In this document: positions 1-57,338 of the stretch, piece by piece
Layout of the letters: each line of letters opens with the position of its first letter
Position numbering within the stretch: the first letter of the stretch is position 1
The notes under the pieces: generated by a model
The model's database searches: none
What the model saw: only the letters and a program-made list of their open reading frames with translations
Told to the model about the DNA's origin: nothing
Translations under genes and position numbers: made by a program
Origin: Diplocarpon mali
Lineage: Eukaryota > Ascomycota > Leotiomycetes > Helotiales > Drepanopezizaceae
DNA: 57,338 nucleotides
Reading direction: 5' to 3'
Assembly (NCBI GenBank): GCA_024741835.1
Contig: JAENRP010000246.1
Span: forward strand, 1-57,338

Positions 1-1
1 A

Positions 2-3000
2 TTTATAAATAATAATTATAAAGTGATCTTTAAGGCTAAAATTAAAGATAGACTTTATATTATCTTAAAGGTAATATTATAAAAATTGACTCTTAGGCTA
101 GACTTATAAATAGATTCCTTTAAGGAAAGTGCACTCTTTGCTTTAATATAATTAAGCGAGGATAAGGAGAATAGATAGACTCTTAAGCTGGGATTATAAG
201 TAAAATTTGTAAAAATAACTCTTGAGTCAAGACTATAAGTAGATTGTAAAGTGTTTTTAAAGATGACTCTTAAGCTAGGATTATAAGTGAATTTAGTAGA
301 AATGACTCTTAAGCTAGGATTATAAGTGGATTTTATAAATTCGCTAATAATAACTCTTAGGCTAAGATTATAAGTAAAATTTATAGAAATAACTCTTAGG
401 CTAAGACTGCAAGTGAAATTTGCAAAATCGTTAGAGATAACTCTTAAGCTAGGACTATAAGTAGATCTTGCTATTTTTAGGAAATCGACTCTTAAGCTAG
501 GACTGCAAGTAGATCTTACGGTTTTATTAAAAACGACTCTTAAGCTAAGCTTGCAATTAGAAAATGGTAAAACTTTAAACTGCTATTACTAGTCCTTTTT
601 AGCCATTAATAATAAAGCATCGATTGACGATAGGCTACTAAAGCTATTAGAAGCTAAAAGCCTATTAAGGTATTAGCTAATATATAGAAGATTTGCGCAT
701 TTAAGGCTAAAGAAATTGAAGGGCTTATATAAGGTCTTAATTTTAAAATAGAAGATCTAAGTATTAAAGGATCGCCTAGTATGCCGAATTTGCAAGCTAA
801 TAAAACTTCGAAATCGGATGCGAACTAAGCTTAGTCTATAGAAAGATTTAATACTAGCGCTAATATCTATTAATATTACTAAACTATTTATAACCTTAAT
901 TAAAGGAAATAATTAGTTTTCTTAAATAGTAGATAACTCTACTTAATAGATATAGACTATTTGCGCTAAGATTAAATTTAAGCTTATAGAAAAGCTGGAA
1001 ACTTAGAAAGTGATAAAGGAACGCTAGACTTAATTAAAGCTAATAGCTATTAGGTCTGATAACGCATTAGAGATTAAGGTAAAGCTTAATAAATAGGTAA
1101 AACAAAGAGTTTATTACAAACTAATTATAATATATAAAGGTTCTTATTAGAATAGTATCGCTAAGCGAAGTATCTAATAAGTAGAGACTGACTATTGCGC
1201 TTTATTATAAGATGCTGACCTACTATTGGAATTCTAAGACCTTGCGGTTAAGGTAGATATATACTTGCGAAATAGAATAGGTAGTGGACTAATAGTTAAT
1301 AGCACTTAAATATTACTATATAAGGCATATTTCGGATAGAAATTAAGCCTGGATTATATTTGCGTCTTTAAAAGCGTTTGCTACTCTTATATTAGCTTAA
1401 AGTCCTAGCCTATAGGTATAAAGAGTAAAAAGCTAATAGATTAAGGTAGAGAATATATATTTATTAAGTATATTAAATAGATAATAAAGCAATAGATAGT
1501 ATATGTGCTAGATCTAAGGTAAGTAATTATATCCTTAGTAGTTGAGTTTAACGAATCTTAAAATAGGAGGGAGCTATCTTTAAAGCTTTATATACTTAGA
1601 GATTCGTAAGGTATATTACTTAATAGTAATACTATTAAGCTAAACTAATAACCCCTTTCTTTTAACTTAAGCATATTAAGCGCACCTGCTGATTGACGAC
1701 CTGCTAATTGCCTAAAGGTCGAATAGACTATTCCTATTATTTGCAAACTGCTTAAAGTATAGAATAACTTTAATATTATTATCCCTTTAGTTAAAGCACT
1801 TAAGGTAAAGGATATTCTTAAAATAGGTATAAGTAATAATAAGCCTTTACTATTAGAAAGCGGTTCCTTAGATAATAAGCCTATAGAACCTATAGCCGAA
1901 CTTATATCTTTAAAAAGGAATAGAGACTTAGAATTAGAAGATACCTTAGATAAACGCGAGTTTAAGTATATTTAAGCTATAATAGCATATAGGATCTATA
2001 AGCTCGAACTTCAATAGAGCTTTAATAAAGATAATGTGTTCTTAGCCGCTAGGGGGATAATGAAAATCTCTCTTTTAAAGATATACGATAAAGCTATTAA
2101 CGATTTAGAGAATAAAGTAGTATAAAGTAAGGCAATCTAAGAGGAGATAAGCTCTCTTATTGCAAATGGTATATAAATAGAAGAACTAATACTAAAGGAT
2201 ATAAACCTAGTATTAATAAAGTAGGTCTTTATAATTAAGATATATATAGATAGAACCTTAAAGCATTATAAGGCAAGGCTTATAGCTAAGGGCTTCTTCT
2301 AATAGTATAGAGAAGACTACTTTAATACGTTTGCGCTAATAGTTCGCATAGATACCCTTTGCATATTTATAGTAATAATAGCTGCTAAGGACTTTAAATG
2401 CAGATAGTATAATATTAAAAATGCATTTACTAAAGCAATTATAAAGGAATGGATTTTTCTCTCTTAACCTAACGGTATTCTTATATATGCTAGCTACTTT
2501 CTTTATATACTTTGCAGTATTTATAGGCTTAAATAATCAGCCTATAATTAGAACCTCTTATATAGCTCTGCTTTAGTAGAAATGGGATTTGTTTAAAGCC
2601 TAGCTAACCCTTATCTATTTACCTATATTAAGCGTAGAATTAAATTACTACTATATATTAATAATATTACTATAGTTGTAAAGATAACTACTTAATTGGA
2701 TTGGTTCTTTATAATAATTTGGAAACATTTTAATACTAAGGATTTAAAGGGAATTTATAAGATCCTTAGCATTTGTATTATAAGGAACCGCTCTACTTAA
2801 GAACTCTAGTTAGACTAAGAGTAGTATATTAAGAAGATCTTAGATCGAATAGGACTCTCTACTTATACTCTTAACTTTAAGCTAAAGCGTACTCCAATCG
2901 AAGGAAAGTATAATAAGTTAAAGCCTGCTAATAAAAATGAGTAAAGAGGAGATTTGAAGAAGTACTAATAGGATATTAAAGCAATTATATATACTATAGT

Positions 3001-3688
3001 ATATATAAGATTAGATATCGCCTTTATTATTAAGCAATTTAGTCAGAACCTAAAGGATCTAACGATTTGATATAAGAATGCAATCAAGCGATTTAGAAGA
3101 TACTTTCGATTAATAATTATATAAAAGGTAAGATATAGACTATCGAAATATATAAGCGTAAAGCTTAAGGTATATATCGATTCCGACTAGGCAAATATAA
3201 AAGGTTGGAAAAGTATATCTAGAAGCGTAGTAGTACTATATAATAAACCTATATTATAAGGAAGTAGGAAGTAGAAATCAATAGCTATCGCAAGCACTAA
3301 GGCCGAATATATATTAATATTATTAAATTGCAAATAAGGATTATAAATTACTTAAGTTTTAAAAGATATAGGTTTCGCTAAGTATATTAGATAAGATAGG
3401 AACTATATTAATCTTTAAGTAGATAATATAAGGGCAATTGCACTTGCAAAGAATCTACACTTATCAAAGAATCTACACTTATATAAGCGATCGAAATATA
3501 TCGATATTGCCTATTACTTTATTTGCAACCTTATTATAAAGAATAAGTTATTAATCATCTATATCTTAACTAATCGAATAGTAGCAGATGGATTTATAAA
3601 GCTATTAGAGATAGTTATAAAGTTTAAAGCATTTAAAGATATACTAGGATTATAGAAGATAGTAAGGGCTTAGCAGGCTTAAGGATAA
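2..3688 (+). pseudogene. Copia-1 Pol polyprotein remnant (pre-integrase, IN, RT, RNase H)
   Basis: A single frame (codons starting at 2, 5, 8 and so on) carries every domain with no net frameshift over about 1230 codons, up to TAA at 3686-3688. Stops inside it are almost all TAA/TAG where Copia proteins have Gln or Trp, which fits RIP. After the peptide-repeat array comes a pre-integrase segment (RFAHL near 689). The integrase core has its first Asp at 932, the second at 1058 in RSDNA, and the catalytic Glu changed to Lys at 1163. The integrase C-terminal part with the CVF and GREYIF blocks spans about 1349-1560. RT begins near 2060 (KHYKARLIAKGF at 2261); its YVDD box has become YINN at 2654-2665. 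RNase H runs to about 3660 with AEYI at 3302 and ADGF at 3584. Active-site losses and stops make it non-functional. Confidence 0.85.
89..558 (+). repeat. In-frame array of ten palindromic peptide repeats in Copia-1
   Basis: Ten copies of the window-wide palindrome start at 89, 179, 218, 266, 305, 353, 392, 440, 488 and 536. All starts are congruent modulo 3 and share the frame of the downstream Pol domains. After the first 90-bp step the spacing is 39, 48, 39, 48, 39, 48, 48, 48, so the product would carry alternating 13- and 16-residue repeats. Each unit reads T-L-K/R-L-G/R-L-Q-V-D/K/N followed by a variable 5-8 residues. The array lies just upstream of the pre-integrase domain. Confidence 0.9.
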
Positions 3689-3835
3689 CTCCTAGGCCTA
3701 CCCTACGAGTTAGGTTATATAGTCTTATAAAGGAAAGTTTTTTAATCGACTCCTAGGCCTAGACTGCGAGTCAAGTTATATAGTCTTATAAAGGAACGCT
3801 TTTAGAAATTTAACTCCTAGTCCCGCCCTATAAGT
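3688..3835 (+). repeat. Three palindromes in about 62-bp tandem units after Copia-1 pol
   Basis: Copies of the 23-bp palindrome start at 3688, 3749 and 3813. The spacers share TATATAGTCTTATAAAGGAA, so this is a short tandem repeat of about 61-64 bp. The first copy overlaps the terminal TAA of Copia-1 pol, so these copies are non-coding, unlike the upstream array. Confidence 0.8.
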
Positions 3836-3862
3836 AGGATTAGTGATTTTAATAGAGGTTGC

Positions 3863-4168
3863 TATTAATTAATTGTTTTTAATTTAAAGAGATACTTAAG
3901 AGTTAGATTAGCGCAAAAGGATAGTTGTTATTTTCCTAACTATAGGTCAATCGGAGTAAGGTCTAAATAGGGGTATTAAGATAGGTGATATAGCTATTAC
4001 TCTAATATATTATTATATGACCCTACTGCTTAATCAGTAGGATATTAATACGTATATAGTTATAAGGAAGAAAGGGGTAACCTTCCTTCCTTAACTCTTA
4101 CTAATATATCGACCATCGACCTTTAGAAGCCTCCTTTACCTACTGCGCCGACTCACTTAAGCTCAATA
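3863..4168 (+). repeat. Putative 3' LTR of Copia-1
   Basis: This is the non-coding segment between the palindrome cluster and the junction with Gypsy-1 copy A. It can be read as starting TATTAATTAATT (RIP-changed TGTTA) after a purine-rich AATAGAGG and ending CTCAATA (RIP-changed CTCAACA). No second copy is in the window, so the boundaries are inferred. Confidence 0.5.
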
Positions 4169-7100
4169 AGGTACTATAATATTATAGCAATAGCTTTAAT
4201 ATCTTAGAATATCAATTGAAATTGTTTAGCAATTATAATAAAAAGCCCTATTATTATTTATTCTATAGAAGAATCAGTTAAAGCAAAGGCTTTAATCGAT
4301 TATAGTTTAGAAGTTAATATAATAATTAGAAAAGTGGTAGAAATAGCTTAATTAATAATTGTTAGCAATCGACTCCTTATTTATTCGACTATCTCTAGAT
4401 CGAAATACAATTTTAATAAATAGGTGAAAAATATAAAGGTTAGAGTTAAAGGAATTATTAATTATACTAACTTTCTAATAATAGAAAATTCTTTAAATAA
4501 TATTCTTTTAAAAATGCCCTTTATTTTAAAATCTTAGCTAACATTTAACTATCTTAAAGATAGTCTTATAAAAGCTAGTCTTTAGAATATAGATCGATCC
4601 TTAAAAGGATAAATAGTTATTATAAGAGATATAGCCGAATTTTAAAATAAGGTTTTAAGAAACGATTAGCTAATATAAGGGCTAGGCTTAATGCTAATAA
4701 AGGAAGGCACTTAGTAAGGAGTTATAGTAAAAGAAAGGTAAGTTTGCCGATTTTAAATAATAGTGATTTGACTTATGGTCCTAGACTAAGAGTTAAATCT
4801 AGAATTTTGAAAAATAGTACAATCGGCGTTTTATTAGCTTAATAATTAAGAAAAAATAAAAATAAGGTAGAGAAGAGAGTTTGTTTTATAAATTTCGATA
4901 ATTTACTAATTATTTTAAAAAACTTAAAAACTACTTATAGGCTAGACCTATAAGTGAAAAACAATAAAATTACTAATAATATTTCCATTTATATACTTTA
5001 AATTAATAACTTAAAAAATCTTTTATTTATTTTTAAAAAGGAAAATTCGGACTATTTTATAAGATTTGATAAAAAAGGAAAGAAGTAGAGAAGTATAGTA
5101 TTAGCTAATATTCGAACTATATATAAAAGTAAGGCTGATAAAGTATAACCGATAGATTAGGGAATCTCTAATGGCTTAAAGCCTAAAGGACTAGATAATT
5201 GGTTTAAATAAGATAAAAAGCTTTGACCTCTAAAGCCGGGTGGCAAATTCGATAAGTTTATTATAAGCAGATTTTCTAATAAACCTATTAGATATTAGCT
5301 AATAAAAGAACGTTTCGATATATTGAAAATTAAAGAAGACTTAATAAAGTAAGAATGCAAACTACTTTATAAAACTTTAATAAATCGAAAGGATACCTTA
5401 ACTTTTGATTAAATGGAACTTAGCCAGATTTAAGAAAAGGTTATACCTTATATTAAGATTAAGATAATACCTTATAAAGCTTAGTAAGAGAAAACATTTG
5501 AAGTCCTTAAAGCTCTTTAAGAAAAGGTAATCGAAATATTAAAGGATAGGCTAAAGTAAGGTGTTTTCGAGTTTTATAATAGCCTTTATAAGAATAAATA
5601 GTTCTTAGTTATTAAGAAAGAGAAGGGAACTTATAGACTAATAATAGTAGTAGTAAAGATGAACTAAGTAATTATTAAAGACGCTAATATTCCTTTAAAT
5701 ATAGATAAGTTCTTAAATGAATTTATAGGATTAACCTATAGCTCTCTTATTAACTTCTTCTTTAGATATAACTAATTTATTCTTAATATTAAATCAAAAG
5801 ATATAATAGTAATTCAAACCCCTCTTAGGCTACTTTAAATGATAAGATTACCTTAAAGGGCTATAAATTCGATCGCTCAATTTGTTTAAGTAATCTATAA
5901 GATACTAGTGGATTATATACCTAATATTACGCTCCTTTATATAAATGATATAAGAGTAAAAGGATTAAGATCATTTTATAACTATAAAGAAGTTCTCCTT
6001 AGTATATAACGATTTATAATAGAATACATTTAGAACCTAGACTAGGTACTTATATAATTCGAAAGGGTAGGAGTAATAGTTAGTTTAAAGTTATAATACT
6101 ATCTTTTATTAATAAAAATTGTTAGTTTTATTACTGATTCTAATAGCCGAAGTCCTTAGAAGGCTAAAGTACTTAAAATCGATAAATAGAAGAGGTATAA
6201 TAATATGGCGGAAGCTTATGCGTTTATTAGTATTATAGTATACTATTGCATTTGGATTAAAGATTTTACTAAAAAGGCAGTACCTATTTATGCCTTATTT
6301 TGGAAAGGGGCTAAGTTTTAATAGGAGGAACCTTAAATAGAGGTTATAAAACAACTGAAGCAAGCGTTACTTAAAGTGCTATATTTGATTAAAATAGACT
6401 ATAGAGCTGACGCTAGGCCAATTATATTAATAGTTGATATAAGCTTAATCGAATAGGGTGCTGTCCTTTAATAAGCTAATAGCTAATAGAAAAGATATTT
6501 AGCTTACTTTAAAAGTGGTCTTTGGAATCTAATAGAGATAAAGTATAATACTATTAAATAGGAATGTAAAGGAGCTTTAAAAGCAATGAAAAAGATAAGA
6601 AGCGACCTTTATAGCACTTACTTCATCTTTGAAACTAATACTAAAGTGCTAATAGAATAATTAAATAGAGCTATAAGTAACTTACTTAAAGCCTTGCTAA
6701 TGAAATAGATTACTTAAATAAGACTAATAGACTTTAAAGTCAAATATATTCTAAGAATGAAAAATACTATTATAGATAGCCTTTTAAAAAGAACTCGCCC
6801 TTACCCCTTTGATTTAATTAAAGAAGATAAAATAGATATTAATAAGTAGGTAGAGAACGAAGTTGGTTATTTATTAATATATTACTTTAAAGGGACTTGA
6901 CTCTTGGTCTTAGCCTGCGAGTTAAATAAGAGAATTTTATCACTTAACTACTTAAGTGACTTTGAAGAAATCGTAAAATTTTTAATTATACTTAGATAAT
7001 TAAAGATAGTCACTCTTAAGGATTTTTAGAAATTCAAAGCTAAAGCTCTGATTTATCTAATATAAAGAAGACGATTATTTAAAAGAAGTAATAACTTATT

Positions 7101-8440
7101 CCTTATATAATTCTACTTAAATAATAAAAAACTAAAGGCTAAGGCTATTTAGGATATTTATAAGGAAACTAGCTATTAAGGAGCTAAGTCTACCTACTAC
7201 TGACTCTTAAGGAAATTCTTTTAAAAGGGTTCTTTTAAGGACTATAAAGCCTTTATGAAAAGTTGCATCCCCTATTAGAAATAAAAACCTAGTTGTAAAG
7301 AGAATCCCTTATTCTTAACCTAGCCATTAGGCCTTTTTTATAAAGTTAGTCTTAATATTATATAAGTATTAATAATTGAAAATGGGATTATATATTTTAT
7401 TTTAATAAAGGAAGACCTATTAAGATAGCTTAAAGGATAACCTTTAAGATCTACTAACTTTAAATCTATTATAAAGTTCCTTTAAGAAGACGTAGTCTAT
7501 TGCTATAGACTTTTTAGCAGACTAACTATTAATAGAGGCTTTGAAAATAAAGGAGTAGTTAAAGCTTTTTTACAAAAATATAGTATTAAATGGGTTTAAA
7601 TCTTAATATATAACTTAAAAGCTAATAGAGTAGTAAAGTAAGGATATTATAATATTCTTAATAAGCTATCTAAAGTTACTTATAAAAGATTTAAGAATTA
7701 GATAAAACACTTTTATAAAATACTCTTTGCTTATTAAACGATAATCTATAAATCAACTAAAGTTATACTATTTTTCCTTATTTATAATAAAGAGGTATAG
7801 CTCCCTTTTAAATCCTAATAGCCTATTTAAAGATTATTTAATTATAGTCAAATTCAAAACCGTTCCGATTTACTTATAATAAGATTCTAATAACTTAAGC
7901 TTTAAGATATAGATATAAAGGAAATCATTTTGCAAAAGAAACGATATTAGGAAAAAGCTAAAGAAGTATAGGCTGCTTTTAAAGTACTTAAAACGCACCT
8001 TATTTGAAAAGATAATCTCGTCTTAATCTATAATATTTTAAAAAGTATTAATATATTAGTAGATATTAAACTTAACTATTAATAGCTTAATCTATTTAAG
8101 GTTAAATCTAAGTAGAAAGAAATGGAATACTATTCTCTTTAAGAACTTAATAGAATTGATATCAAAAGAACCTTTATAGCTAACTGACTAAAGCGCTCTT
8201 ATTAACGCAATTAAACCTTATTCCTTTTAAAAGATAAATTAGAAATTAATATAACCTTCGAATCTTTTATAAGAACTGATAGCAATATAAGCAACTTTAA
8301 ACCCTTAGATAAAGATTAAGATTTTTCCAACTTAACTTATAAGCCAGTCCTATAAGTAAAGAATATTAAAATACCTAATTAATTGCAATCTTAAGTTATT
8401 ATTCCTAAAATATCCGAAGAATACAAATAGGAATATTAAA
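4169..8440 (+). pseudogene. Gypsy-1 copy A pol remnant: protease, RT, RNase H, integrase
   Basis: The aspartic protease has its ALID-type motif at about 4289-4300, in codons starting at positions 2 modulo 3. From about 4765 on, the coding frame is one base back (1 modulo 3) and carries the rest. RT covers about 5400-6250, with the YIDD box reading YIND at 5938-5949. RNase H covers about 6390-6830. The integrase zinc-binding region lies at about 7050-7320 and the core at about 7330-7860, with the KFL.EDVVY..RLFSRLT block typical of fungal Ty3/Gypsy IN. Most stops are TAA/TAG. The terminal stop cannot be separated from RIP stops, so the end at about 8440 is approximate. Confidence 0.8.
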
Positions 8441-8652
8441 TGATTTCCTAGCTTATCAATTGTCTTACCTTCCTTTAATCCTTATTTTTACATTTTTAGT
8501 AAAGTTGCCTCCTTTATTATTTAAGATATAAATCTTTTAGGATTACCTTAAATTCTTACCTACTTTAACTCATTTTACATTCTTAATATTAGCCTTTAAT
8601 TATAGTATTCCTATTACTTTCCTTAAATAATAAATAAAAAGTCCAATTTCCT

Positions 8653-8751
8653 TAATATATATATAGCAAACCTATTGCAGCTTATATGCCCTTTTAATTC
8701 TTATACCCTATTAAACTCTTTTATTTACACTTCTTATCTTTTATAAGTAAT
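8653..8751 (+). promoter_or_regulatory. Possible promoter and CT-rich leader of ORF2 (copy A)
   Basis: A TATATATATA-type box at about 8655-8665 is followed by a pyrimidine-rich stretch running up to the ATG at 8752. The same arrangement is in copy B before 29497. CT-rich leaders before the ATG are common in filamentous-fungal genes. In sequence this AT-rich a TATA box is weak evidence. Confidence 0.3.
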
Positions 8752-11700
8752 ATGCCTTTAAAGAACTTATAAATAGTTTTATCTACTATAATAAAGGATA
8801 AATAAGCACTAGTTATAAACTTCTCTTAAGATAGCAGAGCTATTGTATTATTAAAGAGCTTCAAATCGACCTACGTAGCCTTAAGAGATATAAAGTAATA
8901 AAAACTCTTTTTAGCTTATATAAATGCTATTAATAACCTTTTAACTTAAGTGGCCTTTGGAATTCTCTAATTTGACAACTTCCTAACTAAAGAATTGAGA
9001 TTAAAGGGAATCTCTAAAGAGGAATTCTTAGCTAATGCAGATTAATATATAACCTTGGCTAATACTTTTAAAATAGATTAAGATAAAAGGGAAGAATCTA
9101 TTTAATAATTGGATAATTTAGCTACTAATAAGAGAGGACTTCTATTTCGTTCGCGCTTCTTAACAAATATTGATTCTAATAATAGAAGGCGAGTATTATT
9201 AAAAATTCTTAAGGAAAACACTCTTATAGCTAAAGCTATTTAAATTCTCAATTTCTTTATTATTTAAAAAGGAGTAGTAAAATTCTAAAGCAATCGAATT
9301 CGCAATCGCAGATTTATAGGCCTATCTAATATAGTACTTATAGCAGCTAATAAAGCTATAAAAAGATCAAATTAGGCTATAAATATTACCTTACTTAATA
9401 GTACTATTATTAATATACTAGGGCTCTATGCTTCTACTTATAGTTTGCTTATTTTAAAAGAGAACTGGACTTTTATAATAGGGTTTAAATAAGATTTCTT
9501 TAATAATAAAGAAGGGAATTAATTATTTATAATTAAGCTTGCCTTAAAATTCGCTTTTTAATTTAAAGATATAATAAGTGCTAAATTATATAATTTGACT
9601 TATAGTCTTAGACTAAGAGTTAAAAATAAAGAATTTTAAAACTGGACCTAACCTACCTCTTATTGAAATAATTCTAAAAACCGCTGTTAAATAAATTACT
9701 TAAACGCTTAGCGCAGCCTCTTTAGAATTTTCAGAATCTTTAAAGGACTCTCCTTTAGTAGAATAACCTATTTTAGCTTAACCTTTAAAAAGGATAGATC
9801 GTTTAATAGCTACTTTAGCTAATTTGCAATTTGAAACCAAAGGATTATATATTTAATTAAACTCCTTTCCTAATAATTTAAAAGAGCTAGTTTTTAACTT
9901 CTTTATATTTATATATAACCGCTTTAAATATAATAATATAAAGGAAGACCTTATTCCTACTACTCTAGAGATAATTAAGAGAGCTATTAGACAGATTTAA
10001 TAGCTTATCTTAAATAAGTTTACCCTTATAGATATTATTCAATTCTTTAATAATTATAAAAGTTAAAAATCTAATCTCTTAAATGCTAAGCAAGACTATT
10101 TTATCTTATAAGAAAGAGAATGCGAAGAGGAATCTATTAATTAGGATATTTATAATTGTAGTAATATGCCTTAATTAGTCATTCTTAACCTTAAGCTTAG
10201 AGAATAATATAATATTTAAGTATCCTTTATAATAAAAACTCGCTTTTAATAGTATCTTCTTAGCGTAAGAATCGAAGGGAGAAGACTTTACGACCTTTAT
10301 ATTCGCTCTCTTTCGGTTTACTATAGTCTTAATTATAAAGGCTTTAATATTAATAAAACTATTAAATACCTTAAACTTCTTTATATAGTAGAAGATATTA
10401 ATCTTTTTCTAATCTACTTTAATAATTAATTCTTTATCTTTTTAAAGATACGCAAATCTAACCTATTAATAATAAAGGCATCTTTAAGTGCTATAAAATT
10501 CAAGGCTAATCCTAAAGCCTTAAAAGCGTTAAAGCCGATTGAATAGAATAATTCCTTCTTATTAATATTATTAAGCAATAAATAGTAAGAGGAAATAAAG
10601 GAAGAAGGGTCAATTATAATGCCTGAACCCTTTAGATGCCGCTTCTTAACTAATAATTTTACTATTAATAATAGTGCTTTTATAAATATATTCCTTTCTA
10701 TTATAAGATAAGAAATAAAGATATATCTTTATTACTTTTGCCCTATGGATAGCGCGACCTTTATACCTTTTTATTTTCTTTATAATATAATGTTTAATTT
10801 TATTTAATAAGTCCTTTAAATGCACTATAGACTTTACCTCTTAGCTATAATAGTAAGAAGTAGAGGAACCTATTAGCTTATAGCCTACCCTAAACCTTCT
10901 TAATTGATTGGCCTTAGTCTTTATAATTAAGTCGTTTTAATAAAGAGAGATATAAGTACTACTAATAAAGAAATTCCGATTTTCACTTGCGGTCCTGGCC
11001 TACGAGTCAATTTTATTAGAAAGTAAGTCTTAGATTATTAGATCCTATCGATTAAATAAGGGCCAGCTTCTAAAAGCCTTAATAGGTAGGTTGGCTTTTA
11101 ATCGAATGTAAAACTTACTCCATTTGTAAAGAAGATAAGTCGATAGACTTTTTAAGCACTTGGTTTAAAATCTTAATTAGTTTAAATAACCGCAAAATTA
11201 AAGTAAAAGGAGATCTTGCGACCTATTACTAATAATAGCAATTTAATTATAGTAATAATAAAATAGGGATACCTTTTTAAAATGCTTTTAAACAATTCTT
11301 ATAGGACTAGTGGTTTTATAGCCTTTTACAATAACTATATAGCTATTTATAATAAAAACACCTTAGAAAATAAGACTCAAATCTTTAATCTTATCTTTTT
11401 AATCTTTGCTTTAAAGTAACCTTTAATACCTTGATAGATTAATATAAGTAGAACTACTGCACCTTTTAAAGCAGCTTTTCATCTTAAGAACTGCAATAGC
11501 CTTTTTAAAGCTATTATTAATCGATGCTCTTAAATAGATCTATCGATTATAATCAAATTATAGGAGTTGTTTCTTCTTAATAAAGACAAATTGAAAATCC
11601 ACCTTATAGAATATAATCAGAAGCTCTTTAATGCCCTTATTAAAGCCTAGACGAATATTATAAACACTAAGTTGCTTCTTTATAGACTTAAGTCTTAAAG

Positions 11701-12070
11701 ATAATATGATAAAGTAAATGCTATCTAAGAGCCTAATATACTAATTAATAAAGGCATTATTATAAGAAAATTCGGAAAAGAGATGAACTAAGATATTAGT
11801 ATAGTATTAGACCCTAATTTAGAAACTAATCTCCTATTTTTACCCTTAAGCTTAGAAATGCTAAGACTGATTCGCAAGCCTGGCTTGCAAGTAAGGTTGG
11901 ACTCAGCTGGCTTAAGCCTATAAGATAGTTCGGATGAACCTTAGTTACTAAATCTAGAGGTACTAATAGAAGATCTTTTAAAAGAGGTCCTTAAAGCTGA
12001 AAAATCGCTAAGAAATAAGAATTAATATAAGAGAAGAAGACTCTAAAGTAATAATAGAATTAATAATTGA
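8752..12070 (+). pseudogene. Gypsy-1 ORF2 (copy A), unrecognised protein, paralogue of ORF3
   Basis: This is the same long ORF as in copies B and D, downstream of integrase. It starts at ATG 8752. Copy A has one extra base near 9632 compared with B and D, which shifts its frame from 1 to 2 modulo 3. It still has TGA at 12068-12070 where B and D have TAA, so a true ancestral stop there is likely (TGA to TAA is a RIP-type change). Three palindromes lie inside it, at 9598, 10985 and 11870. The function is unknown; see the copy B entry. Confidence 0.7.
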
Positions 12071-12349
12071 GTCGACTTAAGCCTAGAGAATCGAGTCTAC
12101 CCCCCTTTAAAAACCATTTAGAGAGATTGCGAATTAGAAGTTGAATTTTTTTAGGATTATCTACTTTTTATATACCTGTACCTCTTTATTCTTAACCTAT
12201 TATTCCATTCTATATATTCTTTATTTACTTTACTCTTTATATAATTCATTCTTTAATTATTCCCTTTATATATAACTTTCTAACGCTTACCTTTGAAATA
12301 TCGTCCTTACCTTTGACAATTATCATTTACTAATTATAGGTCCTTATAT
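12071..12349 (+). other. ORF2-ORF3 spacer of copy A, cut short by copy B
   Basis: This is a T-rich, CT-rich non-coding stretch collinear with the start of the ORF2-ORF3 spacer in copy B (32815-33097). I see no gene in it. Several overlapping hydrophobic reading frames are expected from T-rich sequence alone. Confidence 0.6.
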
Positions 12350-12594
12350 TATAAAGACCTAAGATGGATAGGTCTTATGACATATATCATATAATCGGCG
12401 TAGGACAGTAGGAGGATAAAAGGGCCATCTTCTATATATAAAGACAGCGCGTGTTACCATAGTACTAAATATACCCTATACTTAGGACTTATTCCTAATA
12501 TCTTATCTAAGAGAGCCCGCTTATAGTACTTCCTCCTTTTGTTTTTAGGTCTTCCCTTAGGCCTATTCTTATATTATCTCCCCTTAGTTTTATA
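12350..12594 (+). repeat. 5' LTR of Gypsy-1 copy B
   Basis: This is a 245-bp LTR matching the 246-bp LTRs of copy D in reverse. It begins TATAAAGACC and ends TTTTATA, readable as TG...CA ends altered by RIP. Near its start AGACCT and AGGTCT form a short inverted repeat, also seen in the LTRs of C and D. It is followed by TTAGTGACCTACGC, where a primer-binding site would lie. Confidence 0.85.
12433..12443 (+). promoter_or_regulatory. TATA box in the Gypsy-1 LTR
   Basis: TATATATAAAG stands just before a GC-rich ACAGCGCGTG in the LTR. The same box is kept in the copy D LTRs (sense strand minus). It probably marks the U3/R border where the genomic transcript starts. Confidence 0.5.
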
Positions 12595-13375
12595 TTAGTG
12601 ACCTACGCAGGGACCGATTTCTTAAGATTTCTATCCTTATATAACCTTATCGATCTCTTAGTTCGCAGATAAGAGACTGGCCTTTCGAAAAATACATCTT
12701 TAAAACACTTATAGCATTTTGATTAACTTTAAAAACCTTATCCTTAATTATCTAATTACTTAGAACTATCGATTTTTATTTAGTAACTATTAATAACCTT
12801 AGATTTTCCCTTTTCAGCTCTGCTTTAAAAACCCCTATTTTTCTTCCTTAACTCTAAGATTTTCGGAATTTTCGGCTTCCTAGTATAAAAAGTTTGGCGA
12901 ACCTTATAATAGTAATCTTAAATAGTAGTAGTTTCGAGTACTTAAGTAATACTAAGCGCAAACTCTAATTAGAAGTGCCTCCTTAGAATCCTTAGAAATC
13001 CGAATCTGATAATTCAGCCGCCTTAGCTTAATAAAACTTTAAAAATTGCCTTAGAATCGTCTTTAAAGACCCCTTTATTCTAAGGACTAATAGGAATTGG
13101 CCTAAAGGCTAAGAAGAATCTTAAATACAAACCTTATCTTAGAAATTGACCTTAGATTAAGTAAACCTTATCTTATTGCAATTAGTTGCAACGCTCCTAT
13201 TAGCTATTTAGCACTTAATTAGAATCTTTTAGCAAACTTAAATTAAACTTTTAATAGAATCCGGAATTCCACTCCTAGGCCTAGCCTATAAGTAGGAGGA
13301 TAAAAAGATATCCTTAAACAACTTAAGACTACTACTTACTTTTTTAATATTAATATTAGAAAATATTAAAAATAA
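12595..13375 (+). pseudogene. Leader and N-terminal gag of Gypsy-1 copy B, cut by element C
   Basis: After a leader of a few hundred bases, a reading frame with only RIP-type stops can be followed from about 12885 to the insertion at 13376. Its frame joins exactly to the gag at 22697 when element C and one ATAA are removed. The start codon is not identifiable. A palindrome at 13271-13293 is read here in the less usual phase (L-L-G-L-A-Y-K). The same segment is found in reverse at 56150-56922 (D) and 21728-22443 (C). Confidence 0.65.
13271..13293. repeat. Palindrome site S1 (N-terminal gag)
   Basis: Also in D at 56229-56251 and in C, where Gypsy-2 splits it (15370-15375 and 21728-21749). Read in the phase giving L-L-G-L-A-Y-K. 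Confidence 0.85.
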
Positions 13376-13623
13376 TATAAGAGGGAGCAGGAACAACACC
13401 TGAGAATAGGCCTACGTGAAGACCAAAGACAAGAGGGAGGAAGCACTATAAGCAGGCTCTCCGAAGATAAGAACTAAGACAATTTACTAATTAAGGGTAG
13501 AATAGGTTATTAGCATTGCGCGCTATCTTTAAGTATAATAGTAGTCTTATATATACCCCTTTCTTAGTCCTTATCTAACTATATAACCTATATTATAAGA
13601 TCCTCTACTTCTAAGTCTTTATA
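13376..13623 (-). repeat. 3' LTR of element C
   Basis: This LTR pairs with 22444-22691 and has the same length. It shares the LTR ends, the AGGAAGCACTATAAGCAGGC block and the GCGCGCT block with the copy D LTR, but the middle differs. Confidence 0.85.
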
Positions 13624-13780
13624 TATATCCTAATTAACTTAAGTAGCGGCCTTTGCTACTATTAGTAAAGAATATAAGACTCTTATAAGTTAAGAATACT
13701 AATCCTTATTTGCAAAAACAATAAGTGCAAGTAAGGTTAGTACCTAAAGTCGTAAAGGTAGGGAGAGGAGAGAGGGTTTT

Positions 13781-13823
13781 NNNNNNNNNNNNNNNNNNNN
13801 NNNNNNNNNNNNNNNNNNNNNNN
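13781..13823. other. Assembly gap (43 N)
   Basis: A run of N lies 12 bases before a palindrome (13836-13858). Hairpin or collapsed repeats may have stopped the assembly. Confidence 0.95.
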
Positions 13824-13835
13824 TTTTTAACTTTA

Positions 13836-13858
13836 ACTCGTAGGTTGGGCCTGCGAGT
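13836..13858. repeat. Palindrome in the 3' region of element C, first
   Basis: ACTCGTAGGTT, one base, GGCCTGCGAGT. It lies 12 bases after the 43-N gap. Confidence 0.85.
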
Positions 13859-13958
13859 GGATTTTAAAGAAATATATAAAGGGAGAGGGAGAAGGGGGGA
13901 AGGTATAGTAGTAAACGAATAAAAATGATAAAACTCCTTTTCCTCCTTTAGTAATATA

Positions 13959-13981
13959 ACTCCTAGTCTAGAACCGCGAGT
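13959..13981. repeat. Palindrome in the 3' region of element C, second
   Basis: ACTCCTAGTCT, one base, GAACCGCGAGT, 123 bases after the previous one. Confidence 0.82.
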
Positions 13982-14059
13982 CAAAAGCTTAAAGTTGTTA
14001 AAGCTTATCAAATCGCAATTTTAAAGAAAATTCGAAGATAATTTCAAGTTATCCTAAGC

Positions 14060-15375
14060 ATATATGCCCTAACTAACTTAAGAGGCGTCCTTACTAAAGA
14101 AAATCAAGGCTTTATATAAAATTCGATTGATAATTTAGGAATTTCTTTAATATAGCTATATTCGATTATCAAGTCTCTTTAAAGTAGCAACTTACTTATT
14201 CAACTTAAGGGAAGCTAGATTTAAGTATTTAAAGTTCGCATACTGGTTTTTGCCTTCTAAAGCCTATCGATTTCCAAACTAAAGGGCGCACTGAGTTTCC
14301 TAAAGCAGGCCCTTGATTAAGGTTTCTAAGCGTTAGATGCAGAGTTTAGAAAACTAGGCTTCGAGTTCCTTGATTTTTAAGGCAGATTTCACTCTTAAGC
14401 TAGGACTGCAAGTAAAGGGAATTACTATTAGATTTCTCTTTGCCTCTTTAATAACCTTTAAAGCCTTTAAATATTCTTACACTAAGCTTTTAAGATCTTT
14501 AGTAAAGGAGGAGGTAGGCTCTTTTTCTTTCTCTATTGCCTTAATAGTCCTTTTACTAAGGTCTGATTTTAAGGCGAAGGTTAAGAAGTCTTCGAATTAA
14601 GCGTATATTATAAGATCCCGCTTATTAACTTTAAAATATTTGATAATCTTATTTTAAAGGCTAGTAAGCAATCTAAGTAAGAAAAGGCGTCCTCTTTTAA
14701 CTTTATTAAGAATCTTTTAATTAATTAAAGTATTCGACACTCAAGTGAAGGTCTGATAGTAGTTTTTAAGTTCCTTAGGAGTGCGAGTAATAAGAATAAA
14801 CTCCTTTAAAAAGGCTAGAGTATCGCGAATCTACTATCTATCAAATTCCTAAAATTCAGCTTTAAAAGCCTTAATAAGTAGTTCTTAGGACTCGCGAAGC
14901 TTCTATTTAAATAAAGATTTAATAATATCTTTGCTAATTTAATTATAGTAGTAGGGAAATCGATTGATTATCTTATTATATCTAATGCCGAAATTATAAT
15001 AAGTCTCCTTATATTATTTAAAGAAATTAGTAATATTAACTCTAGTAAAATAAGAAGCGCTAGAGGAACTAAGAAGAGGAAAATGATTAGTAATAGCTTT
15101 AAAGGCAGCTATTATCGCTTTATTCGTTTTAGTAAGAAGAGGAGAGCTAGGTCGAATATAGGACTTAAGGTATTCTAAAGAGTTTTTAGAATCCGAGTCA
15201 ATCTCAAAGTGACTAAGGCGAGCTTAAAAAGATTCGGGCAAAGGGTTAAAAGGAGGTTTAAAATTGACATTTTTAATATTTTCAAGTATTAATATTAAAA
15301 AAGCAGGTGCAGTTATTAAAGGGGAAGATAAAGAACTTAAGTTATATAAAATTGTATTTTTATATTCTTACTTGC
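14060..15375 (-). pseudogene. gag of element C, cut by Gypsy-2
   Basis: Read from 15375 down, this matches Gypsy-1 gag (copy B from 22692, copy D from 56150) through its first thousand bases, including the palindrome at 14391-14413. Protein-level similarity continues to about 14060 (FGNR block near 14280). The upstream part is at 21728-22443, beyond the Gypsy-2 insertion. The zinc knuckle and protease present in copy B are missing. RIP stops are frequent. Confidence 0.7.
15371..15375. repeat. Left TSD of Gypsy-2 (CTTGC)
   Basis: CTTGC directly precedes the LTR start TGTGAC at 15376 and is repeated at 21728-21732 after the LTR end. Confidence 0.95.
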
Positions 15376-15667
15376 TGTGACGACTGGGAGTATAACCTCT
15401 GCTCGGTACCGATATAGATACGAATCATATAGCAATGCTAATAGAACGTCTTAGTAATGACTTAGAATCAATAACTACTGAGCTTAGAAGGAGTGGAAGG
15501 GCATAGAATATATATATGAAGAAAAGAGGGTCACTCGCTTAAGGGGAGCCGAACCAGATGCTAACCGGGGGTAACCCAGTTTGTAACCTATACTAAGATT
15601 GTGCTAAGCTATAGCCGAACCGGGTACGAACTGGGGTATAACTTATATATAGTAATAATCTGTTATA
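15376..15667 (-). repeat. 3' LTR of Gypsy-2
   Basis: 292 bp, equal in length to the other LTR. The left edge is intact (TGTGACG); the inner edge reads TGTTATA where the other copy has TGTCACA, a RIP-type change. A sense-strand polypurine tract with seven G residues abuts it at 15668-15681. Confidence 0.95.
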
Positions 15668-15681
15668 TTACCCCCCCTCTT
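15668..15681 (-). other. Polypurine tract of Gypsy-2
   Basis: On the minus strand it reads AAGAGGGGGGGTAA immediately upstream of the 3' LTR, the expected position for the plus-strand primer. Confidence 0.75.
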
Positions 15682-15839
15682 GAAAAAAGCTTGTCCTTAA
15701 GCGTCTAACTATAGGTTTATTACTACTTAACTTATTGTAATCATCTATACTAATGGTATAGGCATAGACCTAATTAGGAAGCCTTTCGGGAGGCCTAAGG
15801 AGGTCTGGATTTTCTAAATGAAATTCGCAAAGCTTAAAA

Positions 15840-17110
15840 GGCGTATATATAAAATTAGAAGCTAGGTACTATTCTAAATCAATATCGCGGCCTACTTATA
15901 AGGCGCGGTATATAAGCGTACCAGCTTGCTTTTATATAGTAAGCAGGCTCTCTACTTTATATTCTTATTCTCTTATAATATTAATAGTAGGAGGGGGTTT
16001 ATTCACTTGACTATTTAAAGGGGTACTAGGGTCCTTTTGGAGGCGACTTAGGTGGAAGACATTATATACCTTTATAAAGTCAGGTAGCTTTAGTTGGTAT
16101 GAACTAAACACTTTCTCTACTATCTCAAACGGGCCAGCTCTAGGGTAGCTAAGCTTTTTAAAAGGCCTATCTATAAGGTAAGGACGCATATTTAGGTATA
16201 CTTGATCGCCGACTTTAAAAGTAGTAGGGCGGCGAGAGGTATCGGTAGCGTTTCGCATACGTTCCTAGGCCTTAAGGATATGAGATTTAGCAAGGGTCTA
16301 AGCTTTATAATGTTTTGCAAAGTACTTAAGGGCGTCTTATCGATTAAGTTTCTAAGAAGGGGACTCCGAATTAGGTACATTAAGCTTCCAGTCCCAATTA
16401 GTATGCGGAGCGTACCTATGCACTACTTTAAATGGCGATAAGCCACCGAGGGAGTTATAAGGGAGAGTTAGCTAGGCGAAATCTATTATAGGCAAGAATT
16501 CGCTCTAATCGTCTTAGTAATAGCTAACAAAGGGGCGGAGGCGTTGCGTAAGGTACTGATTATAGTTTTCGGTTTGGCCGTCGGTTTGAGGGTAGTGGGC
16601 CGAACTAAGGGTCAGTTTCGTACCTAAAACAGAAGTAAAAGCTTTCTAAAAGCTTAAGATGAATTAAGGGCCCTGGTCTAAGGTGATTGTCAAAGGGGGA
16701 CCAAAGTAGCAATATATATAGTATATATAGAGTTAGGCTAGCTGGCGTAAATCGGTAGTCTTTCGGCAGGGTATCGAGATTGCCTGCTTACTGAACCGGT
16801 CGATAATTACAAGAACGTTATTATAACTATGCTTATCTTTGTTAAAACTCATATAATCTATAGTTATATGCTCCTAAGGTCGGCTCAGTACTGAGAGGGG
16901 TTGGAGTAGACTAGGTTTCTTATCTCAAGGAACTTTGCTTCGTCTGCAGGTATAGTAGTTCTTATAGTACTAAGATATATATTAGCGTAGGTTCGGCCAG
17001 TGATACTGTAAGGAGAGAAGCTGGTAGGTTTTGCGTACGCTAGGGTGCGCGGTAGCGATTTGATCATAGACCTCCTGTATAAGTAGCGTATAGAGGTGAT
17101 CCACATCTGA
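15840..17110 (-). pseudogene. Gypsy-2 integrase with C-terminal chromodomain remnant
   Basis: The zinc-binding region (HPSVRKTY and the YYKN.YTCRRSK block) lies at about 16930-17060. The catalytic core is intact: Asp at 16856-16858 (TIDYMSF), Asp at 16676-16678 (LDQGP) and Glu at 16568-16570 (DGQTENYN). The last two are exactly 35 residues apart, as in D,D35E integrases. A clean stretch, 15965-16258, covers the GPF module (AGPFEIVEKV) and the NVFHLSRL block. Further down (about 15840-15960) the RALYK-like tract is a decayed chromodomain candidate. The frame is the same as PR and RT. A 73-aa ORF at 16885-17106 in another frame is a shadow. Confidence 0.85.
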
Positions 17111-17233
17111 TACTACTAGCTTACCTTGGAAGAGAAGCAAATCTCCTTCTATTGTCCAGGGGTTAGCCTTAGTTAGGGTCGATTCGGACCCGTTTCGGAG
17201 GGCTGCCTAGCGATGGACCTAGTAAGGCCTATG

Positions 17234-19147
17234 TTATCGATTAGCGGCTAGTACTTGGTTTATAATACGGAAAGCAAGGGAGAAGGCCGAAACCTCTTTG
17301 ATAGAGACTAGGTTCTTAGCTGTAGTCTGTTTACGAAGCTGTTTAGAGAGGATTCGGGGGTCAATTTGATCCTGGCGCAGCAACGTTATAAGGCGGTTGT
17401 TGCGTTTTGTCATATTCTGATCTTCTAACTTATCGACGCGGCGAGTGAGGGCGTCGGCGAGAGGGTTTTCGGAGCCGGGTCGGTAGGTAATCGTAAAGTC
17501 GTATTCGAAGAGAAGCTCAGCCCAGCGGGCCTGTCGAGAACTGAGGTTTTTTATAGTTATAAAGTACTCGAGTGCTTTATGGTCCGTATACATTACAATT
17601 CGGTAGGGAGCTCCTGCGAGCTCGGCTTTGAAATGGCCAAATGATCGAATAATAGCCAGTATCTCCTTATTATATATAGCGTAGTTCAGCTCGGCCGGTG
17701 CTATGGTTTTGCTATAGTAGGCAACCGGGAGCCATTCGGACCTGTGTTGCTGCGATAATACAGAGGCGACTATACCGTCGGAGGCATCGGTTTCTAGTAT
17801 ACAAGGGAGGTCTTGCCTATAATGCTAGAGGATTAGGGCATGCGTAAGAGCTTCTTGCAGCTGTAGGAAGCTCTGCTCACATTTAGGGGTAAATCGGAAG
17901 GGAATGTTATTCTTAGTAAGGTGCATTAAAGGGGCGGCAATAAGACTATAGTCTCAAATAAAACGATAATAAAAGTTGTAAAAACTAAGGAATGACTGAA
18001 TACCCTTAATAGTAGAGGGGTAGGTCTAATTCTCTACTACTACTACCTTATTAGGGTTAACCTAGACGCCTTTGGTAGTGATTATAAAGCCAAGGTACTT
18101 AGTCTTTATAATATTAAACTCATACTTCTTTAGGTCGGCCTATAGTCCTGCATCCGACAATCGCTAAAGAACCCGTTTTATATGCGATTCGTAGTTGAGT
18201 CGGTTGGTAAAGTAAATAAGGATATCGTCTAAGTAAGCTATATAAAAATCATTAAGGTAATTAAAAAGGATATCGTTCATATACCTCTAATAGGTAGTAG
18301 GGCTATTAGTAAGTCTAAAAGGGAGCACCTTACACTTATACGCACTGTACCGAGTTCTAAAAGTGGTGAGCTCTTCAGATTCGGGGTCCATTCGGATCCG
18401 GTGGAAAGCCTGCTGTATATTGAGCTTTGTAAAAATCTAGGCGCTGGCTAATCGAGCTAAGGTCTTGTCGATTAAGGGTAAGGGGTATCGATCTTTACAA
18501 GTAAGGTTATTAAGCATATAGTAGTTAATATAGAATCGAAGGGAGCCATCGGCCTTTTTCATAAATAGTACCAGCATAATGTAAGGGGCAGAGGAGGCCT
18601 TGATAAATCCTTTACTAAGGTTATTAATAAGGTATGCCTTTACCATTTCGAGCTCGGGTATAGACATCTTATATAGGGGGGAATATCGGAGGGCCTTCTA
18701 AGCACCTTTAGCTGTAAGCTCGATTTTGTAATTATAGGGTCAATGGGGCGGTAGTGTATCAGAAGCGGCTTTTGAGAATACATAGCGATACTCTTCGTAA
18801 GCGGCTGGAATCGGTTTTTCGGTTGGTTCAAGGGAGGCAGTTAGAACAGCGATCGAAACCTCTCCGTTTCGGTATTGGTTTAGGAGGGTATCGGTTTCGC
18901 GTTATTAGATCTAATATTCTTAGTTGTCTTAAATCAATCGATCAATTTCGTAAAACAAGGTATTAAAGAGCTCGGCGCCTCGCTGATTCCTAGCTATTAT
19001 ACGAAAGGCATAGGCTGAAATTGCGCATATATTCAAAGAAAGGGGAATTTTGCACTTCGCTATCTGCTTGCGGGTGCGTTTCAAGGTTGAAACGGAGGAG
19101 GGAGCCGAGTTAGGCTTAGTTGCGTTGAGCTCTCGCTTTATGACCAA
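17234..19147 (-). pseudogene. Gypsy-2 reverse transcriptase and RNase H
   Basis: The open piece 18929-19147 is the PR-RT linker (ISAYAFRIIARN and FYEIDRLI). RT covers about 18670-17940, including the open stretch 18437-18667 (KADGSLRFYINY). Its catalytic YLDD is intact at 18224-18235. RNase H covers about 17830-17440 (LETDASDGIVASVL). The open stretch 17234-17593 carries the YTDHKALEY and SRQARWAELL motifs and the LADALTRR end of the RNase H region. All pieces share one frame, so no frameshift has accumulated and only stops block it. Confidence 0.88.
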
Positions 19148-19399
19148 TATGTTGCGGGAGTGGTCCTTGGAAAAGGTGACACCTTCGACTTGAGGTAGAG
19201 TCGGGGTGGAATCGGTAAAAGAGTGTTTAATCGGAATAGGAGGTGATTTAGGAGGGAATTGGGAGAGGGTTTCCTAGCGTCGAGCTTTATACTTAGAAAG
19301 GGACCGTTCTAATACTGTATCACGTCGAGTAGCATTTCGCTAGTGGTATCGATCTAAGTTTTATTATTTAGTATTAGTGATTTCGATATTCCTTGCAAA

Positions 19400-19830
19400 A
19401 GAGATAGTAGGGGGATAGGAATCGGGCTAGGTCAGCTTATAAAAAGCATAATTAATGGAAACTTTATACTCCTTAAGCCATACTCTTCTTAAAATCACTC
19501 TATAGTTGCTAAGGTTGGTAATAAGAAAGGGAGTAAAAGATTGAATTCGCTAGTTAATATATAGATTAAGTAGTATATAATAAGTGATAGTACTACCTTA
19601 GGAACCGTTGTATCTCTTAACTAGGAAGGGTATAGGGAGTATGCGAATCAAAGGTTTAAGGAAGGAAGATAAAGATTTAAGTAACGCCAAATTAATCAAA
19701 GTATACCTATTAGCGCCTGTATTGATTAATGCTAATACCTTATAAGAAATACCATTCTTTGAAAGTAGGATCTGTTTTGTTATCGAATCGCTACTAAGGA
19801 GGTTTCTTAAATTAAGGTATCGCATATTAC
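19400..19830 (-). pseudogene. Gypsy-2 aspartic protease
   Basis: The open stretch 19598-19825 contains ALINTGAN at about 19707-19733, where the family has ALIDTGA. The catalytic Asp is therefore Asn, a G-to-A change expected from RIP. It is in the same frame as RT and IN. Confidence 0.75.
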
Positions 19831-19849
19831 GAAGTGCGCCTAAGAAGGA

Positions 19850-21297
19850 GGCTTTACTTAAGCAGGGGCGTTTCCCTTAGGAGTCGGAAGGGGAAGGGGA
19901 GCGCCACTATTGTCTTATTCGGCCTTAGGGTCCTCCTCTTTATCGCTACTCTATCCTTAGCTATTATACTCTAGCTTATTGACGCGAGAGCTATAATACC
20001 TAAGAGTAACGGAGGGGGATTTCGGCCGTTTGTCAAACTGATTTTTTCTATTAGCTATAGGAGGAGCGCCAAGGGTGTCGGTCCGGCGCGGAGGAAAAGA
20101 GGGAGTTCCGGACTTAGCGAAGCCGGGGGCAGGGGTACCGTTCTAGGGTCGATTCGGATACGATTCGGAAAAGTTTCTTAACGAGGGATTTGATTTGTTA
20201 GTGTCTCCTTATTAGGCAGGCTTGCTAAGATTAGGCTTAGCCTTAGTGCCCGATCTCTCTTTATATCGTATCTAGCTGTATAGCGTCCTCTCGGCGCGCT
20301 ATCCGGCATCTTCTCATTAGATGGCGGTAACCCACTTGTCTAACGTTCTAGTCTTATGCTACTTCTATATAAGGGGGGTTCGGAGGCGTTTCGGGATTTT
20401 CTCCCTAAGGGCGCTACGAAGTCGACCGTCGTCGTCGATCTCTGCTATAGCAGCCAGTCGAGAGAACTCAAGGTAGAATTCCTAAAAAGACTCGTTAGCC
20501 TCTATATAGAGGGTAGTAAACTCGATCTTGGCTTCTTCGCGTTCCGCTGGGTTAGCTAAGAACTTAGCAAGTTGACTTACTAGGGTTTCGGCGGTAATTC
20601 GGGCGTCCTTATTGAGTACCCGAGGGGTCAGCTAGTCTTGGGCTATACCCTCGGTCTGATCTAAAACGTAGTTGAGCCAGGCCTGTTCCTTACGGAAGTA
20701 GGGGTAGTATAGCTTTAAATTGTCAAGTACGCGGGCCTCCTAGTGTTTAGCGCGGTAATTATAGCCATCGGACAGTTTTTAGGTAAGGTTCGGTATGTTG
20801 TAGATGCAGGGGAGGTTTAGCTGCTAAGCTAGAGGCGAACCGGTAGTATATCGGTCGGGGGAAGCAGAAGAAGGATTGTCTTAATTGTCGCGTCGCTTAC
20901 TGCGCGCAGCAGAGGGAATAGAAGGGGGTAAGTCGAAGTCCACTGAGCGCTAGGGGCGCGTAGGTGAACCGGAGGGGAGTCGTTCTAGTGCTGGAGTTTT
21001 CTCAATTGATCTTAGGATGCTTCTAGAGGTGTTTCAGAGGTCATCTAGATCTCTTTCTCATTCGATCAATTGTTAGTGTATAGAACTTAGCTTATAGCTA
21101 TGCCTATTACACTTATCCGCTATAGATATAAGGCGTGCCTATAAGGAGTCTAGTTCGGCTTATGATATAGTGACTTTAGGGCCATTGTCGTCGGCCGGTA
21201 GGGAGTTGGCAGGAAAGGTACCAGGGGTAATACTGGCACTTCCCTAAAGGGAGGGAGAGCGAGGGGTCTTTAAAGACCGAGTGATAGGGGGAACCAT
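19850..21297 (-). pseudogene. Gypsy-2 gag
   Basis: The likely start is ATG at 21297 (MVPPITRSLKTPRSP). The gag core is at about 20850-20400 (YRAKH, YPYFRKEQAWLNYVLDQ, AEREEAKIEF, AAIAEIDDDGRLRSALREK), typical of fungal chromovirus Gag. Its codons are one base out of phase with pol: gag codon starts are 0 and pol 1 modulo 3 on the minus strand, which corresponds to a -1 shift. The C-terminal end is uncertain, and a zinc knuckle is not clearly recognisable. Confidence 0.78.
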
Positions 21298-21435
21298 TCT
21301 TTAAGCTTATAGCAGGAGCTTGGTATAGGTCTTCTGGTATATTATTGTACTCGTTGGGGTTTCGGTCGACTATTAGGAATAATATAAATAGATATTATAA
21401 TGCTATCTCTAGCGAAGTGAAAGAGTTGTTGATAA

Positions 21436-21727
21436 TATGATAATTAGGAGTATAACCTCTACTTGGCACTAATACAGATATGAATCATATAGCAATACTA
21501 ATAGAACGTCTTAGTAATAACTTAGAATCAACAACTACTAAGCTTAGAAGGAGTGGAAGGGCATAGAATATATATATGAAGAAAAGAGGGTCACCTGCTT
21601 AAGGGGAGCCGAACCGGATGCCAACCAAGGGTAACCCGGTTCGTAGCCTACACCAAGATTGCGCCAAGCCGTAGCCGAACCGGGTACGAACCGGGGTACA
21701 ACCTATACATAGTGACAATCTGTCACA
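21436..21727 (-). repeat. 5' LTR of Gypsy-2
   Basis: 292 bp, ending TGTCACA at the CTTGC target-site copy. Its inner third is RIP-altered (TATGATAATT where the partner has TGTGACGACT), while its outer part is nearly pristine. The partner LTR shows the opposite pattern. Confidence 0.95.
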
Positions 21728-22443
21728 CTTGCGGGCCCGGCCTAGGAGTAAAAATCCGATTTCTGTAGAAAGTTTATTTATACTTTGCCAAGACTTCTTT
21801 AGTAGGTGCAAAGCAGCAAATAAGGGTATTGCAATCACTAGTAGTAAGTAAAGGTTTATTAAGTTAAAGACTAATTTCCAAGATAAAGTTTCTAAGAAAG
21901 ATTCATTTTAGCTTTTAAGATAATTCCTATTAGTCTTTAGAATAAAGGGGTCTCTAGAGACGATTCTAAGGCAGTTTTCAGAGTTCTATTAAGCTAAGGC
22001 GGCTGAATTATCAGATTCGGATTTTTAAAGATTTTAAAGAGATACTTCTAGTTAGAGTTTGCGCTTAGTATTACTTAAGTACTTAAAACTACTGCTATTT
22101 AAGACTACTATTATAGGGTTTGCTAAACTTTTTATATTAAGAAGCCGAAAATTCCGAAAACCTCAAAGTTAAGGAAGAAAATAGGGGTTTTTAAAGCAGA
22201 GCTAAAAAGGGAAAATCTAAGGTTATTAATAATAAAGAGTGGCAATCGATAGTTCCAAATAACTAAGTGATTGCAAGGTCGATAATAGAGGAATGACAAC
22301 CGATAGTTACAAATAATTGAATAATTATAGATTTAAGAGAGGTTTTCAAAGGGTTGATCTCTTATCTGCAAACTAAGAGAATTAAAAGGAGAAGTTGTAT
22401 AAAGACGAAATCGCAAAGGAATCGTCCCTGCGTAGGTCACTAA
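21728..22443 (-). pseudogene. Leader and N-terminal gag of element C
   Basis: This is collinear with 56229-56922 (copy D) and, in reverse, with 12595-13293 (copy B). It begins with the remainder of the palindrome that Gypsy-2 split. The frame has RIP-type stops only over its inner part. Confidence 0.7.
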
Positions 22444-22691
22444 TATAAGAGGGAGTAGGAATAATACTTAAGAATAGGCCTATATAAAGACTAAAGACAA
22501 GAGGGAGGAAGTACTATAAGCAGGCTCTTCGAAGACAAGAACTAGGACAATTCACTAATTAGGGGTAAAATAGGTTATTAGCATTGCGCGCTGTCTCTAA
22601 GTACAACAGTAGTCCTATATATACCCCTTTCTTAGTCCTCATCTGACCATGTGACCTATGTCACAAGATCCTCTACTTCCAGGTCTCTATA
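22444..22691 (-). repeat. 5' LTR of element C
   Basis: 248-bp partner of 13376-13623. An ORF that opens at ATG 22658 inside it and runs into the gag of copy B is a chance fusion across the insertion border. Confidence 0.85.
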
Positions 22692-25515
22692 ATAATAACA
22701 ATTTTAAACTTTTTACTAACCCTTTATCTAAATCTTTTCAAACTTGTCTTAGTTACTCTAAGATTGACTCGGATTCTAAACGTTCTTTAAGCCCTTTTGA
22801 ATTTCGAAGTACTCCTTTTAGCAATCAATCTTATAATATCAAAGCTTCCCCTTTGCCCTTTATAGATTCTATCAACTTAGATAGTTAGTATAAAATAATA
22901 ATAGCCGCATTTAAGGCTATTATTAATTACTTTCCCCTTCTTAGTTCCCTTAGCGCTCCTTACTTTATAAGCGCTAATATTACTAATTTCCTTAAGTAAT
23001 ATAAGGAAACTTATTATGATTTTAGTATTATATAAGAGGATATGATTTCTTAGCTTCCTTGCTATTATAATTATATAAGCAAAGATATTATCAAATCCCT
23101 TTTTAAATGGAAAACGCATAATTTATAAAAACTCCTTATTAAGGCTTTTAAATCTGAATTCCGCGAATTTGATAGATAATAGATTCGCAATACCTTAGCT
23201 TTCTTAAAGGAATTTATTCTAGTCACTTATACTCTTAAGGAACTTAAGAACTACTATTGGACTTTTACTTATATATCGAATACCTTAATCAGCTAGAAAA
23301 TACTTAGCGAAATTAAAAGAGGCCGCCTTTTCTTACTTAGATTACTTACTAGCCTTTAAAATAAGATTATCAAGCATTTTAAGATCGATAAGTAAGACCT
23401 TATAACCTTTGCCTTATTTAAGGAATTCTTAGCCTTTGCTTTAAAATCAGATCTTAGTAAGAGAACTATTAATATTATAGAGTAGGAAAAAGCCCCTACT
23501 CCCTCTTATACTAAAGACCTTAAGAGCTTAGTCCAAGAACACTCAAAAGCTCTAGAAGTTATAAAGGAGGCAAAGAAGAACCTAGTAGTTATACCTTTCA
23601 CTTATAGGCCTGACTTAGGAGTAAGATCTAACCTTAGAATTGAGGAACTTAAGACCTAATTTGCAAAACTCTAAATCTAAAGCTTAGAAACTAAAATTAA
23701 TAATCTCTTATAAGAAAAATAGTATATTCTCTAGTTTGGTAATAGATAAAACTCGGCTATTATAAACCAATTTAGTAGTTCCTATTACTAGACTCCTACT
23801 TCTTATCATTCGGAATAACTAGCTAATATAAGAATGCAATAGCTGGCTAAAGAAGGAGGAATTGATCTTAACTAACACTCTGCTAATATTAATACTATAA
23901 GATACTAAGGAAATAGTAATAGAAGATAACTAACTTGCAACTTTTGTAATAATAAAGAACCTAACTACGCTTTATATAAGTACTATAACAATTGCCCTCT
24001 TTTCCTTCGTTTTATTAACACTAAGGTTATATATATTAATAAGTATAGGATGCTTTATATTAAAGATCTTAGGCTAGATGCTATCCTTATTAAAAAACAC
24101 TAGAATCGTTTATAGCTATAGATTATTTGAATAATAATATATAATATAAAGTAGGATAAGGATTTAGCCAAACGGAAGCGCATTATCGAAATCAACTCTA
24201 AGGTCCTAACTTATATATATATAGGTCTAGCTAGCAATCTACCTAAGGGAGTGCTTACTAATCAAACTTCAAACCAGACTACTACTAAAGTCAGAGGTAT
24301 CTCTATTTTAAAGTAAGTTAATAATAATATATCTGCTAATATTAATACTACTTCTATATCTAAAAACCCTTAGAATACTTAGCGTCCTTCTAGATCTACT
24401 ACTCCCTTAATACTAATAAAACCAGCTAAAGTCTAGAAGTTAATATATATAACTTAGGAATCTTAATATAGAATCCAAATGCTAAAAGACACTTAATAAT
24501 CTAGAACCGCAATGGATAAAGATAAAGCCGATATAGTAGACAAATTGATTAGAGATATAATAGATAAAGATGGCTCTAAGCTTAAAGATTAAAAAGTCGA
24601 AGTTATTACGCAGACCCTTAACCTTAAGCGAAAGAGATAGATATTAAAATAGGAGAAATTCATTAATAAATATGCTAGTTCAATCGCAATAGAGAAAGCT
24701 ATAAAGAATATTATAGCTTAGCAAATTAACCTTATATTCAAAGACTTATTTAATTTAATTAGACGCTTTAATAAAGTGCTAGGAAAGCATATCCTAATTG
24801 CCTTTAAAGATTTGAATAATAATAAGGAAATGAAAATTGTAATATAAAAGAACTTTAAGAAGCACTTAGCCTTAATTAAATATCTTTAGATTGCAGAAGA
24901 TAAAGGAACCTAAAGGTATTATAATATTATAGTAATAGCTTTAATATCTTAAAATATCAATTGAAATTATTTAATAGTTGCGATAAAAAGCCCTATTATT
25001 ATTTATTTTATAGAAGAATCAATTAAAGTAAAGGCTTTAATCGATTGTAATTTAAAAGTTAATATAATAATTAGAAAAGTGGCGGAAATAGCTTAATTAA
25101 CAATTATTAGTAATCAACTCCTTATTTATTCGACTATCTTTAGATCGAAATACAATTTTAATAGATAGGTGAAAAACGTAAAGGTTAAGGTTAAAGGAAT
25201 TATTAATTATACTAACTTTCTAATAATAGAGAATTCTTTAAACGATATTCTTTTAAAAATGCCCTTTATTTTAAAATCTTAGCTAATATTTAACTATCCT
25301 AGAGATAGTCTTATAAAAGCTAGTTTCTAAAATACGGATCGATCTTTAAAAGGATAAATAGTTATTATAGGAGATATAGCCGAATTTTAAAACGAGGTTT
25401 TAAGAAACGATTAGCTAATATAAAGACTAGGCTTAATACTAGTAAAGGAAGGCACTTAATAAGGAGTTATAGCGAAAGAAAGGTAAGTTTGCCGATTTTG
25501 AATAATAGCGATTTG
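22692..25515 (+). pseudogene. Gypsy-1 copy B gag-protease
   Basis: gag resumes in frame after element C (codons 2 modulo 3 from 22697, NNFKLFTNPL). Near the C-terminus a zinc knuckle starts with CNFC at 23936-23947 and ends with Cys at 23993; its His codons now read Tyr (CAC to TAC). The protease ALID motif at about 25034-25045 is in the same frame, so gag and protease form one ORF. RT starts in the frame one base back, at about 25500. A palindrome at 23600-23622 encodes F-T-Y-R-P-D-L-G-V-R. Start codon and first exon-like part are at 12595-13375. Confidence 0.75.
23600..23622. repeat. Palindrome site S2 (gag)
   Basis: Also in C at 14391-14413 and D at 55220-55242. Phase giving T-Y-R-P-D-L-G-V. 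Confidence 0.85.
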
Positions 25516-25538
25516 ACTTGTAGTCCTAAACTAGGAGT
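25516..25538. repeat. Palindrome site S3 (protease/RT border)
   Basis: Also in A at 4771-4793 and D at 53305-53327. The arms extend outward to GATTTG and CAAATC. Phase T-C-S-P-K-L-G-V in the RT frame; the change from protease frame to RT frame falls just before it. Confidence 0.85.
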
Positions 25539-25677
25539 CAAATCTAGAATTTTAAAAAATAGTACAATTGGCGTTTTATCGGCTTAATAATTAAGAAAAA
25601 AGAAAAATAAGGTAGAGAAGAGAGTTCGTTTTATAAATTTCGATAATTTACTAATTATTTTAAAAAATCTAAAAACC

Positions 25678-25700
25678 ATTTATAAGCTAGACCTGCAAGT
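25678..25700. repeat. Palindrome site S4 (before RT)
   Basis: Also in A at 4933-4955 (T-Y-R-L-D-L-stop-V) and D at 53143-53165. Phase T-R-R-P-G-L-R-V type. Confidence 0.8.
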
Positions 25701-27644
25701 GAAAAATAATAAAATTATTAATAATATTTCCATTTACGCACTTTAAATTAACAACTTAGAAAATCTTTTATTTATTTTTAAAAAGGAAAATTCGGACCGT
25801 TTTATAAGATTTAATAAAAAAGGAAAGAAGTAAAGAAGCAAAGTACTAGCTAATATTCGAACTATATATAAAAGTAAGGCTAATAAAGTATAACTAATAG
25901 ATTAGGGAATCTCTAACGGCTTAAAGCTTAGAGGATTAGATGATTGGTTTGAATAAGATAAGAAGCTTTAACCTTTAAAGCTGGGTGGTAAATTCGATAA
26001 GTTTATTATAAGTAGATTTTCTAATAAACCTATTAGATATTAGCTAATAAAAGAACGTTTTAATATGCTGAAAATTGGAGATGATTTAATAGAATAAGAA
26101 TGCGAACTACTTTATAAAACCTTAATAAATTAAAAGGATACTTTAGTTTTTGATTAGACGGAACTTAGCTAGATTTAAAAAGAGGTCATACTTTATATTA
26201 AGATTAAGATAATACCTTATAAAGCTTAGTAAGAGAAAACATTTAAGGTCCTTAAAGCTCTTTAAGAAAAGGTAATCGAAATATTAAAGGATAAGCTAAA
26301 GTAAAGTGTTTTTAAGTTCTATAATAGCCCTTATAGGAATAAATAGTTCCTAGTTATTAAGAAAGAGAAGGGAACTTATAGACTAATAATAGTAGTAGTA
26401 GAGATAAACCGAGTAATAGTTAAGGACGCTAACGTTCTTTTAAATATAGATAAGTTCTTAAATGAATTTGTAGGATTAACCTATAGCTCTCTTATTAACT
26501 TCTTCTTTAAATATAACTAATTTATTCTTAATATTAAATCGAGAGATATAATAGTAATTCAAACCCCTCTTAAGCTACTTTAGATAATAAGATTACCTTA
26601 AGAGGCTATAAATTCGATCGCTCAATTTATCTAAGTAATTTATAAAATACTAATAGATTATATACCTAATATTGCGCTCCCTTATATAAATGATATAGGA
26701 GTAAAAGAATTAAAATCATTCTATAATTATAAAGAAGTTCTTCTTAGTATATAGCGATTTATAATAGAATATATTTAGAACCTAGACCAGGTGCTTATAC
26801 AATTTGAAAGGGCAGGAGCAATAGTTAGTCCAAAGTTATAATACTATCTTTTATTAATAGAAATTATTAGTTTTATTACTAATTCCAATAGCCGAAGTCC
26901 TTAGAAGGCTAAAGTACTTAAAATCGATAAATAGAAGAGGTATAATAATATAGCAGAAGCTCGCGCGTTTATTAGCATTATAATATACTATCGCATTTAG
27001 ATTAAGGATTTTGCTAAAAAGGTAGTACCTATTTACTCCTTATTTTAGAAAAGGGCTGAGTTTTAATAAGAGGAACCTTAAATAAAGGTTATAAAATAAT
27101 TAAAGCAAGCGTTACTTAAGGCGCTATATCTGATTAAAATAGACTATAGAGCTAACGCTAGGCTAATTATACTAATAGTTAATATAAGCTTAATTAGATA
27201 GGATACTATCCTTTAATAAGCTAATAGCTAATAGAAAAGATATTTAGCTTACTTTAAAGGTAGTCTTTAGAATCTAATGGAAATAAAGTATAATATTATT
27301 AAATAGGAATGTAAAGGCGCCTTAAAGGCGATGAAAAAGATAAGAAGCGACCTTTATAATACTTACTTTATTTTTAAAACTGATATTAAAGTGCTAGTAG
27401 AACAATTAAATAGAGCTATAAGCGACCTATTAGAAGCCTTGCTAATAAAGTAGATTATTTAAATAAGACTAATAGACTTTAAAGTCAAATATATTCTAAG
27501 AATGAAAAACACTACCGCTAATAGCCTTTTAAAAAGAACTCGCCCCTACCCCTTTAATTTAATTAAAGAAGACGAAATAGATATTAATAAGTAGGTAGAA
27601 AACAAAGTTAATTATCTATTAATATATTACTTTAAAGGGACTCG

Positions 27645-27667
27645 ACTTGCGGTCTTAGCCTGTAAGT
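27645..27667. repeat. Palindrome site S5 (RNase H/integrase border)
   Basis: Also in A at 6900-6922 and D at 51176-51198. One of the two sites in the other phase (L-A-V-L-A-C-K). Confidence 0.85.
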
Positions 27668-29079
27668 TAAGTAAGAGAATTTTATTACCTAACTACTTAG
27701 GTGACTTTAAAGAAATCGCAAAATTTTTAATTACGCTTAAATAATTAAAGATAGTTGCTTTTAAAGATTTTTAGAAATTCAAAGCTAAAGCTTTAATTTA
27801 TTTAATATAAGAAAGACGATTATTTAAAAGGAGCAATAACTTATTTCTTATATAACTCTACTTAAACGATAAAAAACTAAAGGCTAAGGCTATCTAAGAT
27901 ATTTATAAGGAAACTAGCTACTAAAGAGCTAAGTCTACCTACTACCGACTCTTAAGGAAATTCTTTTAAAAGGGTTCTTTTAAAGATTGCAAAGCCTTTA
28001 TAAAAAGTTATATCCCTTATTAAAAATGAAAACCTAATTATAAAGAGAATCTCTTATTCCTAACCTAGCTATTAGGCCTTTTTTATAAAGTCAGTCTTAA
28101 TATTATATAAGTACTAATAATTAAAAATAGGATTATATATTTTATTCTAATAAAAGAAGACCTATTAGAATAGCTTAAAAGACGACCTTTAAGATCTGCT
28201 AACTCTGAATCTATTATAAAGTTCCTTTAAAAAGACGTAGTCTATTATTATAGACTTTTTAATAGACTAACTATTAATAAAGGCCTTGAAAATAAAGGAG
28301 TAGTTAAAGCTTTTTTATAAAAATATAATATTAAACGGGTTTAAATCTTAATATATAATTCGAAAGCTAATAGAGTAATAGAGCGAGAATATTGCGATAT
28401 TCTTAATAAGCTATCTAAAGTTACTTATAGAGGATTTAAGAATTAGATAAAATACTTTTATAAAATACTCTTTGCTTATTAAATAATAATTTACAAATCG
28501 ACTAGAGTTATACTATTTTTCCTTATCTATAGTAGAGAGGTATAGCTCCCTTTTAAATCCTAATAGCCTATTTAAAGATTATTCGACTATAGTTAAATTT
28601 AGAACCGTTCTAATTTATTAATAATAAGATGCTAATAACTTAAGCTCTAAGATATAAATATAAAGGAAATCATTCTATAAAAGAAATAATATAAGGAAAA
28701 AGCTAAAGAAGCATAGGCTGCTTTTAAAATACTTAAAACGCATCTTATTTAAAAAGATAATCTTATCCTAGTCTATAATATTATAAAAAGTATTAATATA
28801 TTAGCAGATACTAAACTTAACTATTAATAGCTTGGCCTATTTAAAGTTAAATCTAAGTAGAAAGAAAAAGGATACTATTCTCTTTAAGAACTTAATGGAA
28901 TTGATATTAAAGGAACCTTTATAGCCAATTGATTAAAGCGCTTTTACTAATGCGATTAGACCTTATTCCTTTTAAAAGACAAATCAGAGATTGATATAAC
29001 CTTCGAATCTTTTATAAGAACCGATAGCAATATAAGCAATTTTAAACCTTTAGATAAAAACTAAGATTTTTCCAACTTA

Positions 29080-29102
29080 ACTTATAAGCCGGTCCTATAA
29101 GT
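29080..29102. repeat. Palindrome site S6 (end of integrase)
   Basis: Also in A at 8335-8357 and D at 49741-49763. Phase T-Y-K-P-V-L-stop-V. Confidence 0.85.
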
Positions 29103-29187
29103 AAAGAATATTAAAATACTTAATTAATCGTAACCTTAAGTTATTATTCCTAAAATATCCGAAGAATATAAATAAGAATATTAAACG

Positions 29188-29496
29188 ATTTCCTAGCTTA
29201 TCAATTATTCTACCTTTCTCTAATTCTTATTTTTACATTTTCGATAAGGACGCCTCCTTTATTATTTAAGATATAGATCTTTTAAGATTACTTTAAATTC
29301 TTACTTACTCTAACTTATTTTATATTCTTAATATTAGCCTTTAATTATAGTATTCCTATTACTTTCCTTAAATAATAAATAAAAAGTCCAATTTCCTTAA
29401 TATATATATAGTAAACCTATTGTAGCTTATATACCCTTTTAATTCTTATATCCTATTGAACTCTCTTATTTATACTCCCTATCTTTTATAAGTAAT
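29188..29496 (+). other. Spacer between integrase and ORF2 (copy B)
   Basis: This is a non-coding-looking CT-rich and T-rich stretch with a TATATATATA box about 100 bases before ATG 29497, conserved in copies A and D. It may be a separate promoter for ORF2. Confidence 0.4.
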
Positions 29497-30342
29497 ATGC
29501 CTTTAAAGAACTTATAAATGGTTTTATCTACTGCGATAAAAGATAAATAAGCACTAGTTATAAACTTCTCTTAGGATAGTAGAGCTATTGTATTATTAAA
29601 GAGCTTTAAATCGACCTATATAGCCTTAAGAGATATAAAGTAATAAAAACTCCTTTTAACTTATATAAATGCTATTAATAACCTTTTAACTTAAGTGGCC
29701 CTTGGAATTCTCCAATTTGACAACTTCCTAATTAAAGAATTAAAACTAAAGGGAATCTTTAAAAAGGAATTCTTAGCTGACGCAGATTAATATATAACCT
29801 TGGCTAATACTTTTAAAATAGATTAAGATAAAAAGGAAGAATCTATTTAACAATTAGATAATTTAGCTACTAATAAGAGAGGACTCTTATTTCGTTTGCG
29901 CTTTTTAATAAATATTGATTCTAATAATAGAAGGCGAGTATTATTAAAAATTCTTAAGGAAAACACTCTTATAGCTAAAGCTATTTAGATTCTCAATTTC
30001 TTTATTATTTAAAAAGGAGTAGTAAAATTCTAAGATAATCGAATTCGTAGTCGCAGATTTATAAGCTTATCTAATATAGTACTTATAGCAGCTAATAGGG
30101 TTATAAAAAGATCAAATTAGGCTATAGATATTACTTTATTTAATAGTACTATTATTAATATATTAAGGCTTTGCGCTTTTGCTTATAATTTGCTTATTTT
30201 AAAAGAGAACTAGACTCCTATGCTAGGATTTAAATAAGATTTCTTTAATAATAAAGAAGGGAATTAGTTATTTATAATTAAGCTTGCTTTAAAATTTGCT
30301 TTTTAATCTAAAGATATAATAAGTGCTAAACTATATAATTTA

Positions 30343-30365
30343 ACTTGCGGTCTTAGACTAGGAGT
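30343..30365. repeat. Palindrome site S7 (ORF2 residue 283)
   Basis: Also in A at 9598-9620 and D at 48477-48499. Collinear with S10 of ORF3. Confidence 0.85.
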
Positions 30366-31728
30366 TAGAAATGAGAATTTTAAAACTAGACCTAACTTGC
30401 CTTTTACTAAAATGATTTTAGAAACTGCTATTAAATAAACTGCCTAAACGCTTAGCGCAGCCTCTTTAGAGTTTTCAGAATCTTTAAAGGACTCTCCTTT
30501 AGTTAAATGACCTATTTTAGCTCGACCTTTAAAAAGGATAGATCGTTCGATTGCTACCTTAGCTAATTTGCAATTTAAAACCAAAGGATTATACGCCTAA
30601 TTAAACTCCTTTCTTAATAACTTAAAGGAGCTAGTTCTTAACTTCTTTATATCTATATATAACCATTTTAAAAATAATAATATAAGGGAAGACCTTATTC
30701 CTACTATTCTAAAGATAATTAAAAGAGCTATTAGATAGATTTAATAGCTTATCTTAAATAAGTTCGCCCTTATAGATATTATTTAATTCTTTAATAATTA
30801 TAAAAGTTAAGAACCTAGTCTCTTAGATACTAAGCGAGACTATTTTATCTTATAAGAAAGAGAATGCAAAGAGGAATCTATTAATTAGGACATTTATAAT
30901 TATAGCAATATGCCTTAATCGATTATTCTTAACCTTAAACTTAAAGAATAATATAATATTTAAGTATCTTCTATAATAAAAACTCGCTTTCAATAGTATC
31001 TTCCTAGCGTAAGAATCGAAGGGAAAAGACTTTGCGACCTTTATATTCGCTCTCTTTCGATTTACTATAATCTCAATTATAAAGGATTTGATATTAATAA
31101 AACTATTAAACACTTTAAACTTCTTTATATAGTAGAAGATATTGATCTTTTTCTAATCTACTTTAATAATTAATTCTTTATCTTTTTAAAGATACGCAAA
31201 TCTAACCTATTAATAATAGAGGCATCTCTAAGTACTATAAAATTCAAGGCTGATCCTAAAGCCTTAAAGGCGTTAAAGCTAATTAAATAGAATAATTCTT
31301 TCTTTTTAATATTATTAAGCAATAAATAGCAAAAGGAAATAGAGGAAGAAGGGTCAATTATAATGCCTAAACCCTTCGGATGCCGCTTCTTAACTGACAA
31401 TTTTACTATTGATAATAGTACTTTTATAAGTATATTCCTTTCTATTATAAAATAAGAAGTAGAGATATACCTTTATTACTTCTACCCTATAGATAATATA
31501 ACCTTTATACCTTCTTATTTTCTTTATAATATAATATTCAGTCTTACTTAATAAGTCCTTTAGATGTATTATAAACTCTACCTCTTAGCTATAATAGCGA
31601 AAAGTAGAAGAGCCTATTAGCTTATAGCCTACCCTAAACCTCTTTAATTAATTGGCCTTAGTCTTTATAATTAAGTTATTTTAATAAAAAGAGATATAAG
31701 TACTATTAATAAAGAAATTCCGATTTTC

Positions 31729-31751
31729 ACTTGCGGTCCTAGCCCGCGAGT
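31729..31751. repeat. Palindrome site S8 (ORF2 residue 745)
   Basis: Also in A at 10985-11007 (T-C-G-P-G-L-R-V) and D at 47091-47113. Collinear with S12 of ORF3. Confidence 0.88.
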
Positions 31752-32613
31752 CAATTTTATTAAAAAGTAAGTCTTAGATTATTAGATCCTACCGATTAGA
31801 TAAGGGCCAGCTTTTAAAAGCCTTAATAGGTAGGTCGGCTCTTAATCGAATATAAAACTCATTCTATCTATAAAGAAGATAAGTCAATAGACTTCTTAAG
31901 CACTTAGTTTAAAATCTCAATTCACTTAAATAACTGCGAAATTAAAGCGAAAGGAGATCTTATAATCTATTACTAATAATAGCAATCTAATTATAATAAT
32001 AATAAAATAGGAATACCTTTTTAAAATGCTTTTAGATAATTCTTATAGGATTAGTAGTTTTATAGCCTTTTATAATAATTATACAGCCGTCTGCAATAAG
32101 AATACCTTAGAAAATAAGACTTAAATCTCCGATTTTATCTTTTTAATCTCTGCTCTAAAGTAACCTCTAATACCTCGATAGATTAACGCAAGTAAAACTA
32201 CTATACCTTTCAAAGTAGCTTTTTATCTTAAGAATTGCAGCAGCCTCTTTAAAGCTATTATTAGTCGATGCTTTTAAATAGATCTATCGATTATAATCGA
32301 AGTATAAGAGTTATTTCTTCTTAATAAAGACGAATTGAAAATCCATCTTATAAAATATAATTAAAAGCTCTTTAACGCCCTTATTAAGGCTTAGACAAAT
32401 ATTATAAATATTAAGTCGCTTCTTTATAGACTTAAGTCTTAGGAATAGTGTAATAAAGTAAATGCTATCTAAGAGCCTAATATACTAATTAATAAAGGCA
32501 TTATTATAAGAAAATTCGGAAAAGAGATAAACTAAGACGCTAATATAGTATTAGACTTTAATTTGGAAACTTATTCCCTATTTTTACCCTTAAGCTTAGA
32601 AACGCTAAGACTG

Positions 32614-32636
32614 ACTCGCAAGCCTAGCCTATAAGT
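32614..32636. repeat. Palindrome site S9 (ORF2 residue 1040)
   Basis: Also in A at 11870-11892 and D at 46206-46228. The D copy is close to the ideal palindrome, with arms ACTCGCAGGCC and GGCTTACGAGT. Confidence 0.88.
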
Positions 32637-32814
32637 AAGGTTGGACTCAGCTAGCTTAAGCCTATAAGATAGTCCAGATGAACCTTAATTACTAAATCTA
32701 AGGGTACTAATAGAAGATCCTTTAAAAGAGGTCCCTGAAGTTGAGAAATCGCCGAAAAATGAGAACTAATATAAGAGAAGAAGACTTTGAAGTAATAATA
32801 GAACTAATAATTAA

Positions 32815-33374
32815 GTCAACTAGATCTAAAGAATTATAGTCTACCCCCCCTTTGAAAACCATTTAAAGAGATTGCAAATTAGATATTGAATTTTTTCTAA
32901 GATTATTTACTTTCTATATACTTACACCTCTTTATTCTTAACCTATTATTCTATTCTATATATATTCTTTATTTACTTTACTCTTTATATAATTTATTCT
33001 TTGATTATTCCCTTTATATACAACTTTCTAACGCTTACCTTTAAAATATCGTCCTCACCTTTGACAATTGTCATTCACTAATTATAAGTCCTTATATATA
33101 TTACACTCTACTTTTATTCCTACTTCTAAGCTTATTATACCCACTTTTCCTTTGTATACTAATGCGATTCCAAACTCTATAAATAAGCCTCTTCCTACAC
33201 TACGATTTTACTTTTTTTTACTTTTTCTATAACCCTACTAGACCTATAATACTAGCACTACTACTATTATCCTTCTATTATCAATCTTTTCAAGTATAAG
33301 CCTACTATATTATTAATCTTTCTTAAATAATCATCTCTTTATTTAAAGCTACCTCCTCTGCTAAATAATTCATT
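32815..33374 (+). promoter_or_regulatory. ORF2-ORF3 spacer with possible ORF3 promoter
   Basis: Mostly pyrimidine-rich. It contains TGACAATTGTCA (33062-33073), a 12-bp palindrome, and TATAAATAAG at 33178-33187 followed by about 190 bases of CT-rich leader before the ATG at 33375. Copy D keeps both the TATAAATAAG box and the leader. This would allow ORF3 its own transcript. The position where copy B entered copy A corresponds to 33097. Confidence 0.4.
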
Positions 33375-34262
33375 ATGGTACCACTAACTATAAGTAAAAA
33401 GGCCATACTTAAAAAGAATATATTGGTTATTGCCTTAGGCAGCAAGTCCTCAAGCACTACTAATAATAAACTAATATTAAAGGGAGGGTTCTTATAGGAT
33501 AGCAAGTCACTAAGATCATTAGAAGATATAGTAAGCACTTATAGAACGTTAGGTAAGACCGAACAGCAGGTATTCCTAAATTCATCTATTAAGGTACTTA
33601 ACTATAGAATTTCTACTATTAAGGAAGGATTCTTAGGTTTTGATGATTTCTTAAATAAGGAACTCCAAGGCAAAGGTATTAATTATAAAAAGTTTTTACA
33701 AGAGTATTAAAGGTATACTAATTCGGTTGATTTATTTCAAAAGAACTAAGATAAGAAAAATGAGTATATAAAAAGACTAATACAGTTTATAAGCAAAATA
33801 TATAGAACGCTCTTTTAGAGCCACTTTATAAATGATATTATTGCGAATAATGCTCTGCAAGGACTTAGCAAGATTTTTAAGATATACTAACTAGTAGCTA
33901 AAGCTATATAGGTATTAAATCATTTTACTATCTAAGAAGGTATAAAGAAGTTGCAAGGAAATAGTGCGTAAAGCAGAAAATTTATTAGATTCTTAAGCAC
34001 TATTATACACTCTACCATTCAAACTATAAAGGACAGCCCTGCCTAATATAATAATCTTGCACTCTTTAACCAAACTATTCTAAATACGCTTAGCTTGCAA
34101 CAGTTATAATACGGTCTACTTATTATAAAAGAAAAGATAATATATCTAGTTAAATATACTATAAACTACTTTAATAATAAAATAGAGAGATGGGAATTTA
34201 TTATGCCTACCGCCCTGAAGCTACTACTACCTGTAGCAGAATCAATAGACGAGCGCGATTTG

Positions 34263-34285
34263 ACTTATAGGCCTAGCCTATAGGT
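34263..34285. repeat. Palindrome site S10 (ORF3 residue 297)
   Basis: Also in D at 44553-44575 (arms ACTCGTAGGCC and GGCCTATGAGT). Phase T-Y-R-P-S-L-stop-V. Confidence 0.88.
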
Positions 34286-34448
34286 AGAAGTACTATATAA
34301 GGAGGATATTCCTAAGCTAGAGGTACCTATAATACCTAGAACTCAAATAGCTAACTATTGCGATTATTAATCATTAGACTTAGACGAGTTTGATTCACTA
34401 TCCCTAAAGATGCCTTAAATACCTAGAACACTAGTAGTAAAGAAGTTA

Positions 34449-34471
34449 ACTCGCGGGCCTAGTCCATAGGT
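34449..34471. repeat. Palindrome site S11 (ORF3 residue 359)
   Basis: Also in D at 44367-44389. Phase T-R-G-P-S-P-W-V. It has no counterpart in ORF2. Confidence 0.85.
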
Positions 34472-35678
34472 TAGAACATATGACGATATAGACTTAGAAG
34501 ATGAGCTAATAAATGAAGTAGATAGCCCTATTACTAATATATTGGAAATTTTTAATAATATTAAAAAGGATATATCCGATATTATATAGACCTTTCCCAA
34601 AGATCTGCAAAAGTTTATTTTAAAATTCTATAAGTCTATAATAAAGCAGTTAAAGAAGGAAAACCGAGGAGATGTTTTATTAGTATAAGAGGCAATAGCA
34701 AGAGCTGTCAAATAGATTATAAAACTGCAATAAGACGAATTCACCTTAGATAATATTATATAGTTCTTTATTAACTATAAGAAATCAAAGGGCAACTACT
34801 ATATACTTAAGGAAAAGCCTGAAGATATTATAATAATAATCTCTATAGAATATTATCAAGTCCCTTTTAATATCAAGATGATACTATAGTATAGTAATAG
34901 ATTCAGAATCATAGTAATACTAAAAATAAAGACTCGCTTAAGTAAATTTGTAATAGGGATATTTAAAGACTTCTATTTTAAGAAATTTTATACCCTTTAT
35001 AAACGATAATATATACTATACTATAGATTAGCATCAATAGGCATTACTAATAAAGAGGTATCATCTAATATCTATAAATTTTATACTACTCCTAATCTAA
35101 AACTGTTCTTATTATACCTTAGAAACTATACAATTATAGCTACTAGTAATAGAATGGCCAATTAGGTTAAGAAAGATATATTATTAGGTTTCTCTAAGTT
35201 TTAAGTAGTACCTAAGGCCTTTAAATTATTCTATAATATCGCTTGGACCCCTGCTTAGTATAAGACTATACTAACTAATAATACCTTAATATTGCTCTAT
35301 AGCAAAGGCTTCTTAAATATGCTTAAGCTACTTAGCTATACCTTCTTAAGCACTATACGCATATATAGTATTAGTAACTATAGAAAGAATTCCTTTTTAA
35401 TATTAGTATAAGAAGAGCTATAAATGTACTAATATTATTTTTAGACTTCTGATAAAAGACCTTCCCCTCCTTTTACCTTTCTCTATAATATGACTTACAG
35501 CCTAATATAGCAGACCTTAAGGATATATTATAGTCTATATCTTAGTGCTCTATTAACTTATTATAATTCTTTATATAAGCTAATAGTATATCCTAAGCCT
35601 ATATAATTTATAAGTATTAACTACTATTCGCAAATTGTTTTTATTAAGATTAACGCTAACTTAAGATTCGTAAGGTTA

Positions 35679-35701
35679 ACTCCTAGGCCTAGCTCGTAAG
35701 T
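35679..35701. repeat. Palindrome site S12 (ORF3 residue 769)
   Basis: Also in D at 38557-38579. Phase T-P-R-P-S-S-stop-V. Confidence 0.85.
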
Positions 35702-36500
35702 CAATTCTTCTAATAGTAGAACTATTAACTATTATATAATTCCTACTATTAAACAATCGACTAAGGAATTTGCTATATAAGAAAAGTCTTATAAGTTATT
35801 TATACTTATATCCTATTGTTTTAAGAACTCTTAATAGATCTTGCTAAATCTGGTATAGAGCATAGTTTAATAGAAAGAATTAAATACTAAAGATAGAATA
35901 ATTCTAAAGGAGTATATTTCTAATAAGACTACTCTATTTTTAATATTTATAAGATAAGGCACCTTTATTAACCTAGACTCTGATAAAGAACTTAAAAAGG
36001 GTAGTTTTCTTACTATTAGTAATAACTATATAGAAGTTATTAATAATAAATCACTTAAGAATAGTGCTGATTTAAAAGAATTTATTATCAATTCTATTCG
36101 TATAAAGAAACTAAGTATAATAAGATAAAGTGTTATTAGAGAATCTTTAGCTAAGTTTTATATAATACTTAGTATAATAAAAGGTGGTCTACTATTAGAC
36201 GCTTTTATAAGAAGATAATTATAGAATAATCTATTAGTAATAATAACTATAAAGGATTTATTTGCAAAAGATATATCTCAGCTAATAGCATATTTAAAGA
36301 AGTATAAATAAGAACTTTTTAAAGATTTTATTAGTACTTAGAAGCTAGTTTAATAATTAAAGCTATAGTTATATAGCAATAAGTCTTAGATAAAGATTAA
36401 AGATATAGATGATAATATCGAAGCTAATAACCTAATTAATAAGACGATACTTCTTAAGAAGTATAGAACTAAGAAGCCTTATATAAAAACCCTTAATATA

Positions 36501-36523
36501 ACTCCTAGGCCTAGCCCGCAATT
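36501..36523. repeat. Palindrome site S13 (ORF3 residue 1043)
   Basis: Also in D at 37735-37757. Phase T-P-R-P-S-P-Q-F. Confidence 0.82.
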
Positions 36524-36789
36524 TGATTTAGCAAAGGGTAAGGCTAAGGAAGTAGTATCTATAGAATCTCCCGCCTTCCCTTCCTTTATCACCGACAATT
36601 CCCTTAAGGATAATAATAATAATGATAATAATAATGCTATTATATAAGTCTCTCTCCCTATTAGTAGAAGCCGCTAAAGTATAGTAGCATCTGCCTAAAC
36701 TATTAAAGCTCTTACTATACTAAGACCTATCTTATTAGATACTAATAGCAATGCTATAAGAAGAAGTAGTCGTTTAGTAAAGAGAGTAT

Positions 36790-37035
36790 TATAAAACAGA
36801 GGGGGGACAATACAAGAATAGGCCTAAGGGAAGACCTAAAAACCAGAGGAGGAAGCACTATAAGCAGGCTCTCTTAGATAAGATATTAGGAATAAGTCCT
36901 AAGTATAAGGTATATTCAATACTTATAGTAACGCGCGCTATTTCTATATATAGAAGATGGCCCTTTTATCCTCCTACCGTCTTACGCTGATTATATAATA
37001 TATATTATAAGACCTATCTATCTTAAGTCTTTATA
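36790..37035 (-). repeat. 3' LTR of Gypsy-1 copy D
   Basis: 246 bp, same length and sequence type as 56923-57168. It ends CTTTATA, with the AGACCT/AGGTCT-type inverted repeat near the edge. Confidence 0.9.
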
Positions 37036-37409
37036 TATATCTTAAATAATAAAAGTAGTAGCTTCTACTACTATTAGCAAAGAATATAAAATAATATAAG
37101 TTAAGATAATAGTATATTAATTACTAGCAAACCCTTAAGTGTAAGAAAACTAATATATTAAAAGGCCTAAACTAAGGCTATATTATTATTANNNNNNNNN
37201 NNNNNNNNNNNNNNNNNNNNNNNNNNNNNNNNNNNNNNNNNNNNNNNNNNNNNNNNNNNNNNNNNNNNNNNNNNNNNNNNNNNNNNNNNNNNNNNNNNNN
37301 NNNNNNNNNNNNNNNNNNNNNNNNNNNNNAGTTAGAAAACGAAACTAGCAAAATAAATAAATAAGCTATAGAGTTGTAAAAACAATTAAAAATAGTATTA
37401 ACTTAAATA
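37036..37409 (-). other. 3' region of Gypsy-1 copy D
   Basis: Non-coding sequence between the end of ORF3 and the 3' LTR, with the gap inside. The LTR-proximal part resembles 13624-13700 of element C; the ORF3-proximal part matches 57223-57300 of copy B. I see no gene. Confidence 0.6.
37192..37329. other. Assembly gap (138 N)
   Basis: The gap begins, in the copy D sense direction, right where copy B has a palindrome (57299-57321). The flank AGTTAGAAAACG at 37330 is the reverse complement of CGTTTTCTAACT just before that palindrome. Confidence 0.95.
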
Positions 37410-38954
37410 TTAATTTTCCTTAGTTCTCTTTAAGGGATAGGGAGAACTATTACTAGATAATACTCTCTTTATAAAGCGCCTACTTCTTTTTAATAGTTTA
37501 CTATTAGTATTAGAAGAGTCTGGTCTTAGTATTATAAGAGCTTTAGTATTTTATAAAGATACTAATATAATTTAATAGCTTTTGCTAATAGGGAGAGAGA
37601 CTTATATTATAATATTATTATTATTATCCTCTTTATTATTATTATTATCCTTTAAAGAGTCTTCTACTACAAAGGGGGATAAGGCGGGCAATTTAATAGA
37701 TAATACTTCCTTTTCTTTACCTTTAGTTAATACGAGTTACGGGCTAGGCCTAGGAGTTATATTAAAGGATTTAGTATAAGGTTTTTTAATACTATACTTT
37801 TTAAAAAGGATCATCTTATCGATTATATTATCAGCTTTAATATTATTATTAATGCCTTTCGTCTTAGTCTAGGACTTATCCTTATATAGTTATAGCTCTA
37901 ACTATTAAATTAGCTTTTAAGTATAGGTGAAATTATTAAAAAGTTCCTACTTATGCTTCTTTAGATATATTATTAATTAAGTCATATCTTTAAAGAATAA
38001 CTCCTTTACTATTATTACTATTAATAGATCGTTTTATAGCCGTTTCCTTATAAGTACCTCTAATAGTAGGCCTCCTTTTATTATACTAAGTATTATATAA
38101 AATTTAGCTAACGATTCTTTAATAATATTTTATCTTATAGTGCTAGGTCTCTTTATACTAATAGAATTGATAAGAAAATCTTCTAAGTCTATGCTATTCT
38201 CTAATAAGTTATTACTAATAACTTTTATATAGTTATTACTAATAGTAAGAAAGCTACCTTTTCCTAATTCTTTAGCAGATTCTATATTAATGAATATGCC
38301 TTATTTAGTAAATATAGAGAATAAAGTCGTCTTATTAAAGATATACTCCTTTAGAAGTATCTTCTCTTTAGTATTTAATTCTTTCTATTATATTGCATTT
38401 TAAGCCAGATTTAATAAGATCTATTAAGCATTCTTAGGGTATTAGGGTATGAGATTTGATAATTTATAGGATTTTTCTTAAATAGCGAATTCTCTAGTCG
38501 ATTGTTTAACTGCTAAAATCACATAGTAGTTAATAGTTCTATTATTAGGTGGATTAACCCGCAAGCCAGGCCTAGGAGTCAATTTTACAAATCTTATATT
38601 AGTATTAATCTTAATAGTAATAACTCTTAAGTAGTAGTTAATTCTAATAAACTATATAGGCTTAGGATATATTATTAGTTTATATAAAGACTTATATTAA
38701 GTTAGCAGAGCACTTAGGTATAATCTATAATGCATCCTTAGTATCTATTATATTAAGCTATAAGTCATATTATAGAGGTAAGTAGAAGGGGGGTTTGGCT
38801 TCTTATCTAAGGTCTGGAAGTAGTATTAGTATATTTCTAGTTCTTCTTATGCTAATATTAAAAATGAATTCTTTTTATAATTACTATGACCATATATGCG
38901 TATAGCGCTTAAAAAGGCGCAGCTAAATAACTTAGGCATATTTAAAAAGCCTTT
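37410..38954 (-). pseudogene. Gypsy-1 ORF3 (copy D), C-terminal part
   Basis: This runs from the Copia-2 insertion to TAA at 37410-37412. Together with 43535-45463 it makes 3474 bases, 1158 codons, still in frame. Palindromes lie at 38557 and 37735, matching those of copy B at 35679 and 36501. ORFs on the plus strand here are antisense shadows. Confidence 0.75.
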
Positions 38955-39062
38955 TGTCGTGCTGTATTTAGAGGTGGATTCTCAGTGGTGGCAGAAGCTT
39001 GTAAAATTCTACTCTAACTATATACCTGAGCTCCCTTTATAGAAGTGCTCCGTGGCCACTTT
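38955..39062 (-). repeat. Truncated 3' LTR of Copia-2
   Basis: This 108-bp stretch matches 43358-43464 of the complete LTR with mainly G-to-A and C-to-T differences. After GTGGCCACTT the sequence switches to RT coding sequence. Confidence 0.9.
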
Positions 39063-42000
39063 ATCGAACTATCGGAGCTCCATATCGAATTTAGCGGCTA
39101 TCGCCATTATAACCCTAAAAGATCTTAATGCAAGCGTCGCAGCGTAGGTAGAGAAAATAGAAGCTTCTTCCTAAAGATCTCCCTTTACTACTATTCTTAA
39201 CTTAAAGCGGCTAATCTCCTTAGAGGAGCTTAGCTTATAGTTAAAGACCCACTTTAGTAGTATAGGCCTTATAGTAGCCTTGCTTTTATCGATGACTCTT
39301 TAGCAATTGCGCGCTTTTAGGTTCCTAATCTCAGTTCTGGCTCCCTCTTTAAATTGCTCTTCGAAAGGGTGATTTGCAAGCTCCTTTCAATAGGTTGGCG
39401 CTTTAGGAAGCTTGTCTTAAGGTAGAATTAGAAGGGTAGAGTTTCCTCTAGAGCTTCTAGATTGAGTCGCTACGGTAATAATGCAGTGTATTGCTTTATA
39501 CTCTTCTCTATCAGTTTTCGCAGGCTCCTGATTTAGCTAGAAAGTCGATATAAAGCTATTTACCTACTCTAACTAATATGTTTTAAGTTTTTTAAAGGCT
39601 AGTAGAAGATCCTTAACGCATATTGTATATATGGTATTCCTACTCCCTTTTCTCCTTTTCGACCTGCGGAGCGGTATAAGTACTATTTCCTACTCCTTAT
39701 TAGGCTTTTTGCGTTTTCGAAAGGCCCTTATATCGAGTACTTTAGGCTAAGCTTCTATTAGTTTCAAAGAGCTCCCTCTTTCAGTATTACCCTTAAGAGC
39801 TTCCATATCCTAGCGTAGCTTCTGATCGATCGGTGCTTCTAGTAAGAGCTAGCGTGCTTCTTTACCAATTGCTTATAGTAGAGCTTCTAGTAATTAAGAG
39901 GCCTGCTCTTACCCTTGCGATTGCTTAGTCTATATAGCAACTAAAGGCCTAGTATTGCGCTCCCTAGCGGAACTGGCATTTATAATATCGCTTTCGACGC
40001 TCCTTCCAACTATTAATAGTTATCTTAAAGCGTCTAACCCTTTGCTACTAGGCAGCTGCTCTTAAGTAGCTAAGGTAGAAACGCTATAAGTAGCCTTATA
40101 GGGAATAATAGCCTTCGATAGATCTGAGCTTAGAGCTTCTATTAGTAATAGATTAATAGGCTTACCCCTTACTAGGTTATCCGCAGGCTGCTTATCTAAA
40201 GCTCCCTTTACATTCTTAATAATTAACTCAGCGTCCTAAGCTTCCTCCTCCTCCTCTTCGATTATTTGCATAATCTCTTTAATAATTAGGAGCAGATGGC
40301 TAGCTACCTTTTCGTACTCCTTAAAGTAGAATTTAGACTTATCGAACTCGACATTTTAAGAGATTATAACCTTTCGGAGCTTAGGCACTTAGATCCTATA
40401 TATATTAATAGTATAGTAATCAACTAAGTATCTAATATGCCCTTATAGTATAGTTTTAAAAACTCTCTTATTCTTTAGAGCTTCCTATTCCTTCGCCAAT
40501 AGGTACGCATACGCTTTATACGCTTTTATACCCCTCTATTCTAGTCTTAAATCGGTAGTAAGCTTTATAATAATCTGCGGATTATACTACTTAAAGTATT
40601 ATCTAAACTAGAGCTAAAGTACCTTATTTGAACTCTTCTATCCCTTACGCTTTAATAGGCTAATATTATAAAGGTATATTATAGCTAATACGGCTTTAGG
40701 CTATAGGTGCTTTAAGAGGTTAGTAGAGATTAGTATAGTAAGTGCCTTTTTAATAATCTCCGCTTTTGCTCTCTTAGAAGCTCTATTTGGTTTATAAGTA
40801 TAAGTTAAAGTAACTTCTACCTTTATGCCTTCAGCTTTGCACTACTCTCTATATTTCGATACTTCTTATAGGAGAAATACTAAGGTATTATTATTGCTCC
40901 TTAGAATATATAGGAAGAGGCAGTAATAGCGCTTTACTTATACTTTAAAAGATTAAAGAGCTTTTAAAACTAGCGTTAAGGACTTATAAAGTAAAGTATA
41001 TCTAAATAACTTCCTATTAAATTTATCTTTAATTAGAAGAAGCCAGCTTTCTAAAGAAAGGCTTGATATACTATAATTAAATAGGTCTTAGGAGCATTTA
41101 AAGAACGGTCTTAAAGCTTTGAAATCTGACTCTTTTTTAAAAGGCTTTTACTTAGCTTTTGCTTAAGTGCAAGCTTTACAATTGATTTATAGCTTCCCTT
41201 TGATCTTTACCCCTTTTGCGTTTAATATAAGCTTCTTAAGCGCCTTTGCTCTTAAATAGCTTAATTAAAGGTATTAAATATCTGCCGAATTGTTCTTAGC
41301 TCTTAAGAATACGCTACTCCTTAGGGGTTTGTATTAGCTTCGCAGATGCTATTATAAAGTAGGGAAAGCTAGGTAGGTTAGTTAAGTATAGTATAGCGAA
41401 TTAGGAGCGTTATAAAAGTTAATAGGCTTATATTTAAATACTATGATATTTGACCTACGCTCTAGCTACTTTATAACTATATTATTATCTGCTATACCCC
41501 TTTAAAGCGTTGCGTCTAAGCCTATATACTATACCTTAGCCTTCTTTAAAAGAGGCTTTAAGATAATATTAATATTAAACCTATCTATAAGCGCTACATT
41601 CCTAAGCTCTAAGTCTCCTTTATTAGCGAGAACCCCTTTTATTAGACGTATACCTTTTCCCCTTATTAGCAGACTCGAGCTCCCCGCCTTTATATAGTCC
41701 TAAGGATATGCGATTTTTAATAATCTAAAAACTAAAAGCTCCTCTTAATTAATAAGGTATATTATAGTACAGTTATTGAGTAGGGTTATATTTAAGAGAG
41801 TATAGGAAGCTTTAAAGGTAGAGTATATTCCTAAGGTAAAGTCTTTAAAGAGAGCTAGATCTAAAAGGGCGGTAATAATCTTGGATTTGCCGCTTCTTAA
41901 AGCTTTAGTAGATGTTCTTTCCTTAAATTGATCTATAAGAGCTTATTTAATATAGGAGAGCTTAGCTTAAAGCTCTTTCCATTCTGAGGAAGCAAGGTTT

Positions 42001-43260
42001 TTATATATTCTTTTAACCTTATTATAGCTAGGGAGGTTTTAAAGCGTACCTTCCTTAGCGCTAGTTAAGGCGTATTTTAGCCTATTATACTCCTTTGGAT
42101 TTTAAAAGTGATTTTTAACCTAAAGGCAAGGGCACTTTTTAACACTCCCCTTAAGAGTCTTCTTCGCCTTGCCTTTACTTAATGCTCTTAGATTAATATA
42201 ATCGCCTACTCCTTTAAGCGAGGCATATACTCTAAGGGTTACCTTTAATAAAGAGCTTGCGAGGCTTCGCTCTATTAAGCTTAAGAACCAATTAATATAA
42301 TAAACTATATCTTTTCTATACTCTAGACTTAGCTTATTATCTTTAATAAGCTTTGCTTAGGTCTGCTAGGACTAAGTAAGAGCCTAGCGGTAAACCGACT
42401 ATAGAAACTTTATAATTGCGAAAGAGCTTTAAACCTCTAGGATTCTATAAGTTCGAGCTTCCTAGTAGATCTTCCTAAAGCTAATAAGCCAGGTCTTTGG
42501 GTCTACTTTGCTACTCCTAGTTTTAAAGAGCTTAGTATTATAGTCTTCTCGAATTGACTCTATTATACTAACCTTAGAGGGGGCTAGTTCCTTACGCAAG
42601 TGCTCTACAATTTATTAAATTGATAGTTTCCCCGCTTCCTTGCAGTCATATTGCACTACTTAAAGCAATATAAGGTATACTATCTTAATAATCCAATAGT
42701 ATAACTAAGTGTAGGAGCTCCTATTCCTTTTCTACGTTTCTACTAAGAGATTATATTATATTATTGCCATTTTATACTCTAGCTCCACGTCTTTAGCTAT
42801 TGTTTTTACAAGTAGTAGTAGAGCTAGCGTTTATTAATCAGTAGCTTCCTACTATTAGTACAACTTGTAGTAGCTTTGCAATACTCTTTAGTCCTATCCT
42901 TCTACAATTTTTTTAAGCTATAGCGGTTCTATTTCTAGATCTAGCAGATATAGAGCTTTATTCTTATAGAGTAGAGCTTGGTTTTCCGTCTCTATAGCAT
43001 ACAGTTTAGGGTTATTAACCTATCTTAGCTTCTTTATATGCTTTTAAAGGCGTAGAAATTCGGCCTAAAAACCTAGCTTAGCGTACTAAATGCACTATAA
43101 CTTCCTATCCTAGAGTATAACTCTACTAGAGCTAAGCTCTTAAGCTTCTTTTTGCTAATATTCGCTTATATTGACTAAAATAGTAGGGAGTATGGTATTA
43201 GTTGGCTAGGAGCGTTAGAACGTCGAGTTAGGTCGTATAACGCGTATAGGCAAGGGAGAA
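39063..43260 (-). pseudogene. Copia-2 gag-pol remnant (gag, PR, pre-integrase, IN, RT N-terminus)
   Basis: On the minus strand: gag, with a KCPC...H-type metal-binding remnant at about 42100-42140. Protease at about 41790-41740 has LNNCT where the family has LD.CA. Pre-integrase at about 41300-41170 reads YLRLSYL..KALKKL..NAKG (His to Tyr by RIP) and ..NCKACTQ. The integrase core is at about 41090-40740: QDLFNY, then RSNNN for RSDND, then NRASKRA for NGASERA. The integrase C-terminal block has W/L..FR.YF..YNPQ. The RT N-terminus spans about 39420-39063, with VFNYKL, RFK.R.VV.GDL, ATLA.RSFRVIMAIAAKFD and MELRQFD, where it is cut off by the LTR join. Confidence 0.82.
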
Positions 43261-43357
43261 TAGATGAAAAATAGTAGTGAAACCTCTTTAAGAAGTCTTT
43301 AAACATAGTAGATTTTTAATCGTTTGCTCCTTAGGAGTTGCGAATGGTGCTGATAAC

Positions 43358-43529
43358 TATTGTGCTATATTTAAAGGTAGATTCTTAGTAGTAGTAGAAG
43401 CTTGTAAAATTCTACTCTAACTGTATACCTAAGCTCCCTTTATAGAAGTGCTCCGTGGCCACTTCAGGGGTACATTACATAAGCCAGTCCTCAGAGGCCT
43501 CAGTGCCTGAGGCTCCTTATGGCGCAACA
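43358..43529 (-). repeat. 5' LTR of Copia-2
   Basis: 172 bp, sense TGTTGCGCC...GCACAATA (the truncated copy ends GCACGACA, so the ends were TG...CA). A CTATAAAG box lies at 43438-43445 on the sense strand. The sequence following it begins GTTATCAGCACC, where a primer-binding site is expected. Confidence 0.9.
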
Positions 43530-43534
43530 CCTTT

Positions 43535-45463
43535 GCTATAGAATGATATAAAGTTGTTAATAGTTAGTATAGCGTTGTACTAGGTAGGGGTCTATGCGAT
43601 ATTATAGAACAATTTAAAGGCTTTAGGTACTACTTTGAACTTAAAGAAGCCTAACGATATATCCTTTTTAACTTAGCTTGCTATTCTATTGCTAGTGGCT
43701 ATAATTGCATGATTTCTTAGATATAATAAAAACAAGGTTAGGTTGGGAGCGGTATAAAATTTATAGATATTAGACGATATATCTTCGTTAGTAAGGCCTA
43801 TTATTACCAATCCATAGTACTGCGCATATTAGCGTTTATAAAAGGCGTAGAACTTTTTAAAATTGAAGTCCCTAAACATTCCTATTATAAACTTTGCAAG
43901 TCTTATCTTCATTTCCAATATTACTACTATCTTAAAACTGTCGCTATATTATAGTATTATCTTTATATTAAGGGGGACTTGATAATATTCTATAGAGATG
44001 ATATTTGTATTAACTTCGGATTTCTCCTTAAGAATATAGAAGTCACCTTTCAATTTCTTATGCTTAATAAAGAACTATATAATATTATCTATAGAAAATT
44101 CGTCTTATAGCAGTTTTATAATCTGCTTAATAGCTCTTATCGTCCCTTCTTATGCTAATAAGACTTCTCCTTAACCTTCTTTTCTTAAACGCTTTATTAT
44201 TAACTTATAGAATTTGAGAACAAATTTTTATAGGTTATTGGGGAAAGATTATACAATATCGGCAGTATCCTTCTTAGTATTATTAAAAATTTCTAGCACG
44301 TTAGTAATAGTACCTATTTCTTTATTAGATAATTTATCTTCTAAGTCTATAACGTTATGTATATTAACCTATAGGCTAGGCCTGCGAATTATTTTCTTTA
44401 CTACTAATATTTAGGGTATTTAAGGCATTTCTAGGGATAGTGACTCAAATTCGTCTAAGTTAGAGGAATAGTAGTCAGGTAGGTTAGCTACTTAAGTTCT
44501 TAGTATTATAAGTACCTCTGGCTCAAGGATATTCTCCTTATATGCTGATTCCACTCGTAGGCCAGGCCTATGAGTTAAATTCTCCTTATTAGTTATTCCT
44601 ACTAGGGGTAGTAGCATTTTTAAAGTAATAGGGATAATAAACTCCTATCTCTCTAACTTATTATTAAAGTAATTCATAATATACTTAGTAAGATAAGTCA
44701 TCTTTTCTTTTATAATAAGTAGACTATATTACGACTATTAAAGGCCAAGTGTATCTAGAACAGTTTGGTTAGGAAGTGTAAAATTATTATACTATAAGGG
44801 TTTATCTTTTATAGTCTGAATAGTAGAGTGTATAATAGTGCTTAAGAACCTAACAAATTTTCTGCCTTTAATACTATTTCCCTATAGCTTTTTCATACTT
44901 TCTTAGATAGTGAAATGATTTAATACCTATATAGCCTTTACTATAGGTTAGTATATCTTAAAGATTTTACCAAGCCCTTGTAGAGCGTTATTAGCAGTAA
45001 TATCAGTTATAAAGTGGGTTTAGAAAAGTGTACTATAAGTACTACTTATAAATTGTAATAATCTTTTTATATACTTATTCTTCTTATCTCGATTTTTCCG
45101 AAATAAATCTATTAAATTAGCATACCTCTGATATTCCTATAGAAATTTTTCATAATCGATCCCTTTTATCTTAAGCTTATTCTTAAGAAAATCATCGAAG
45201 CCTAAAAATCCTTTTTCTATAGCAGAAATTCTATAGTTTAATACTTTTATAGATGAATTTAAGAATACTTGCTATTCTATTTTACCTAACGTTCTATAGG
45301 TACTTACTATATCTTCTAATAATCTTAGAGCTTTTCCGTCTTATAAAAAGTTACCCTTTAATATTAGTTTATTATTAGTAGTATTTAAGGGTTTGCTGCC
45401 TAAAGCTATAACTAATATATTCTTCTTAGGTATGGCTCTCTTGCTTAAGCTTAGTGGTGCTAT
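43535..45463 (-). pseudogene. Gypsy-1 ORF3 (copy D), N-terminal part
   Basis: It starts at 45463, where the ATG of copy B is ATA. It covers the FDDFL and L-V-A-K-A-I blocks and palindromes at 44553 and 44367, then meets the Copia-2 TSD. It matches copy B 33375-35303. The start-codon loss is a G-to-A change. Confidence 0.75.
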
Positions 45464-46027
45464 AATGAATTATTTAATAGGGGGAGGGTAGTTTTAAATA
45501 AAGAGATAATTATTTAAGAAAGATTAACGATATAGGAGGCTTATACTAGAAAAGATTGATAATAAAAGATAATAGTAGTAGTACTGGTATTATAGGTCTA
45601 GTAGGGTTATAGAAAAAGTAAAAAAAAAGTAAAATCGTAGTGCGGGTAAAGGCTTATTTATAGAGTTTGAAATCGCGCTAGTACACAAAGGAAAAGTAGG
45701 TATAATAAGCTTAAAAGTAGGAATAAAAGTAGGGTATAATGTATATAAGGACCTACAATTGGTAAATAACAATTGTCAAAGGTAAGGAAGACATTTCAAA
45801 GGTAAGCATTAGAAAGTTGCATACAAAGGGAATAATTAAAGAATGAATTATATAAAGAGTAAAGTAAATAAAGAATATATATAGAATAGAATAATAGGTT
45901 AAGAATAAAGAGGTATAAGTATATAAAAAGTAGATAATCTTTAAAAAATTCAACTTCTAATTCGCAATCTCTTTAAATAGTTTTTAAAAAAGGGGTAGTA
46001 GACTCGATTCTCTAGGCTTAAGTTGAC
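45464..46027 (-). other. ORF2-ORF3 spacer of copy D
   Basis: This is the counterpart of 32815-33374, with the TATAAATAAG box (sense) near 45650-45662. A 66-aa hydrophobic ORF at 45753-45953 and a 60-aa ORF at 45590-45772 arise from T-rich leader sequence. The first could in principle be a C-terminal extension of ORF2, but the conserved stop argues against it. Confidence 0.5.
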
Positions 46028-49000
46028 TTAATTATCAATTCTATTATCACTTTAGAGTCTTCTTCTCTTACGTTAGTTCTTATTTCTCGGCGATTTCTTA
46101 GCTTTAAGGACCTCTTTTAAAAGATCTTCTATTAGTACTCTTAGATTTAGTAACTAAGATTTATTTAAACTATCTTATAAGCTTAAGCTAGCCGAGTCCA
46201 ACCTCACTCGCAGGCCAGGCTTACGAGTCAGTCTTAGCATTTCTAAGCTTAAGGGTAAAAATAGGAGATTAGTTCCCAAATTAGGATTTAATACTATACT
46301 AGCGTCTTAGTTTATCTCTTTTTTAAATTTTCTTATAATAATACCTTTATCAATTAGTATATTAGGCTCTTAGATAGCATTTACTTTATTATACTATTCT
46401 TAAGACTTGAGTTTATAAAGAAGCAATTTAGTATTTATAATGTTCGTCTAGGCCTTAATAAGAGTATTAAAGAGCTTTTAATTATATTTTATAAAGTGGA
46501 TTTTCAATTCGTCTTTATTAAGAAGAAACAACTCCTATACTTCGATTATAATTAATAGATCTATTTAAGAGCGTCGATTAATAATGGCTTTAAAAAGGCT
46601 ATTATAATTCTTAAGATGAAAAGCTGCCTTAAAAGGTGCAGTAATTCTACTTGCATTAATCTATTAAGGTACTAGAGGTTGCTTTAGAGTAAAGATTGAA
46701 AAGACAAAATCGGAGATTCGAGTCTCATTTTCTAAGGTATTCTTATTAAGGACGGCTATATAGTTATTGCAAAAGGCTATAAAACCATTAGTTTTATAAG
46801 AATTATCTAAAAGCATTTTAAAAAGGTATCCTTATTTTATTATTACTATAATTAGATTACTATTATTAGTAATAGGTTGTAAGATCTCCTTTTGCTTTAA
46901 CTTTACAATTATTTAAGCTAGTTGAGATTTTGAACTAAGTGCTTAAGAAGTCTATCGACTTATCTTTTTCGCAAATAGAGTGAGTTTTATAATTAATTAA
47001 AAGCCGACCTACTTATTAAGGCTTTTAAAAGCTGGCCCTTATCTAATCGATAGGATCTAATAATCTAAGACTTACTTTCTAATAAAATTGACTCGCAGGC
47101 TAGGACCGTAAGTAAAAATCGGAATTTCTTTATTAGTAGTACTTGTATCTCTCTTTATTAAAACGACTTAATTATAAAGACTAAGGCCAATTAATTAAAG
47201 AGGTTCGAAGTAGGCCATAAGCTAATAGGCTCCTTTACTTTTCGCTATTATAACTAAGAGGTAGAGTCTATAATATATTTAAAGGATTTATTAAGTAAGG
47301 CTAAATATCATATTATAAAGAAAATAAGAAGGTATAAAGGTTGCATTATTTATAAGGCGGAAGTAATAAAGGTATATCTTTACTTCTTATCTTATAATAG
47401 AGAGGAATATACTTATAAAAGCACTATTATTAGTAGTAAAATTATTAGTTAGAAAGCGGCATCCAAAGGGTTTAAGCATTATAATTAACCCTTCTTCCTC
47501 TATTTCCTCTTACTATTTATTACTTAATAATATCGAAAAGAAAGAATTGTTCTATTTAATCGGCTTTAACGCCTTTAAGGCTTTGGGATTAGCCTTAAAT
47601 TTTATAATACTTAGAGATACTTCTATTATTAATAGGTTGGATTTGCATATCTTTAAAGAGATAAAGAACTAATTATTAAGATAGATTAAAAAAAGATTAA
47701 TATCTTTTATTATATAAAGAAGTTCGAGGTATTTAATAGTTTTATTAATATTAAATCCTTTATAATTAAGACTATAGTAAACCGAAAGAGAGCAAATATA
47801 AAGGTTGCAAAGTCTTCTCCTTTCGATTCTTATGCTAAGAAGATACTATCGAAAGCGAGTCTTTATTATAAAGGACACTTAAATATTATATCGTTCTTTA
47901 AGCTTAAGGTTAAGAATGATCGATTGAGGTATATTATTATAATTATAAATATCCTAATTAATAGATTCCTTTTTATATTCTCTTTCTTATAAGATAAAAT
48001 AGTCTCGCTTAGCATCTAAGAGACTAGGTTCTTAACTTTTATAATTATTAAAAAATTAAATAATATTTATAAAGGCGAACTTATTTAAGATAAGCTATTA
48101 AATCTATTTAATAGCTCTCTTAATTGTCTTTAGAGTAATAGGAATAGGGTCTTCCTTTATATTATTATTTTTAAAACAGTTGTATATAAATATAAAGAAG
48201 TTAAGAATTAGCTTCTTTAAGTTATTAAGGAAGGAGTTTAAGCGAGCGCGTAATCCTTTAGTTTTAAATTGCAAATCAGCTAAGGTAGCTATTAAACGAT
48301 CTATCCTTTTTAAAGGTTAAGTTAAAATAGGTCGTTTAGCTAAAGGAGAGTCCTTTGAAGATTCTGAAAATTCCAAAGAGGCTATACTAAGCGTTTAGGC
48401 AATTTGTTTAACAGCGGTTTTTAAAATTATTTCGATAAAAGGCAAGTTAAGTCTAGTTTTAAAATTCTTATTTCTAACTCTTAGTCTAAGACCGCGAGTT
48501 AAATTATATAATTTAGTACTTATTATATCTTTAGATTAAAAAGCGAATTTTAAGGTAAGCTTAATTATAAATAACTAATTCCCTTCTTTATTATTAAAGA
48601 AATCTTATTTAAACTCTATTATAAAAGTCCAGTTCTCTTTTAAAATAAGCAAACTATAAGTAGAAGCGTAGAGCCTTAGTATATTAATAATAGTACTATT
48701 AGGTAAGGTAATATCTATAGCTTAATTTGATCTTTTTATAGCCTTATCAGCTACTATAAGTATTGCATTAGATAGGCTTATAAATCTGCGACTGCGAATT
48801 CGATTGCCTTAGAATTTTACTACTTCTTTTTAAATAATAAAGAAATTGAGAATCTAAATAGCTCTAGTAGTAAGAGTGTTTTCCTTAAGAATTTTTAATA
48901 ATACTTATCTTCTATTATTAAAATCAATATTTATTAAGAAGCGCGAACGAAATAGGAGTCCTTTTTTATTAGTGGCTAAATTATCTAATTATTAAATAGA

Positions 49001-49345
49001 TTCTTCTCTTTTATCTTAATCTATTTTAAAAGTATTGGCTAAGGTTATATATTAATTTGCATTAGCTAAGAATTCCTCTTTAAAGATTCCCTTTAGTCTT
49101 AATTCTTTAATTAGGAAGTTGTTAAATTGGAGAATTCCAGGGGCCACTTAGGTTAAAAGGTTATTAATAGCATTCGCATAAGCTAAAAGGAGTTTTTATT
49201 ACTTTATATCTCCTAAGGTTATATAGGTCGATTTAAAGTTTTCTAATAATGCAATAGCTCTACTATCTTAAGAGAAGTTTATAACTAGTATTTATTTATC
49301 CTCTATTATAGCAGATAAAACCATTTATGAGTTCTTTCAAGGTAT
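46028..49345 (-). pseudogene. Gypsy-1 ORF2 (copy D)
   Basis: Counterpart of 29497-32814, with the start ATG changed to ATA at 49345-49343 and the stop TAA at 46030-46028. Palindromes lie at 48477, 47091 and 46206. The length is not a multiple of three, so at least one indel has occurred. The KIRKSN block and YPKP block are recognisable. Confidence 0.7.
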
Positions 49346-49654
49346 ATTACTTATAAAAGATAGGGAGTATAAATAAGAGAGTTTAATAGGGTATAAGAAT
49401 TAAAAGGGCATATAAGCTGCAATAGGTTTGCTATATATATATTAAGGAAATTGGACTTTTTAATTTATTATTTAAGGAAAGTAATAGGAATGCTATAATT
49501 AAAGGCTAATATTAAGAATGTAAAATAAGTTAGAGTAAATAAGAATTTAAAATGATCTTAAAAGATCTATATCTTAAATAATAAAGAAGGCGTCTTTATT
49601 AAAAATGTAAAAATAAGGATTAGAGGAAGGTAGGACAATTGATAAGCTAAGGAA

Positions 49655-52600
49655 TCGTTTAATATTCTAGTCTGCGTTCTTTAGATATTTTAAGAATAAT
49701 AAATTAAGGTTGCAATTAGTTAGGTATTTTAATATTCTTTACTTATAAGACTAGCTTATAGGTTAAGTTGGAAAAATCTTAGTCTTTATCTAAGGGTTTA
49801 AAATTGCTTATATTACTATCAATTCCTATAAAAGATTCGGAGGTTGTATCAATTTCTAATTTATCTTTTAAAAGGAATAAGGTCTAGTCGCATTAGTAAA
49901 AGCGCTTTAATCGATTGGCTTCAAAGGTTCCTTTAATATCGATTCTATTAAGTTCTTAAAGAGAATAGTATCCTTTTTCTTTCTACTTAGATTTAACTTT
50001 AAATAGGCTAAGCTATCGATAGTTAAGTTTAGTATCTGCCGATATATTAATACTTCTTATAATATTATAAACTAAGATAAGATCATCTTTTTAAATAGAG
50101 TGCGTTTTAAGTACTTTAAAAGCAGCCTATGCTTCTTTAACTTTTTCCTTATATTATTTCTTTTGTAGAATGATTTCCTTTATATTTATATTTTAAAGCT
50201 TAAGTTGTTAGTATCTTATTACTAGTAAATCGGAACGGTTCTAAATTTGACTATAGTCGAATAATCTTTAAATAGGCTATTAGGATTTAAGAAGGAGCTA
50301 TGCCTCTTTACTATAGATAAGGAAAAATGGTATAACTCTAGTTAGTTTATAAATTATCATTTAATAAGTAAAGAGTATTTTATAAAAGTGTTTTATTTAA
50401 TTTTTAAATCCTTTATAGGTAACTTTAGATAGCTTATTAAGAATATTATAATATCCTTACTTTACTATTCTATTAGCTTTCAAGTTATACGCTAAGATTT
50501 GAACCTATTTAATACTATATTTTCGCGAAAAAGCTTTAACTACTCCTTTATTTTCAAGGCCTTTATTAATAGTTAGTTTGCTAAAAAGTCTATAGCAATA
50601 GACTATATCTTTTTAAAGGAACTTTGTAATAGATTTAAAGTTAGCAGATCTTAAAGGTTATCCTTTAAGCTATCTTAATAGGTCTTCCTTTATTAAAATA
50701 AAATATATAATCCTATTTTCGATTATTAATACTTATATAATATTAAGACTGACTTTATAGAAAAGGCCTAATAGCTAGGTTAGGAATAGGGGATTCTCTT
50801 TATAACCAGGTTTTCGTTTCTAATAAGAGACGCAACTTTTTATAAAGGCTTTGCAATCCTTAAAAGAACCCTTTTAAAAGAATTTCCTTAAGAGTTGGTA
50901 GTAGGTAGACTTAGCTCCTTAATAGCCAGTTTCCTTATAAATATCCTAGATAGCTTTAGCCCTTGGTTTTTTATTATCTAAGTAGAGTTTTATAAGGAAT
51001 AAGTTATCGCTTCTTTTAAATAATCGTCTTTCTTATATTAGATAAATTAGAGCTTTAGCTTTAAATTTCTAAAAATCTTTAAAAGTAACTATCTTTAATT
51101 ATTTAAGTATAATTAAAAATTTTGCGATTTCTTTAAAGTTACTTAAGTAGTTAGGTGATAAAATTCTCTTATTTGACTCGTAGGCTAAGCTTGCAAGTCG
51201 AGTCCCTTTAAGGTAATATATTAATAGATAACCAATTTCATTCTCTACCTACTTATTAATATCTGTTTTATCTTCTTTAATTAAATTAAAAGGGTAGGGA
51301 TAAGTTCTTTTTAAAAGGCTATTAGCAGTAGTATTTTTCATTCTTAGAATATATTTAACTTTAAAGTCTATTAGTCTTATTTAAATAATCTATTTTATTA
51401 GTAAGGCTTTTAGTAGGTCGCTTATAGCTCTATTTAGTTATTCTACTAATACTTTAGCATTAGTTTCGAAGATGAAGTAAGTACTATAAAGGTCGCTTCT
51501 TATCTTTTTCATTACCTTTAAGGCGCCTTTATATTCCTATTTAATAATATTATACTTTATCTCTACTAGATTCTAAAGACTACTTTTAAAGCAAGCTAGA
51601 TGTCTTTTCTATTAGCTATTAGCTTATTAAAAGATAGTATCCTATTTGATTAAGCTTATATTAATTATTAGTATAATTGGCCTAGCGTCGGCTCTATAGT
51701 CTATTTTAATTAAATATAGCACCTTAAGCAACGCTTACTTTAGTTGTTTTATAGCCTCTATTTAAGGTTCCTCCTATTGAAACTCAGCCCCTTTTTAAAA
51801 TAAGGAGTAAATAGGTGCTGCCTTTTTAGCGAAATCCTTGATCTAAATACGATAGTATACTATAACGCTAATAAACGCGCGAGCTTTTGCTATATTATTA
51901 TACCTCTTCTATTTATCGATTTTAAGTACTTTAGCCCTTTAAAGACTTCGGCTATTAGAATTAGTAATAAAATTAACAATTTCTATTAATAGAAGATAGT
52001 ATTATAACTTTAGACTAACTATTGCTCTTACCCTTTCGAATCGTATAAGTACTTAATCTAAGTTCTAAATATATTCTATTATAAATTGCTATATATTAAA
52101 GAGAACTTCTTTATAGTTATAAAATGATCTTAATCCTTTTACTCTTATATTATCTATATAAGGGAGTGTAATATTAGGTATACAATCTACTAGTATCTTA
52201 TAGATTACTTAAACAAATTGAGTGATCGAATTTATAGCCCTTTAAAGTAATCTAATCATTTGAAGTAGCTTAAGAGGGATTTGAATCACTATTATATCTC
52301 TTGATTTAATATTAAGAATGAATTAGTTATATTTAAAGAAGAAGTTAATAAGAGAGCTATAAGTTAATCTTGCGAATTCATTTGAGAACTTATCTATATT
52401 CGGAGGAACGTTAGCATCCTTAACAGTTACTTAATTCATTTCTACTACTACTGTTATTAGTCTGTAAGTTCCCTTCTCTTTCTTAGCAACTAAGAACCAT
52501 TTGTTTCTATAAGGGCTATTATAGAACTTAAGAATACCTTGCTTTAGCCTATCCTTTAACATTTCGATTACCTTTTCTTAAAGAGCTTTAAGGACCTTAA

Positions 52601-53327
52601 ATGTTTTCTCTTACTAAGCTTTATAAGGTATTATCTTAATCTTAATATAAGGCATGACCTCTTTTCGAATCTAGCTAAGTTCTATTTAGTCAAAAGCTAA
52701 GGCGTCCTTTCGATTTATTAAGGTTTTATAAAGTAGTTCGCATTCTTACTTTATTAAGTCTTCTTTAATTTTTAATATATTGAAATATTCTTTTATTAGC
52801 TAATATCCGATAGGTTTATTAGAAAATCTACTTATAATAAACTTATCGAATTTGCTACCTAGCTTTAGAAGTCGAAGCTTCTTATCTTATTCAAACTAAT
52901 TATCTAATCCTTTAGGCTTTAAGCTATTAGAGATTCTCTAATCTATCGATTGTACTTTATCGGCCTTGCTTTTATATATAGTTCGAATATTAGCTAGTAC
53001 TATGCTTTTTTACTTCTTTCCTTTTTTATCAAATCCTATAAAACGGTTTGAATTTTCCTTTTTAAAAATAAATAAAAGATTTTCTAAGTTATTAATTTAA
53101 AGTATATAGATAGAAATATTATTAGTAATTTTATTATTTTTCACTTGCGGGTCCGGTTTATAAATGGTTTTTAAGTTTTTTAAAATGATTAGTAAATTAT
53201 CGAAATTTGTAAAATAAACCCTCTTTTCTGCCTTATTTTTCTTTTTTCTTAATTATTATTCTAATAAAACGCTAATTGTACTATTTTTCAAAATTCTAGA
53301 TTTGACTCCTAATCTAAGACTATAAGT
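49655..53327 (-). pseudogene. Gypsy-1 copy D RT, RNase H, integrase
   Basis: Integrase at about 49745-51075, RNase H at about 51265-51705, RT at about 51845-52695. The RT box reads YIDN at 52149-52160, while copies A and B read YIND, so the three copies lost different Asp residues and the ancestor had YIDD. Palindromes at 53305, 53143, 51176 and 49741 match the sites in A and B. Confidence 0.78.
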
Positions 53328-56300
53328 CAAATTGCTATTATTTAAAATCGGCAAACTCACCTTTCTTTTACTATAACTCCTCGCTAGGTGCCTTCCTTTA
53401 CTAGTATTAAGCCTAGCCCTTATACTAGCTAATTGTTTTTAAAACCTTATTTTAAAATTCGGCTATATCTCTTATAATAACTATTTATCCTTTTAAAGAT
53501 CGATCTATATTCTAAAGACTAGCTTTTATAAGACTATCTCTAGGATAGTTAAATATTAGCTAAGATTTTAAAATAAAGGGTATTTTTAAAAGAATATTAT
53601 TTAAAGAATTCTCTATTATTAAAAAGTTAGTATAATTAATAATTCCTTTAACTCTAACCTTTACGTTTTTCACCTATCTATTAAAATTGTATTTCAATCT
53701 AAAGATAGTTAAATAAATAAGGAGTCGATCGCTAACAATTGTTAATTAAACTATTTCTACTACTTTTCTAATTATTATATTAACTTTTAAATTACAATTA
53801 ATCAAAGCCTTTGCTTTAATTGATTCTTTTATTAAATAAATAATAATAGGGCTTTTTATCGCAACTGCTAAATAATTTCGATTGATATTCTAAGATATTA
53901 AAGCTATTGCTATAATATTATAATACCTCTAGGTTCCTTCGTTTTCTATAATTTAAAGACATTTGATTAAGGCTAGGTGCTTCTTAAAGTTCTTTTATAT
54001 TATAATTTCTATTTCCTTATTATTATTTAAATCTTTAAAGGCAACTGGGATATACTTTCCTAGCACTTTATTAAAGTATTTAATTAAACTAAATAGGTCT
54101 TTAAACGTAAGATTAATTTGCTAAGTTATAATATTCTTTATAGCTTTCTCTATTACAGTTGAACTAGCGTATTTATTAATGAATTTTTCCTATTTTAATA
54201 TCTATCTCTTTCGCTTAAAGTCAGGGGTCTATATAATAACTTTAACTTTTTAATCTTTAAGCTTAAAGTCATCTTCGTCTATTATATCTCTGATTAATTC
54301 GTTTGCTATATCAGCTTTATCCTTATCTATTGCGGTTCTAGATTATTAAGTATCTTTTAGTATTTAGACTCTATATTAAGATTCCTAAGTTGCACGTATT
54401 AATTTCTGGACTTTAGCTGATTTTATTAATATTAAAGGAGTAGTAGATCTAGAAGGACGCTAAGTATTCTAAGGGTTTCTAAATATAAAAGTAGCATTAA
54501 TATTAATAGATATATTATTATTAACCTATCCTAAGATAGAGATACCTTTAACTTCTATAGCTATTTAATTAGAAGCTAAGTCCTTAAGAACTCCTTTAAA
54601 TAGGTTGCTAGTTAGATTAGTATATATATAAGTTGGAATTTTAGCATTTATATTTATAATATGCTATTATTCGATTAAATTCTTATCCTATTTCATACTA
54701 TATATCATTATTCGAATAGTCTATAACTATAAGCGATTCTAGTACTTTTTAATAGGGATAGCTTTTAGCCTAGGATCTTTAATACAAAGCATCCTATACT
54801 TATTAATATATATAACCCTAGTATTAATAAAACAATAGAAAAGAGGGCAATCGTTATAATACTTATATAGAATACAATTAGGTTCTTTATTATTACAAAA
54901 GTTATAAGTTAGTCGTCTTCTATTGCCATTCCTTTAATACCTTATAGCATTAATATTAGTAGAGTACTAATTGGGATTAATTTCTCCTTTTTCAATTAAC
55001 TATTAAGTTCTTATATTAGCTGATTATTTTAAATGATAAGAAGTAAGAGTCTAATAATAGGAACTACTATATTAACTTATAGTGGCCGAGTTTTACCTAT
55101 TATTAAATTAAAGAATATGCTATTTTTCTTATAAGAGATTGTTAATCTTAGTTTTTAAGCTTTAGATTTAGAGTTCTGCAAATTGGGTCTTAAGTTCCTT
55201 AATTCTAGGGTTGGATCTTACTCTTAAATCGGGCCTGCGAGTGAAAGGTATAATTACTAGGTTCTTCTTTACCTCTTCTATAACTTCTAAAGCCTTTAAG
55301 TATTCTTGGACTAGGCTCTTAAGGTCTTTAATATAAAAGGGAGTAAGGGCTTTTTCCTATTTTATAGTATTAATAGTTCTCTTATTAAGATCTGATTTTA
55401 AAGTAAAGGCTGCGAATTCCTTAAATAAGGCGAAGGTTATAGGGTTTTACTTATCGATCTTAAAATGCTTAATAATCTTATTTCAAAGTCTAATAGGTAA
55501 TCTAAGTAAGAAAAGGCGGCCTCTTTTAACTTCGCTAAGTATTTTCTAGCTAATTAAAGTATTTAATATATAAGTAAAAGTCCAATAGTAGTTCTTAAGT
55601 TCCTTAGGAGTATAAGTGATTAGAACAAATTCCTTTAAGAAAACTAAGGTATTACGAATCTGCTATCTATTAAATTCGCGAAATTCAGATTTAAGGGCCT
55701 TAATAAGGAGTTCTTATAAACTATAAGTTTTCCATTTAAGGAGGGATTTAATAATATCCTTGCTTATATAATTATAGTAGTAAGGAAGTTAAGAAATCAT
55801 ATCCTCTTATATAATACTAAAATTATAATAAGTTTCCTTATATTGCTTAAGGAAATTAGTAATATTAGCGCCTATAAAGTAAAGAGCATTAAAGGAACTA
55901 AGGAAAGGAAAGTAATTAATAATAGCCTTAAATGCGGCTATTATCGTTTTATACTAACTGTCTAGGTTAATAGAATCTATAAGGGGTAAAGGAAAAGCTT
56001 CGATATTACAAGATTGATTGCTAAAAGGAGTACTTCGAAATTCAAAAGGGCTTAAAAAATATTCAGAATCCGAGTCAATCTTAAAGTAATTAAGACGAGT
56101 TTAAAAAGATTTAAATAAAGGGTTAATAAAAAGTTTAAAATTATTATTATTTTTAGTATTTTCTAATATTAATATTGAAAAAGTAAGTAGTAGTTTTAAG
56201 TTATTTAAGGATGTCTTTTTATCCTCTTACTTATAAGCTAGGCCTAGGAGTAGAATTCCGAATTCTATTAAAAGTTTAATCCGAGTTTGCTAAAAGATTC

Positions 56301-56922
56301 TAAATAGGTGCTAAATAGCTAATAGAAGCGTTACAACTAATCGCAATAAGATAAGGTTTACTTAATTAAAGACCAATTTCTAAAATAAGATTTATATCTA
56401 AGATTCTTCTTAGCCTTTAAGCCAATTCCTATTAGTCCTTAGAATAAAGGGGTCTTTAGAGACGATTCTAAGGCAATTTTTAGAGTTCTATTAAGCCGAG
56501 GCAGCTGAATTATCGGATTCGGATTTCTAAAGATTCTAAAGAGGCACTTCCGATTGAAGTTTACGCTTAGTATTACTTAAGTACTTAAAACCACTGCTAT
56601 TTAAGATTACTATTATAGGGTTCGCCAAACTTTTTATACTAAGAAGTTGAAAATTCCGAAAATCTCAAAGTTAAAGAAGAAAATAGGGGTTTTTAAAGTA
56701 GAGCTAAAAAGGGAAAATCTAAGGTTATTAATAATTACTAAATGAAAATCGATAGTTTTAAGTAACTAAGCGATTAAAGATAAGGTTTTAAAGTTAATTA
56801 AAATACTATAAGTGTTTCAAAGATATATTTCAAAGGCCGGTCTCTTATTTATAAACCAAGAGATCGATAAGGTTATATAAGAACGGAAATCTTAAGAAAT
56901 CGGTCCTTGCATAAGTCACTAA
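53328..56922 (-). pseudogene. Gypsy-1 copy D leader and gag-protease
   Basis: Protease at about 53335-53845. The gag zinc-knuckle region lies near 54850-54910. The gag body extends to about 56150, and the N-terminal gag frame continues into 56150-56650 before the leader. Palindromes lie at 55220 and 56229. The copy is uninterrupted here and serves as the empty-site reference for elements C and Gypsy-2. Confidence 0.75.
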
Positions 56923-57168
56923 TATAAAACAGAAGGGGGATAATATAAGAATAGGCCTAAGGGAAGACCTAAAAACCAAAGGAGGAAGCACTATAAGCAG
57001 GCTCTCTTAGATAAGATATTAGGAATAAGTCCTAAGTATAAGGTATATTTAATACTTATAGCAATACGCGCTGTCTTTATATATAAAAGATAGCCCTTTT
57101 ATCCTCCTACTGTCTTACGCCAATCATATGATATATATTACAAGACCTATCTATCTCAGGTCTTTATA
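56923..57168 (-). repeat. 5' LTR of Gypsy-1 copy D
   Basis: 246 bp, partner of 36790-37035. It abuts the GTAT target-site copy at 57169. Confidence 0.9.
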
Positions 57169-57172
57169 GTAT

Positions 57173-57222
57173 TATCTAATAATAGTTTTCTCTATCCTTT
57201 AAAAAGAACTAAGGAAAACTAA
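57173..57222 (+). pseudogene. Last 17 codons of ORF3 (copy B)
   Basis: This continues in frame from 36789 across the copy D insertion and ends at TAA 57220-57222 after K-R-T-K-E-N. It matches 37410-37459 in copy D. Confidence 0.75.
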
Positions 57223-57338
57223 TACTTAGGTTAGTTTTATTTTAATTGTTTTTATAATTCTATAGCTTGATTATTTATTTTACTAATTTCGTTTTCTAAC
57301 TCCTAGGCCCGGCCTATAAGTGAAAAGTATATAAAAAA
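57223..57338 (+). other. 3' region of Gypsy-1 copy B up to the window edge
   Basis: Non-coding AT-rich sequence with one palindrome at 57299-57321; it matches copy D 37330-37409 in reverse. I see nothing else in it. Confidence 0.6.
57299..57321. repeat. Palindrome site S14 (3' region)
   Basis: The arms ACTCCTAGGCC and GGCCTATAAGT overlap by one base. The D counterpart is lost in the 138-N gap. This site is non-coding. Confidence 0.85.

Follow-up and report, generated by a model that had tools for sequence, protein, structure and literature searches.

Rickettsia palindromic elements (RPEs) are palindromic units of about 150 bp that lie in frame in coding genes of bacteria and encode a conserved peptide (PMC10969869), and such in-frame elements are said to occupy non-structured segments (PMC2996958). 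PARCEL, a 75-nt tandem in-frame repeat with DNA dyad symmetry, encodes a 25-residue amphipathic domain and is sometimes linked to mobile elements (PMC2996958). As described in these two sources, in-frame palindromic inserts are known mainly from intracellular bacteria (PMC10969869, PMC2996958). In yeast mitochondria, GC clusters form a family of mobile DNA (PMC4478555). The short palindromic repeats of Volvox, described as selfish palindromes with a mean length of about 50 nt, lie in organellar intergenic or intronic DNA, with one exception in an rRNA module; they also occur in the nucleus, where the copies appear inert (PMC2670323).

A palindrome in LTR retrotransposons of Diplocarpon mali is described here, starting from a window of 57,338 nt (the whole stretch of DNA that was analysed). 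It resembles RPEs in being read in frame in coding DNA (eight of the nine places with a fixed frame in phase 0, the ninth in phase 2) and PARCEL in forming tandem in-frame repeats with DNA dyad symmetry. Compared by features rather than by sequence, it differs from RPEs in size (a 23-bp core, about 35 bp in all), in its fungal nuclear LTR carriers and in its frequent tandem arrays; from PARCEL, as that family is described, it is set apart by units of 39, 45 or 48 bp and by the peptide T(P/R)RPGL(R/G)V. The mitochondrial GC clusters of yeast are likewise short, GC-rich and palindromic and stand in AT-rich DNA, whereas the present palindrome lies in nuclear-type retrotransposons and is coding in frame. 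It shares shortness and nuclear occurrence with the Volvox repeats, but not their length or their intergenic and intronic organellar setting. With regard to MITE-like elements, no target-site duplication above noise and no empty site was found. A full-text literature search, with most subscription papers lying outside its coverage, found no fungal nuclear case.

Motif and abundance

The window was scanned with a symmetric profile built from the same window, using a cut-off of 14 bits. Above this value 52 sites were found, against a mean of 0.20 and a maximum of 1 in 50 approximate dinucleotide shuffles scanned with the same profile. The result was checked independently with a fixed 23-mer; allowing up to three mismatches, it gave ten matches in the window and none in 100 shuffles. 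In the 49.4-Mb genome a degenerate pattern gave 2375 + 2473 strand matches and the reversed control pattern gave none. The preliminary description had counted at least 51 copies of a 23-bp palindrome, 13 in Copia-1 and 38 elsewhere, and the positions reproduce this count, with a weak site at 1395 in addition. The copies are not independent: each of the seven sites of Gypsy-1 copy A has a counterpart at the homologous position in copies B and C, with constant offsets, so the window sites do not represent 51 separate events. The 23-bp core was also recovered, but as the full length it was too short, since comparison of the flanks showed that these are symmetric too (RAWYYN-23-NRRWTY). With these flanks the GC-rich unit spans about 35 bp.

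When 35-nt sites were folded as RNA, five of six were more stable than shuffles (z of −2.1 to −4.7); window site 10985 was no better than shuffles (z −0.4). Covariation between the arms at positions 9/15 gave no clear pattern among 154 sites. A near-consensus pattern had no exact match in prokaryote genomes or in viral contigs. In a comparison of Gypsy-1 copies A and B, the palindromes differ more than their flanks (83.9% and 88.6% identity, respectively, for seven sites). The appearance of the palindromes as GC islands may be helped by C-to-T decay, if most C contexts in the motif are spared.

Distribution

Features of the window are listed in Table 1. The Gypsy-1 used for alignment is 15.7 kb long with 248-bp LTRs; in copy A the RNaseH domain scores above the Pfam cut-off and the integrase (IN) zinc domain below. 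The segment at 33.2–38.9 kb and its mirror, probably the element C of the preliminary description, match the 3' part of this Gypsy-1. The statement that Gypsy-2 and Copia-2 lack the motif held in the profile scan of the window.

Table 1 Retrotransposons and palindromes (pal.) in the window
Feature	Positions	Strand	Remark
Copia-1 tandem array	58..582		10 pal., upstream of RT region; starts 89, 179, 218, 266, 305, 353, 392, 440, 488, 536
Copia-1 weak pal.	1395..1417		profile score 17.0
Copia-1 3' end	3688..3835		three pal.; starts 3688, 3749, 3813
Gypsy-1 copy A (partial)	4168..12349	+	by alignment to Gypsy-1
Copy A pal.	4771..4793		upstream of RT, phase 0
Copy A pal.	4933..4955		upstream of RT, phase 0
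Copy A pal.	6900..6922		between RNaseH and IN, phase 2, different peptide
Copy A pal.	8335..8357		after IN, phase 0; flanked on either side by protein similarity to P0004
Copy A pal.	9598..9620		where low-stop frame changes
Copy A pal.	10985..11007		second open region, phase 0 of low-stop frame
Copy A pal.	11870..11892		second open region, phase 0 of low-stop frame
5' LTR and leader	12347..13378	+	taken as start of Gypsy-1 copy B
Leader pal.	13271..13293		outside LTR
Nested fragment pal.	13836..13858		more diverged Gypsy-1-like fragment
Nested fragment pal.	13959..13981		same fragment as 13836
Nested fragment pal.	14391..14413		same fragment as 13836; inverted relative of 23600
Split pal., left piece	15370..15375		ACTTGC; CTTGC is the target duplication
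Gypsy-2	15376..21727		inserted within a pal.
Split pal., right piece	21728..21749		
Gypsy-1 copy B, remainder	22691..36792	+	
Copy B pal.	23600..23622		5' part
Copy B pal.	25516..25538		homologue of 4771
Copy B pal.	25678..25700		homologue of 4933
Copy B pal.	27645..27667		homologue of 6900
Copy B pal.	29080..29102		homologue of 8335
Copy B pal.	30343..30365		homologue of 9598
Copy B pal.	31729..31751		homologue of 10985
Copy B pal.	32614..32636		homologue of 11870
Copy B pal.	34263..34285		3' part
Copy B pal.	34449..34471		3' part
Copy B pal.	35679..35701		3' part
Copy B pal.	36501..36523		3' part
Copy C pal.	37735..37757		3' part
Copy C pal.	38557..38579		3' part
Copia-2	38959-43464		no pal.; separates copy C from its 3' end
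Gypsy-1 copy C	43526..57175	-	3' end resumes at 38954-37330, past Copia-2
Copy C pal.	44367..44389		
Copy C pal.	44553..44575		
Copy C pal.	46206..46228		homologue of 11870
Copy C pal.	47091..47113		homologue of 10985
Copy C pal.	48477..48499		homologue of 9598
Copy C pal.	49741..49763		homologue of 8335
Copy C pal.	51176..51198		homologue of 6900
Copy C pal.	53143..53165		homologue of 4933
Copy C pal.	53305..53327		homologue of 4771
Copy C pal.	55220..55242		5' part
Copy C leader pal.	56229..56251		homologue of 13271
Pal.	57299..57321		type 231 bp before a Gypsy-1 3' LTR (as C1:409266)

Among the loci read, the carriers comprise at least four LTR families (Copia-1, Copia-3, Gypsy-1 and Gypsy-3), and most are dead copies. 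The same palindrome is present in loci with Copia-type reverse transcriptase (RVT_2) and in loci with the Gypsy type (RVT_1), and has therefore crossed between unrelated elements, in agreement with the earlier view that it moved between families. Both strand orientations are used. The 236 sites from the loci read collapse to 26 flank contexts, not all of them assigned to a family; one of the 26 consists solely of sites from 60 loci added later, which were picked from the listed pattern matches and not at random. In Gypsy-1 the units are single and dispersed, with unrelated flanks, at 14 positions in each of two copies on contig C1. This contig (560 kb) is among those on which sites lie in LTR retrotransposons and which also carry stretches with a GC content of 0.46–0.49. 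Seven of nine 10-kb loci with a GC content of 0.41–0.49 have no site; the other two, L010 and L024, have two and four, respectively, in locally AT-rich stretches. Three perfect matches in the genome lie in L028–L030, two with Copia domains and one beside a Copia-1 array. L028 also carries a Gypsy-3-like patch. Pfam scans of L023 (minus strand), L012 (5–10 kb, minus strand) and L014 (1–5 kb, plus strand) found nothing.

Reading frame and protein context

The palindrome translates as T-P/R-R-P-G-L-R/G-V on either strand. In coding parts it sits between domains, and, decay stops aside, the same reading frame runs before and after it. The predominance of phase 0 among places with a fixed frame has a tail of 0.001 under equal phases; when the Copia-1 array, whose frame was assigned by stop density, is left out, seven of eight places agree (tail 0.0026). 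The exception is site 6900, which encodes another peptide. A count based on the longest open frame (122 of 138 in phase 0) was set aside as evidence, since stops are rare in that phase within the motif itself. The phase bias could also be read as selection on the peptide.

In the pol frames of L024 and L028, the sites (766/811/859 and 924/972/1020, respectively) lie between an SH3-like match (520–729 and 681–887), below Pfam's cut-off in both loci, and RVT_2 (1216–1935 and 1374–2096). The pol frame of L023 likewise has interdomain sites, at 4720/4765 and 6667/6712, with RVT_1 at 5434–5904 and RNaseH at 6103–6495. The Copia gag–PR linker holds two units, and is found likewise in two Diplocarpon coronariae proteins. 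Ten pol relatives (P0004–P0013) lack the peptide pattern, for which the shuffle expectation is only 0.6; they differ in linker length, with a longer stretch between RNaseH and IN in P0004 and P0005, and are thus no proof of an insertion at this linker.

Tandem arrays have periods of 39, 45 or 48 bp, and all unit spacings in the coding arrays examined are multiples of three. Those of the Copia-1 array (90, 39 and 48 bp) are identical in L008 and L022, and its phase 0 falls in the plus-strand frame with the fewest stops. The trio at the 3' end of Copia-1 in the window breaks the rule, with spacings of 61 and 64 bp, and lies at or beyond the end of the low-stop frame; elsewhere, this end has one spacing of 66 bp, a multiple of three, in L023 and in both L026 pairs. 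Unit number varies in the linker after RNaseH of Gypsy-3: among 40 scored copies, 11 have one unit, 26 two, two three and one four, in steps of exactly 45 bp.

Tests for insertion

Copies lacking a site that sister copies possess were sought, and none was found: no case among 1077 alignments lacked at least 12 of the 23 bases, and no empty site occurred among 40 scored copies (of 195 candidates) or among 40 scored rows of a second set (of 271 candidates). No transfer or insertion event was thus caught in these three sets. A weaker test for target-site duplication gave a slight excess of flanking direct repeats (4.0 versus 3.56, p = 0.0145, 25 contexts). Duplication was rejected, as this signal was gone in the register-by-register test, where no register rose above noise (best z 2.6, 360 tests, 26 contexts).

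Origin and spread

We put at about an even chance the explanation that the palindrome is a short GC-rich coding module which travels as a hitch-hiker with LTR retrotransposons, spreads at the reverse-transcription stage, survives where it is tolerated and is amplified with its carriers. Spread within and between families would have taken place at the RNA or cDNA stage, probably during reverse transcription, through template switching or slippage of the enzyme at the hairpin, and possibly through DNA recombination too. Selection would have removed copies that broke the frame or hit a folded domain, so that survivors would be left in linkers and near element ends. Amplification of the carriers would then have produced the thousands of genomic copies, which are probably now decaying by C-to-T mutation. 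More tentatively, and at rather less than an even chance, the palindrome may be a eukaryotic nuclear counterpart of RPEs: a coding module of about 35 bp that passes between Copia and Gypsy elements during reverse transcription, can be read from either strand and adds new in-frame linkers and linker arrays to polyproteins.

The preliminary description had proposed a miniature palindromic mobile element. Its comparison with RPEs is supported by the in-frame habit, and the crossing of families is upheld; dispersal by the palindrome itself is not supported, given 236 sites that collapse to 26 contexts, no empty site in the three sets and no target-site duplication above noise. A true mobile DNA element of the MITE or GC-cluster type, inserted by a trans-acting transposase or endonuclease and showing linker and frame bias as a survivor effect, is unlikely. 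The same sequence in unrelated contexts and both orientations would fit it, as would the direct-repeat excess and the symmetric flank preference RAWYYN/NRRWTY, which could be a target consensus; against it stand the noise-level register test, the lack of empty sites in all three sets, and the fact that just one context is made up solely of the 60 later loci, so that no wide scatter is seen. We regard as decidedly improbable a functional spacer or processing site in the polyprotein, with selection acting on TPRPGLRV at the boundaries of domains, the palindrome being incidental or an aid to its spread. Such a role agrees with the places occupied in several families (gag–PR, before and after RT, RNaseH–IN, after IN) and with the phase shared by eight of nine, but at the RNaseH–IN boundary site 6900 gives another peptide, the leader and near-3'-end sites are left unexplained, and both strand orientations are in use. 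The motif is, moreover, common to several families, whose proteases should differ.

Least probable of the readings considered are ordinary slippage minisatellites in linkers combined with descent, in which a few old tandem duplications and recombination between retrotransposons would suffice with no special mobility. Array periods, unit-number variation and the presence of sites in all copies compared are what it would predict; the single dispersed units of Gypsy-1 with unrelated flanks, and a core common to Copia and Gypsy loci, are not. It has been proposed that in-frame palindromic inserts can give rise to new protein segments. If the hitch-hiking module is the correct reading, a eukaryotic retrotransposon case with thousands of copies, arrays and changes in unit number would make the mechanism testable (copying by reverse transcriptase versus DNA insertion), and small coding motifs would be able to cross between unrelated retrotransposon superfamilies.

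Minus-strand frame and Gypsy-2 insertion

A 175-aa open reading frame on the minus strand at 58–582 was rejected as a real protein and is probably a reverse reading: it has no methionine, the phase-0 frame of the plus strand is the low-stop frame of Copia-1, and none of 7990 scored candidates proved to be a relative at E ≤ 1. The profile site at 21727 is part of a single palindrome into which Gypsy-2 has inserted, duplicating a 5-bp target (CTTGC). A preference of Gypsy-2 for palindromes as targets was considered and rejected because, among 60 left flanks listed genome-wide with a pattern that drops flanks beginning with G, only three or four resemble palindrome pieces by eye, which is near what the density of palindromes allows.

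Abundance, carriers and anatomy of the palindrome

With a strand-symmetric profile, for which the window itself (contig C246) served as training set, 52 window sites score above 14 bits, against a mean of 0.20 and a maximum of 1 in 50 approximate dinucleotide shuffles, so that the palindrome, counted in the preliminary description at 51 copies or more, stands above shuffled background. A fixed-pattern check in the window gave 10 matches with 0 expected. Across the genome (49.4 Mb, 676 contigs) matches to a degenerate pattern number 2375 on the forward strand and 2473 on the reverse, counts that overlap since one site may score on both strands; the reversed control pattern has 0. Twenty ten-kilobase loci were read. 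Seven of the nine with GC 0.41–0.49 have no site, and the remaining two have 2 and 4, within locally AT-rich stretches; ten of the other 11 carry 4–13 sites, and no palindrome was found in the eleventh (L013).

Flank clustering placed 154 sites in 25 contexts. With 60 loci added, picked from the listed pattern matches on many contigs, 236 sites fell into 26 contexts, one composed solely of new loci; these numbers are approximate because tandem units were chained together. Most contexts, not all, were placed in four families of LTR retrotransposons (Copia-1, Copia-3, Gypsy-1 and Gypsy-3). Gypsy-1 spans 15.7 kb, unusually long for a fungal Gypsy element, with LTRs of 248 bp that are 90% identical. 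Palindrome positions are common to its three window copies (A, B and C), and each of two copies on contig C1 holds 14 palindromes, with none in the LTRs.

Symmetry extends into the flanks: pyrimidines occupy position −2 in 51 of 52 flanks and −3 in 47 of 52, and the extended consensus is RAWYYN-core-NRRWTY. Core positions 5 and 19 are often mismatched (C/C, or G/G if reversed, in 14 of 25 contexts), so the palindrome has a direction. Its phase 0 translation is TPRPGLRV in one orientation and TRRPGLGV in the other. A Copia gag-PR reading frame taken from this genome matches three proteins, each of them a hypothetical protein of Diplocarpon coronariae, and palindrome-encoded peptides are present in two, which points to Diplocarpon or a near relative as the most probable source fungus. 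One published genome of D. coronariae is given as 51.2 Mb, Copia elements making up 20.7% and Ty3 elements 5.7% (PMC11527701).

Positions and reading phase

Frames were set by Pfam scans with stops replaced by X. Matches to RVT_1, RVT_2 and RNaseH lie above the Pfam cut-offs; those to SH3-like, Pol_BBD, gag (L029) and, in the Gypsy-1 copy A scan, integrase zinc domains lie below, the last passing its cut-off in L012. Linkers without a domain match were named PR or IN from the usual domain order, the Copia PR label also on what we take to be its motif.

Palindrome places and nested features (window coordinates unless stated)
Element	Place or feature	Position	Palindromes	Frame or similarity
Copia-3	gag-PR linker		two units	in frame
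Copia-3	INT-RT linker, SH3-like domain to RVT_2		three units	in frame
Gypsy-3	upstream of RVT_1		two sites	in frame
Gypsy-3	after RNaseH		one to four units	in frame
Gypsy-1	upstream of RT		two sites	
Gypsy-1	between RNaseH and IN	6900	one site	
Gypsy-1	after IN		one site	similarity to pol protein P0004 on both sides
Copia-1	upstream of RT		ten-unit array	lowest-stop frame, window copy
Gypsy-1	past integrase	9600–12100, 33200–36800		
Gypsy-1	copy B, apparently split	12347–13378 + 22691–36792		
Gypsy-1-like	diverged inverted fragment	13379–22690		
Gypsy-1-like	direct repeats of that fragment	13373–13623 / 22441–22691		87%
Gypsy-2	insertion in that fragment	15376–21727		
Copia-3	patch past 3' end	L028 3323–3451		70% to the Gypsy-3 post-RNaseH linker

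Phase 0 is used in eight of nine frame-fixed places (tail 0.001 under equal phases), or in seven of eight with the Copia-1 array left out (tail 0.0026); the exception, site 6900, encodes another peptide. For the site at the 3' end of Copia-3, loci L024 and L028 give conflicting frames. In a Copia-1 copy on C1 the frame shifts downstream of the ten-unit array, which an indel there would explain. All coding-array spacings examined are multiples of 3 (90, 39, 48, 45, 84 and 54); for the Copia-1 3' trio, the window and L008 both show spacings of 61 and 64, L023 shows 61 and 66, and two L026 pairs show 66. The peptide pattern is absent from ten related pol proteins, a weak result as only 0.6 would be expected in shuffles, and these give no clean insertion evidence because their linker lengths differ.

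Origin and spread

Being common to Copia and Gypsy loci, the palindrome shows passage between these families, the individual steps of which were not seen. Copying at the RNA or cDNA stage is the favoured route, since the identified carriers are LTR elements, five of six tests gave the unit a hairpin fold superior to that of shuffles, and gain or loss comes in whole 45 bp blocks. The Gypsy-3 post-RNaseH unit is exactly 45 bp; among 40 of 195 candidates, source copy included, 11 have one unit, 26 two, two three and one four, and aligning L014 with L023 base by base shows the 45 bp difference directly.

Spread as a DNA-inserting element is rather unlikely, target duplications and empty sites both being absent here. 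No site missing at least 12 of its 23 bases was found among 1077 site-spanning alignments (redundancy included). For the joined flanks of sites 4771 and 4933, 40 of 271 candidates were scored, the source copy among them, with no empty site; 39 rows contain 48 bases more than the query, and the remaining row, truncated at a contig end, contains 24 more. The Gypsy-3 post-RNaseH linker likewise gave no empty copy among 40 scored of 195. Copies lacking a site present in sister copies, proposed in the preliminary description as a check on a miniature mobile element, thus numbered 0 in the alignments and in both 40-copy sets. A selected processing or spacer peptide, a reading that the phase bias speaks for, is likewise unlikely. 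The suggested likeness to Rickettsia palindromic elements holds for the in-frame, linker-like places and conserved peptide but not for size, host and setting; no fungal nuclear case was found in the full-text literature searched, mostly papers outside subscription journals.

Decay and nesting

Between Gypsy-1 copies A and B, identity is lower in palindromes (83.9%, 135/161) than in flanks (88.6%, 744/840), and therefore the palindromes seem not to be protected at present. The C/T and G/A spread would fit RIP-like decay. Gypsy-2, which carries no palindrome of its own in the window, sits inside one palindrome with a CTTGC target duplication, so the interrupted palindrome predates this Gypsy-2 copy. 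A few left flanks of other Gypsy-2 copies on contigs C518, C598 and C637 resemble interrupted palindromes (e.g. C518:7276 and C637:421). In the window, the inverted fragment that apparently splits copy B is in turn split by Gypsy-2, giving three nested layers. Several kilobases of formerly open sequence lie past the Gypsy-1 integrase; a Pfam scan at E ≤ 1 matched nothing in two stretches of copy A, one of 754 residues and one of 318 residues close to the end of the copy. The L028 patch, which lies past the 3' end of a Copia-3 element, measures about 130 bp and shows 70% similarity to the Gypsy-3 post-RNaseH palindrome linker; it is either a Gypsy fragment that has diverged or a piece that was transferred.
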